From IMG/VR virus record IMGVR_UViG_3300043435_000825, positions 1-43,183 of that record: DNA of 43,183 nucleotides; one strand, 5' to 3'. Position numbers and translations under genes: made by a program. Every line of letters starts with the position of its first letter. Position 1 is the first letter of the stretch. Below the pieces are notes generated by a model. It was given only the letters and a program-made list of their open reading frames with translations, did no database searches and had not been told where the DNA came from. Source of the stretch: a virus. Below are positions 1-43,183 of the stretch, piece by piece.

Positions 1-22
1 ATCCAGTAAACATTTTTTTAAT

Positions 23-96
23 TCTCGGATCGTATAATAGTATTACCTTCGGTTGTTACCCGAATGATAAGGGTGCGATTCCTTTTCCGAGAGCCA
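23..96 (+). tRNA. tRNA-Asn (GTT)
   Basis: Acceptor stem TCTCGGA/TCCGAGA, discriminator G, encoded CCA. Anticodon stem TTCGG/CCGAA with loop TTGTTAC gives anticodon GTT. The D-loop lacks the usual GG and the T-loop reads TGCGATT instead of TTCGANN, so this copy looks degenerate. It is one of two Asn tRNAs here. Confidence 0.88.
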
Positions 97-104
97 TTTT
101 CAAT

Positions 105-230
105 TCCAGAGTAGCTCAATGGTAGAGCATGCGGCTGTGGGCCATAAAGTATTATTTAATAGAGAGTGCAAATCTCACAAGGCCAAAGTTAACCGCAGGG
201 TTGGGGGTTCGAAACCCTCCTCTGGAGCCA
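105..230 (+). tRNA. tRNA-Asn (GTT) interrupted in the anticodon loop
   Basis: All arms are canonical: acceptor TCCAGAG/CTCTGGA, discriminator G, CCA, D-arm GCTC/GAGC with GG in the loop, T-arm with loop TTCGAAA, anticodon stem TGCGG/CCGCA. Between the two stem strands lie 58 nt instead of 7. Removing 51 nt restores the loop CTGTTAA of a standard tRNA-Asn(GTT). Read without removal, the next triplet would suggest GTG (His), but the body and discriminator G are Asn-like and there is no extra 5' G, so Asn is preferred. Confidence 0.85.
138..188 (+). other. 51-nt insertion in tRNA-Asn anticodon
   Basis: The boundaries are ambiguous by a base or two because flanking G and T repeat. The insert has GGCC near both ends (140-143 and 181-184), which can pair, and an inner hairpin GAGA/TCTC. 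It is far too short for a group I intron, and I could not fit a bulge-helix-bulge motif at its junctions. It may be a small intron, a programmed insert or an inactivating insertion. Confidence 0.7.
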
Positions 231-239
231 TTTTCAAGT

Positions 240-336
240 GGGACTAGTAATTGATAAAAAACAAGTCAGATAGATAAGCAAGTTCGAAATTGTTTGACCC
301 GTGTGAAATCCTGATGAAAGTTTAGATGAAAGTCCC
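240..336 (+). ncRNA. Folded RNA element with a partial hammerhead-like core
   Basis: The ends pair (GGGACT at 240-245 with AGTCCC at 331-336). Inside is a hairpin AGCAA/TTGTT with loop GTTCGAAA. CTGATGA at 311-317 and GAAA at 328-331, directly followed by the closing helix, match the conserved hammerhead core. Stems I and II of a hammerhead are not convincing. No CCA and no anticodon arm are visible. Confidence 0.35.
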
Positions 337-346
337 TTTTAATTTT

Positions 347-465
347 TTATATGATGTATGGAGTATGCTGATTAAGGGTTAGGCAGTTGATCAAATTGCA
401 ATAGTATGAACATAAAGTGCCTTAAGAGATTTAAATAATTTCATTGTTCATCATACATTATATAA
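347..465 (+). ncRNA. Structured RNA closed by a 15-bp helix
   Basis: Bases 347-361 pair with 451-465 (15 bp, two G-U). Inside, TTAAGG and CCTTAA can pair. There is no open reading frame of note, no CCA and no tRNA arm. Its position between tRNA genes recalls the stable RNAs C and D of the T4 tRNA cluster; that comparison is by position only. Confidence 0.45.
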
Positions 466-470
466 TTTTT

Positions 471-556
471 GGGGTATTATACTGATAAAGACGCAGAACG
501 GTCTGTAAAACCGTTGCCTTCGGGCTGGGTAGGAGCATTACCTACATACCCCACCA
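471..556 (+). tRNA. tRNA-Tyr (GTA)
   Basis: Acceptor GGGGTAT/ATACCCC, discriminator A, CCA. Anticodon stem ACGGT/ACCGT with loop CTGTAAA. 86 nt with a long variable arm, as expected for bacterial tRNA-Tyr. Confidence 0.93.
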
Positions 557-564
557 TTTTTTTT

Positions 565-645
565 TGAATTGAGTCGTTAGACTTGGAGCGAGTGAACTCG
601 GTCAACATAGTAATGGCCAAGTGTAGTAGAGGCTACACCAATTCA
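565..645 (+). ncRNA. tRNA-like element without CCA or clear anticodon
   Basis: An acceptor-like helix TGAATTG/CAATTCA encloses 81 nt. A hairpin GTGTAG/CTACAC lies directly before the 3' strand, where a T-arm would be, and a TCG/CGA hairpin with GG in its loop sits in the D-arm position. No anticodon arm is recognisable and the 3' end reads GTTT rather than NCCA. Probably a decayed tRNA or a stable RNA. Confidence 0.35.
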
Positions 646-649
646 GTTT

Positions 650-730
650 TTGACAGGTGCTAGTGCGCAGGGCGTGGTAAAGGAGCAGGCGACTCTGTTC
701 CGAAAAGGTTCGATTCCTTTGACTTGTCAA
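650..730 (+). ncRNA. tRNA-like element with a canonical T-arm but no CCA
   Basis: A 9-bp helix TTGACAGGT/ACTTGTCAA is followed by a canonical T-arm (AAAGG, loop TTCGATT, CCTTT). The middle holds a 7-bp hairpin GGAGCAG/CTGTTCC with a 6-nt loop GCGACT, which has no U33 and cannot be read as an anticodon loop. The 3' end is TAG, not CCA. Confidence 0.4.
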
Positions 731-742
731 TAGATTTAAGAT

Positions 743-817
743 CCGGTAGTAGCTGAAATAGATTAGCGTGTCCCTGAAGAGGACGAGATGTTGGAGCGTT
801 ACCAACCTGCCGGGCCA
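743..817 (+). tRNA. tRNA-Phe (GAA)
   Basis: Acceptor CCGGTAG/CTGCCGG, discriminator G, CCA. Anticodon loop CTGAAGA gives GAA. T-arm GTTGG/CCAAC with an atypical loop AGCGTTA. Confidence 0.88.
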
Positions 818-821
818 TTTT

Positions 822-914
822 TGACGATGAGAGAGACACATCACGGGGGTTCGATTCCCTTTGGTTAACGTGTTAATGTGGAACGGAAGACGTTACTTAA
901 AAATGATGTCGTTG
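822..914 (+). ncRNA. tRNA-like element with a 5'-placed T-arm
   Basis: Outer helix TGACGA/TCGTTG. A T-arm-like hairpin (GGGGG, loop TTCGATT, CCCTT; 845-861) lies in the first half, and a hairpin AACGT/ACGTT follows it, so the arm order differs from a normal tRNA. No CCA. The remaining bases up to 951 show nothing else. Confidence 0.3.
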
Positions 915-951
915 AGTTTAATTAGCTCGCCGTGAAATCCTCAAAGTTTTA

Positions 952-959
952 TATTTATA
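952..959 (+). promoter_or_regulatory. TATTTATA box, putative late promoter
   Basis: TATTTATA ends 4 nt before the ATG at 964. No Shine-Dalgarno lies between. The same box at the same distance precedes several other genes here. Confidence 0.55.
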
Positions 960-963
960 TCAT

Positions 964-1713
964 ATGATTAAATTGAAATACTTAATGTTGGAGGGTTTGA
1001 AAGATAGTGTATATTTGGAACCCAAGAGTAAATCTGAAGTATTGAATTTTATTAAGCAGCATTATTTAAAGACATATCCTACGGCGGTGGCTGCTAATTA
1101 TGGTGTGATGTACAAGAAGCCAGATGGTAATGTGGATATGGTAGGAGTGATTGTTTATGGACAAACCACCAAGCCACAAGATTATGAAGAAATAGCTGTA
1201 GATGCAGAGGGCAACAGTTTATTGCAAAAGAATGAGGTATTTGAATTATTGAGATTATATTTGAAACCTGAGGCAAAACAAATACCTGAGTTAAGCAACT
1301 TGGCGTCGTATGTAATTGGTTTGGGTAATAAAAAGATTAAACAAGATTATCCCGAATTAAAAGTGGTTATTACCAGAGCTGATAGTGGACAGGGACATAC
1401 CGGATCTATATATCAAGCAACAAATGCAATTTATTTAGGCAAGAGTAAAGATACAAAACGTTTATGGGATAAAAAAGAAAACAAGTGGGTGTATAGATTA
1501 CCACAAATAAAGAAGTATGGTTTTGAAACTGGTAAAGATGCAGCAAATGATGCAAGAACCAATCCTAATAGTCCATTTGAAATAAGAACGGCTACTGGAA
1601 AACATATGTACATTTATATTTTATCCGGACAAAATTCTAGTGATGGTAAAAGAATATTGGGTGGATTGATTAAGTCAATTCAACCATATCCAAAGAAACA
1701 AAGTAACGTTTAA
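964..1713 (+). CDS. Mom-like GNAT-family protein with capsid-targeting-like leader
   Basis: 249 aa. Residues 138-152 read R-A-D-S-G-Q-G-H-T-G-S-I-Y-Q-A, followed by T-N and Y-L-G. This is the A-D...G-H-x-G-x-I-Y-x-A-x-N signature of the Mom family, GNAT-fold proteins typified by the phage Mu enzyme that modifies adenine in DNA to resist restriction. That function is inferred from the motif only. The first ten residues, MIKLKYLMLE, resemble the T4 capsid-targeting sequence, cleaved after Glu10 by the prohead protease, so the enzyme may be packaged in the head. If so, its target may be host DNA or protein at entry rather than progeny DNA. The start is fixed by the TATTTATA box 4 nt upstream. 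It stands alone between two tRNA arrays. Confidence 0.7.
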   Translation: MIKLKYLMLEGLKDSVYLEPKSKSEVLNFIKQHYLKTYPTAVAANYGVMYKKPDGNVDMVGVIVYGQTTKPQDYEEIAVDAEGNSLLQKNEVFELLRLYLKPEAKQIPELSNLASYVIGLGNKKIKQDYPELKVVITRADSGQGHTGSIYQATNAIYLGKSKDTKRLWDKKENKWVYRLPQIKKYGFETGKDAANDARTNPNSPFEIRTATGKHMYIYILSGQNSSDGKRILGGLIKSIQPYPKKQSNV

Positions 1714-1731
1714 AGTTTTTTAAAAAAGCTG

Positions 1732-1759
1732 TTGACGAAGTGATAAAGTGTGGTAAGAT
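1732..1759 (+). promoter_or_regulatory. Sigma-70-type promoter for the second tRNA array
   Basis: TTGACG at 1732-1737, 16-nt spacer, TAAGAT at 1754-1759, about 40 nt before tRNA-Lys(CTT). The stretch ATAAAGTGTGGTAAGAT closely matches the one in the promoter at 8533, so the two tRNA promoters share extended sequence. Confidence 0.65.
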
Positions 1760-1798
1760 GATTATAGTTCGTTGACAATAGTAGATACAATTTTTAAT

Positions 1799-1876
1799 GG
1801 ATGCGTAACTCAACTGGATCAGAGTATTCGGCTCTTACCCGAAAGGTTGTGGGTTCAAATCCCACCGCATCCACCA
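1799..1876 (+). tRNA. tRNA-Lys (CTT)
   Basis: Acceptor GGATGCG/CGCATCC, discriminator A, CCA. Anticodon stem TTCGG/CCGAA with loop CTCTTAC. T-arm GTGGG/CCCAC with loop TTCAAAT. Confidence 0.95.
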
Positions 1877-1884
1877 ATTTCAAT

Positions 1885-1959
1885 GGGGTTCAAGCTTTAA
1901 CGGTGAAGCAACTGGCTTTTAACCAGTAGAATACGGATCGTTACCGTAGAGCCCTACCA
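1885..1959 (+). tRNA. tRNA-Lys (TTT)
   Basis: Acceptor GGGGTTC/GAGCCCT, discriminator A, CCA. Anticodon stem ACTGG/CCAGT with loop CTTTTAA. T-arm TACGG/CCGTA with loop ATCGTTA. Confidence 0.93.
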
Positions 1960-1965
1960 TTTTTT

Positions 1966-2041
1966 GGGGTATAAGAGGAACAGCAGACTCATTTCCCTGT
2001 CACGGAAAAGATAGTGGGGGCAGCACCCATATACCTCGCCA
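1966..2041 (+). tRNA. tRNA-Asp (GTC)
   Basis: Acceptor GGGGTAT/ATACCTC, discriminator G, CCA. Anticodon stem TTTCC/GGAAA with loop CTGTCAC. The T-loop is GGCAGCA, an unusual form nearly shared with tRNA-Ser(TGA) at 9135. Confidence 0.9.
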
Positions 2042-2048
2042 TTTCAAT

Positions 2049-2122
2049 TGGCTATTAGCTCAATAGTAGAGCATTCGACTGATAATCGAAAGAACACGGG
2101 GCGGTACCGTGATAGCCAACCA
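2049..2122 (+). tRNA. tRNA-Ile (GAT)
   Basis: Acceptor TGGCTAT/ATAGCCA, discriminator A, CCA. Anticodon stem TTCGA/TCGAA with loop CTGATAA. The T-loop is GGCGGTA. Confidence 0.92.
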
Positions 2123-2125
2123 TTT

Positions 2126-2193
2126 TTGTTAGTAAGTGTTGGGTTCAATTCCCTTTACTCAGTGATCACTGGTGAGAACATAACTACTAACAA
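2126..2193 (+). ncRNA. Folded element with T-arm-like hairpin and a perfect 12-bp palindrome
   Basis: The ends pair over 8 bp (TTGTTAGT/ACTAACAA). A T-arm-like GGG-TTCAATT-CCC lies near the 5' side, followed by CAGTGATCACTG (2160-2171), a perfect palindrome. No CCA and no anticodon arm. It may be a decayed or rearranged tRNA; the palindrome could also be a protein-binding site. Confidence 0.35.
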
Positions 2194-2200
2194 ATTCAAT

Positions 2201-2277
2201 GCACTCGTAGCTCAATTGGATAGAGCAACTCGTTTCTACCGAGAAGGTTGCAGGTTCAAGTCCTGCCGGGTGTACCA
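2201..2277 (+). tRNA. tRNA-Arg (TCT)
   Basis: Acceptor GCACTCG/CGGGTGT, discriminator A, CCA. Anticodon stem ACTCG/CGAGA with loop TTTCTAC. T-arm GCAGG/CCTGC. It reads AGA, a codon frequent in this AT-rich DNA. Confidence 0.95.
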
Positions 2278-2279
2278 TT

Positions 2280-3062
2280 TTAGAATCTGAATGCTTTTTT
2301 GAAGGCATTGCCTGTTTTTTTGGCACCATCATTAATTGCATTACCTGCATTATTTACAACATTAGTTGTTTCTTTGACGGCGGTATTTGCTACATTGGTA
2401 GTTTGTTGAACTACTGGTTGAGTTGCTTTTGCGACTGTATTAACATCTTGTACAACTTTATTTGTATCAATTGTAGTACTTACATCTACTTTTACACCAA
2501 CTAATACTGCAACGTCACCACTTACACCAACGGTAACTTTACCTTTGTCCATAGTGGCTTGAGCGGAACCACCACCACCAACTTGTTCACCTACACTAAC
2601 TCCTGAACCTGCGGTAACTGATGCGCCTCTTACATTTGCTGTACCTGAAGCGTCAACACCTACAGCAGTACCAATAGAACCTTCTGCACCAACTGCGACA
2701 CCTTTGTCACCAGCTTGAACATTTGCGGATGCTTTTGTACCACTGACTGCGTAAGCGTCTGCAGTACCTGCAACACCTACACCATTACTTTGTACTTTAC
2801 CATCTACAACAATGTGAGCTTCTGTACCGCTACTATAACTTGCGTTTGCGTAGACGTTGTTACCATCAAGTCCACCGGCAGCGGATGCTTCTGTACCAGT
2901 TTTAACTGATGTTTCAACACCTATTGATGCGTTTTTATTTCCTACACTTGCGCCTGCAGAAGCTTCTGCGGTATTTGTATAAGAAACACTTGCTGAATTT
3001 TTATCAGATGTTGCGGTAGCAGAATTGTTTATTTGAGCGGATGTATTTGTTTGTGTAGACAT
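2280..3062 (-). CDS. Low-complexity Ala/Gly/Ser/Thr/Val-rich protein
   Basis: 260 aa, no family recognised. Residues 1-190 alternate small polar and hydrophobic residues (runs such as A-S-A-G-A-S-V-G), a pattern typical of beta-solenoid or fibrous proteins. The C-terminal 60 residues, rich in T-N-V and A-K, look like an amphipathic helix and end in F-K-K-A-F-R-F. There is no signal peptide or transmembrane segment. The gene converges on the tRNA-Arg array (3 nt between its stop and the tRNA end) and is divergent from the gene at 3167. It could be a virion or surface-adhesion protein; the sequence does not decide. Confidence 0.75.
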   Translation of the reverse strand: MSTQTNTSAQINNSATATSDKNSASVSYTNTAEASAGASVGNKNASIGVETSVKTGTEASAAGGLDGNNVYANASYSSGTEAHIVVDGKVQSNGVGVAGTADAYAVSGTKASANVQAGDKGVAVGAEGSIGTAVGVDASGTANVRGASVTAGSGVSVGEQVGGGGSAQATMDKGKVTVGVSGDVAVLVGVKVDVSTTIDTNKVVQDVNTVAKATQPVVQQTTNVANTAVKETTNVVNNAGNAINDGAKKTGNAFKKAFRF

Positions 3063-3155
3063 ATTTGATATATATGTTGGGGTAGATAAAAAATAGAATT
3101 AAAATGATGTTGTAGGTGACAGTATCATTTTTACAATGTTTTATATTAAATTATA

Positions 3156-3163
3156 TATTTATA
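3156..3163 (+). promoter_or_regulatory. TATTTATA box, putative late promoter
   Basis: TATTTATA followed by GAT and the ATG at 3167; the string TATTTATAGATATG recurs at 25898. No Shine-Dalgarno. It lies in the 104-bp gap between divergent genes. Confidence 0.55.
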
Positions 3164-3166
3164 GAT

Positions 3167-3646
3167 ATGATTAAGTTAAAAGAACTTCTAAATGAGATTG
3201 AAGAGGCGTGTTGGGATACTCATAAACAAATTGGTATGAAGTCAAAAGGTGGGAGAATGGTACCAAATTGTGTTAGAAAAGAAGCTTTAGAAGATGGCGA
3301 CAATATAGAAGAATATGATGTTGAAAGTGAACAAGATGTAAAAGAATTTGTTCAATTCATGCGAGAATATAATCAACCATTATGTGAAGCCGAATATCAG
3401 GGTCGTAAAGTGAGCCTTGGTAAACGAATGCAAGGTGATGTCAAGAAATTTAAAGTATATGTTAAAAATCCTAAAGGAAAAGTGGTTAAGGTAAATTTTG
3501 GATTTGGTGGATCTTCAGCTAAAGGTAAAAGAATGACCATAAAAAAGAATAATCCAGCACGTAGAAAAAACTTTAGAGCGAGACATAATTGTGATAATCC
3601 TGGTCCACGTACTAAAGCGAGATATTGGTCATGTAGGGCTTGGTAA
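3167..3646 (+). CDS. Capsid-targeted-type basic protein with R-x-R-H-N-C...Y-W-S-C module
   Basis: 159 aa. The start at 3167, not the earlier in-frame ATG at 3116, is chosen because the TATTTATA box lies 3 nt upstream and the protein then opens MIKLKELLNE, a T4-like capsid-targeting leader with Glu10. Next comes C-W-D-T-H-K-Q-I-G-M-K-S-K-G-G with P-N-C-V, a motif I know from many T4-like phage proteins. The last 60 residues (ARRKNFRARHNC to the final W) form a conserved module of unknown function with two Cys and many Arg/Lys, possibly binding nucleic acid or metal. A basic protein packed with DNA fits the leader. Function unknown. Confidence 0.75.
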   Translation: MIKLKELLNEIEEACWDTHKQIGMKSKGGRMVPNCVRKEALEDGDNIEEYDVESEQDVKEFVQFMREYNQPLCEAEYQGRKVSLGKRMQGDVKKFKVYVKNPKGKVVKVNFGFGGSSAKGKRMTIKKNNPARRKNFRARHNCDNPGPRTKARYWSCRAW

Positions 3647-3713
3647 TTTTGATATTATATTTTAAAAAAAATATATAAATGTTGGTGGATTATATATATA
3701 ATAAAATAAATAT

Positions 3714-4517
3714 ATGGAATCTACAAACTCTCCCCAAACATTTTCGCTTACTAATAAAAAGTTATTATATGTTATAATTGCTGTAATTGTATTAATAACT
3801 TTTGGATTATATACATTATTTAGTTCATTGAATATAGATAATAAAGCTTTAACTAAGAAAGTTGTTAACCAGACGGAGATTGTTGTAAATCAAAGTTTAT
3901 TGATTACCAATTTAAATCAAAAGAATGCGGAGTTATCTGTATTATTGAAGAGTTATGATAATAAGTTGAGTATATTGTATACTAATATGACTCAATTAAA
4001 TAGTATTACTGAACAGTTGAAAGTATCATCTGATGAAAAAGATGTAAAGATTAAAGATTTGACCCAAGAAAAATCTGCACTTGAATCTGATTTAAAGTCG
4101 TTACGTAATACGCTTGTTAATATGACCAAAGAGATTGTAGATTTAGGTGATGAACTTAAAGTTGCGAAGACTGATAAAGATCAAAATGAGCTTGTAGCTA
4201 AGATTGAAATGCTTACAAAAGAAAGAGATTTTTTGAAGAACAAGATAGCGGAGTATGAAAAGATCATAGAAGAGTTGAAGAAAGAAAATGCTCTTTTGAC
4301 TCAAAATTTGAGATTAAATCTGAAAAAAGATGGATATGAATTTAAGAACAAATTGGGAGAGTGGCCAAAAGGTGCAGAGGTATTGATGAGGATGTCTAAT
4401 CGAAGTGTTCACATTAAGTTAGACAAAGATAATCAACACAAAGAAGAAAAAACCGAAGTAAAACCTAAAAGAATAGGAATTTGGAAACGTATTTTTGGTT
4501 CGGGTGAAACTGAATGA
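3714..4517 (+). CDS. Membrane-anchored coiled-coil protein
   Basis: 267 aa. One transmembrane helix at about residues 18-40 (L-L-Y-V-I-I-A-V-I-V-L). Residues 45-205 are a long coiled coil rich in K, E, L and N. A short basic tail of about 60 residues follows, with W-K-R-I-F-G near the end. No enzymatic motif. It ends 6 nt before tRNA-Thr, so the two tRNAs downstream are probably on the same transcript. A spanin, an exclusion protein or a membrane scaffold are all possible; I do not recognise it. Confidence 0.75.
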   Translation: MESTNSPQTFSLTNKKLLYVIIAVIVLITFGLYTLFSSLNIDNKALTKKVVNQTEIVVNQSLLITNLNQKNAELSVLLKSYDNKLSILYTNMTQLNSITEQLKVSSDEKDVKIKDLTQEKSALESDLKSLRNTLVNMTKEIVDLGDELKVAKTDKDQNELVAKIEMLTKERDFLKNKIAEYEKIIEELKKENALLTQNLRLNLKKDGYEFKNKLGEWPKGAEVLMRMSNRSVHIKLDKDNQHKEEKTEVKPKRIGIWKRIFGSGETE

Positions 4518-4523
4518 TTTAAC

Positions 4524-4598
4524 GCCTATATAGCTTAAAGGTAAAGCATCAATTTCGTAAATTGATAGATATTGCATCAAAACCAATTATAGGCTCCA
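4524..4598 (+). tRNA. tRNA-Thr (CGT)
   Basis: Acceptor GCCTATA/TATAGGC, discriminator T, CCA. Anticodon stem TCAAT/ATTGA with loop TTCGTAA. The T-stem has a C-C mismatch and the T-loop is ATCAAAA. A CGT anticodon reads only ACG, a rare choice in AT-rich DNA. Confidence 0.88.
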
Positions 4599-4606
4599 TT
4601 TTTAAA

Positions 4607-4697
4607 GCACGATGACAGAGCTAGAGAACTGAGATGTCTGCAAAACATCGTTGTATGAAAGTACATATGCAAGGAGCATAACCTTGATCGTGCTCCA
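4607..4697 (+). tRNA. tRNA-Cys (GCA) with long variable arm
   Basis: Acceptor GCACGAT/ATCGTGC, discriminator T (the CysRS identity base), CCA. Anticodon stem GATGT/ACATC with loop CTGCAAA. The variable region is 20 nt and can form a hairpin TGTA/TACA, whereas tRNA-Cys normally has 4-5 nt there. T-arm CAAGG/CCTTG with loop AGCATAA. Confidence 0.88.
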
Positions 4698-4706
4698 TTT
4701 TTTATA

Positions 4707-4714
4707 TATTTATT
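4707..4714 (+). promoter_or_regulatory. TATTTATT box, putative late promoter
   Basis: TATTTATT ends 5 nt before the ATG at 4720 and starts 10 nt after the CCA of tRNA-Cys. No Shine-Dalgarno. Confidence 0.5.
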
Positions 4715-4719
4715 ACTAT

Positions 4720-5190
4720 ATGATATTATTAAAAGATTTGTTAAACGAAGTACAGCCTGAGTTGACTGTATACAGAGGTGTTAATCCTACGTATGGTGAT
4801 ATAGGGTTGGGTATCAACAGCACCAAGCCAGGTGACAAATTAGTGGCTACACTGGGAGCAAATCATACAAATAATATAGAAGTAGCTAAACGATTTGGTA
4901 AACAAATAATAACTACTAAGTTAAAAGGACCTGGCTTAGAGTTACCACATTATAATGATATAATTAATTTATATAAACAGTATGAAAGTATGTTACCGAC
5001 TGGACTTGCTGGTAAAATCAGATATAGTAATGGTCAAGAGCAATTAGATTTGATACAATTAGCTGGTAAAGAATTACGTAAGATATTGAGTAAAAAATAT
5101 GGATATATTAAGAGTCCACTCGCGATAAGTGATGCTAGTTATTTAACTCAAAAAGGATTAACAGGAGATTTGTATATACCGCTTAGATAA
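4720..5190 (+). CDS. Putative capsid-targeted ADP-ribosyltransferase-like protein
   Basis: 156 aa. The in-frame ATG at 4651 lies inside tRNA-Cys and is rejected; ATG 4720 follows the TATTTATT box. The protein opens MILLKDLLNE (leader-like, Glu10). L-T-V-Y-R-G at 15-20 is the beta-strand Arg motif of arginine-type mono-ADP-ribosyltransferases, and A-N-H-T-N-N-I-E-V-A-K-R-F-G fits the S/T-x-x-x-x-A-x-x-F-G strand-helix that follows in these folds. The catalytic Glu motif is not clear. T4 Alt is a known precedent: a packaged ADP-ribosyltransferase that modifies host RNA polymerase on entry. Family membership is an inference from short motifs. Confidence 0.55.
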   Translation: MILLKDLLNEVQPELTVYRGVNPTYGDIGLGINSTKPGDKLVATLGANHTNNIEVAKRFGKQIITTKLKGPGLELPHYNDIINLYKQYESMLPTGLAGKIRYSNGQEQLDLIQLAGKELRKILSKKYGYIKSPLAISDASYLTQKGLTGDLYIPLR

Positions 5191-5196
5191 TCATAC

Positions 5197-5204
5197 TATT
5201 TATT
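5197..5204 (+). promoter_or_regulatory. TATTTATT box, putative late promoter
   Basis: TATTTATT ends 5 nt before the ATG of the small gene at 5210. Confidence 0.45.
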
Positions 5205-5209
5205 TGTGT

Positions 5210-5380
5210 ATGAACGAATTAAATCTCTATCAAAAGTTTCTTCAATTAAAAAATGAGATAGAAATACACAAATGGATAGAGAGTGAAAAAAGAGGGACTG
5301 ATATAGGATTTGAGACCGCGTTATTGGATTGGATGTCTAAACATAGAAATGGTTGGGGTGACAGTATAAAAGAAAAATAA
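5210..5380 (+). CDS. Small acidic/aromatic protein, 56 aa
   Basis: It begins M-N-E-L-N-L-Y-Q-K-F and contains H-K-W-I-E-S-E-K-R-G-T-D-I-G-F and L-L-D-W-M-S-K-H-R-N-G-W. The dense Trp/His pattern and the TATTTATT box 5 nt upstream support a real gene. I recall similar short ORFs in marine T4-like phages but cannot name a family. It lies between two genes with capsid-leader-like N termini but lacks one itself. Confidence 0.65.
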   Translation: MNELNLYQKFLQLKNEIEIHKWIESEKRGTDIGFETALLDWMSKHRNGWGDSIKEK

Positions 5381-5403
5381 ATGTAGCTAATTAATAATAT
5401 TTA

Positions 5404-5411
5404 TATTTATA
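5404..5411 (+). promoter_or_regulatory. TATTTATA box, putative late promoter
   Basis: TATTTATA ends 4 nt before the ATG at 5416, with no Shine-Dalgarno. Confidence 0.55.
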
Positions 5412-5415
5412 ACAT

Positions 5416-5832
5416 ATGACTAAAAATGATTTAAAGAAGTTAATTAAAAGTTTGACAAGAGAGGTATTAAACGAAGATTTTGATAACGCGGCTGAAGTAG
5501 AGAGTGATAAGTTGACTGCTACTCTTTCAGAAGATGATAAAGTAGCGGATATCGCAGATTTAGAGAAATTGTTAAAAAATCCGGATCCGAGTAGAGTAAA
5601 AGATTATGGTTCATTAGAAAACTATAAGAAAATGTTGATGGGTAAAATTGATCGATTAAAAAAGCAAAAAAATGAAAGCGGCGATCCTTTTAGAGACATT
5701 GTGAAGAAGTATGCTAGTCTTTATAGAGACAGTGAACTTTCACGTAGAGAGAAGGAAGATTATTTTAAATGGTTACAAACACATCAGCCTGACAAACTCA
5801 AAAAACTTGTAAATAAGCTCAAAAAGAAGTAA
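5416..5832 (+). CDS. Charged helical protein with possible extended capsid leader
   Basis: 138 aa, about a third Lys/Glu/Asp, predicted largely helical. The N terminus M-T-K-N-D-L-K-K-L-I-K-S-L-T-R-E-V-L-N-E ends in V-L-N-E at residue 20, like the L-L-N-E leaders of neighbouring genes but twice as long. No domain recognised. It is the last gene before a strong terminator at 5860. A packaged internal protein is the best guess from context. Confidence 0.7.
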   Translation: MTKNDLKKLIKSLTREVLNEDFDNAAEVESDKLTATLSEDDKVADIADLEKLLKNPDPSRVKDYGSLENYKKMLMGKIDRLKKQKNESGDPFRDIVKKYASLYRDSELSRREKEDYFKWLQTHQPDKLKKLVNKLKKK

Positions 5833-5859
5833 AAAATACATTTAAATTTAAACAAGTGA

Positions 5860-5890
5860 AGCGATTAATGTAAAAATTAATCGCTTTATT
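5860..5890 (+). terminator. Rho-independent terminator
   Basis: Stem AGCGATTAAT/ATTAATCGCT (10 bp), loop GTAAAA, then TTATTTTTTATT. It ends the 5416 transcript and is followed at once by a new promoter. Confidence 0.9.
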
Positions 5891-5895
5891 TTTTA

Positions 5896-5923
5896 TTGAC
5901 AATCAACCGTAAACAAGTATAAT
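5896..5923 (+). promoter_or_regulatory. Sigma-70-type promoter
   Basis: TTGACA at 5896-5901, 16-nt spacer, TATAAT at 5918-5923: consensus hexamers. It starts transcription just upstream of the gene at 5935 and should be read by host polymerase early in infection. Confidence 0.8.
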
Positions 5924-5934
5924 AAAAGTATAGT

Positions 5935-6255
5935 ATGAATGAACTAAGTAAAATTGATATGGCGAATTTAGTCTTTAGTAATGACAAGAAGGCTAAGATC
6001 AAGGATGTATTGTGTACAAAATATGGTGCGACTGATGTGCAATATAGAGATCTATCATATGGTATTTGTATTGACGTTGTAGGCACTGATAGTTTTAGAT
6101 TTGTAAAGAACGCGATACTAGAAACATTAGACGTTCACGAAGAAACGTTGTCTATTTTGGGTGAAAGTAAACGAAGTTTAAAGGCTTCTTACGTTTATTT
6201 GCCTGAAAAAGATAAGATTTTGAACAAACGTCTCAAGAAGGTAAAATCAGCTTGA
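5935..6255 (+). CDS. Hypothetical protein, probably early
   Basis: 106 aa. No family recognised. An alpha/beta pattern with a middle section G-I-C-I-D-V-V-G-T-D-S-F-R-F and a very basic C terminus (K-R-L-K-K-V-K). It is isolated by a terminator upstream and has its own consensus promoter 11 nt before the ATG, so it is expressed apart from the TATTTATA-driven neighbours. A small host-takeover or nucleic-acid-binding role is conceivable but not shown. Confidence 0.75.
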   Translation: MNELSKIDMANLVFSNDKKAKIKDVLCTKYGATDVQYRDLSYGICIDVVGTDSFRFVKNAILETLDVHEETLSILGESKRSLKASYVYLPEKDKILNKRLKKVKSA

Positions 6256-6319
6256 CTAAATAAATTAGTTATAATAGGATTATAAAAACTATATATATAA
6301 GTTGATAAAAAATTATTCT

Positions 6320-6372
6320 GAAAAGTACATTTTAGTGTCTTTTCAAAATAAACGTTAAGCTGTTCTTAACGT
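6320..6372 (+). promoter_or_regulatory. Two hairpins in the leader of the outer-membrane gene
   Basis: GAAAAG/CTTTTC (6320-6344) and ACGTTAAG/CTTAACGT (6352-6372, loop CTGTT). The second has no T-run, so it is not a terminator. They lie in the 157-nt gap before 6413 and could stabilise the mRNA or gate translation. I find no convincing promoter there: TTGACT and TATAAT at 6252-6275 are only 12 nt apart. Confidence 0.45.
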
Positions 6373-6412
6373 GGGTAGTAAACATAAACAAAAAAATAAA
6401 GGATAGTTAAAT

Positions 6413-7111
6413 ATGAAGAAAGTATTAGTATTATTGTCAGTATTGGCCGCTTTGGCTGTATCTGCAGGCGACACCTCAAACATCTCAGTTGAAGCTGGGT
6501 ATAACAACCAATACATCGTCAATGGTGTATCTCGTTCTGAAGGTGCAGCATTTGTTGGTGTAGGTGCTGTAAAGAGTCTGAAGTATGCAGATGTATACTT
6601 GGGTGGTACTCTATTGGCTAATGGTGACCTAGATCAGTCACATTGGACTCTGGGTGCTGGCAAGGAAGTAAACGTATGGAAGGATGTATTTTCCGCACGA
6701 TTGGATACAACTGTAACTCGTCACCAAGCAGGTAACTTTGGTATTCCAAATAGTACTGAATTTGGTGTTAAATTGGCTTTGCCAAATAAGTATGTAACAC
6801 CATATCTTCGTGGATTTTATGATGTAGACTTGAAACAAAGTGGTGTGTTTGTTGGCGCAGAACGTGCTCAAAAACTTCCATTTGGATTCGTTGTAACTCC
6901 TGCTGTTGAATATGGTAAGGTAGAAGACTATACAGCTGTAAATGCAAAGTTGTCAGTGACTCGTCCTTTTGAAACTTCATTTGGTGTATTGACTCCATTT
7001 GCAAGTGCTGGATGGTATGACAACAATTTTAATGCTACTAAATATAATTGGGCTACCCGTGAACTTAGTGGCGATGTAGTATATTCCGGCGGTTTGAGAT
7101 TGACTTTCTAA
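6413..7111 (+). CDS. Secreted outer-membrane beta-barrel protein
   Basis: 232 aa. A cleavable signal peptide at 1-18 (MKKVLVLLSVLAALAVSA, cut before or after Gly-19). The mature part alternates polar and hydrophobic residues in strands (G-Y-N-N-Q-Y-I-V-N-G-V-S-R-S, D-V-Y-L-G-G-T-L) and ends L-R-L-T-F, the terminal Phe signal for BAM-mediated outer-membrane insertion. Length suits a barrel of about 8-12 strands, and the N-terminal strand resembles the Y-x-x-R-G-V-S porin-like families. It has a good Shine-Dalgarno (AAAGGA) and its own terminator, and its base composition is less AT-rich than its neighbours, all suggesting acquisition from a bacterium. Possible roles are altering host permeability or masking the receptor. 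Confidence 0.85.
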   Translation: MKKVLVLLSVLAALAVSAGDTSNISVEAGYNNQYIVNGVSRSEGAAFVGVGAVKSLKYADVYLGGTLLANGDLDQSHWTLGAGKEVNVWKDVFSARLDTTVTRHQAGNFGIPNSTEFGVKLALPNKYVTPYLRGFYDVDLKQSGVFVGAERAQKLPFGFVVTPAVEYGKVEDYTAVNAKLSVTRPFETSFGVLTPFASAGWYDNNFNATKYNWATRELSGDVVYSGGLRLTF

Positions 7112-7137
7112 TCCGACCAGAAATAGTGTATCTGTAT

Positions 7138-7165
7138 CCCGCTTAGAAATAAGCGGGTTTTTTTA
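7138..7165 (+). terminator. Rho-independent terminator
   Basis: Stem CCCGCTTA/TAAGCGGG with a GAAA tetraloop, then eight T. It closes the outer-membrane protein transcript. Confidence 0.93.
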
Positions 7166-7176
7166 TTTTTGATATC

Positions 7177-7184
7177 TATTTATA
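7177..7184 (+). promoter_or_regulatory. TATTTATA box, putative late promoter, with normal leader
   Basis: TATTTATA lies 20 nt before the ATG at 7205. Unlike the other instances there is room for a leader, and a Shine-Dalgarno (AAAGAAAGG, 7189-7197) is present. This supports the box being a promoter element and not part of the start-codon context. Confidence 0.6.
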
Positions 7185-7204
7185 ATTAAAGAAAGGTTTA
7201 TTTT

Positions 7205-8176
7205 ATGTCATCAACAAGTGGATCAAATGGTAGTAACCGAATAGGTACTTCCTCATTAAAAACAATAGTACTTCAATCGAAATCTGTAGTAACTAAATTT
7301 ATATCTAATACATTGTTACCAAAAGTGATACGTAGTACAATCGGTGGTAGCAGTGGAATAGGTGGCAGTAGCGGAACGGGTGGTAGTAGTGGATCTTCTG
7401 ATGGTATTCGTACTAACTGGGCATCGAGTATCAAATCCACACTTATAAAAATGATGGCGGCCAGCAAAGACCGCAGTTTATTCAGTGCGTTTATCCAATC
7501 TACTTTTTCTTGGGTTCGAAATTCTGCATCTTGGGTGATATCTTATAAATGGACAGGTACTGCGGCCGGTATAAATGGCCTAGGTGGTGTTGGAGGTGGA
7601 ACTCTTATCACTGATAAGCATGTCTTATTGTCTGCACACGTTCCATATTTGCCAAATTCAGAAATCTTTTTTGTTAACGATAACAATGTGACATTCAAAT
7701 ACATCATCATCAAGATCGACAAGATTGATGGAAGTGATATTGCAATTGGAACGCTTGATCGATCAATTGATAGTAGTTTGAAGATATATTCAGTGTTACC
7801 CGACAACTGGCAACAATATATCAAAACTGAAATTAATAGTGCAATGGGTGTGCAATTTGTAACTTTACGATTACCTGTGTTGTTCCTTAATCAAGACAAA
7901 CAAGTTTCAATAGGAGATATAACGCGATTGATTGATGCAGTTGCTGATGTAGAATCTTCAGTATTTGGTACATCACAATCGTATTATGAAACACAACGAG
8001 GTGGTGATTCTGGAAATCCAATATTTGTACAGGTGGGCAGTGAACTGGCACTGTTGGGCGCATGGTATAAAGTTGGATCTTTTGCTTGGTTAATCAGTAG
8101 AAAAACTCAAATCGAGTCTATTATTGGCCAAAAACTGAACGTAATTAATATGACCGGATTTGAGAAGGTATCTTGA
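7205..8176 (+). CDS. Trypsin-like (chymotrypsin-fold) serine protease
   Basis: 323 aa. The triad is visible: His145 in L-L-S-A-H-V (after G-G-G-T-L-I-T), Asp178 in G-S-D-I-A-I-G, and Ser269 in R-G-G-D-S-G-N-P-I-F, the chymotrypsin-family G-D-S-G-x-P box. Residues 1-70 are a Ser/Gly/Thr-rich extension with repeats of G-G-S-S-G and no signal peptide, so the enzyme is probably cytoplasmic or virion-bound. Residues 95-115 (W-V-R-N-S-A-S-W-V-I-S-Y-K-W) may pack against the fold. It follows the terminator of the outer-membrane gene and has its own TATTTATA box and a Shine-Dalgarno. Targets are unknown. Confidence 0.85.
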   Translation: MSSTSGSNGSNRIGTSSLKTIVLQSKSVVTKFISNTLLPKVIRSTIGGSSGIGGSSGTGGSSGSSDGIRTNWASSIKSTLIKMMAASKDRSLFSAFIQSTFSWVRNSASWVISYKWTGTAAGINGLGGVGGGTLITDKHVLLSAHVPYLPNSEIFFVNDNNVTFKYIIIKIDKIDGSDIAIGTLDRSIDSSLKIYSVLPDNWQQYIKTEINSAMGVQFVTLRLPVLFLNQDKQVSIGDITRLIDAVADVESSVFGTSQSYYETQRGGDSGNPIFVQVGSELALLGAWYKVGSFAWLISRKTQIESIIGQKLNVINMTGFEKVS

Positions 8177-8216
8177 AAGTTAATAAAGTTTATTTGAAAA
8201 TTATTAAATAATTTTG

Positions 8217-8245
8217 TTGATTTTGAATTTTAAACACTATATATA
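8217..8245 (+). promoter_or_regulatory. Possible sigma-70-type promoter
   Basis: TTGATT at 8217-8222, 17-nt spacer, TATATA at 8240-8245, 13 nt before the ATG at 8259. AT-rich context lowers confidence. Confidence 0.4.
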
Positions 8246-8258
8246 GTATATTCAATTT

Positions 8259-8459
8259 ATGGTAATAGAAAAAACATATAAACTGGTAATTCAAGGTAGA
8301 AGTTTTACACTAACGGAAGCTGAGATTAAAGCTTTATATCTTTCATTGAAAGATTCTTTTAAAGAAGTTGATGTTACGGTTCCACAGACTGTTACGGTTT
8401 CAGAACCGGTTACGGTTTCAGAACCTAGTCAAGCCAGTCAACTTCCATCCGAAAGTTGA
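8259..8459 (+). CDS. Small protein with V-T-V-S-E-P repeats
   Basis: 66 aa. Residues 1-40 form a beta-beta-helix-like stretch (Y-K-L-V-I-Q-G-R-S-F-T-L-T-E-A-E-I-K-A-L). The tail repeats V-T-V-S-E-P and is Ser/Pro/Gln-rich, probably disordered. A clear terminator follows. Function unknown. Confidence 0.65.
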   Translation: MVIEKTYKLVIQGRSFTLTEAEIKALYLSLKDSFKEVDVTVPQTVTVSEPVTVSEPSQASQLPSES

Positions 8460-8488
8460 AGACGAGGTTGTTTACTAAAAAATATACA

Positions 8489-8522
8489 ACCCGTCACTTT
8501 TAAAAAGAATGACGGGTTTTTA
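8489..8522 (+). terminator. Rho-independent terminator
   Basis: Stem ACCCGTCA/TGACGGGT with an A/T-rich loop, then TTTTTAATTTT. It separates the 8259 gene from the tRNA promoter. Confidence 0.85.
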
Positions 8523-8532
8523 ATTTTGATGG

Positions 8533-8560
8533 TTGACAATTTTATAAAGTATGGTAAATT
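8533..8560 (+). promoter_or_regulatory. Sigma-70-type promoter for the third tRNA array
   Basis: TTGACA at 8533-8538, 16-nt spacer, TAAATT at 8555-8560. The spacer and -10 region (ATAAAGTATGGTAAATT) closely match the promoter at 1732. Confidence 0.7.
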
Positions 8561-8570
8561 AGAAATATAA

Positions 8571-8690
8571 CGAACGGGGTTGAAACTCTATCTGATGTCC
8601 CCAACATAAGTTAAAACATTTGATCGGTCACTGGGTGTTATGCTGAAATACAGAACCCATCTGGCGATAATGACATAAAGTATATAACAA
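8571..8690 (+). ncRNA. Structured leader RNA before tRNA-Val
   Basis: About 140 nt separate the promoter from the first tRNA. They hold GGGG (8576-8579) able to pair with CCCC near 8600, and a hairpin TGGGT/ACCCA (8632-8659) inside a GTCA/TGAC helix (8627-8674). CGGTCAC at 8625 repeats the first seven bases of tRNA-Pro (8783), so part may be a tRNA remnant. No reading frame of note. Confidence 0.35.
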
Positions 8691-8699
8691 TTTTTAAAT

Positions 8700-8775
8700 G
8701 GGTGGTTAGCTCAGTTGATAGAGCATTTGCTTTACACGCAAAATGTCATAGGTTTAAATCCTATACCACCTACCA
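8700..8775 (+). tRNA. tRNA-Val (TAC)
   Basis: Acceptor GGGTGGT/ACCACCT, discriminator A, CCA. D-arm GCTC/GAGC. Anticodon stem TTTGC/GCAAA with loop TTTACAC. T-arm ATAGG/CCTAT. Confidence 0.95.
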
Positions 8776-8782
8776 TTTTAAT

Positions 8783-8856
8783 CGGTCACAAGTGTTACGG
8801 TAGCATACATGATTTGGGTTCATGTGGAGTCAGTTCAATTCTGACGTGGCCGACCA
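8783..8856 (+). tRNA. tRNA-Pro (TGG)
   Basis: Acceptor CGGTCAC/GTGGCCG, discriminator A, CCA. Anticodon stem CATGA/TCATG with loop TTTGGGT. T-arm GTCAG/CTGAC with loop TTCAATT. Confidence 0.93.
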
Positions 8857-8863
8857 TTTTATT

Positions 8864-8947
8864 GGGCATATGATGTAATGGCAGCCATGCGAGTTTTAGA
8901 AGCTCGTGGAGAAATCCGTGGGGGTTCAAGTCCCTCTATGCCCACCA
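8864..8947 (+). tRNA. tRNA-Leu (TAG)
   Basis: Acceptor GGGCATA/TATGCCC, discriminator A, CCA. Anticodon stem CGAGT/GCTCG with loop TTTAGAA. A variable hairpin GGA-GAAA-TCC makes it class II, as normal for Leu. Confidence 0.92.
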
Positions 8948-8955
8948 ATTTCAAT

Positions 8956-9033
8956 GGTTACGTAGACCAACTGGAAGGAGTCGTCTATCTCAAAAATAGA
9001 ATAGTGCTGGTTCGAATCCAGTCGTAACTACCA
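8956..9033 (+). tRNA. tRNA with CAA anticodon on a short-variable-arm body (Leu?)
   Basis: Acceptor GGTTACG/CGTAACT, discriminator A, CCA. D-arm GAC/GTC with GG in the loop. Anticodon stem TCTAT/ATAGA with loop CTCAAAA, anticodon CAA. The variable region is only 5 nt, whereas Leu tRNAs have a long arm. The acceptor and flanks (TACGTAG, GTCGTA) resemble elongator tRNA-Met, whose loop would read CTCATAA. Charging by LeuRS is therefore not certain. Confidence 0.85.
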
Positions 9034-9040
9034 ATTTAAC

Positions 9041-9125
9041 GGGTGTGTGGATAAGGGAAACTGGAACAACCGCAATACTTAAAATATTGTATCCTATGTA
9101 GGTTCGAATCCTACCACACCTACCA
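9041..9125 (+). tRNA. tRNA-Leu (TAA), atypical D-arm
   Basis: Acceptor GGGTGTG/CACACCT, discriminator A, CCA. Anticodon stem CAATA/TATTG with loop CTTAAAA. T-arm GTAGG/CCTAC with loop TTCGAAT. The D region is 25 nt with at most a 2-bp stem, and the variable region is 8 nt, short for Leu. Confidence 0.85.
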
Positions 9126-9134
9126 AATTTATAC

Positions 9135-9226
9135 GGTTGATAGGCAGATATAAGCTGGCTGCATCAGTCTTGAAAACTGAGTTCGTTGAAAGACGAAGGT
9201 CCGGGCAGTACGGACATCAACCGCCA
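9135..9226 (+). tRNA. tRNA-Ser (TGA)
   Basis: Acceptor GGTTGAT/ATCAACC, discriminator G, CCA. Anticodon stem TCAGT/ACTGA with loop CTTGAAA. A long variable arm (TTCGTTGAAAGACGAA) marks Ser. T-arm GTCCG/CGGAC with loop GGCAGTA. Confidence 0.92.
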
Positions 9227-9233
9227 TTTTAAT

Positions 9234-9298
9234 ACAACTCCACTTGACAATGGAGCCGAGGACTGATAGTATCGTCCCTTGAAGAAATCGGAGTTTGT
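9234..9298 (+). ncRNA. Folded CCA-less element between Ser tRNAs
   Basis: Outer helix ACA-ACTCC/GGAGT-TGT with one bulged T; inner hairpin GGAC-GAT/ATC-GTCC with a bulge. It also contains TTGACA (9244) and TAGTAT (9267) 17 nt apart, so it could instead hold a promoter for the downstream tRNAs. No anticodon arm or CCA. Confidence 0.3.
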
Positions 9299-9310
9299 CA
9301 AAGATTTTAC

Positions 9311-9401
9311 GGTGAGGTGTCTGAGTGGTCTAAAGAGACAGTTTGCTAAACTGTTGTGGACTAAAAAACCACCGAGGGTTCGAATCCCTCCCTCACCGCC
9401 A
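9311..9401 (+). tRNA. tRNA-Ser (GCT)
   Basis: Acceptor GGTGAGG/CCTCACC, discriminator G, CCA. Anticodon stem ACAGT/ACTGT with loop TTGCTAA. Long variable arm. T-arm loop TTCGAAT. Confidence 0.95.
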
Positions 9402-9407
9402 TTTTTT

Positions 9408-9483
9408 GCGTGTGTAACTCAGTTGGTAGAGTACGAGTTTTCCAAACTTGATGTCGTGAGTTCAAACCTCACCACACGCTCCA
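9408..9483 (+). tRNA. tRNA-Gly (TCC)
   Basis: Acceptor GCGTGTG/CACACGC, discriminator T, CCA. Anticodon stem CGAGT/ACTTG with loop TTTCCAA. T-arm GTGAG/CTCAC. Confidence 0.95.
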
Positions 9484-9494
9484 TTTTTAGTAAT

Positions 9495-9568
9495 TGGGGA
9501 TTTGCATAATGGTAGTGCGGCAGACTTTGAATCTGCTTGTGGTGGTTCGATTCCATCATCCCCAACCA
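9495..9568 (+). tRNA. tRNA-Gln (TTG)
   Basis: Acceptor TGGGGAT/ATCCCCA, discriminator A, CCA. Anticodon stem GCAGA/TCTGC with loop CTTTGAA. T-loop TTCGATT. Confidence 0.95.
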
Positions 9569-9600
9569 TTTCCAATAAAAATTTTAGATATATATTATAC

Positions 9601-10293
9601 ATGAAAGACATTTATATACAAATAGGGGCAAATATTGGATATGATTATTTCTTTAATTTAATAAAAGAATTAAAGGAACCATGTAAAATAATTTTAATAG
9701 AACCTAATCCAAATTTAATTGAACGCTTAACTGATTGTTATAAAGATTTAAATAAAATTCATGATATAAATATATTAAATGTTGGTATATCTTACGATTC
9801 TAATAATGTATTGCATACTTATCGTGGAGATGATACAGCTGTATTGTCTAGTATTTTAAATAGAAAATCACATCCACATGTGATTGATAACATAAAATTT
9901 TCAGTGATGACTTTTGACGAGGTGTGTAATATTTACAATTGTAAAAATATTAAATTATTGTGCATAGATACTGAAGGATATGATTATTGGATCTTAAAAA
10001 ATATTGATATTAAAAAATATAATATAGAAACCATAGAATGCGAATATTGGGCGCATGATATAGATTGTACAGAAGAAATTAAAACTGGCCCAAAATTTTT
10101 TGAAAATGAGATTTTACCAAAATATTCTAAATTTTATAATATCTCTAAATGTACCAGAGATTCAATGGATACTCACACATTTATAAAAATAGTTGAAAAG
10201 TCGTTTATAATTAATAATCTTTTAAAGAATATAAATTCTATTAAGAATATGTTCAAGAAGATTATCTTCAACTTTCTAAATATAGAGAATTAA
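9601..10293 (+). CDS. FkbM-type SAM-dependent methyltransferase
   Basis: 230 aa from ATG 9601; the longer frame opening at 9502 runs back into tRNA-Gln and is rejected. SAM-binding motif I is I-Q-I-G-A-N-I-G-Y-D near the start; motif II ends L-I-E-P-N-P. V-M-T-F-D-E-V-C followed by I-K-L-L-C-I-D-T-E-G-Y-D is the C-I-D-T-E-G block of the FkbM (Methyltransf_21) family, usually O-methylating sugars. The C-terminal 40 residues are an A/T-rich basic helix. Composition is strikingly AT-rich, and the gene is wedged between tRNA-Gln and a structured RNA. With the putative glycosyltransferase at 10678 it could decorate a phage or host glycan. Confidence 0.85.
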   Translation: MKDIYIQIGANIGYDYFFNLIKELKEPCKIILIEPNPNLIERLTDCYKDLNKIHDINILNVGISYDSNNVLHTYRGDDTAVLSSILNRKSHPHVIDNIKFSVMTFDEVCNIYNCKNIKLLCIDTEGYDYWILKNIDIKKYNIETIECEYWAHDIDCTEEIKTGPKFFENEILPKYSKFYNISKCTRDSMDTHTFIKIVEKSFIINNLLKNINSIKNMFKKIIFNFLNIEN

Positions 10294-10322
10294 AAATTAT
10301 GGTATCAATTTGCAATGATGTG

Positions 10323-10402
10323 CGTGTTGGGTGGAAACGGCCAACAGCGTGAGGGACACGATACACCCCTGTATGTCTGACCCGGACGAATCTGATCCAG
10401 AT
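10323..10402 (+). ncRNA. GC-rich multi-hairpin RNA element
   Basis: Three hairpins in about 80 nt: CGTGT/ACACG enclosing TTGG/CCAA (10323-10360), ATACA/TGTAT with loop CCCC (10361-10374), and ATCTG/CAGAT with loop ATC (10390-10402). It is much richer in G and C than the genes beside it, as expected for a structured RNA. I do not match it to a known riboswitch or ribozyme. No CCA and no tRNA arms. Confidence 0.45.
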
Positions 10403-10424
10403 AGGATAGGGTTGAATTTTTGAT

Positions 10425-10453
10425 TTGACTTATACTATATATTGGTGTAAGAT
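10425..10453 (+). promoter_or_regulatory. Sigma-70-type promoter for tRNA-Ala/Gly
   Basis: TTGACT at 10425-10430, 17-nt spacer, TAAGAT at 10448-10453, 9 nt before tRNA-Ala. The -10 TAAGAT matches the promoter at 1732. Confidence 0.65.
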
Positions 10454-10461
10454 TTTTAAAT

Positions 10462-10536
10462 GGGCTTGTGGTGCTAGTGGTAACACGACCGGTTTGCATC
10501 CGGTAATCTCCAGTTCGACCCTGGACAGGTCCACCA
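10462..10536 (+). tRNA. tRNA-Ala (TGC)
   Basis: Acceptor GGGCTTG/CAGGTCC with the G3-U70 pair that identifies Ala, discriminator A, CCA. Anticodon stem ACCGG/CCGGT with loop TTTGCAT. T-arm TCCAG/CTGGA. Confidence 0.95.
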
Positions 10537-10588
10537 TTTTAAATTAGTGTATATTGATTAGTTTCAACTATATATTAATATTCAGAGA

Positions 10589-10662
10589 GCGGGTATGATG
10601 TAGTGGTAGCCTTCGACCTTGCCAAGGTTGATGTGAGGGTTCGATTCCCTCTACCCGCTCCA
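10589..10662 (+). tRNA. tRNA-Gly (GCC)
   Basis: Acceptor GCGGGTA/TACCCGC, discriminator T, CCA. Anticodon stem CGACC/GGTTG with loop TTGCCAA. T-loop TTCGATT. Confidence 0.94.
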
Positions 10663-10667
10663 ATTTT

Positions 10668-10675
10668 TATAAATA
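10668..10675 (+). promoter_or_regulatory. TATAAATA box, T4-type late promoter motif
   Basis: TATAAATA, identical to the T4 late promoter core, ends 2 nt before the ATG at 10678. It is the only exact T4-form box I noted beside a start; other genes carry TATTTATA. Confidence 0.4.
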
Positions 10676-10677
10676 AT

Positions 10678-11424
10678 ATGTTATCTGATATTGGAGCTGT
10701 CGCGATTGTTTCTGAGGAACAAAAACAATCGGCATATGAAATGATTCGATCATTTAGAGAATTTAATCCGAATAGTAGCATAGTAATATATGCTGATGGT
10801 AAGGTAGATAATATAAATGACATTGCTCATACATTTAAGTGTGTATTAATTCAACATTCTGAAAAAATTGGGTATCCAGCGTCATATGATTTTGAAATAC
10901 CTTTAAAATATACGTATAGATTTTTAATGTGTTCTTTTTTAATTAGAGAAAAATATTTTATAAATCTTGAACCGGACTGTTTAGTGAAAGATACTATTAA
11001 ATTAGCAACTGATACAGAACTTAATATGTTAAGTTCTAATTTAAATTTAAACGATCTGCAGTGGAGTTTTTATATGAGTGGCGACGATAAATTGAGAAAC
11101 GAGATATTACCTCGTATGTTTGAGTTTTATCAAAAAAACAATGTATGTATTAATCCACTTTTTGATTTAACCGTAGGAGGGGGTGGTTTTATATATAAAA
11201 CAAAGTTTGCTAAAACGATCATTAATGATTGGAAAAATTATATTAAATACTCATATGAAATTAAATCTATATATAGTGGGTATAATCAAAGATGGTATTG
11301 GGATTATTTATTATCTTTAATTTTTCCAATTTATATGAACGGAACTAGTTATAGACATAATGAAAATTTTAATTTAAATATGTCTGATAGGATTATACAT
11401 CCTTACAAAAATTTTTACGTTTAG
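10678..11424 (+). CDS. Putative glycosyltransferase
   Basis: 248 aa from ATG 10678; the longer frame opening at 10603 lies inside tRNA-Gly. It starts G-A-V-A-I-V-S-E-E-Q, a first beta-strand typical of GT-A folds. Y-F-I-N-L-E-P-D-C-L-V fits the acidic metal/sugar-nucleotide motif (here E-P-D in place of D-x-D), and L-T-V-G-G-G-G-F-I-Y resembles the acceptor-side glycine loop, followed by W-Y-W-D-Y. Very AT-rich like the methyltransferase at 9601, hinting that both came as foreign cargo beside tRNAs. Family assignment is tentative. Confidence 0.6.
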   Translation: MLSDIGAVAIVSEEQKQSAYEMIRSFREFNPNSSIVIYADGKVDNINDIAHTFKCVLIQHSEKIGYPASYDFEIPLKYTYRFLMCSFLIREKYFINLEPDCLVKDTIKLATDTELNMLSSNLNLNDLQWSFYMSGDDKLRNEILPRMFEFYQKNNVCINPLFDLTVGGGGFIYKTKFAKTIINDWKNYIKYSYEIKSIYSGYNQRWYWDYLLSLIFPIYMNGTSYRHNENFNLNMSDRIIHPYKNFYV

Positions 11425-11451
11425 TATTTATTTAGTTCTTTAAAATTTTAT

Positions 11452-11837
11452 GGGGATGTGTAGTTTCGACATAGATAAATATCTATTGTTAGGCACGTAG
11501 AGGATAATAGTTGGCCTCTTTAAAAGTTCTATTGAAAATTAACTGCTGAAGATAACGTAGTTAGCTATGACTTCTCTTATGATGACGTTGTAGCCCTTGC
11601 AGCCTAAGTTGTTGCACATTCAATACAATGAAGTCTGATAGTTGTATTGGGTGTAAATTATTGGACTGGGCCAAATATTTGATTTGCGTAAATGGCTGAG
11701 AAAATGGTAAATCTTAAGGGTAATATTTTTAGATATTTTTAATTATTACTTCCCAACAATTTAAAATATATAAACGTGTAGTCTGGCAGTAATAATTTTT
11801 TATGGACGCGGGGTGCGACTCCCCGCCATCTCCACCA
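11452..11837 (+). ncRNA. ssrA: tmRNA (transfer-messenger RNA)
   Basis: 386 nt. The 5' end GGGGATG pairs with CATCTCC, giving the Ala-type G3-U70 pair, discriminator A, encoded CCA. TAGTTTCGAC is the conserved D-loop region; the T-arm is GCGGGG, loop TGCGACT, CCCCGC. The tag frame runs 11545-11607 from GCT to TAA and encodes AEDNVVSYDFSYDDVVALAA, ending in the A-L-A-A degron read by ClpXP. tmRNA rescues stalled ribosomes with SmpB; no SmpB gene lies in this window, so host SmpB would be needed. The 20-residue tag is longer than typical 8-15. A TATTTATT lies about 20 nt upstream (11425-11432). Confidence 0.93.
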
Positions 11838-11869
11838 TTTTTATTCAAAGTTTATATTTTGAATATGTA

Positions 11870-11877
11870 TATTTATA
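11870..11877 (+). promoter_or_regulatory. TATTTATA box, putative late promoter
   Basis: TATTTATA ends 2 nt before ATG 11880 (5 nt before ATG 11883). No Shine-Dalgarno. Confidence 0.55.
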
Positions 11878-11879
11878 TA

Positions 11880-12293
11880 ATGATGAAAAGATATAGTTTA
11901 TTATACGAATCAAGCATATATGATTATCTAGTATGGGAACCGACTGGAAAATTGCAATATATTGCGGATGAATTGGATAAAATTCCAATCGACAGTTCTA
12001 AACTTTATAGAGGAATGTCTGAGAAAGAATATAATATTTTAAAGAGTACTGGTAGAGTTACGTCGAAAGGTAAGGGAAATACCAGAAACATCGTGGGTAG
12101 TTATCTAGCGAGTGATTTTAAATTGGCAGCTAGGTTTGCGTTGGTCAATTACAGAGACGCTGGAGAAGGTATAGTGGTTGTAATAGATAAAAGTAAGTTA
12201 CCTGATTTAAAAAATGTAGATCCAGGCAATTATGTTACTAGTTATATACCGATAGAATCAGTAACAAAAATTATAGATTTAAAAAAGTTATGA
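11880..12293 (+). CDS. Putative capsid-targeted ADP-ribosyltransferase
   Basis: 137 aa. A longer frame opening at 11802 lies in the tmRNA and is rejected. With ATG 11880 the protein opens MMKRYSLLYE, placing Glu at residue 10 as in the other leader-bearing genes. K-L-Y-R-G-M at 41-46 supplies the ART-fold Arg (R44); S-Y-L-A-S-D-F-K-L-A-A-R-F-A at 74-87 is the S/T-x-D-x-x-x-A-x-x-F-A strand-helix; I-P-I-E-S-V-T-K-I-I near the end fits the final strand and may carry a catalytic Glu. Only about 60 residues are shared in layout with the 4720 protein. Its stop overlaps the ATG of the next gene. Packaging and function are inference. Confidence 0.6.
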   Translation: MMKRYSLLYESSIYDYLVWEPTGKLQYIADELDKIPIDSSKLYRGMSEKEYNILKSTGRVTSKGKGNTRNIVGSYLASDFKLAARFALVNYRDAGEGIVVVIDKSKLPDLKNVDPGNYVTSYIPIESVTKIIDLKKL

Positions 12294-12475
12294 GTAATAT
12301 TAAACTAACGAAGGCCGAAGCCGAAAAGAAAGTGTATCAATTAACTGAAGATCTTTTGCATGTTAGAAAAGATTTTAAGGATGTAGCTAGTGGATACAAA
12401 GATCGAATGAAAGAAATTGAATCTGAAATTAAAGCTATAGTAGAAGAAGCTTCGTCTGGAGATCCAACTAAATAA
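12290..12475 (+). CDS. Small helical protein, 61 aa
   Basis: The ATG overlaps the upstream TGA (ATGA), so it is translationally coupled to the ART-like gene. It is nearly all helix, heptad-like, with alternating K and E (K-A-E-A-E-K-K-V-Y-Q-L-T-E-D). It may be an antitoxin-like partner or a cofactor of the upstream protein, or simply a small coiled coil; nothing decides. A bidirectional terminator follows at once. Confidence 0.7.
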   Translation: MSNIKLTKAEAEKKVYQLTEDLLHVRKDFKDVASGYKDRMKEIESEIKAIVEEASSGDPTK

Positions 12476-12480
12476 AACAA

Positions 12481-12507
12481 AACCCGGTGTAAAAACCGGG
12501 TTTTTTT
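12481..12507 (+). terminator. Bidirectional terminator between convergent genes
   Basis: Stem AACCCGGT/ACCGGGTT, loop GTAAAA, T-run on the plus strand and A-run before it. It serves both the 12290 gene and the minus-strand gene ending at 12509. Confidence 0.9.
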
Positions 12508-12508
12508 A

Positions 12509-12793
12509 TTACTGTTGTTTGGCGGCGGGTTTAAATGTGCCGTCTTTTAAATTGAGACTACCATCGCCATATTTTGTAGCTAGATTATTAAGTAGACTTT
12601 CTTCTAGTTTTTGAATATCTTTCCACTCGACGAGAATAGCTGATCTACGATCAGTTAATTCGGTTTTGGTTTGGTCCAATTCAATTTCTTCCAATTGCAG
12701 TTGTCCGAGTTCAAATATTTTTTGTTGATATTTGGATTGAACGATTGCGATTTCTTGCATTTCTTGTTCTGTAAATTTAGTAACATCACTCAT
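12509..12793 (-). CDS. Small coiled-coil protein, 94 aa
   Basis: Residues 5-70 form a helix with heptads (E-Q-E-M-Q-E-I-A-I-V-Q-S-K-Y). The tail A-T-K-Y-G-D-G-S-L-N-L-K-D-G-T-F is a short beta motif I recall from small proteins of marine T4-like phages, without a name. Last gene of the minus-strand cluster, sharing the terminator at 12481. Confidence 0.75.
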   Translation of the reverse strand: MSDVTKFTEQEMQEIAIVQSKYQQKIFELGQLQLEEIELDQTKTELTDRRSAILVEWKDIQKLEESLLNNLATKYGDGSLNLKDGTFKPAAKQQ

Positions 12794-12844
12794 AATATTT
12801 TAGATACATATCTAATAATTGTTTTTGTAAATTATTATATTGTG

Positions 12845-14680
12845 TTATTTTGATAAAGAATCGATTGAATTTTTTACTTTGGGATCTATTACTAAATCTT
12901 GTGTATTTTTATTAACTATCGCTTTTAAGAATTTCTTTAAAACACCCATTAACATTTTATCCTCGTTTGAAGATATTTTACTTTTTGAAAGTTCTTTTAA
13001 TAACATTACCATTGAGGGTAAACTTTTCTTTATATCTTCAATTATAGATTTTGATTGTGCTAATAAATTAGAAGAAGGTGTGATTCCAGTTTCCACCGCC
13101 TTGCCGAGACTCTCGGCCGACTCTTGTTCATTTATTTTACCAATTAAATCTTTGACTTGAGAAATTGAAGGAGTGTTATTCAATTCCCATAAAAATCGTT
13201 TGATAAATTTTTTCTTTAATTTTTTTGCTATAGGTTTATTTTCTACTGAAATAAAATCAAGTAGTTTTAATGATTCCAATGAATTTTTTAAAGTGGAGAA
13301 ATATCTACTTACGCCTTTATTTATTTGTAAATCTTTGCCCAATCCTTTTTTAAGTTCGGATTGAAGTCTTATTAATTGTGAATAATAAGCACCAAATTTA
13401 TTTATTTCATCCGGTGTCAATTTATCTTCATCTATACCTGATGTGCCTGTTGTGCCTGCAGTACCTGTTGTGCCTGCAGTACCTGTTGTGCCTGCAGTAC
13501 CTGTTGTGCCAGTTGTGCCAGTTGTGCCTGCAGTACCTGTTGTGCCAGTTGTGCCAGTTGTGCCTGCAGTACCTGTTGTGCCAGTTGTGCCAGTTGTGCC
13601 TGCAGTGCCAGTTGTGCCAGTTGTGCCAGTTGTGCCTGCAGTGCCAGTTGTGCCTGGATCACTTGGCAACGTTACATTTGAAAAAGCATCTTCTATAGAT
13701 TTGCCAGCTTTTAATACAATATAAGCAGCATATAATTTATTGAAAATCGGACCTATGCCATTTTTATGTAAAATGATATAAAGTTTTTTAAGTTCATATG
13801 GTTCAATACCCAATGATGGAGCAACTGTCTTAATTATTTTTTCGAAACTACTTATAAATTCATTCTTTTTAGTATTATCGTCCCAATAAGATAATTCATC
13901 TATTTCTTTTATAACAGTAGATTTAATAGGTAATTCTATATTTTTAGGTATTATTTTACTATTATCTGTTATATTATTTAAAACATTCTTGGCATCCACC
14001 GGCAAATTATCATATAAATTCTCAAAATCTTGTTTTATTTTACTTACATCTATTTGTTTTAATGTAATTCCACGTCCAATATCATCACCCCAATTTAAAT
14101 TAGCAATTTTTGTAGTTTGATATCCAGATCTACCTGTTGTGCCTGATGTGCCTGATGTGCCTGTTGTGCCTGTGGTACCTGTTGTGCCCGATGTGCCTGT
14201 TGTGCCTGTGGTGCCTGTTGTGCCTGTTGTACCTTTTGTGCCTGTGGTACCTGTTGTGCCTGCAGTACCTGTGGTGCCTGCAGTACCTGTTGTGCCTGTG
14301 GTACCTGTTGTGCCTGTGGTACCTGTTGTGCCTGCAGTACCTGTGGTGCCTGCAGTACCTGTGGTGCCTGCAGTACTTCTTACCGATTTAATCTTATTTG
14401 ATAAATCTGTTAACTGTGTTGCATATGGAATTATTTCGGGGGTAATTAAATATTTACTTGGGCCATTTGTGAGATCGTTAATAAGATTTTCTTTGGTGGA
14501 TCCTATTTCATCTGCAATACTGGTTAAAAGAGCGTCTACATTTTTATCCAAAACTTCAAGATCATTAGCTGACAATTCTTTTTTTCCGCCTAAGCCCACT
14601 GATCCTTTTAGTTTATCTAAAAAACCAGCTTCGTTTAAAAATTCTTTATACAACTCTTCGGTGTAATTTATTTCGTTCAT
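12845..14680 (-). CDS. Collagen-repeat protein with capsid-leader-like N terminus
   Basis: 611 aa. It begins [17 protein letters not shown], ending F-L-N-E at 17, close to T4 internal-protein leaders (Y-Q-E-F-I-A-E). Two collagen-like Gly-Thr-Thr/Ala tracts at about 105-186 and 343-415 separate three helical blocks (40-100, 190-340, 420-600). Gly occurs at every third position throughout both tracts, the requirement for a collagen triple helix; phage fibres often use such spacers, and a trimeric rod is likely. No enzyme motif. It starts 1 nt after the stop of the 803-aa gene, so the pair is co-transcribed. A head or tail structural role is inferred. Confidence 0.75.
13438..13653 (-). repeat. 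Collagen-coding tandem repeat (C-terminal tract)
   Basis: Nine-base units coding G-T-T or G-T-A, read on the plus strand as TGTGCCTG/CAGTACC variants. Units differ mostly at third codon positions, so selection appears to act on the protein. The plus-strand V-P-V-V-P-A frames here are shadows. Confidence 0.9.
14131..14376 (-). repeat. Collagen-coding tandem repeat (N-terminal tract)
   Basis: The same 9-base family as 13438-13653 in the same gene, with occasional G-T-S and G-T-K units. Such tracts expand and contract by slippage, so length may vary among relatives. Confidence 0.9.
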
Positions 14681-14681
14681 A

Positions 14682-17093
14682 TTATATATATAGTTTTTTA
14701 ATCAGCGTCTTGTATACTGATTCTTTTACTGTTGAAGCAACTATGGATTGTGGTAAACCGCCGGCTGAATTTATAACTTTAGCGAAGATATCTAGATTTT
14801 CTTGAGAAACGTCTTTGCTAGCTATACTATTAGCAAGAGAAGTAAGAACCCTGTCGGGTTCTGAGCCGGGATACATTTTTTCCAAAGCTGGTTTTAAAAA
14901 TTTATTGTAATATTCTGGATCCTCAAGTTTTTCTATTAAATTTCCATATCCAAGTGATTGATTTAATGTTTTTAACTGTTCACCAGTTATATTTTTAAGA
15001 CCACTTACAGCGGTAGACGCAACGTTTGTTACTGCCTTTCCAGCTTTTGTTGCCAGCTTAGCTAAAGCATCTTCATCAACTGCATTTCCCATCTGTTTAG
15101 CCACACTCATTGCAACGTGTGCAGCCTTCGCTTCATCCGGAGTCAATTTATCAATAACATTTACGCCATTTATAGATATTGGTATATGACCTCTTAATTC
15201 AGCAGTCAAATTGAGTGTTTTTGTTCCAACTCCTGAATAAAATTGTTGTTTATCAATTATTCCGGCATCCAGAGCTGTTTTCAAGATTCTATATTGATCT
15301 TCGCCTCCTCTACCCGATACCAAAAACTTTTGCATATAGTCATCTGCTGCTTTTGCATCTCCGCCCAGTGCGAGTTTTCCAAGTTCTTTTAGGGATTGTG
15401 TAGCACCAGTTGCTGTGCGTGTTACGGCTTGTGATGCTACATCTGCTGCATTTGATGTTGATTTGGATGCTGCTCCATTCAATATTCCGCTGTTTTTTAC
15501 TCTACGTGACATCCAATCTAACCATTTATCAGTATGAGACTCTCTAGCATCAAACCAATCACTAAATGAATCTATTTGTCCTGCTTTTTCACCTACAAGT
15601 TTTTTTACTATGGCGTTGACTGCATTTTCATCATATCCTTTGGTTTTGAGAAATGATTTGAGAACTTCTATACCATCATTGTTGTCAACAGTTTCTGCAA
15701 AATTCTTGAGCTGATCAGCAAAATCATTTGGTTTTAATTTCATCAAATCAATATCAGCAATTGTATTTGATGCGCCTATTTTCATTGCACTTGCTGCATC
15801 TGCAGCTACATTTAATAAATTTTTAGGTAATCCACCTGCGCCATTAATAACAACGCTAATGTCATCGTTGGCCGTTAATCTAAGATATTGTTTTATTCCT
15901 GACAAGTCTGCACTAAAATTTTGTGATTCTGCTTCTTCTTTAAAAGCGTCATACAATTTTTTATTTGTACTGATAATATCAAATAACTTTGTATTACCAC
16001 CCGGAAGCTTGCTAACCATTAATTTTGATATATCAACTTCAGATACTTCGACATTTCCACTGATAACGTTTTTATCTGATATAGCAGTCGCCGCATCTCC
16101 TGTAAAGTAAGATTTAGCACCGTCAATAAATCCCCCGCCTTTGAAGTAACTAAATAATCCTTTTGTAAGTGATCCACCAACTAAAGATAAACCTGTGACT
16201 ACTAATGACTTCTTAAATGCTTCTCCCCAAGTTTCTTTTTTGAGATAATGACCAGCGACTGTTCTTATTAATAAACCAACGAAAACGCCGATTGCCAATG
16301 ATGTGCCTACAGTAGCACCCGCGAATGATACCGATAACATTTTTGTGATGTTAATTAACAAACCGATTATTGTATTGGTCCATTTTGGATTCAACTTTGT
16401 AAAATCTTGTAATTTGCTCAACATTGATGTTCCAGAAGAATCAGTCTCATATGTTATGGTACCATCAGCTGCTCTTTTCGCAATCTTCATACTTGGGCCC
16501 AATTTGGCCATTATCATTTGCCAAGCTGATCCTTGTTTTTTAGCGTCTAAAATATCTGATTTTAATGTAGACGACCACTTTACAAATCTATTGAGTGCAT
16601 TTACCACAATTGATTGAAATAAAGTTATTGCAATCTGGCCAGCTTTACCACCCAATTCTTTTGTTTTTAATGCGGCCTTTTGAATGATGCTTGGCTCGGC
16701 TCCAATATTTTTTGGTAACGATATGTCTTTTAGTCTTGCATCAGAACCAACATTATCTAGATATTGTTTATTATCTGTATGGAATTTATTGATTAGAGAT
16801 AATATCTTTTTTGAAGTATCCGCTGTTGATACTGGATCGGTGGCGGCTTCTACTAACAGTGATGTGTCTGAAATTTGTTGATTGTGTTTGTATATTTCTC
16901 TTAATGTTTTGCGGGTACCAACACTTAGTTTAAATTCTGCTAAATGTAGAGTGTTATTTTCTATACATCCGTGTAGAATAGATAATTCATTTAACATTCG
17001 ATTGAATGTAAATTCGGATTTTTTAAAATTATCAATCTCTCGTTTAGATAAATTCAGATTTAACCATTGATTTTCCCCCAATAAAGATATCAT
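14682..17093 (-). CDS. Large protein with hydrophobic Gly-rich core, possibly ejected
   Basis: 803 aa. Residues 1-75 helical; hydrophobic segments at about 152-170, 241-280 (I-I-G-L-L-I-N-I-T ... G-V-F-V-G-L-L-I-R) and 295-316 ([11 protein letters not shown]) could enter membranes. The rest is long and helical, with two stretches near 480-520 and 650-690 rich in A, K and D. S-L-L-V-E-A-A at 79-84 would fit a prohead-protease L-x-E site. No enzymatic motif. First gene of a minus-strand operon, preceded by a TATTTATT box 4 nt from its ATG. An internal or ejection protein is a reasonable guess, not shown. Confidence 0.7.
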
Positions 17094-17097
17094 ATTT

Positions 17098-17105
17098 AAT
17101 AAATA
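17098..17105 (-). promoter_or_regulatory. TATTTATT box on the minus strand, putative late promoter
   Basis: Reading the minus strand, TATTTATT ends 4 nt before the ATG at 17093. This shows the box follows gene orientation. Confidence 0.5.
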
Positions 17106-17138
17106 TATAGATGTAAATAAATGTTGATTAAAATAAAG

Positions 17139-17167
17139 TTGACATAGTTGTTATTTGTATGTATTAT
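17139..17167 (+). promoter_or_regulatory. Sigma-70-type promoter
   Basis: TTGACA at 17139-17144, 17-nt spacer, TATTAT at 17162-17167. It leaves a leader of about 70 nt before 17245, in which GGTAAT (17188) can pair with ATTACC (17211). Confidence 0.75.
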
Positions 17168-17244
17168 CAGATTATGTTCTGAGACTGGTAATCTTAGAAC
17201 TCGTAAATATATTACCACGTTTAAATATTAAAGTATAAATTAGT

Positions 17245-17436
17245 ATGACAGTTAAAAGTGACAGTGTTATAGATAGCAATATTAAGTACGTAATTCTACG
17301 TGATGGCAGACGAGTTTCAGATTTGGAATATGTTTCCAAAGTCGAAGCTAAAACTGAATATGAACATTGGTCATCAATCCTTAATCGGTGGCCTGATGGA
17401 TCTAAAATTGAAATTGTAGAAGTGAAAGGTAAATAA
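17245..17436 (+). CDS. Small protein, 63 aa
   Basis: A beta-rich start (I-K-Y-V-I-L-R-D-G-R-R-V-S) followed by a helix with W-S-S-I-L-N-R-W-P-D-G-S-K and a final strand I-E-I-V-E-V-K. No family recognised. It carries a sigma-70 promoter and overlaps the next gene by one base (TAATG), so the two are coupled, probably as early genes. Confidence 0.75.
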   Translation: MTVKSDSVIDSNIKYVILRDGRRVSDLEYVSKVEAKTEYEHWSSILNRWPDGSKIEIVEVKGK

Positions 17437-17669
17437 TGAGTGGTAATATATTTGGCTTAAAACAGAAGATTAACGCAGCTAGCACAGAAAAAGAAGTATT
17501 AGATTTATTACAGTTGAGCAAAACATTTGTAGATGCGTCTCCAGAAACAATTCGTTCTTGGAAAAATTCATCCACAAAAAAATTACATCAGTTAAATTCA
17601 ACTAAACCAGCAATAGAAAATGTTGAAACTGACAACAATAAACCCGTAAAGAAGAAAAAGAAAAAGTAA
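17436..17669 (+). CDS. Small protein with Lys-rich tail, 77 aa
   Basis: Helical residues 5-50 (L-D-L-L-Q-L-S-K-T-F) and a tail ending in seven Lys after P-V, likely to touch nucleic acid or acidic partners. Translationally coupled to the 17245 gene and closed by the terminator at 17692. Function unknown. Confidence 0.75.
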   Translation: MSGNIFGLKQKINAASTEKEVLDLLQLSKTFVDASPETIRSWKNSSTKKLHQLNSTKPAIENVETDNNKPVKKKKKK

Positions 17670-17691
17670 GAGGTGGTTAAATTGATTGTGA

Positions 17692-17722
17692 AAAGACGTT
17701 ACTTCGGTAACGTCTTTATTTT
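17692..17722 (+). terminator. Rho-independent terminator
   Basis: Stem AAAGACGTTA/TAACGTCTTT with loop CTTCGG (UUCG type), then TATTTTTTC. Confidence 0.93.
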
Positions 17723-17739
17723 TTCTTATATACTTATAT

Positions 17740-18093
17740 ATGATGATAGATAAATACTCTTCATTAACTTTGCCATCTGATTATAGTCAGATGGAGGGTT
17801 TGATTAAAGTCAATAAAATTAAGTTGATGGAACAAATTGTTTCGTCTATATGTTACGCGGTGAAGAACAATTTGAATGCGATAGAGGTCTTTAATTTTAA
17901 AGATTCTGATTTCATAGTAGTATTAGTCCGTGATTCATTTGAAAGTAATTTAAATAGTATTTATAATTATTATATCTCATCTGAGACATATGAACATTGC
18001 GGACGTGTTTTAAATATTAAACAACAACTAAACCAAAAAAATGAACAAGAAAAAAGACACAAGTCCAAAGGTTCACCAAAACGAAAAAATTAA
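17740..18093 (+). CDS. Hypothetical protein upstream of PhoH
   Basis: 117 aa. A helical start with M-E-G-L-I-K-V-N-K-I-K-L-M-E-Q and a central beta part (F-N-F-K-D-S-D-F-I-V-V-L-V). The basic tail (K-R-H-K-S-K-G-S-P-K-R-K-N) overlaps the PhoH reading frame by 53 nt. A second ATG at 17743 is equally possible; a TACTTATA box lies 1-4 nt upstream. In phages of this type a small protein before PhoH is common, but I do not recognise the family. Confidence 0.7.
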   Translation: MMIDKYSSLTLPSDYSQMEGLIKVNKIKLMEQIVSSICYAVKNNLNAIEVFNFKDSDFIVVLVRDSFESNLNSIYNYYISSETYEHCGRVLNIKQQLNQKNEQEKRHKSKGSPKRKN

Positions 18094-18751
18094 AGAATCA
18101 GTTAGAATAGATGAACGACAACTTACATCTAAACAGATTGAATTATTAAATTTATTACAAAATAAAACAACCAAACTAGTCTTTATTTCTGGGCCAGCTG
18201 GAACTGCCAAAACATATACGTCAATATTAGCAGGTTTAACCTTATTGAATCATAAAAGGGTGAGTGAAATTATATATGTTAGAAGTATAGTTGAAAGCAG
18301 CGATAGTAAATTAGGATTTTTGCCTGGTGAAATGGATGAAAAAATGAGTCCATATATCCAACCATTGATAGACAAATTAGAAGAATTGTTGCCAAAACAC
18401 GATATTGATAAATTGAAAAAAGAGGAACGTATTCACGGATTCCCAATCAATTTTTTACGTGGTTTAAGTTGGAATGCTAAATGTATCGTAGCAGATGAAG
18501 CTCAGAATATGAGTAAAAAAGAACTAATAACATTGATCACACGTGTGGGTGAATTCAGTAAGTTATTTATCTGTGGCGATCCAGATCAAAGTGATATCAA
18601 CGGTAAAAGTGGATTTGTGCCAATGATGAATGTTTTCGACGATGAAGAAAGTAGAAATAATGGAATTTATGTATTCAAATTTGATGAAGACGACATTGTT
18701 CGGAGTGGTTTAGTAAAATTTATATTAAAAAAACTAAAAAACGTTAGTTGA
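18041..18751 (+). CDS. phoH: PhoH-like ATPase
   Basis: 236 aa. Walker A G-P-A-G-T-A-K-T at 51-58, Walker B/DEAQ-like C-I-V-A-D-E-A-Q-N at about 148-156, then the sensor stretch L-F-I-C-G-D-P-D-Q-S-D. These are hallmarks of PhoH, an RNA-helicase-related ATPase found in many marine phages and in bacteria; its phage role is not settled. Residues 1-30 are a Lys-rich extension. The only usable ATG lies inside the preceding gene, giving a 53-nt overlap. Twenty nt to the first fibre gene, so it may be read with the fibre operon. Confidence 0.93.
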   Translation: MNKKKDTSPKVHQNEKIKESVRIDERQLTSKQIELLNLLQNKTTKLVFISGPAGTAKTYTSILAGLTLLNHKRVSEIIYVRSIVESSDSKLGFLPGEMDEKMSPYIQPLIDKLEELLPKHDIDKLKKEERIHGFPINFLRGLSWNAKCIVADEAQNMSKKELITLITRVGEFSKLFICGDPDQSDINGKSGFVPMMNVFDDEESRNNGIYVFKFDEDDIVRSGLVKFILKKLKNVS

Positions 18752-18771
18752 TTAATAATTATTAATATAAT

Positions 18772-21198
18772 ATGGCGATAGTATCCAATCAAGGTAGGAC
18801 CGTTCCCGAATTACCAACATTAACATCTGGTAATATTGGCGACAATGATTATTTAATCATACAAAGTGTGAGTAGCAACTCAACTAAAAAATCTACTGTC
18901 AATAGTTTTGTACAAAAGACCGGCGATCTTTTAACGTCGTTTGATAGTTTAAATTTTACAGGTCCAAATAACAGATACATAGGTTCATTCAGAAGTTTTG
19001 AAGGTGATAACTATTCCGTCATAAGTCAAAATGTACCAAATGTATTTAAAAGAGCCATAGTAAGCGATTATCTTACTATTGGATATAATCCATCCGCGCC
19101 AACCTTTTTGGGAATCTATGCAAAGACAATAGATGTTAATCAAGCAACTGGCGGTGGTGGTAATATTACGTTTACTGGAAATTCTATAAATAGTCAAATA
19201 ACAATGCTTGACTATTCAAATGGATTGGTTCTTGAAAATACACCTTTTAAACTTGAACAAATTACAGCTAGTGCGGGTATAACAGGCAGTTTAAAAGGAC
19301 GTTTATTAGGCAATGTAACGATTGGCACAGGTAAAAGTTCATTTAACAATGTAGACGTAAATAATAATTTATATGCTGTAAATGCCGAGGTAAACAACGT
19401 TACTATAAGTTCTGGTGTAATTGAAAACGTTACTATTAACAATTCTACAATTGGAACAATTTTACCGAGGATTATATCAGGGTCAAAGATATATTCCGTA
19501 AATGGATTTTCAGGAGTATTTTCTGGCAGTGGTAATATTTCAATGACGGGTAGTTTAAAAGGCAAATTAAGAGGCAATGTAACATCTACAACAGGCACAA
19601 GTGATTTTAACAATATATCAGCTGCTAGTATATATTCTAGTGTGTATATTGAATCCCCATTATTTGTAGGCACATCCAGTTATTCTTACAACGGATTGGG
19701 TGAGTTATCATCTTTATCAAGTAGCTATGCACAAACTTCAAGTATGTGTATGTCAACCACAGCAGATTCAGCTTCATATTTGAATTGGTCTAATTTAAGA
19801 TCAAACGGCACAGCTAGTTATTCATATAATGGCAATTTAAAATATTCTTCTTTTTCAAGTAGTTACGCACGTACTTCAAGTAAAGCTATAAGTGGTAGTT
19901 ATTCTACTAGAACCACTAGCGCTTCATACGCATTGCGAGCTTCAACGGTTCTTGGAACAGTTGATAATGCTTTATACGCCATAGCAGCTGATTCATCAAC
20001 TACTTCATTAACATCCTCTTATTTATTAAAAGGATCTTTAAATAGTTCAAGTGCTGTACCATATTTTTTCGGTAATAGATTAACAACATCCCCACTATTT
20101 TATAAAAATGAGTCTGGACAAATTAATTTTTATATATCAGCTTCCGCTAAATATGCACAATCTAATTTGACAGTGGTCAATAGAGGATCTGGTATATATA
20201 GTTCAGCTGCGTTTGTATTACAAAATAAAAACAGATCAACCGGTTATCCAAACCAAGATCAATGGTTTATATCATCTGTTACTAGTGGTAGTTTGACATT
20301 GAGTATTACCACAGGATCCTATCATCTTAAAAATAGTACCATTACAACAAGAATATCGGATACACCTTTATCGGGTGGTATATCAGGTGGCGGAAGTTGG
20401 AATGGTGTATCTGGCACAGCAGGTGTAATGGTTGCACTTAAACAAGTACGCAATGGTTTTTACTTCTGGCCATATATCCAGTCAGATTCAGCTGCGAGAG
20501 ATGGTTCAGTTGGTATAGGCGTACAACCTCCAGCAGAGCCAACTGGTTCTATAGACAAGTATTTACGTGCTAAGTTGCAAATTAGAATGTTTAGTGGTAG
20601 TAATCAAGCAGCGAACGTTGCTGGATCAGTATTAGCTGGTAAATTTGTTGGCGGAGCACCAGTTGGTGTAGAAAATAAACAAACCGCAATATTGGTACAA
20701 TATGGATCAAGTAGTTTTGCAAATACATTTTATGTATCCAGTAGCGGTGATATGCGTGCGTATGGATCTATCAGTGGTAGCAAGATGTATTCATATGGAA
20801 GTATCAAAGTTGATAATGGTTCGTATATTTCCAAAACAGATAGTGCTATTATAACTGGATCTTTTAAAGGCAATTATCAAAAAGATTATACAACTGTAAG
20901 TGCTACTATTGCAGCTGCAACAACTAATTTGAGTTTTGATGATTATGATATGATTTATCTAACGGCTACAGCCGCTCAAACATTTAATGTAAATCTCACA
21001 CAGAAGAAAGTGTGTTATTTATATTTCTATAATAATAGTGGCGGTACATCATTTATCTGGCAAACCGGTACTACCAATTCTTTAAAGTGGCCAAGTGGTG
21101 CAGCGTCAAATCCATCAAATGGATCCAGAGATCTATATTCCATCATATTGATGGGCAGTGAAATTCTTATAAATAAGATCGCAGCTTCTTACTCTTAA
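18772..21198 (+). CDS. Tail fibre protein
   Basis: 808 aa. Residues 1-45 (V-P-E-L-P-T-L-T ... N-D-Y-L-I-I-Q ... K-K-S-T-V-N-S-F) resemble the base-attachment module of the next two proteins. A fibrous middle follows with a twofold motif T-G-S-L-K-G-(R/K)-L-(L/R)-G-N-V-T (about 165 and 263) and repeated S-S-Y-A-x-T-S-S. The C-terminal part (from about 520) is globular, with G-G-S-W-N-G-V-S-G and W-P-S-G-A-A-S-N-P-S-N-G, beta-rich. It probably forms a trimeric shaft with a receptor-binding tip. First of four fibre or adhesin genes in a row. Confidence 0.8.
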   Translation: MAIVSNQGRTVPELPTLTSGNIGDNDYLIIQSVSSNSTKKSTVNSFVQKTGDLLTSFDSLNFTGPNNRYIGSFRSFEGDNYSVISQNVPNVFKRAIVSDYLTIGYNPSAPTFLGIYAKTIDVNQATGGGGNITFTGNSINSQITMLDYSNGLVLENTPFKLEQITASAGITGSLKGRLLGNVTIGTGKSSFNNVDVNNNLYAVNAEVNNVTISSGVIENVTINNSTIGTILPRIISGSKIYSVNGFSGVFSGSGNISMTGSLKGKLRGNVTSTTGTSDFNNISAASIYSSVYIESPLFVGTSSYSYNGLGELSSLSSSYAQTSSMCMSTTADSASYLNWSNLRSNGTASYSYNGNLKYSSFSSSYARTSSKAISGSYSTRTTSASYALRASTVLGTVDNALYAIAADSSTTSLTSSYLLKGSLNSSSAVPYFFGNRLTTSPLFYKNESGQINFYISASAKYAQSNLTVVNRGSGIYSSAAFVLQNKNRSTGYPNQDQWFISSVTSGSLTLSITTGSYHLKNSTITTRISDTPLSGGISGGGSWNGVSGTAGVMVALKQVRNGFYFWPYIQSDSAARDGSVGIGVQPPAEPTGSIDKYLRAKLQIRMFSGSNQAANVAGSVLAGKFVGGAPVGVENKQTAILVQYGSSSFANTFYVSSSGDMRAYGSISGSKMYSYGSIKVDNGSYISKTDSAIITGSFKGNYQKDYTTVSATIAAATTNLSFDDYDMIYLTATAAQTFNVNLTQKKVCYLYFYNNSGGTSFIWQTGTTNSLKWPSGAASNPSNGSRDLYSIILMGSEILINKIAASYS

Positions 21199-21205
21199 TA
21201 CTTTA

Positions 21206-21213
21206 TATTTATA
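21206..21213 (+). promoter_or_regulatory. TATTTATA box, putative late promoter
   Basis: TATTTATA ends 4 nt before the ATG at 21218, within the fibre gene series, so it may start an internal transcript. Confidence 0.5.
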
Positions 21214-21217
21214 AAAT

Positions 21218-21760
21218 ATGTCAACGCCGTGTAACAGTTTAAATGTTCAATTAATAAAAGTCAGTGATCTTGCGAGCTATAATAATATAAAAGCCGCAGA
21301 CCAATTGATGCTTATTGAAAATACAGGTGGTTCAAAATATTCTAGAAAATCCACTTTATCAGATTTAAAAGATTATGTTAATTCAGATGGTATATCTGGT
21401 TATACAACGTCTTTATTTAACACCACAACAGACTTGAATAATATTTATACATATTCGTTGGGAAATGTATTTTCTTTTTCGCATGGTTTTTCTTCAACAC
21501 CATCTTTAGTAAGAGTAGTTTTACAATGCGCAGCTAATGATGGTAGATTTGTTATAAACCAAGAAGTTGATGTAACTTCATTTTTTAATAATGAAACAAA
21601 ACCAATATGTAGTGTTGTTTCACGTTCAAGTAATATATTAGTAATAGTACCCACTTTCACTAGTATTACCACATATGATTACAATAGTAGTACTAGTGTA
21701 ATATCGCAATATAACATCGATACGTCAAAGTGGTATATTAAAATTTACGCCTGGAAGTAA
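21218..21760 (+). CDS. Short tail-fibre or fibre-adaptor protein
   Basis: 180 aa. Its N-terminal 50 residues (L-I-K-V-S-D-L-A-S-Y-N-N-I-K-A-A-D-Q-L-M-L-I-E ... Y-S-R-K-S-T-L-S-D-L) are clearly homologous to those of the 496-aa fibre encoded 2 nt downstream. The remaining 110 residues form a compact beta domain ending W-Y-I-K-I-Y-A-W-K. It looks like the shared attachment module fused to a different small head domain, perhaps an alternative tip or a collar piece. Confidence 0.75.
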   Translation: MSTPCNSLNVQLIKVSDLASYNNIKAADQLMLIENTGGSKYSRKSTLSDLKDYVNSDGISGYTTSLFNTTTDLNNIYTYSLGNVFSFSHGFSSTPSLVRVVLQCAANDGRFVINQEVDVTSFFNNETKPICSVVSRSSNILVIVPTFTSITTYDYNSSTSVISQYNIDTSKWYIKIYAWK

Positions 21761-21762
21761 TT

Positions 21763-23253
21763 ATGTCAACTACCTGCAATTTAATACAACAAATAAAAGT
21801 TAGTGATCTTGTAAGATACAACACATTAACAGCTAAGGATTTAATTTTAACAATTGAATCTGGATCATCCAATAACTTGTACTCTCGAAAAAGTACATTT
21901 GGCGATATAGTTACATTTTTATCAGATGTTACGGGATCTTACACAGGAAGTTTTTCTGGATCCGCAAAAACATTAAAAGGTATTTTTACTGGTAGTTTTA
22001 CAGGCAGTTTTAAAGGAAAACATTCAGGTAGTTTTAGTGGAAATTTTAATGGCCGTAATACAGGTAGTTTCACAGGCAGTTTTAAAGGATTAACTACAGG
22101 TAAATCCCAAACATCTGGATCGTTGAGTGGTAGTTTTAACGGTTACATATTAACTAAAAAAGCAAATGCTAGTGGTAGTTTTAGTGGAAGTTTGTATGGA
22201 ACTATAATTAGTAAAAATTCAAAACTAACAGGTAGTTTCAGTGGAATTTCAAAAGGACAATTTTCAGGAAGTGTTTCAGCTAGTATAAAAGGTTACATCA
22301 GCGCTTCAAATCATTATAATGCCAATAGAAAAGTAGCATTTTATGGCACAGCTAGTTGTGCTAAAACCGCATCTTATTCTTTAAATTCAGGTGGAAATAT
22401 AACAGGTACAGGTACTACAAATCAATTTTCATATTGGTCAGGAACAAGTGCATTGGGTTCTACTAATTATCTTGTAAGAAATAGTACTATTAATAATTTA
22501 GGTAGTATGGCAGCTGGCAGAGTAACTGCGAATAATCCTCTGCAATTTTCTACTGCTGGCGAACAAATTATTCAACATTCGGCATCTGGACAATCGGTCT
22601 CTGGATTAGGATTACAAACTTCTAATAATTATTTAAGAACAACTGCTAATTTTGCAATTTATTATTCAGGATCTCATATAAATACATCAGCGTTACCAGG
22701 CAAAGATGTAATTTGGCAGTCTGGTAAATCAGGATGGGGAATATTAGGCGCAAGACAAAGACTATTAAGTGTGGGTAACATAGTAAGTTCTGATAATGTA
22801 AATGCTCAATTACATTTACATTTAAGTGGATCCACTGGTTGGCCAACAGGTTACAACCCAAATACCAATGTATTTCTAATTACATCAGGTAGCAATCAAA
22901 CAAAATTGTTACGTGTAAGTGGCAGTGGTCAATTGGACGTGAGAGGTGATATAGTTGCACTTTCAACATTCGCTTCGTCCGATATAAGACTCAAAGACAA
23001 TATCAAAACTATAGAAAATGCTTTATCTAAAGTTAATCAAATACGTCCAATAGAATTTAATTGGAAGTCAAATGGAAAACAAGACTTTGGTGTTATTGCT
23101 CAACAAATTGAAGAATTGTATCCTGATTTAGTAACTGAAAATCTTGAAGGATATAAAGTTGTAAAATATAATCCACTTATCGCATTGTTATTAAAATCTA
23201 TTCAAGAACTACACAAAGAAGTTCAAGAACTAAAAAATAAGATCGAATCTTAA
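21763..23253 (+). CDS. Tail fibre with S74 intramolecular chaperone
   Basis: 496 aa. Residues 1-50 are the attachment module shared with the 180-aa protein. Residues 60-190 contain many G-S-F-(S/T)-G-S-(F/L) repeats, a fibrous shaft. From about 395 comes a Peptidase_S74 domain: F-A-S-S-D-I-R-L-K-D-N-I gives the Ser406/Lys411 dyad, then F-G-V-I-A-Q-Q-I-E-E-L-Y-P and V-K-Y-N-P-L-I-A-L-L, and a C-terminal coiled coil K-E-V-Q-E-L-K-N. S74 domains trimerise, fold the fibre and cut themselves off, here expected at Ser406. Likely a receptor-binding fibre. Confidence 0.92.
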   Translation: MSTTCNLIQQIKVSDLVRYNTLTAKDLILTIESGSSNNLYSRKSTFGDIVTFLSDVTGSYTGSFSGSAKTLKGIFTGSFTGSFKGKHSGSFSGNFNGRNTGSFTGSFKGLTTGKSQTSGSLSGSFNGYILTKKANASGSFSGSLYGTIISKNSKLTGSFSGISKGQFSGSVSASIKGYISASNHYNANRKVAFYGTASCAKTASYSLNSGGNITGTGTTNQFSYWSGTSALGSTNYLVRNSTINNLGSMAAGRVTANNPLQFSTAGEQIIQHSASGQSVSGLGLQTSNNYLRTTANFAIYYSGSHINTSALPGKDVIWQSGKSGWGILGARQRLLSVGNIVSSDNVNAQLHLHLSGSTGWPTGYNPNTNVFLITSGSNQTKLLRVSGSGQLDVRGDIVALSTFASSDIRLKDNIKTIENALSKVNQIRPIEFNWKSNGKQDFGVIAQQIEELYPDLVTENLEGYKVVKYNPLIALLLKSIQELHKEVQELKNKIES

Positions 23254-23267
23254 TATATATAGGATAT

Positions 23268-25214
23268 ATGCCTGTCAATATATTAAACAGATCTGGTCCA
23301 TTGAGTTTCAAAAGTGAAACAAATAATAGCGAAAATCTTTCGATCAACAGTTTATTAAGCAACGTTTATAATCCAGGCTCAAATAATTTTTCTATATCGC
23401 AAAGTTATTACCAATTGCAAAATAGAATTGGCAATTCAAACTCTGATTCAAGTACGATTAATATTACAAAACCTTTAGGAGTTGGATTCATAAATAAAGA
23501 CAATCGGCGACCAATAAAGTTTAGTGAATTTTATGGTGCTTCTTATATAAGTAGTTCTTTCAGTGTAGCTGCTTCTACTGGTGTCGCTACTGTTAAAATT
23601 TACTCGCCAAGTGTAGTACAAAATAATAACTTTTTGACTAATAATATACAAGACAAAGTTTATCAATACACACTATATTCTAAGTCAGATGTCGTTACAC
23701 CTATTGTAGATTCTGGGTGGAATAAGATGTTTTCTTACGCTAAATCAGGTGATAACATTGAATCATTTTATAATTTAGTTAATACAAACGCATATAAATT
23801 GGTTTGTAAGGATTGTTTGTCAAATGCGTTTACATCTAGTATGTTTATAGGCACTTGTACAAGTACGGTTATTGATAATACAACCTATACATACACAATA
23901 TCCGATGTAGATTTACCTACAGCAAGTTCTTTGTTGTTCCAGAAAATAAATAATGATAAAACTACCAATGGGTATACGAATACAAAGATAACAGATTTGT
24001 CTACCACATTGAATAACTTAAATAGTTTATTGCCGAATCCAAACATTACAACTTATAAATCGAGTGGACAACTTTTGCCAGTTATATCATATAAAGACAA
24101 TTTAGGATATACTAGAACGTTGACCTTCGCTGGATTGATTTTACAAAAATCAACCACCCCTGATGGTCCACTTGGATATTTTTATACTGGATTGGTAACA
24201 GCTACTAGCTTAGGCGGAACAAATCCTACATACCAATACTCGTTTGAAAATACATCAACATTTGGTCAAATTACACTTTACATTTTAGGTGATCAAGATT
24301 CAACTACCTCAACGTGTACGGCACTACCAACACTAGTTGGTAATTTTCCAACCAATATTTCATTTACAGGCCCAAGATGTGGTTACTTGGATTGCGGAGA
24401 TGGTTATACTCAACCAGTTTGTAATCCAACTACAACTACACAAATAAAACACAGTGGTAGTTTCATAATGACAAATAATAACAATGCGGAGTTATTAGCT
24501 ACTATCAGTCCTACTTGGACTAACTTAGATGGAACTGCTTTAAATTCGTTAATTAGTACCGTTGATTTTACTCCAACTGGGATGTTTTCTATTTCAGCTA
24601 ACAGTACACGTAAAATTAACATTGGTTTTGGGATTTCTAATTATCAAAATACACTTCAGCCAAAAACCTTTACTGCTAAAGGTTCGGTTAGTCTAACCTT
24701 ACCACCAGGATATTCACCGCAATCACAGAATTGTGAAATTATAGCTAGTTTTGATAAAAATTCATGCGTTATTTCTCCGGTAACACCCACTGTAGTTACG
24801 CCTGTAACAAGTAATTTAGGATGTGTAAATTACAATTCCAATATGTTGGAAAGTTGGACGCAGATAAAATCTGGTACCGTGGTAATAATTGCCTATAAAA
24901 CTGGTACATCGGCTGATAAAACTTTTGCGAAGGCGGTTGTCAATGCTTTACCAAATACAGAATGTACATTACCTACAACTATATCCCAAGATGGATATAC
25001 CATTAATATTTCTTGGACAGTAGATCCAGCTGGCGATCAGTCATATGATTGTACATCTGGACAATTTTCAGGCACTTATACAGTTGTAACAAGCAATGCT
25101 ATATTAGGAAATGCAAAGTTTTATATCTTATTTTTGAGAAGAAATAATAATAATCCAAATGCTGAAAATTACATCAATTTATGCCAAACAGGCGGAGTTT
25201 CGTCTGTTGGATAA
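23268..25214 (+). CDS. Virion structural protein, possible adhesin
   Basis: 648 aa, beta-rich, Thr/Ser/Asn-rich. P-I-K-F-S-E-F-Y-G-A near residue 85 is a motif I know from phage tail-fibre-associated proteins. Residues 395-505 look like an Ig-type beta sandwich (S-G-S-F-I-M-T-N-N-N ... G-S-V-S-L-T-L-P-P-G-Y). Several Cys residues are paired closely (C-G-Y-L-D-C-G-D-G). Fourth gene of the fibre series and the last before the Hsp20 promoter. Precise location in the virion is unknown. Confidence 0.7.
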   Translation: MPVNILNRSGPLSFKSETNNSENLSINSLLSNVYNPGSNNFSISQSYYQLQNRIGNSNSDSSTINITKPLGVGFINKDNRRPIKFSEFYGASYISSSFSVAASTGVATVKIYSPSVVQNNNFLTNNIQDKVYQYTLYSKSDVVTPIVDSGWNKMFSYAKSGDNIESFYNLVNTNAYKLVCKDCLSNAFTSSMFIGTCTSTVIDNTTYTYTISDVDLPTASSLLFQKINNDKTTNGYTNTKITDLSTTLNNLNSLLPNPNITTYKSSGQLLPVISYKDNLGYTRTLTFAGLILQKSTTPDGPLGYFYTGLVTATSLGGTNPTYQYSFENTSTFGQITLYILGDQDSTTSTCTALPTLVGNFPTNISFTGPRCGYLDCGDGYTQPVCNPTTTTQIKHSGSFIMTNNNNAELLATISPTWTNLDGTALNSLISTVDFTPTGMFSISANSTRKINIGFGISNYQNTLQPKTFTAKGSVSLTLPPGYSPQSQNCEIIASFDKNSCVISPVTPTVVTPVTSNLGCVNYNSNMLESWTQIKSGTVVIIAYKTGTSADKTFAKAVVNALPNTECTLPTTISQDGYTINISWTVDPAGDQSYDCTSGQFSGTYTVVTSNAILGNAKFYILFLRRNNNNPNAENYINLCQTGGVSSVG

Positions 25215-25220
25215 AAAATA

Positions 25221-25249
25221 TTGACATTTTTCAGAAGTTCGTTTATATA
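25221..25249 (+). promoter_or_regulatory. Sigma-70-type promoter for Hsp20
   Basis: TTGACA at 25221-25226, 17-nt spacer, TATATA at 25244-25249. It leaves a leader of about 90 nt with possible hairpins AGATA/TATCT (25257-25280) and ATAGT/GCTAT around 25283-25302, before a good Shine-Dalgarno (AAAGAAAGG). Confidence 0.7.
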
Positions 25250-25346
25250 TATTTTTAGATAGTACGTGTGTATTATCTACTATAGTGCTCGAGTGAGGCT
25301 ATTAGGTTAATAAGTTCAATTGAATTATTAAAAGAAAGGTAAATAT

Positions 25347-25829
25347 ATGTCAGTAATTAAATATAGTCCGTTTGCATTACGTCACGTTGATCGTGATGAG
25401 TTTTTAACGCCATTTGACCGTGTATTCGATGAAGTATTCGCGGCACATTTCCCAGAATTAAATAAAGAATTGGGAGTTGGTTTCTTTGAAAAACAAAGTT
25501 ATCCACGTGTAGACGTTGTTGATTACAATGATCGAGTGGAAATTCTAGCAGAGATTCCTGGTCTCTCTAAAGAAGATGTTTCAGTTGATGTACAAGAAAA
25601 TGTTCTTACTATTAGTGGTCAAAAGATTAAAAAGATTGATGATAGGGAATTTACAGGAAAGTATATTCGTAGAGAATTAAAACATAGCAATTTCAAACGA
25701 AGTTTTACATTAGGTGATCAAATTGATCGCAGAAATCCATCCGCAAAATTTGAAAATGGGTTGTTAAAGGTTACATTGTCAAAGATCAAACCTACAATTC
25801 CAGAAACCAAAAAAATAAAGATTGAGTAA
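25347..25829 (+). CDS. Small heat-shock protein (Hsp20/alpha-crystallin)
   Basis: 160 aa. The alpha-crystallin domain spans about 50-150: Y-P-R-V-D-V-V-D, V-E-I-L-A-E-I-P-G-L-S-K-E-D-V, V-L-T-I-S-G-Q, and F-E-N-G-L-L-K-V-T-L, the A-x-x-x-n-G-v-L-x-i signature; the tail carries an I-P-(x)-T-K-K-I-K-I-E extension. It binds unfolding proteins in the cytoplasm. Hsp20 genes are frequent in marine T4-like phages and may aid capsid or tail assembly. It has its own host-type promoter, a strong ribosome site and a terminator, so it is expressed as a single unit. Confidence 0.97.
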   Translation: MSVIKYSPFALRHVDRDEFLTPFDRVFDEVFAAHFPELNKELGVGFFEKQSYPRVDVVDYNDRVEILAEIPGLSKEDVSVDVQENVLTISGQKIKKIDDREFTGKYIRRELKHSNFKRSFTLGDQIDRRNPSAKFENGLLKVTLSKIKPTIPETKKIKIE

Positions 25830-25856
25830 TATTCATATTCAATCAAGGTTATATTA

Positions 25857-25888
25857 AACCCCGTTCATTTAATTGGATGGGGTTTTTA
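25857..25888 (+). terminator. Rho-independent terminator
   Basis: Stem AACCCCGTTCA/TGGATGGGGTT (11 bp, two G-U), loop TTTAAT, then TTTATTTTG. Confidence 0.88.
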
Positions 25889-25897
25889 TTTTGTAGA

Positions 25898-25905
25898 TAT
25901 TTATA
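25898..25905 (+). promoter_or_regulatory. TATTTATA box, putative late promoter
   Basis: TATTTATA-GAT-ATG, the same arrangement as at 3156. It lies directly after the Hsp20 terminator and starts the membrane-protein gene at 25909. Confidence 0.6.
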
Positions 25906-25908
25906 GAT

Positions 25909-26943
25909 ATGATACAGTTTAAACATTTGGTAATATTCACATCACTTTTAATCGCTGGATGTGCTGCTTATTTTAGCGTATATGGTATAGGATTATTATT
26001 TTCAGGCGCAACGATTGCTGTTATGATAATGGCATCCTCTTTAGAACTGGGTAAATTGGTAACAACATCTTGGTTATTTAGATATTGGAACTATGCTAAT
26101 ATTCTAATGAAAATTTATATGATAACTGCAGTATTCGCATTGATGGCTATAACATCATTGGGTATATTTGGGTTTTTAACGGCGGCTTTTCAAAAATCAT
26201 CTTTGGAAACTGAATTGTCATTGAATAAAATTTCAACATTAGAATCTCAAAAAAAAGAAGAGATTGGTAAAATTGAGTCTACAAAAAAATCTATAGAAAA
26301 ATTGTATACGTTAAGAAGTAGTCAAGAAAATAGATTAAATGAAGTGCTTACAAATGTACTAATTGCTCGTAATCCAATTCAATTACAAAATATTCAAAAT
26401 CAAATCAACGATCAAATTACAGATCTCAATAAACAGTTAGAAAACGAAAATGATAAAATCAAAACCTATAGTGCTAAATCAACAGCTGTGGATGATGATA
26501 TTTTCAAGTTAAAGGTAGATAACAGTCAGAAGAAAGATATTATAACGTTTAAATTTGTTGCTGATCAATTTGATACAACGATCCAAAACGTAGTAAAGTG
26601 GTTTATTGTAGTACTTATTACGGTATTTGATCCACTTGCTGTTGTATTATTATTGGCATATAATATAAGCACAAATAAAGTTTATTCAGAAAATGACAAA
26701 AATTATGAATTATACAAAAAACAAGAAAAACCCACAGATGAGTCCGCCGACAAACCAACACATTCAACAGTTGAGCGCATAGTTGAAAAGCCTGTTGAGG
26801 TTGAAAAAATAGTTGAACGTATAGTGGAAAAGCCTGTTGAGGTTGAAAAAATAGTTGAACGTATAGTGGAAAAGCCTGTTGAGGTTGAAAAAATAGTTGA
26901 GCGAAAAGGTAAAACAGGATTAAGAGGTATGTTTAGTTTTTAA
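25909..26943 (+). CDS. Membrane protein with coiled coil and V-E-R-I-V-E-K-P repeats
   Basis: 344 aa. Three hydrophobic helices lie in residues 1-100 (about 5-25, 27-45, 68-92), then a charged coiled coil at about 100-210, a fourth helix at 225-250 (W-F-I-V-V-L-I-T-V-F-D-P-L-A-V-V-L-L-L), and a tail with three copies of V-E-(R)-I-V-E-K-P-V-E-V-E-K-I. This layout is common in marine T4-like phages without an assigned function. The domain between helices three and four would lie on one side of the inner membrane. The repeat tail may bind a partner or reach across the periplasm. Confidence 0.8.
   Translation: MIQFKHLVIFTSLLIAGCAAYFSVYGIGLLFSGATIAVMIMASSLELGKLVTTSWLFRYWNYANILMKIYMITAVFALMAITSLGIFGFLTAAFQKSSLETELSLNKISTLESQKKEEIGKIESTKKSIEKLYTLRSSQENRLNEVLTNVLIARNPIQLQNIQNQINDQITDLNKQLENENDKIKTYSAKSTAVDDDIFKLKVDNSQKKDIITFKFVADQFDTTIQNVVKWFIVVLITVFDPLAVVLLLAYNISTNKVYSENDKNYELYKKQEKPTDESADKPTHSTVERIVEKPVEVEKIVERIVEKPVEVEKIVERIVEKPVEVEKIVERKGKTGLRGMFSF
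26770..26895 (+). repeat. Three tandem 42-bp repeats in coding sequence
   Basis: Three nearly identical copies (26770-26811, 26812-26853, 26854-26895), each coding 14 residues V-E-R-I-V-E-K-P-V-E-V-E-K-I. Copies two and three are identical, a sign of recent expansion. Confidence 0.93.
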
Positions 26944-27000
26944 TATTAAAATAATTTTTTTATCAATTTGTCACGGTTACATATATATGTAATTATACGC

Positions 27001-27144
27001 ATGGATGAAACTGAACTTAAAGAATTGTATAGGCTGATCAAAAGATCATACGACGAATCGTGTTGGAAAACATTGAATGACGCTTTAGACTATATATCGG
27101 AATTTGTGGAAGTGGACGACGAACTACCTACAGACAATGATTGA
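27001..27144 (+). CDS. Small acidic protein, 47 aa
   Basis: It begins M-D-E-T-E-L-K-E-L-Y-R-L-I-K-R-S-Y-D-E-S-C-W and is strongly acidic towards the end. It overlaps the next gene by 8 nt (ATGATTGA), which argues for translation. Function unknown. Confidence 0.6.
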   Translation: MDETELKELYRLIKRSYDESCWKTLNDALDYISEFVEVDDELPTDND

Positions 27145-27418
27145 AATTTTGTTATTAATATTACTGTTTATATCAGTAGCAGTTAATGTGTTTTTATTAA
27201 TCACATCGAAAAAGTTATTTAACCAGATTGACATTTTGGAAGACTGGATAATAAACTTTAAAAAATCGGTAGAAAATACTTATAATAAATTGAAAGCTAT
27301 TGATAACCGTGGTATCTTTGAAAAAGATGACGACGTTGGTTTTCTCTTTTCCGATTTAAAACAAACAATGGAAACTTTGAATAAAAAAGTAAAAGAAGAA
27401 GAAACCGATAACGTTTGA
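27137..27418 (+). CDS. Small single-pass membrane protein
   Basis: 93 aa from ATG 27137, which overlaps the upstream stop; an in-frame ATG at 27104 would overlap it further. A transmembrane helix at 2-22 (I-E-I-L-L-L-I-L-L-F-I-S-V-A-V-N-V-F-L-L-I) is followed by a soluble helical domain ending in K-E-E-E-T. Located between a large membrane protein and the late sigma factor. No family recognised. Confidence 0.75.
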   Translation: MIEILLLILLFISVAVNVFLLITSKKLFNQIDILEDWIINFKKSVENTYNKLKAIDNRGIFEKDDDVGFLFSDLKQTMETLNKKVKEEETDNV

Positions 27419-27431
27419 TATTATTACTTGA

Positions 27432-28442
27432 ATGAAACAAACAAAAAAAAGTAAAGTTGTAAATAAAAAAACGACTAAAGTAGTAGCAGATAAAAAACGT
27501 AAAATTACTTCTATGGTAAATAGTGTTAACAAAAAAATCAAAAAACCAACCAAAATAACATCTTTTAAAAAAGTAGTTACACACCAACCGCCTAAAAAAA
27601 ATAATAAAGTAAAATTAGATATTACATACGAATCTAAAAACTTATCTGAAATTAATGTTCCAAGAAATATTACCAGTAAAGATATAATAGTAATTAATGA
27701 TCTAAACGCTATTAATAAAGAAGTAGAAGAATTAACAGATGTTAGAAAAAAACGACGTGGTAGAAACAAAAAAGAAAAGATTTATTTTTCTAAAAAGACT
27801 GAGGAAGCAATTATTGAGTATAATTTAGCAACAGATATGGTAATAAGAAACGAAATATATGAAAATCGTATAAAGTATAGTTTTGATAAATTAGTTGAAA
27901 ACATATTCAATACATTCAAATTTACTTATTTTGATAATAGTCCATTAGAAATTCAAAAAGAAACTGTAACGCATTTAGTTTCTAATATGCATAAATTTGA
28001 AGCGGGTAAAGGCAAAGCTTTTAGTTATTTCAGTATTGTTGCTAAAAACTATTTGATATTTCATAATAATAACAATTATAAACGATTCAATCAACATGTA
28101 GACATCAGTGACACGCCAGGTGACGACTGCGTTTGTTTGCAAACAGAAGATGCACATCATAAGACTATTCAAACACAAGAGTTTATGAAATTGTTAATTA
28201 ACTATTGGGAAAAAAATCTAACAAAGATATTTACCAAACAAAAAGATCTTAATATAGCATATGCAGTAATCGAATTATTTCGTAGTAGTGATAGAATAGA
28301 AAATTTTAATAAAAAAACACTGTACTTATATATAAGAGAATTAAGTAATTGCAAAACACAACAAATTACTAAAATCATTAATAAGATGAAATCATATCAA
28401 AATGTAGTTATGAAAAATTACGCAGACAGCGGTAAAGTATAA
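27432..28442 (+). CDS. gp55-like late-transcription sigma factor
   Basis: 336 aa. Residues 115-225 match the T4-like late sigma family: E-E-A-I-I-E-Y-N, I-K-Y-S-F-D-K-L-V-E-N-I-F-N-T-F-K-F, then H-K-F-E-A-G-K-G-K-A-F-S-Y-F-S-I-V-A-K-N-Y-L-I, the sigma-2-like region that reads the late promoter -10. In T4 this protein binds host RNA polymerase and recognises TATAAATA. The first 75 residues are very rich in Lys and likely disordered, and the protein is nearly twice the length of T4 gp55 (185 aa). It is the natural candidate to read the TATTTATA boxes in this window. Followed by a terminator. Confidence 0.8.
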   Translation: MKQTKKSKVVNKKTTKVVADKKRKITSMVNSVNKKIKKPTKITSFKKVVTHQPPKKNNKVKLDITYESKNLSEINVPRNITSKDIIVINDLNAINKEVEELTDVRKKRRGRNKKEKIYFSKKTEEAIIEYNLATDMVIRNEIYENRIKYSFDKLVENIFNTFKFTYFDNSPLEIQKETVTHLVSNMHKFEAGKGKAFSYFSIVAKNYLIFHNNNNYKRFNQHVDISDTPGDDCVCLQTEDAHHKTIQTQEFMKLLINYWEKNLTKIFTKQKDLNIAYAVIELFRSSDRIENFNKKTLYLYIRELSNCKTQQITKIINKMKSYQNVVMKNYADSGKV

Positions 28443-28460
28443 CACAAAACAAAACAAATA

Positions 28461-28485
28461 AACCACTCCAAATGGAGTGGTTTTT
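28461..28485 (+). terminator. Rho-independent terminator
   Basis: Stem AACCACTCCA/TGGAGTGGTT with a very short loop, then TTTTCT. It separates the sigma-factor unit from the baseplate operon. Confidence 0.88.
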
Positions 28486-28486
28486 C

Positions 28487-28494
28487 TATTTATA
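28487..28494 (+). promoter_or_regulatory. TATTTATA box at the head of the baseplate operon
   Basis: TATTTATA ends 5 nt before the ATG at 28500 and follows directly on a terminator, so a promoter is needed here. A single operon of at least ten structural genes lies downstream. Confidence 0.6.
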
Positions 28495-28499
28495 GATAT

Positions 28500-28841
28500 A
28501 TGGACTTAAATTTTGAAATTTACAAAGGAAAGAATTTTTCGGGTCTTTGTAAGGATATAGTGAAAAATTCAGAGAATAAAAAAGATCAAATCGATATATT
28601 AATATCGGAGTTACGGAGTTTGATCAAAACCATCAATGATGCTACCATCATAGTTCCTATGATTAAAGATTACTATGATGTAGGAATTAAAAACGATGAA
28701 CAGTTAGTTAAGTTAGCGTCTGTTGTACAACGTTTGGTGGCTAAAGGTGAAGCTAGCGGCGAAGGTTCTTCTATGATATTAAGTGAAGACGAACGTAAAC
28801 AATTGATGGAGGAAGTTATAACAATCAGTAAAGGCGAATAA
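28500..28841 (+). CDS. First gene of baseplate operon, hypothetical
   Basis: 113 aa, helical. The middle reads I-V-P-M-I-K-D-Y-Y-D-V-G-I-K-N-D-E-Q-L-V and the end E-D-E-R-K-Q-L-M-E-E-V. No family recognised. One nt separates it from the spike gene, so it belongs to the baseplate unit and may be an assembly chaperone or small structural part. Confidence 0.75.
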   Translation: MDLNFEIYKGKNFSGLCKDIVKNSENKKDQIDILISELRSLIKTINDATIIVPMIKDYYDVGIKNDEQLVKLASVVQRLVAKGEASGEGSSMILSEDERKQLMEEVITISKGE

Positions 28842-28842
28842 T

Positions 28843-30519
28843 ATGGTAAGCACAGACGTATCCAAATCAAATAAATCACCACAGTTAAATGATCAACAAA
28901 TAAAAGATTTGGTTGATATTCGCTCACCCATACAACTTGCTGTCGTAGTCGATATAATTTTTGACGAAACTCATATAAAATTACAAGATGCGTATAAACA
29001 AAAAATAAATCCGCAAACGGTTCCGCTTAATTATAAGAATGAACCAGCAAATGAAAACGATGTGGATTTTTCTTATATTGGACGTGCTAAAGTAAGAATA
29101 TTATCACAAGAAAAAAAATCATCGGTTGAAAAATTACCTTGGGCTATACCACTTGAACAAACTATAACACAATATCCACTGGTTAATGAATTGGTATTGG
29201 TGCAAAAGGTTGGAAACAATTATTATTATAGTAAACCATTAAACAAATTCAACTTCCCCAATAATATTGATTATACAGTTGAAACAGTATATAGCGAAGA
29301 TGGAACGCCGGCTGTCCCTTTTTATTTTGATGGTAATAGAGCCACTTATACATCCGCTCCAATTTATTCGAAGTATAATAATATAGGATATGTAGGACAA
29401 TATTTCATTTCAAATCCATTTATACGATTGGTCAAGAAAAATGAAGGGGATACTATAATAGAAAGTAGATTTGGTCAGTCAATTAGATTTAGTGCATATG
29501 ATGATAATAGACAAAATGATAAAGGTGTATATTCATCTTACGATTTGAATGGTAATTTATTGAAAGACTCAATCGGCGGTGGATATGGTAATCCTAAACT
29601 TACTATTAGAAATAGACAACGAAATATTGCTTTGGATGAACCACAACAATTACATCCTAAGTTGCCACCTATTCGTAAAATTACACCGGTTGAAAAGAAT
29701 TTTGGCGGACAAATACCAGAAGATATTAACAACGACGGGTCCACTATTCAGCTAACAAGTGGCAAAACATCAAGTGAATGGAAAACTACAGTTTATAAAA
29801 GTATATTTGGTATAACGTCAAATGGAGAGTCAACAGAAGAACAAATAAGATTCAATCCAAAAGGTTCGACATCATTTAAGTTTCCAACTTTAAACAGCGA
29901 TCAAATTGTAATAAATACAGATAGATTGGTACTAAGTAGTAGATTCGCAGAAACATTACATTTTAGTAAAAAACGGTATGCCATAACTACTGATAGTGAA
30001 TATACAGTGGATGCTAATGATAATGTAGTTATAACTACAAATAATACCGCTTGTATTAATGCGCCACAAATATTTTTGGGACAATATGGAGAAACAAATG
30101 AACCAGCATTGTTAGGTCAAACAACTGTAGATTGGATGTATGATCTTTGTAATTGGTTATTGGACCACGTTCATTGGTCTCATCATGTGCATCCACATCC
30201 ACATACACATCCTAGATCAGGAAATGCAACTCCAGAGAATACAAGAGATGCTAATCCAGATCAAACACAAATACCAGTACAACAAATTAAACTACAATTA
30301 TTAAGAGATAATTTACACAAGACACTAAGTAGACGTGTATTTGTTACCGGAGGCGGATATGCGCCTGGTAGCAATGGAGTTAAACCAGCTGGTAGTGGCG
30401 GAGAGTGTAAAGATCCAATAAAAATTAATACTGTTACAGGTGCTGGAGTTGTGGGGGATTTCAAAGGTAGAAATCGTCGAGAAGGGCCAGTACAAGTCGA
30501 ATTTGAATTTCAGAATTAA
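28843..30519 (+). CDS. Baseplate hub/spike protein with OB-fold (gp5-like)
   Basis: 558 aa. Residues 80-130 show the OB-fold of phage spikes: Y-I-G-R-A-K-V-R-I-L, L-P-W-A-I-P-L, and P-L-V-N-E-L-V-L-V. A long beta-rich part follows (I-R-F-S-A-Y-D-D-N, then N-T-A-C-I-N-A-P-Q-I-F-L-G). A His-rich loop at about 442-457 (H-V-H-W-S-H-H-V-H-P-H-P-H-T-H) could bind a metal, as in many spike tips. There is no lysozyme domain as in T4 gp5. The protein probably forms the trimeric spike under the baseplate. Confidence 0.75.
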   Translation: MVSTDVSKSNKSPQLNDQQIKDLVDIRSPIQLAVVVDIIFDETHIKLQDAYKQKINPQTVPLNYKNEPANENDVDFSYIGRAKVRILSQEKKSSVEKLPWAIPLEQTITQYPLVNELVLVQKVGNNYYYSKPLNKFNFPNNIDYTVETVYSEDGTPAVPFYFDGNRATYTSAPIYSKYNNIGYVGQYFISNPFIRLVKKNEGDTIIESRFGQSIRFSAYDDNRQNDKGVYSSYDLNGNLLKDSIGGGYGNPKLTIRNRQRNIALDEPQQLHPKLPPIRKITPVEKNFGGQIPEDINNDGSTIQLTSGKTSSEWKTTVYKSIFGITSNGESTEEQIRFNPKGSTSFKFPTLNSDQIVINTDRLVLSSRFAETLHFSKKRYAITTDSEYTVDANDNVVITTNNTACINAPQIFLGQYGETNEPALLGQTTVDWMYDLCNWLLDHVHWSHHVHPHPHTHPRSGNATPENTRDANPDQTQIPVQQIKLQLLRDNLHKTLSRRVFVTGGGYAPGSNGVKPAGSGGECKDPIKINTVTGAGVVGDFKGRNRREGPVQVEFEFQN

Positions 30520-30524
30520 ATACC

Positions 30525-31772
30525 ATGAGCAATTATTATGTATCTTATAAACAAGTAGTGTCTTGGAATGGCACGGTATTTAATGCTAATCAATATAGAA
30601 AAGCAATAAATGCTTTTTATTCTAAAATTGATTTAGTTAATCCAAATTTAAAAACTGATCAATCAGCTTCATCTGTATTTGATGTACCCATAAGAAATCT
30701 ATCACCTGATGCATCTTTTCCAAGTGAATGGAGTTTTGATTTAAATGGAAACTTTTCAACAACAGTCCGAGATGAAGTATCTGGTCTTTTTAGAGCATTT
30801 TTAGTTTTGAGCGGAGATGTTAAAGTTCCAAGAATAACGTCAACTGGTAAAACTTTACGAGTAATTATAGCTGCTGCCAATAAAAGTTTAATTGCTATAG
30901 GTAAAACTCCTGAAGAAGCTTTTAATTATGCATTTAAAGAAGCAAGAGAATCTCTTTTACGAACACTAGCAGATCAAATTAATGTGTCGGGTAGGGGAAT
31001 TAAAGTAGAAATACAAGATCCATTTACCGATCCAGATCCAGCGTTGCCTGGTCCGCCTACACAAACGATATCAGGAGTTGCCAATAAAGCTCCTTTGGTA
31101 GACAATCCTAACATAAAACTCCCCACCCAAGAAGCAAAGGGGTTAGACGCGAATGTAGCGCAACAAGCAGCTTCAAAAACCCAGGGCGCTACAAGTAATA
31201 CTACGTCTGAAGTTCAAGGTGCCGCCGATAAAGCACAAAGCGCATTTGGTAAACCGGATGGATTGGGTAAGGATTGGTCGCCTGATAAGTTTAGTCCTGA
31301 ATCTATAGCTGGAAATGAAAAAATTGTAAATGCTAAAACAGGTATAATTGAATCCACGTCCAAATTAGCTAAAGGGTTAAAAGGTGGATTGTTAGGTGGT
31401 GCTCTTGGTGCTGGAGTAGGGGCCTTAGCTGGAGGCGGTAAAGGAGCATTAATAGGCGGATTGAGTGGTACAGCACTTGGTGCCGGATTATCTGTTGGTG
31501 GTGTAACAGGAGCAGCATTAGCCGGTGGTGGATTAGGAGCCGGAATAGGTGGAATAGTTGGGGGTGGAAAAGGTGCTTTAATTGGAGCTGTATCAGGAGG
31601 AGCAGTTGGTGCAGCTGCTGCTAAATTAGCAAGTGTTAAAAAAGGAATGCCTAAACCAAATATACCAAAACCACCCAGTACACCCCGTATCAAGACTATC
31701 AAGATACCCAGACCATCTGATACAAAAGGCGCACAAGCATTATTAAATTTACCTAAATCTCGTTTGGGTTAA
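30525..31772 (+). CDS. Structural protein with glycine-zipper C terminus
   Basis: 415 aa. Residues 1-165 form an alpha/beta domain (Y-Y-V-S-Y-K-Q-V-V-S-W-N-G at the start). A Gln/Ala-rich linker follows. Residues 285-366 are a long glycine zipper (G-G-L-L-G-G-A-L-G-A-G-V-G-A-L-A-G-G-G-K-G and further), repeated twice, which can insert in or span membranes. A basic Pro-rich tail (P-K-P-N-I-P-K-P-P) ends it. It sits between spike and wedge genes. A membrane-entering role during DNA injection is possible. Confidence 0.7.
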   Translation: MSNYYVSYKQVVSWNGTVFNANQYRKAINAFYSKIDLVNPNLKTDQSASSVFDVPIRNLSPDASFPSEWSFDLNGNFSTTVRDEVSGLFRAFLVLSGDVKVPRITSTGKTLRVIIAAANKSLIAIGKTPEEAFNYAFKEARESLLRTLADQINVSGRGIKVEIQDPFTDPDPALPGPPTQTISGVANKAPLVDNPNIKLPTQEAKGLDANVAQQAASKTQGATSNTTSEVQGAADKAQSAFGKPDGLGKDWSPDKFSPESIAGNEKIVNAKTGIIESTSKLAKGLKGGLLGGALGAGVGALAGGGKGALIGGLSGTALGAGLSVGGVTGAALAGGGLGAGIGGIVGGGKGALIGAVSGGAVGAAAAKLASVKKGMPKPNIPKPPSTPRIKTIKIPRPSDTKGAQALLNLPKSRLG

Positions 31773-31789
31773 TAATTATATATAATAAT

Positions 31790-32260
31790 ATGAAAATAGA
31801 TATATTAAAAGAATTCATTAAGAAAACAGTACAACAAGAGGTACGAAACGTAGTACAATCTGAACTTAAACTTCAATTGGCAGAAATATTCTCTAAAGAA
31901 GTTATTCAATCCAAGAAAAAATCATCTGATTCTGATTTAGAACAACAAATTCTAAAAGAATTGGATGTGATGAATGAATCTGCGGTTGTTGAGGAACCAG
32001 TTAAACCCACGAAAAAGTTTGTAAAGTATACCAGTAACCCAATGTTGAATGATATTTTAAACCAAACCACCGGTGGTGTGCCACAAGAAGGCAGTATGGT
32101 TAGTATGATGGGTGGATATGGAAACAGTACACAAGAAGTTATTACAGAAACCAAAGTGCCTGAAAATGCTCCTGCTCCTGTAAAAGGCGTTTATTCAGCG
32201 ATAAACAGAGATTATCGTGCTTTACTAAAAGCAGTGGATAGTAAAAAGTCTAAGGTTTAA
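31790..32260 (+). CDS. Hypothetical baseplate-operon protein
   Basis: 156 aa. N-terminal helix I-K-K-T-V-Q-Q-E-V-R-N-V-V-Q-S-E-L-K-L-Q-L-A-E-I, then a disordered central stretch with M-V-S-M-M-G-G-Y-G, and a C-terminal Y-S-A-I-N-R-D-Y-R-A-L-L-K-A. Two nt from the gp25-like gene. Function unknown; operon position suggests a tail assembly or head-tail function. Confidence 0.7.
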   Translation: MKIDILKEFIKKTVQQEVRNVVQSELKLQLAEIFSKEVIQSKKKSSDSDLEQQILKELDVMNESAVVEEPVKPTKKFVKYTSNPMLNDILNQTTGGVPQEGSMVSMMGGYGNSTQEVITETKVPENAPAPVKGVYSAINRDYRALLKAVDSKKSKV

Positions 32261-32262
32261 TT

Positions 32263-32664
32263 ATGGCTAAAAAAGCACTAGGACTTAAAATACCGTTTAG
32301 ATTGGGTCAAGATGGTTATTTTGAAACAAATACTGATACTATTTCACAAGTTTCTAGTAATATACGGAATCTTTTATTAACCAAACCTGGAGAACGTAGG
32401 TTTAATAATGCATTTGGTTCTTCATTATATAAAGTGTTGTTTGATCAAAATGAATTGGGTGAAATGTTGCCGATGTTAGTAAATCTTATTCAAAATGATG
32501 TAAATAGATTTATGAACGGTATAATAGTTGAAGACGTTAAAGTTCAATTATTGGAAAATGATGTTGTAAATAATAATTATAATAAAATATTTATAAAAGT
32601 AGCCTTTAGTTACAAAGAATTACAATCCACAACTGAAGTGATCATCACAAACAATAATATATAA
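32263..32664 (+). CDS. gp25-like baseplate wedge protein
   Basis: 133 aa, the normal size of gp25/GPW. I-P-F-R-L-G-Q-D-G-Y-F at the start, V-S-S-N-I-R-N-L-L-L-T-K-P-G-E-R-R-F-N-N-A-F-G-S-S-L-Y as the conserved T-x-x-G-E-R block, then the wedge end E-V-I-I-T. It joins the inner wedge and contacts the sheath. The stop TAA shares its final A with the ATG of the gp6-like gene, so the two are coupled. Confidence 0.93.
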   Translation: MAKKALGLKIPFRLGQDGYFETNTDTISQVSSNIRNLLLTKPGERRFNNAFGSSLYKVLFDQNELGEMLPMLVNLIQNDVNRFMNGIIVEDVKVQLLENDVVNNNYNKIFIKVAFSYKELQSTTEVIITNNNI

Positions 32665-34649
32665 TGCAACAATTAATTAACAAAACCTTCAAGGCTAATA
32701 CAAAAGACGTTTTGTATTTAAATCGTGATTTTACTTCTTTAAAACAACAACTAATTGATTTCACTAAACAGTATTATCCACAAAGTTATAAAGATTTTAG
32801 TGAAAGTTCACCAGGCCAAATCTTTATCGAACAAGCGTCTTTTGTGGGAGATGTATTGTCATATTACACTGATTATCAATTTAAAGAAAGTTTTATTCAA
32901 TTCGCGGGTGAACGTAAAAATATTATAAACCAAGCTCAATTTTTGGGATATAAACCAAAGGTATCTTCGGTATCATCCACTAATGTAGAATTGTTTCAAT
33001 TGTTGCCCGCGACACGTACTTCGGGCGTTAATGGCGAATATGTACCTGATGAACGATACTGTTTGATTTTAAAACCATATACACAACTATCTAGTGTATC
33101 AGGTGTGTCATTTATAGTCGAAGAAAGTGTAGATTTTAGTCAAGATACTTTATTTTCACCAAGACAAATAAGTGTTTACAATCGTGATAATACAGGAGCA
33201 CCATTATTTTACCTGATAAAGAAATCCACACAATGTTATTCTGGTAGAATAACAACAAAAACATTTAGTGTTGGCGATCCACAATCATTTTTAAAAATAA
33301 AGTTAGATGAAACTAATGTGGTTAAAATAATAAGTGTGGTGGATTCTAATGGCAACAATTACTATGAAACACAGTATCTAGCACAAGATACAATTCCACT
33401 ATTGATTGATAATGTACCTCTTACCAATCAAACGTTATCACCATATAGAAATGAAACTCCTAAGATTTTAAAGTATCTAAGAACCGAACGTAGATTTATT
33501 ACAACGGTAGATCAGAATAATTTTACTTATATTCAATTTGGGGCGAATACAGAAAATTACGAAAATACAGTTATTATACCAAATCCAACTAATGTTGGTG
33601 TAGCTTTATCCAATTTAAAGAATCTAAATATATCTTTAGACGGTACAAATGTATTAAAGGCCAATTCATACGGTGTGTCTCCATCAAATACAACATTGAC
33701 AGTTAATTATGTTGTTGGTGGTGGTTTAGATTCAAATGTAAATTCCGATGAAATAAATAAGATTGCTAGTACGGATTATTTAAATGACGTGACCAGTTTA
33801 ACTGATAGCGAAGTGATTCTATTAAACAATTTTAAAAATTCATTGAGAGTAAATAATCCACTTTCATCAACTGGTGGTAATGACGCGGATACAAATGAGG
33901 AAATACGACAAAATGCTATATTAAACTTTTCCGCTCAAAATAGAATGGTTACTTCCGATGATATTCTACTAAGAGTATATTCATTGCCATCTTATTTAGG
34001 TAATATTTCAAAAGCATATGTTGAAAGCAATTCAAATAGACGAGTTCAATATAACCAATTAATAAAAGGCGTAATAACCGAAGACGGAAATGAAACATTA
34101 GATTTAAATCCATTAAATCCACTAGATAGAAGAAAGTTTTTGGAATCGAGTAATCCATTTACAAACAATCTTTATTTGTTAGGGTATGATGTTAATAAAA
34201 ATTTGACAACATTGAATCCAGCTACGTTACAAAATTTAATAAGTTATCTAAATAATTTCAAAATACTCACGGACAAAATCAATATTATTGATGGTTATAT
34301 TATCAATTTAGGATTCGATTTTAAAATTACAGTATTCACTGGCTTTAATAAACGAGATGTATTAAACAATTGTATTCAATCTGTAAAAAACTATTTGAAT
34401 ATTGATAATATTAGTTTTAACCAACCGATAAATCTCAGTCAACTCAATTTTGAAATAATGAAAAACGAAGGGGTCCAATCTGTAATTGAGTTGAAGATTA
34501 AGAATTTAACAATTGATGATGGTAATTATTCACCTATAGCATATAATGTAAGTATTGCTACACAAAATAATATTCTCTATCCATCAAAAGACCCATCAGT
34601 ATTTGAAATTAAATATCCCGACAACGATATAAAAGGATTGGTAGTATAA
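32664..34649 (+). CDS. gp6-like baseplate wedge protein (J-like)
   Basis: 661 aa. The start Y-L-N-R-D-F-T-S-L-K-Q-Q-L-I-D-F-T-K-Q-Y-Y-P-Q-S-Y-K-D-F and G-Q-I-F-I-E-Q-A-S-F-V-G-D-V-L-S-Y-Y-T-D are the typical opening of gp6. Later, Q-N-R-M-V-T-S-D-D-I-L-L-R and S-Q-L-N-F-E-I-M-K-N-E-G-V-Q-S-V match the baseplate J family. Gp6 forms the ring that ties six wedges together. It follows the gp25-like gene as in T4-related phages, one nt before the next gene. Confidence 0.9.
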   Translation: MQQLINKTFKANTKDVLYLNRDFTSLKQQLIDFTKQYYPQSYKDFSESSPGQIFIEQASFVGDVLSYYTDYQFKESFIQFAGERKNIINQAQFLGYKPKVSSVSSTNVELFQLLPATRTSGVNGEYVPDERYCLILKPYTQLSSVSGVSFIVEESVDFSQDTLFSPRQISVYNRDNTGAPLFYLIKKSTQCYSGRITTKTFSVGDPQSFLKIKLDETNVVKIISVVDSNGNNYYETQYLAQDTIPLLIDNVPLTNQTLSPYRNETPKILKYLRTERRFITTVDQNNFTYIQFGANTENYENTVIIPNPTNVGVALSNLKNLNISLDGTNVLKANSYGVSPSNTTLTVNYVVGGGLDSNVNSDEINKIASTDYLNDVTSLTDSEVILLNNFKNSLRVNNPLSSTGGNDADTNEEIRQNAILNFSAQNRMVTSDDILLRVYSLPSYLGNISKAYVESNSNRRVQYNQLIKGVITEDGNETLDLNPLNPLDRRKFLESSNPFTNNLYLLGYDVNKNLTTLNPATLQNLISYLNNFKILTDKINIIDGYIINLGFDFKITVFTGFNKRDVLNNCIQSVKNYLNIDNISFNQPINLSQLNFEIMKNEGVQSVIELKIKNLTIDDGNYSPIAYNVSIATQNNILYPSKDPSVFEIKYPDNDIKGLVV

Positions 34650-34650
34650 T

Positions 34651-36543
34651 ATGCATATTTTCATTTATCCATCTCAAGACACTTATATTAACAATTCCAA
34701 CAAATTCCAAAACAAAAATTTTGGAATAGACGAGGTGTTAGAAGTATATGCGTCGAACACAGGCAAAAAAACTGTGTACACAGATCCAAATTGGCACACT
34801 GCACCTCTTACCGCCTCTTCATATGGTAATAATGGATGGTTGTCATACACCACGTCTTCACTGTTCATTTATTCTGGTAGTAAGTGGTATGCTTTTAATC
34901 TTACATCTTCTGTAATACCAAATACATCATTTATTGCTAATTTTACAGGTAGATTATCTAATGTAACTACTAACCCAAAAAAACCACTTTATATTTCTGG
35001 ATCGGCAAATTATGCATCCGGATCATTTTCAGGTAGTATGAATATAACTAGTTACTCATTCTTTACAGGAAGTTGGAGTACAGGTAGTTTTTCTGGCTCT
35101 GTGAGAGTTGGTAGTTTTTTTACAAAATTAAAAGTAAACAAACGGACATATACAACAAGTCCATTAACTTCGTCTTTGACAGGTACAGGAAGCTTTAAAA
35201 ATTTAAGAGGGAAACTATTAGGAAAATCAAACACAGGCATACCGTGTAGCTCCAGTTTTTATTCGCCGGTAAGAGCTTTTAATTCAGGATCATTTACAGG
35301 AAGTTTTAGTGGTTCTAATTCTAAGTTGTATATAGAAACTTTAACTTCCAGTAAATTGTATTACACAGATGTCACAAATTTTGCCGGTTATTTCAAAGGT
35401 AAATATAGTGGGTCTTTTAAAGCTCCTTCGACAGCTATATACTTAAACTATCCAGAGTTTAGTAGAACATTAATTAAGTTTGACTTAAACACATTAAGTC
35501 AGTCTATTTCTACGAATGAAATTAGCAGTTCAAAGTTAAAATTTACACTCAATTTAAAAGCATGCGGTATGAGAAATCTTCCGCTAAATTACTCTATATA
35601 TGCTTATCCAATAAGTCAAAGTTGGGAAAATGGAAACGGTAGATATGCAGACGATGGTTCTCAACTAGGAGCTACTTGGAACAATAGAAGTTACTCAGGT
35701 AGTAATTTATGGTATGGTAATAAAATAACAAATAGTTATCAACAAGTAAATTATCTATTAACATCTTCATATTCAAGTGCTAGTTTTCAAAATCAAGGCG
35801 GTACTTGGTATTATAAAGTTCCAACTTCTTATACAAACAAACCAAAATGGATTTGCAACTCCACTTCGTTTCCATCATTGGTCAACAACGGATTGATTTG
35901 TAGTCAGTCATTCAGTTATGGTAATCAAAGTGATATATCAATGGATATAACACAGATTGTCCGTTCTTGGCTATGTGGTTGTATTCCAAATCAGGGACTT
36001 ATGTTATTGAGTTCATTTGAAATAAGTACGCCTCCTCTTCAACCAACCAATGGATTGTTACAGTTCTTCAGTAAAGATACCAATACTATTTATAGTCCAT
36101 ATATCGATGTCGGATGGAATGATACTGTATTTAGCACAGGCAGTTTAAAACCGGTGTCATCTTCTATACAAAATCTAATTACCTTGCAGTCATTAAACAG
36201 TGCATATAAAGCTGGTAGTGTTGCTAAAATATTTGTTTTTGCAAGAGATAAATATCCTTTAAAGACATTTAATAAATCATATCAACAACCCGCGATGGTC
36301 ACTCCTAAGTATTTACCAACTTCTTCCTATTATATGGTAAAAGATGCTGAATCCGAAGAGGTTTTAATTAATTTTGACGATTATACTAAATTAAGTTGCG
36401 ATGCTTCATATGGTAATTATTTTAAATTAAATACTAGCGGATTACCGCAAGAACGTTATTTAACAGTATTTATTAAGGTAGAGTACAAAGATGGAACAGT
36501 TGACATCGTTGATACTGGGAAAATATTTAAAATAACTCGTTAG
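34651..36543 (+). CDS. Baseplate-associated fibre protein with DNRLRE-like domain
   Basis: 630 aa. I-Y-P-S-Q-D-T-Y-I-N-N and N-F-G-I-D-E-V-L-E-V-Y-A near the start, then T-L-I-K-F-D-L-N-T-L and A-Y-P-I-S-Q-S-W-E, a pattern of DNRLRE-type beta domains. The middle has repeats of G-S-F-S-G-S-(M/V/F), also seen in the fibre at 21763. M-D-I-T-Q-I-V-R-S-W and a C-terminal beta domain complete it. Position between gp6-like and gp7-like genes suggests a wedge or short-fibre protein. Confidence 0.7.
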   Translation: MHIFIYPSQDTYINNSNKFQNKNFGIDEVLEVYASNTGKKTVYTDPNWHTAPLTASSYGNNGWLSYTTSSLFIYSGSKWYAFNLTSSVIPNTSFIANFTGRLSNVTTNPKKPLYISGSANYASGSFSGSMNITSYSFFTGSWSTGSFSGSVRVGSFFTKLKVNKRTYTTSPLTSSLTGTGSFKNLRGKLLGKSNTGIPCSSSFYSPVRAFNSGSFTGSFSGSNSKLYIETLTSSKLYYTDVTNFAGYFKGKYSGSFKAPSTAIYLNYPEFSRTLIKFDLNTLSQSISTNEISSSKLKFTLNLKACGMRNLPLNYSIYAYPISQSWENGNGRYADDGSQLGATWNNRSYSGSNLWYGNKITNSYQQVNYLLTSSYSSASFQNQGGTWYYKVPTSYTNKPKWICNSTSFPSLVNNGLICSQSFSYGNQSDISMDITQIVRSWLCGCIPNQGLMLLSSFEISTPPLQPTNGLLQFFSKDTNTIYSPYIDVGWNDTVFSTGSLKPVSSSIQNLITLQSLNSAYKAGSVAKIFVFARDKYPLKTFNKSYQQPAMVTPKYLPTSSYYMVKDAESEEVLINFDDYTKLSCDASYGNYFKLNTSGLPQERYLTVFIKVEYKDGTVDIVDTGKIFKITR

Positions 36544-36544
36544 T

Positions 36545-37021
36545 ATGGCAAATATACCATTAGTATATAACGTATCATTAAGTGATATACAAACATTTAA
36601 AGACTTCGGTACATTTCAAAATAACTTTGATAATTTTGGAAATGACCAATTAGTTTACAATATATCACAATCATTTGATGGTAAATTTAATTATATTAAA
36701 TTGCCAATTAAAAGTTTTTTATATAATGAAAACAAAATTGCCGATACATCGACAGTAGAATTCACTGAATTACAAACAACCGCTGTCGAAGAAAAGAGAA
36801 ATTTGACAGATGTTATAATTCAATATAATAATCTGATCGAAGAAAATAGAATCTTAAATCAAACGGTAAATAGCTTGGTGGAAAAATATGAAAATAACGA
36901 TGACAAACAAGTTATTGCGGCTATGAAAAACGAAATTATTGGTTTGCGAATCAAATTGGGACAAGGAACTGTACTTTCCGATTTTGGCGACGACTATCCA
37001 TTTTTACCATTAACTTCTTAA
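36545..37021 (+). CDS. Small coiled-coil structural protein
   Basis: 158 aa. A beta-rich start (I-P-L-V-Y-N-V-S-L-S-D-I-Q-T-F) and then a coiled coil at about 85-145 (L-I-E-E-N-R-I-L-N-Q-T-V-N-S-L-V-E-K-Y). One nt spacing on both sides fixes it in the baseplate operon. Possibly a bundle partner of the next, very large protein. Confidence 0.75.
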   Translation: MANIPLVYNVSLSDIQTFKDFGTFQNNFDNFGNDQLVYNISQSFDGKFNYIKLPIKSFLYNENKIADTSTVEFTELQTTAVEEKRNLTDVIIQYNNLIEENRILNQTVNSLVEKYENNDDKQVIAAMKNEIIGLRIKLGQGTVLSDFGDDYPFLPLTS

Positions 37022-37022
37022 T

Positions 37023-40000
37023 ATGCCTTACGACTATTTGACAATAAACGATAATGATTTGAATAAGGGTATTACAAGTGCATCTTATTTCAATGCCAAT
37101 TTGCAGTCTTTGTACGAACAACAAGTTGTAAGTAATGATGTATTTTATGGAGAATCCGACGACGACTTGTTTGAATTTACTCTTTATAATAATAATCAAC
37201 AACTTGTAAGTTTTAACAGAGTAATTCCATCCGTTACATATTCCATATTACAAGGAAGTTATAGAGATATAAATAATGAGTTGAGATCGTATCAATTCGC
37301 AAATCCATTTACAAATATTGTATCTCACAAAAATGATATTTTATTACACCCACAATTTGATTTAAATGCTAGTGGAGTTGGTCCAGGTTTGTATTACTTG
37401 TTGTATAATCCAGTTAGAAATATAGCCGGCAATCCGACAAATAAATTGGTTATAAAAGAGATATCTCCAAGTAGAACTGAAATACGGTTATCTTATGCAT
37501 TTGACACAACTAAAAATGAATCATCTAGGTTAGATGCGGTTAAGATAAGATCATTTGCTGATAAAAAATATTTGTTATTGAGAATATATCAAGATTTAAT
37601 TGATATTATTAAAAACAATCCAATCGAACAAGACTTTCTGTTAAATAAAAATAAGTATAATTATACAGATATTTGTTTGAAGTTAGGTCTAAAAAGTGAA
37701 GCTGAATTGCAGGAATTTATAACATCAACATACGTTGGATATAATTCTGTAATTAAATTAAATAGTGATACTGATACTACGATTTTACAGACAAGTAAAT
37801 TTTCAGGTGTACAGGAACAAATTAACAATTTTATATACACATATAACAATGTAGAATTTACCAATCAAGAAATATTAGAGTCTTTCAGAATCATCACATT
37901 AAAAGTATCACAAGATAGAGTATTACAAAAAAGTTCTATAAATGATATCGATTTACAAAATATATTGGGATTATTTGAACAAACGATTTATACCGATTGG
38001 ATATTGCCGAATGTAACTAATTTATTAGAAAATTATAGAACAAAATATTATGGTTATTATAAGAACGCATTGAATTTTGACAATGGAAATTTAATAAAAA
38101 TTCTAGATCATACAAATTATTTAAATTCAATAGATGATACTTTTAACATACAAGTAAAATTAGATGCTCCATTACCTTTACAATATAATATAAAATCGAC
38201 ATGTTGGATATCAAACATATCAATTGCTCCAATTTATTTTAAAGTTAACTTATTTACTTCGAAGATATCAAGAAAAGTATTTTTAAACGATATAAATTTT
38301 GATGTTCAAGTTAATACGTCGCATCCATCTACAGAAAGATATCAAAGTAATGACGCGTTTACTCTGGACAAAGCAACAGTAAGATTAAAAGAAAAGTATA
38401 ATGATTTGTATATAGATTATACAGATTTCAACAATTTTATTAATTATTCATCAGCTGAATTACGTACTAAAATTGCTAAGAATAAAATCAAAGATTATAA
38501 TCAACTTGAGTCCGTTAAGAAATCGACTATTAATTCCGCAACAAATACAAGTGCGACAATTTCATCTTCTTATAGTCAGTTGGTTAATCAGAAGACATCT
38601 CAACAAATCACATTGCTGGATACATTTGATGAATACGAATCCTATTTGTTTTTTAATTCATCCAGTATAGACAACAAAATCGATGAGGCTATTACATATG
38701 ATTCGGATAACTATAATAGTTTGGTATATCAACTTCCTGAATATGTAAAGGATGACTCCGATTCAGCGGATTACATAAAATTCACCGCAATGACCGGACA
38801 TTTTTTTGATAATATATTAGTCTTTATCAAGAAGTTTCCTAAAACATATCCTATTTCTAACAATGATTCAAGTTACTATCCAAAGAATTATATAGATGAA
38901 TTATTGAACAGTTTTAATTGGAACGTTGACATTGACAAATTTTCTCAAAGTGATTTAAATCAATTATATTTAAATAATCAAGAAATTTCAGGTTACAACT
39001 CCGCTTCTTATTTCGATTATACAAAATCAATTTTAAATCGATTTGCAAATAACATTTCATCTGTATATAAATCCAAGGGTACTATCAATTCATTTGAAAT
39101 GATACGTACTATGTTTGGCATTCCATCTGGATTAATATCTACCAGAGAGTATGGAAGTGCTGACGCTTTTTCCAATCGTGATAATTACTTCGTATACGAT
39201 GATATTATTTATATGACAGATTTCAAGGAAAATAATTTCTTGAATTTTCAACATACTAGTAGTGATTTTATTTATACCACTAGTAGCTACTACGCATCTG
39301 GATCCAATATTAATACATTCACCAGTAGCACCGAATACACATCAAAATTTAATGGTATATCTACAATTGAATTTTCTTTTAGATTTAAATCGACTAATTA
39401 TAACTTCGACGACAAGATACAATTGATGTCGAAATATAGAAATAAAAAGTCTGATTGGAATTTATTTATAAAAAAATCAAAGCAAGTTAACAGTGGTCAA
39501 TTAGTATTTGAAATACATCCATATGAATTGGGTAACACCACGTCTAGTTTGATATTAAATGAAATACCATTATTAAACGGCGGCATTTTCACTGCTATGT
39601 TAAAGCGTGAGCCTGTTCTTGGAGATTTCGATAAGTTGCGGGTTCGTTCAATTAAAACCACTAATGAAGATACTCCTTTTATTATAGAAGACGACGGTGA
39701 TTTTGTGATAGAAGACGATGGCGATTATGTCACATTAGCATCTCAAAAAACAATATTAACAGCTTCTTATTTTATTAATTCGACAAATGAATTTATTCCA
39801 TACATATACAGTCTATCCATTAATCAATATGATGGAAGCGTTAAGAATTTCTCATCAACAAAGCGTAAACTTATAAATTATAATACAAACAAGAAGTTTT
39901 CATCGGGTAGTTATTATATAGGTAATTATTCGTCTTCTGTTTCTTTTATAGGAAATTTGGATAAAATCAAAATTTTAAAAGAACCACTTAATAATGAATA

Positions 40001-41669
40001 TTTCGATGAACATTCTTATAATTTAGATTCGATATCAATACCAAATAAAGAAAATGTTTATTCTAATTTGTTTTATTTATGGAGTTTCGACACGCCTGTA
40101 GATTTGTATTCATCTACATCGATTAGTACAACCGTACATAATCAAAATATTTATTATAATACGCAATTCTTTGCTTATAATTTTGGACAAACAGAAAAGT
40201 ATTATAGCTATCCAACTTGTTCGAATGTAATGATTACTCAGTTCCCATATCAATTTGATAAAATCGATCTTAAACAAACTATAAACACCAATAACTTTGG
40301 ACCAAATTTCAAAATTAATGGTAAAATAAACAAAATAACCGAAACAGCTTTGTCTAATTTAACGCCGTATGATTATTCGACGAGAATTCAAGACAGTTTA
40401 GGTGACGATTCTATCTTATCAGGATTTTTTATAAGTCCATATAACTATTTAAATCAAAAAATAGAGAATTTTATAGGTTTGGATGGTATAGCCGATATTA
40501 TAGGTGAACCTCAAAATTTAAACAAACAAAATTATGATGGATTGACTAAATTACAACGTGAATTCGGCGAAATAAATGAAAAATATATATACCCACAAGA
40601 ATTTTATAGTACATATAAATTCTACATTGATTTTTCTATATTTGATGTTGTAAAAAATTTAAAACCGTCTAGATCTAATTTATTGACAGGCCTTGTATTA
40701 GAACCAAGCTTGTTTGAACGTAAAAAGTTTAACTACAGAGATGTGGAATTTTTAACAAATAACGAATTTGACATATACTTTAATAACAAGACAACATTTA
40801 CATCTTCTTTATTAAATACGGTTGATATTGCAAACTTCGCTATAGTAACTAGTTCTAACGTTAATAATATTACCAGAGATGAAAATACTTATAATTACTC
40901 TCGTCTAGAAATTAAAGACACAATCGACGACCGTGATTTTATTTATGCAAAGTATGGAAAATATGTATATATTGATTCAAATGGATATAATGTACGAGAC
41001 ACAGTTAATGTAGGCAAAAAAGATTATTATCAATCTGTTAATAATGATGGATTTTTAGTAACATTTACTTCTTCATTTGACGAAGTTCAAGTTATTGGTT
41101 CTGGGTCGGGATATTCTGTAGGTTCATCTGGCATCTCAGGTACATCCGGCATCTCAGGTACGTCCGGTACATCCGGTACATCCGGTACATCCGGCACATC
41201 CGGCACATCCGGCACGTCGGATTATATAGGATTTAATGTTCAAGTTACCGGAAGTAAGTACCTGAAAAACTACTATAAAGGCGTATTTAATACAGGATAT
41301 TCTAATAGACATTTAAGTAAGTTTACATTTGTTGGAAGTCGAACCAAATATCAAGCGGTAAGTGGTTCTAAGACGCAACTTTTGAGTGGATTGAAGTTGA
41401 ATACAAAAGGCGATATTGCATATTATACTTATATTAAAGGTAAAAATGATAAGAACAGTACTGTAAATAGAAAAGGCGTTACAAATGGAAGTTCGCCTGT
41501 TATTACCATACCAGGATTTTTAAGTTTGAATATCGAAACCAATAATGCTCCTTCATATGGTGATACAACTGGCTCAATTAGTAGTACTGACTCATTATTC
41601 ATACAATTACCATTAACCGCTTCTTTACTAACCAGCGCGAGTTTGGAAAGATACATAATGAATTTATAA
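37023..41669 (+). CDS. Very large baseplate wedge/fibre protein (gp7 position)
   Basis: 1548 aa. It lies where gp7 follows gp6 in T4-like phages, and the opening (D-Y-L-T-I-N-D-N-D-L-N-K-G-I-T) and length suit a wedge core protein, but I rely mainly on order. Around 770-990 there is a concanavalin/LamG-like beta sandwich (I-E-F-S-F-R-F-K-S-T, W-N-L-F-I-K-K). A twofold I-I-E-D-D-G-D-F-V stretch lies near 895. Residues about 1366-1400 are a Gly-x-Ser collagen-like tract (G-T-S repeats) leading to a C-terminal beta domain, perhaps a fibre attached to the wedge. Confidence 0.7.
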   Translation: MPYDYLTINDNDLNKGITSASYFNANLQSLYEQQVVSNDVFYGESDDDLFEFTLYNNNQQLVSFNRVIPSVTYSILQGSYRDINNELRSYQFANPFTNIVSHKNDILLHPQFDLNASGVGPGLYYLLYNPVRNIAGNPTNKLVIKEISPSRTEIRLSYAFDTTKNESSRLDAVKIRSFADKKYLLLRIYQDLIDIIKNNPIEQDFLLNKNKYNYTDICLKLGLKSEAELQEFITSTYVGYNSVIKLNSDTDTTILQTSKFSGVQEQINNFIYTYNNVEFTNQEILESFRIITLKVSQDRVLQKSSINDIDLQNILGLFEQTIYTDWILPNVTNLLENYRTKYYGYYKNALNFDNGNLIKILDHTNYLNSIDDTFNIQVKLDAPLPLQYNIKSTCWISNISIAPIYFKVNLFTSKISRKVFLNDINFDVQVNTSHPSTERYQSNDAFTLDKATVRLKEKYNDLYIDYTDFNNFINYSSAELRTKIAKNKIKDYNQLESVKKSTINSATNTSATISSSYSQLVNQKTSQQITLLDTFDEYESYLFFNSSSIDNKIDEAITYDSDNYNSLVYQLPEYVKDDSDSADYIKFTAMTGHFFDNILVFIKKFPKTYPISNNDSSYYPKNYIDELLNSFNWNVDIDKFSQSDLNQLYLNNQEISGYNSASYFDYTKSILNRFANNISSVYKSKGTINSFEMIRTMFGIPSGLISTREYGSADAFSNRDNYFVYDDIIYMTDFKENNFLNFQHTSSDFIYTTSSYYASGSNINTFTSSTEYTSKFNGISTIEFSFRFKSTNYNFDDKIQLMSKYRNKKSDWNLFIKKSKQVNSGQLVFEIHPYELGNTTSSLILNEIPLLNGGIFTAMLKREPVLGDFDKLRVRSIKTTNEDTPFIIEDDGDFVIEDDGDYVTLASQKTILTASYFINSTNEFIPYIYSLSINQYDGSVKNFSSTKRKLINYNTNKKFSSGSYYIGNYSSSVSFIGNLDKIKILKEPLNNEYFDEHSYNLDSISIPNKENVYSNLFYLWSFDTPVDLYSSTSISTTVHNQNIYYNTQFFAYNFGQTEKYYSYPTCSNVMITQFPYQFDKIDLKQTINTNNFGPNFKINGKINKITETALSNLTPYDYSTRIQDSLGDDSILSGFFISPYNYLNQKIENFIGLDGIADIIGEPQNLNKQNYDGLTKLQREFGEINEKYIYPQEFYSTYKFYIDFSIFDVVKNLKPSRSNLLTGLVLEPSLFERKKFNYRDVEFLTNNEFDIYFNNKTTFTSSLLNTVDIANFAIVTSSNVNNITRDENTYNYSRLEIKDTIDDRDFIYAKYGKYVYIDSNGYNVRDTVNVGKKDYYQSVNNDGFLVTFTSSFDEVQVIGSGSGYSVGSSGISGTSGISGTSGTSGTSGTSGTSGTSGTSDYIGFNVQVTGSKYLKNYYKGVFNTGYSNRHLSKFTFVGSRTKYQAVSGSKTQLLSGLKLNTKGDIAYYTYIKGKNDKNSTVNRKGVTNGSSPVITIPGFLSLNIETNNAPSYGDTTGSISSTDSLFIQLPLTASLLTSASLERYIMNL
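41119..41220 (+). repeat. G-T-S collagen-like repeat tract
   Basis: Nine-base units coding G-T-S or G-I-S. Identical ACATCCGGT units suggest slippage expansion. It differs in sequence from the G-T-T/A tracts at 13438 and 14131 but follows the same Gly-every-third-residue rule. Confidence 0.88.
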
Positions 41670-41715
41670 TTCACATTTTTGAGTAAAAATTAAAACTTAT
41701 CAATAATTATTATAT

Positions 41716-42357
41716 ATGGCATATTTAAATAACAACATTCTTACAGTGAATGCTGTATTGACTAAAAAAGGAAGAGAAATTCTTGCAAAAACGGGTGGGT
41801 TAAACATTACAGCGTTCGCTTTGGCTGACGATGAAATTGATTACACCCAGTTTAATCCAAATCATCCATTGGGTAGCGCGTATTACGATATAGCTATTCG
41901 TAACACTCCTATTATGGAACCGATTACCGATGAATCACAGTCAATGAAATATAAGTTAGTGACTTTGAATGACGGAATAACATCTGTACCAACTATAAGT
42001 GTAGCTCAAAGTGTAATTACTGTAGATAGAGATTACACGGGGGAAATTTTAATTAGTCCTAGTACAAACCCAACTTACAATGTTACGCTTGGATACACAT
42101 CGATTTTGGCAAATAAAAATGTTGGGACATTGATTGTGACCGAAACAAATAGTTTGAATTCGACCAGTGCTACAGTTCCTACTTTTTCAGGAGATTTAAC
42201 TTCACAAACTTCGCAAGTAGTAATTGGTAATAAATTCAGATTTGTACCAAACGCTGGTTTGTCTAAAACAACAACCACTAATATTACAATTATTGGCAAT
42301 GAAAGTGGTGGTAATACATCCATTACAGTGACAGTTAAAGTTCCAACAACAACATAA
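41716..42357 (+). CDS. Virion structural protein of the baseplate operon
   Basis: 213 aa. T-V-N-A-V-L-T-K-K-G-R-E-I-L-A-K at 10-25, then I-T-A-F-A-L-A-D-D-E-I-D-Y and H-P-L-G-S-A-Y-Y-D-I-A-I-R-N-T-P-I-M-E: a recognisable block in structural proteins of marine T4-like phages. The C-terminal 100 residues look like an Ig-like domain (V-T-V-K-V-P). No catalytic motif. It precedes the right-edge wedge gene by 2 nt. Confidence 0.75.
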   Translation: MAYLNNNILTVNAVLTKKGREILAKTGGLNITAFALADDEIDYTQFNPNHPLGSAYYDIAIRNTPIMEPITDESQSMKYKLVTLNDGITSVPTISVAQSVITVDRDYTGEILISPSTNPTYNVTLGYTSILANKNVGTLIVTETNSLNSTSATVPTFSGDLTSQTSQVVIGNKFRFVPNAGLSKTTTTNITIIGNESGGNTSITVTVKVPTTT

Positions 42358-42359
42358 TT

Positions 42360-43183
42360 ATGATATTTAGTACATTTAATAATGACGACATTGTAGTCGG
42401 TAGAATAAATCAAGTATCTTCCGGTTTATTTGGAACTGGTAGTTTATTTGTTAGTCAATCTACCTTTGTAACACAATCAGGTGTTACTGGTCAAGCTAAT
42501 CAACTTACTGGTTCTAGTCCATATGATGTGAGAAATGGTCAATATTATCTTGATATTTACTCAGGCGGAGATTTATATTTTGATGTAGCATATGGCGATT
42601 ATGCAAACAGTGGTAGTTCACGATTCGATGTGACCACTTATTCAACCCCCGTATTGACAAATGAAACGAAAGTTATCTATTCTCAATATAGAAATACCCT
42701 TTTACAACCAGGCGATACTTTATTCAGTTTTGCATCTGGAAGTGTAGATAATATAGTTGACAGTGCAGCTATTTATGTAATAAATTATGCAGCTGACAAA
42801 TTTAAAGATCAAATAGACGCGGGGCAAATACAGATTTCTTTTAGTGGTTCAGTTGGTCCTAAGAAATTCACATTTATTGACGATTCACAGGTAGTGAATA
42901 AACAACAAACTTCATATAACTTAATTTCAGGTTCCATTGTAAACGGCATTGCTACGCCTTATTTGAAAAATGGATCGCCGGTTTATGCCGGTATAGGTTT
43001 GGTATATCCATCAAACGGCACCATCGTATTTAACGCAATAAATTTAGACAAACACGTTGGTATTACAGCAGGACAACAAATTTTAAATAGAGCTAATTAT
43101 TCTAATAACGTAACTTCTACAAATCGAAGTGGATATTGGAAAGTATGGACAAGAGATTTTTATAATGCTCTTAGAAGATCCAA
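42360..43183 (+). CDS. Baseplate wedge structural protein, partial (right edge)
   Basis: Open from ATG 42360 to the window end, at least 274 aa. F-N-N-D-D-I-V-V-G-R-I-N-Q-V-S-S-G, then F-D-V-A-Y-G-D-Y-A-N-S-G-S-S, and T-K-V-I-Y-S-Q-Y-R-N-T-L-L-Q-P-G-D resemble the block A-V-A-Y-G-H-x-x-G-S-G-S ... Y-S-Q-Y-R-N-x-L-L known from wedge proteins of cyanophages and other marine T4-like phages, possibly the gp8 counterpart. The 3' end is outside the window. Confidence 0.75.
   Translation, partial: MIFSTFNNDDIVVGRINQVSSGLFGTGSLFVSQSTFVTQSGVTGQANQLTGSSPYDVRNGQYYLDIYSGGDLYFDVAYGDYANSGSSRFDVTTYSTPVLTNETKVIYSQYRNTLLQPGDTLFSFASGSVDNIVDSAAIYVINYAADKFKDQIDAGQIQISFSGSVGPKKFTFIDDSQVVNKQQTSYNLISGSIVNGIATPYLKNGSPVYAGIGLVYPSNGTIVFNAINLDKHVGITAGQQILNRANYSNNVTSTNRSGYWKVWTRDFYNALRRS

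Follow-up and report, generated by a model that had tools for sequence, protein, structure and literature searches.

Four genes in the window, i.e. the complete analysed stretch of 43,183 nucleotides, encode proteins with different bodies and a nearly identical opening, which raises the question of what this opening does. A preliminary description regarded it as a leader of the kind that directs phage T4 internal proteins into the prohead and is cut by gp21 after a Glu exactly at residue 10. Bases 648-43,183 of the window are 99.94 % identical to an 83-kb record of the same phage (G003). The phage lineage is near Flavobacterium phage immuto (49.7 % identity of the major capsid protein, MCP), and a GenBank-phage search with the protein encoded at 20,981-22,015 of G003 gave no match.

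All four N-termini are present in the DNA at the positions originally given. On the plus strand, MIKLKYLMLE (964..993), MIKLKELLNE (3167..3196) and MILLKDLLNE (4720..4749) each begin at the first ATG of their ORF, with an in-frame GTG or TTG also present further upstream for 3167 and 4720. These three have hydrophobic residues at positions 4, 7 and 8 and a Glu at position 10, after which cleavage is predicted. For the fourth gene, the Glu position does not hold. The Met first proposed as its start, at 11,880, is a Met in only 15 of the 39 loci read (counted by hand; 41 found, two partial), being V, L, I, Q, A, K or D elsewhere and a stop in one locus, and the second Met is present in all 39. 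For this reason a start at 11,883, one codon after the one first proposed, is likely. The resulting leader-like MKRYSLLYE (11883..11909, plus strand) has its Glu at 9 and an Arg at residue 3, the register of residue 4, and thus lacks the 4/7/8/10 pattern. Since the residues following the Glu are conserved as well in this family, its site is not diagnostic. This N-terminus may still work like the other three.

Within the 4720 family, the Glu is invariant in all nine loci read (10 found, one partial), the P2 residue varies between N, K, I, S and T, and the residues following the leader are hypervariable. Close relatives can differ within the pattern, as in MIKLKYLMLE and MIKLKELILE, while the pattern itself is kept. 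Two further candidate sites were noted in the window (an arrow marks the cut): FLNE17↓A in a collagen-repeat protein (12845..14680, minus strand), kept in the relative G1, and VLNE20↓D in the product of 5416..5832 (plus strand), with ILVE↓D in G1.

A gp21-type protease, on which the original proposal depended, is encoded by the same phage. A search of the window itself with PF03420 (S77) gave no match, and the 83-kb record carries a Peptidase_S77 of the T4 gp21 type (E 5.3e-30; phrog_207, E 9.3e-53). The gp23 major capsid protein of this record contains QLLDE↓ATTTG, which resembles the leader sites and is the predicted gp23 cleavage site. Like sites occur in the gp23 of four relatives (among them LLSE↓A, IVSE↓A and LINE↓A), and the cut site of T4 gp23 is FLTE↓A. 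S77 was missing in three of 10 records searched and was found in only five of 16 leader-bearing contigs. Contig truncation is the likely reason for the other 11, since two of them have gp23 within 4.4 kb of the contig end and nine have no gp23.

To measure the frequency of the opening, a strict regular expression (M..[LIVMFY]..[LIVMFYW][LIVMF].E) was run on gene calls from a home-made caller, which undercalls (198 genes in T4). In G003, it matched five of 69 first-ATG N-termini compared with none of 294 internal Mets, and five matches were reached in none of 20,000 composition-keeping shuffles, so the enrichment over shuffled N-termini that had been asked for is present. Inside the window, where the test is post hoc, three of 37 N-termini matched (reached in 2 of 20,000 shuffles). 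The held-out genes outside the window gave two of 32 (24 of 20,000) and thereby two further leader genes, as anticipated for the rest of the genome. An ORF that also fits (G3, 59,411-59,623, plus strand) is antisense to a tail gene and not among the called genes, and was left out. In the T4 control, four of 198 called genes (IPII, IPIII, gp24 and 61.1) matched compared with one of 855 internal Mets. IPI, whose propeptide is longer, was not caught. As Alt begins one codon further upstream, it was recovered only when the pattern was extended. No excess was found in G5, a more distant S77 carrier (0/198). Without the residue-4 requirement, the values for G5 (2/198 vs 3/829, p 0.25) and G6 (3/161 vs 7/691, p 0.29) were not significant, and the excess in immuto was marginal (p 0.051). 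The immuto genome has candidate leaders in MIKLIDLLTE (gene 24,569-24,994) and MISIYNILKE (103,366-103,806), as well as an LDE↓ candidate site in gp099.

The leader is portable. Scanning IMG/VR with a DNA pattern of the leader returned at least 120 stretches, and a residue-reversed control pattern returned none. Among the 122 matches listed, 106 lie at the first ATG of an ORF with at least 40 residues, and the bodies behind them, 90 of which are distinct, fall into 33 BLASTP clusters; matches with an upstream in-frame ATG (13) and ORFs below 40 residues (four, one of them in both groups) were dropped. By eye, some bodies behind the leader elsewhere look like NUDIX or P-loop proteins. Residue 11 is a point against the T4 likeness, as it is I, V or G in 964, 3167 and 4720 and most commonly E (22) in the 106 kept matches among those listed, compared with the Glu-Ala mentioned for the gp22 site in passages of PMC9026906.

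As far as tested, the bodies behind the four openings are unrelated, as had been claimed. Residues 11-249 of the 964 product (994..1713, plus strand) form a Mom-like body matching PF25680 (E 1.9e-24; 86.9 bits, curated cut-off 27.1) and phrog_1384 (E 1.9e-28), which suggests a DNA-modification protein with putative adenine modification of phage DNA. The leader was sought in the Mom homologues of six other phages and found in none; the P12002L homologue carries an N-terminal extension that is about as long as the leader and unrelated to it. The Mom-like protein of Phynn (Straboviridae) is leaderless although this phage bears S77, and therefore packaging does not apply to Mom proteins in general. 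According to passages of PMC7824862, in which 'capsid targeting' is not mentioned, jumbo phages have Mom enzymes, typically as fusions with nuclease domains. The 4720 body (residues 11-156; 4750..5190, plus strand) had no match in PHROG, Pfam or GenBank phages by profile and sequence searches, and a structure prediction from eight sequences reached a pLDDT of 44. The 11883 body (11910..12293, plus strand) has an ADP-ribosyltransferase (ART)-like predicted fold (pLDDT 71). The top VIA rows for this model are Tpt1/KptA, a tRNA 2'-phosphotransferase (Z 8.1, 82 residues, rmsd 2.9), the best Foldseek E-value is only 2.1e-2, and no sequence match to an ART family was obtained in PHROG at E 0.001 or Pfam at E 0.01. 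A kinship of the 4720 and 11883 products, considered because of a YRG stretch common by eye, was rejected, as profile comparison shows no similarity.

The 3167 product differs in being putatively composite. Its leader is followed by an acidic middle piece (residues 11-74; 3197..3388, plus strand; 8 K+R, 16 D+E) that ends in QPLCE and has matches to functionally unassigned PHROG families over residues 12-39. The C-terminal half, AEYQGRKV...RYWSCRAW (residues 75-159; 3389..3643, plus strand), is a basic phrog_7595 domain of 85 residues with 25 K+R and 3 D+E. In the best 80 of at least 599 confirmed relatives, which correspond to 75 distinct ORFs, [LIVMF]xE↓[AS] precedes this type of domain in 75 of 75, with only V, L, I or M at P3 and 13 different residues at P2. 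The motif also occurs at internal module joints of such chains. Pfam searches of six long polyproteins gave one DUF5872 match below the cut-off, one weak K-box match and nothing else. Because a site of the leader kind also separates modules inside the chain, 3167 and its relatives are read as head polyproteins, and 3167 resembles less an effector than a precursor from which a very basic head protein would be cleaved.

This site tracks the type of phage. The phrog_7595 domain is free-standing in small phages, and of 26 records with the domain, 16 were read; three immuto and three Melnitz near-copies, a HTVC008M copy, Aegir, CRP-3 and CRP-235 were left out. Aegir is identical to Kolga over the domain. 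All four T4-like lineages read, three of which were searched for S77, have [LM]xE↓[ASG] before the domain. In contrast, [LIVMF]xE↓[ASG] was found at the domain in none of 12 small phages (32-61 kb), whose classification as not T4-like is based on size and record names and of which three were searched for S77, and 11 of the 12 lack any like site. The remaining one, Roseobacter phage CRP-6, has an ambiguous LEE↓D at most one residue away from where the site would be expected, and its domain forms a fusion with a phage serine protease of the XkdF type (Peptidase_S78_2, E 7.2e-18).

Taken at the level of sequence, the leaders are very probably T4-type capsid-targeting propeptides cut by a gp21-type protease, in a scheme extended to cleavable modular polyproteins. 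During prohead assembly, the hydrophobic leader residues would attach to the internal core and so bring the protein inside. The serine protease would then cut after L/I/V/M-x-Glu and the short leader would leave. The mature body would remain beside the DNA in the head and probably be ejected along with it. The leader would act as a removable address tag, placed by recombination on bodies that are unrelated, and for 3167 and its relatives the protease would release a basic, presumably DNA-binding, C-terminal protein. The earlier reading stands in its core, given the protease, the gp23 site, the additional leader genes, the portability and the contrast with phages that are not T4-like. It does not stand in the fixed position of the Glu, the fourth gene fits it less well, and G5 adds no support.

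Other explanations start from the opening itself. A chance or compositional likeness of Leu/Lys-rich N-termini could be suspected, as just four genes were noted by eye, one of them with the Glu out of position, and the distant G5 has no excess; the shuffles, the held-out genes, the internal Mets and the reversed pattern make this barely credible. The leader could also belong to a recombining 5' gene cassette of late promoter, start and first codons that is kept for expression, with a functionless peptide. Indeed, a TATTTATA box lies 4 nt before the 964 start (952..959), 3 nt before 3167 (3156..3163) and 5 nt before 11883 (11870..11877), and TATTTATT, with one mismatch, lies 5 nt before 4720 (4707..4714), all on the plus strand. 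However, with up to one mismatch the box precedes three of the five G003 leader genes, leaving two without it, and also 17 of 64 leaderless genes, and the leader amino acids vary between close relatives while the pattern holds, which leaves the cassette a very slight chance.

An uncut N-terminal helix that recruits proteins elsewhere, to a membrane, a host factor or a replication site, would agree with a leader that is short and, by eye, amphipathic. Nevertheless, the combination of an invariant Glu, a hydrophobic P3 and a free P2 is the protease motif, resembles the phage's own gp23 site and recurs at module joints, all of which makes such a helix improbable. More weight is due to the possibility, unlikely as we judge it, that the proteins are packaged and cut and act only inside the head, in the core, in DNA condensation or in assembly. 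The basic 3167 domain and the CRP-6 protease fusion point in this direction, whereas a Mom-like enzyme, an ART-like predicted fold and the NUDIX- and P-loop-looking bodies are hard to see as structural. The original term 'injected effectors' would apply only if delivery takes place.

In a broader form, the propeptide reading gives the prohead protease of uncultured T4-like phages a second role, in polyprotein processing. With the portable 10-residue tag and interchangeable L/I/V/M-x-E↓A/G/S joints, these phages would be able to recombine small cargo modules into chains; each chain would enter the head intact, be cleaved in the prohead and then be ejected. Sequence alone could thus reveal the injected proteins of many uncultured phages. 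This broader form is slightly favoured. No polyprotein use of a prohead protease was found in searches of the open-licence PubMed Central literature, and if true, this architecture adds a use of the enzyme. The proteins injected by a phage are hard to know without purified virions. A short pattern together with a prohead protease gene would then flag candidates in uncultured phages; here these would include a DNA-modification enzyme and an ART-like protein, alongside many bodies of no known kind.

Among known systems, T4 IPI-IPIII and Alt share the short N-terminal propeptide (in IPII and IPIII with hydrophobic residues at 4, 7 and 8 and Glu at 10), the diverse bodies, the gp21-type protease and, as for ipI-ipIII, genes near tRNA genes. 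Passages of PMC9026906 give the T4 motif as L/I-X-E, with residues 4 and 7 mainly for targeting and 8 and 10 for processing, and according to passages of PMC3012670 the targeting sequence alone is conserved among T4 internal proteins with diverse bodies. The present system differs in its leader consensus, MI[KRS]L..[LI]L.E compared with MKTYQEFIAE in T4, and in having a Mom-like protein and polyproteins with several sites among its cargo. Of the T4 matches, the most similar leader by eye is the gp24 propeptide MAKINELLRE↓STTTN, annotated as gp21-cleaved, yet gp24 is a capsid vertex protein and not cargo. We know of no portable 10-residue tag in the giant phages phiKZ and SPN3US. These phages likewise have many head-packaged ejection proteins cut after Glu, with several sites per propeptide region, and in phiKZ the motif is instead S/A-X-E (both from passages of PMC9026906). 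Polyvalent proteins of phages and conjugative elements also deliver several activities with the DNA, and a polyprotein analogy is drawn for them in passages of PMC5512222. There, larger domains are released by embedded peptidases, whereas the modules described here are small and apparently separated by prohead-protease sites.

The four N-termini ascribed to a capsid-targeting leader in the preliminary description are all present in the DNA of the window, a virus record of 43,183 bases. The first ATG of the reading frame opens the genes at 964 (MIKLKYLMLE), 3167 (MIKLKELLNE) and 4720 (MILLKDLLNE), and all three leaders have Leu at residues 4 and 7 and Glu at 10, residue 8 being either Leu or Met. 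The proposed position of Glu exactly at residue 10 holds for these genes, but most likely not for the fourth, described as starting at 11880 (MMKRYSLLYE). Its first Met is Met in 15 of the 39 homologous loci read (41 found; our count), whereas its second Met is kept in 39 of 39 and directly preceded by a stop codon in one. For this reason, the start most likely lies at 11883, which would place its Glu at residue 9. Among 4720 homologues (nine loci read of ten), an invariant Glu is preceded by N, K, I, S or T (P2) and followed by hypervariable residues. The leader genes are surrounded by 15 tRNA genes.

A record of 83,454 bases, G003, was taken as the window's phage because of its 99.94% identity over window bases 648-43183. 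First-ATG N-termini were compared with internal Mets using the pattern M..[LIVMFY]..[LIVMFYW][LIVMF].E, which fits 5 of 69 N-termini in G003 versus 0 of 294 internal Mets. The suggested enrichment against shuffled N-termini was borne out, as this count was reached in 0 of 20,000 shuffles. Inside the window, the fit of 3 of 37 (reached in 2 of 20,000 shuffles) is a post hoc test. The suggested search beyond the window was also productive, with 2 of 32 G003 genes fitting (reached in 24 of 20,000 shuffles), namely those at G003 20981-22015 (MIRLNNILNE) and 21999-22772 (MISLTDLLLE). Record G1 (3/80 N-termini versus 2/419 internal Mets) is close kin of the window's phage and therefore not independent support. 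The values were 3/161 versus 1/691 in record G6 and 4/186 versus 0/766 in phage immuto, and record G5 showed no leader excess (0/198 versus 1/829). Dropping the residue-4 condition removed significance in G6 and G5 and left immuto marginal. In T4, the positive control, four of 198 genes fit (IPII, IPIII, gp24 and 61.1) versus 1 of 855 internal Mets; IPII and IPIII are annotated as internal virion proteins and gp24 as cut by gp21. According to a passage in PMC9026906, the first ten residues of IPIII, chiefly 4 and 7, are enough for targeting, with processing at 8 and 10.

The lack of a prohead protease in a fuller genome had been named as evidence against the leader reading, a point answered by G003, whose head cluster encodes a portal (phrog_213, E 3.3e-64), a gp21-type head maturation protease (phrog_207, E 9.3e-53; Peptidase_S77, E 5.3e-30) and a major head protein (phrog_138, E 3.1e-68). 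By capsid protein, the nearest GenBank relatives are Microcystis phage Mel-JY01 (50.0%) and Flavobacterium phage immuto (49.7%). Peptidase_S77 occurs in seven of ten records reached via relatives of 964 or 3167, two of which (G001 and G002) are one genome, and was not found in the other three, of 75-126 kb. The major capsid protein gp23 of the window's phage carries the site QLLDE/ATTTG (slashes mark predicted cuts), with LLDE/A, LLSE/A, IVSE/A and LINE/A at the equivalent place in relatives; judged by sequence, the leader site resembles this site. In T4 gp23, the site is FLTE/A. The T4 gp21 motif is given in part of PMC9026906 as L/I-X-E, cut after E.

Several side observations concern the window and its relatives. 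The box TATTTATA precedes gene starts in the window, for example at 952-959, 3156-3163, 5404-5411 and 11870-11877, and stands 3-5 nt upstream of the first ATG in 11 of 69 G003 and 14 of 80 G1 genes; if it is a late promoter, this short distance means that the mRNAs could be leaderless. By eye, 7205-8176 resembles a trypsin-type serine protease (GDSGNP stretch, spaced His and Asp) and 6413-7111 has a signal-peptide-like start and an outer-membrane-protein-like body, both without a match in the PHROG search. The minus-strand gene at 12845-14680 encodes a protein with a candidate site, FLNE/A, near its N-terminus and two long collagen-like repeats of the GTT/GTA type. A long self-similar repeat region lies at G1 94389-99193, as indicated by the many overlapping matches obtained on comparing two copies of this genome.

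The best 80 of 599 confirmed relatives of 3167 give 75 distinct ORFs of modular make-up. Within this best-80 set, [LIVMF]xE precedes the C-terminal domain in 75 of 75, with only V, L, I or M at P3, 13 different residues at P2, always E at P1, and A (74) or S (1) at P1'. The joints LxE/KNCPTD (22/22) and E/DL.KWF (17/17; P3 mostly the initiator Met, in openings that read MNE or MKE) are likewise constant in the set, and 35 of 37 CW.GY modules are preceded by Glu at a distance of 0-2 residues, P3 being hydrophobic in 28. Not every joint fits, since ten of 13 W[ST].KYK modules follow a Glu and only one has a hydrophobic P3. The same relatives contain 198 [LIVMF]xE[AGS] sites in 19,068 residues, 75 of them C-terminal sites, whereas 200 shuffles averaged 56 and never exceeded 74; the ratio in four whole-genome protein sets is 0.98-1.19. 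A module homologous to the G003 protein MIRLNNILNEVISE/GGVGGHMAHPFD lies within a 1,073-residue G6 protein after LIME/GG, where module border and site coincide as in other joints. Two further chains of 510-723 residues (L070:1174-3342 and L034:508-2037) look like small modules in a string, with 9-10 [LIVMF]xE[AGSY] sites each, several being ESVNE/G, ESVNE/A or ESINE/Y. The C-terminal piece of 3167 (25 K+R, 3 D+E in 85 residues) is presumably a head protein that binds DNA and is freed from an acidic part of its precursor, the middle piece having 8 K+R and 16 D+E in 64 residues.

All four T4-like lineages read have a site before this C-terminal domain: LTE/A (C48C1), LEE/A (HTVC008M), MME/S (Melnitz-3) and LDE/G (immuto). 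S77 is present in the three searched (C48C1, HTVC008M and immuto). In 12 small phages, the domain begins at or near the initiator Met (e.g. MAKYKGRTV in HTVC026P), and the site is absent in 11, including CRP-2 with its short extension; S77 was not found in the three searched (Kolga, CRP-902 and CRP-2). Roseobacter phage CRP-6 has LEE/D at most one residue from the expected place. There, a Peptidase_S78_2 protease of the XkdF type (E 7.2e-18) and the phrog_7595-type domain form one fused protein (L334:1240-1929, minus strand), which supports a head role for the domain.

The DNA pattern for M[I/M]KLK.LLNE was found in at least 120 IMG/VR stretches, and its residue-reversed control in none. Among 122 matches listed, 106 coincide with the first ATG of a reading frame 40 or more residues long, with 90 distinct bodies in 33 clusters (largest 39; single-linkage BLASTP, E 1e-3), which may share distant kinship. 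Four tagged genes lie at G6 126873-130133, one with two in-frame ATGs upstream. Of 16 tagged contigs, five have S77 and seven gp23, namely these five and two in which it is 2.7 and 4.4 kb away from a contig end; gp23 was not found in the remaining nine or in three further contigs searched. Contig truncation is a likely, though not a proven, reason for the missing S77. The 409-residue phrog_1392 protein at G003 4093-5322 opens with MKLIDLLTE/V, nearly identical to MKLIDILTE/V of a 4720 homologue (L150). Two immuto proteins (L134, 25097; L136, 111711) open with MQFLAGIITE/S and MQKLAGIITE/S, possibly a second leader type; these resemble RFQKLAGIKK, the C-terminal end of a gp22-like scaffold encoded by the window's phage (L110:11615-12700).

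The 964 product belongs to the Mom family by profile match. The leader is absent from all six Mom homologues of other phages; five start at positions equal to 964 residues 8-13 (our count from the alignment), and P12002L Mom has an unrelated N-terminal extension of similar length. Because Phynn has S77 but a leaderless Mom, Mom packaging is not universal.

We infer that this uncultured relative of immuto has a system of T4-type capsid-targeting propeptides, with a portable tag and apparent head polyproteins, in which tagged proteins would be packaged, cut and ejected. The C48C1 opening, MKKFKQYIDE/G, is close to the T4 leader MKTYQEFIAE. The predicted fold of the 11883 body is ADP-ribosyltransferase-like, nearest to Tpt1/KptA (Z 8.1 over 82 residues), with a Foldseek match at E 0.02 and a low-confidence leader region. 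T4 Alt, described in part of PMC5512222 as an ADP-ribosyltransferase packaged in the head, provides a functional precedent for this predicted body, as a likeness and not as membership.
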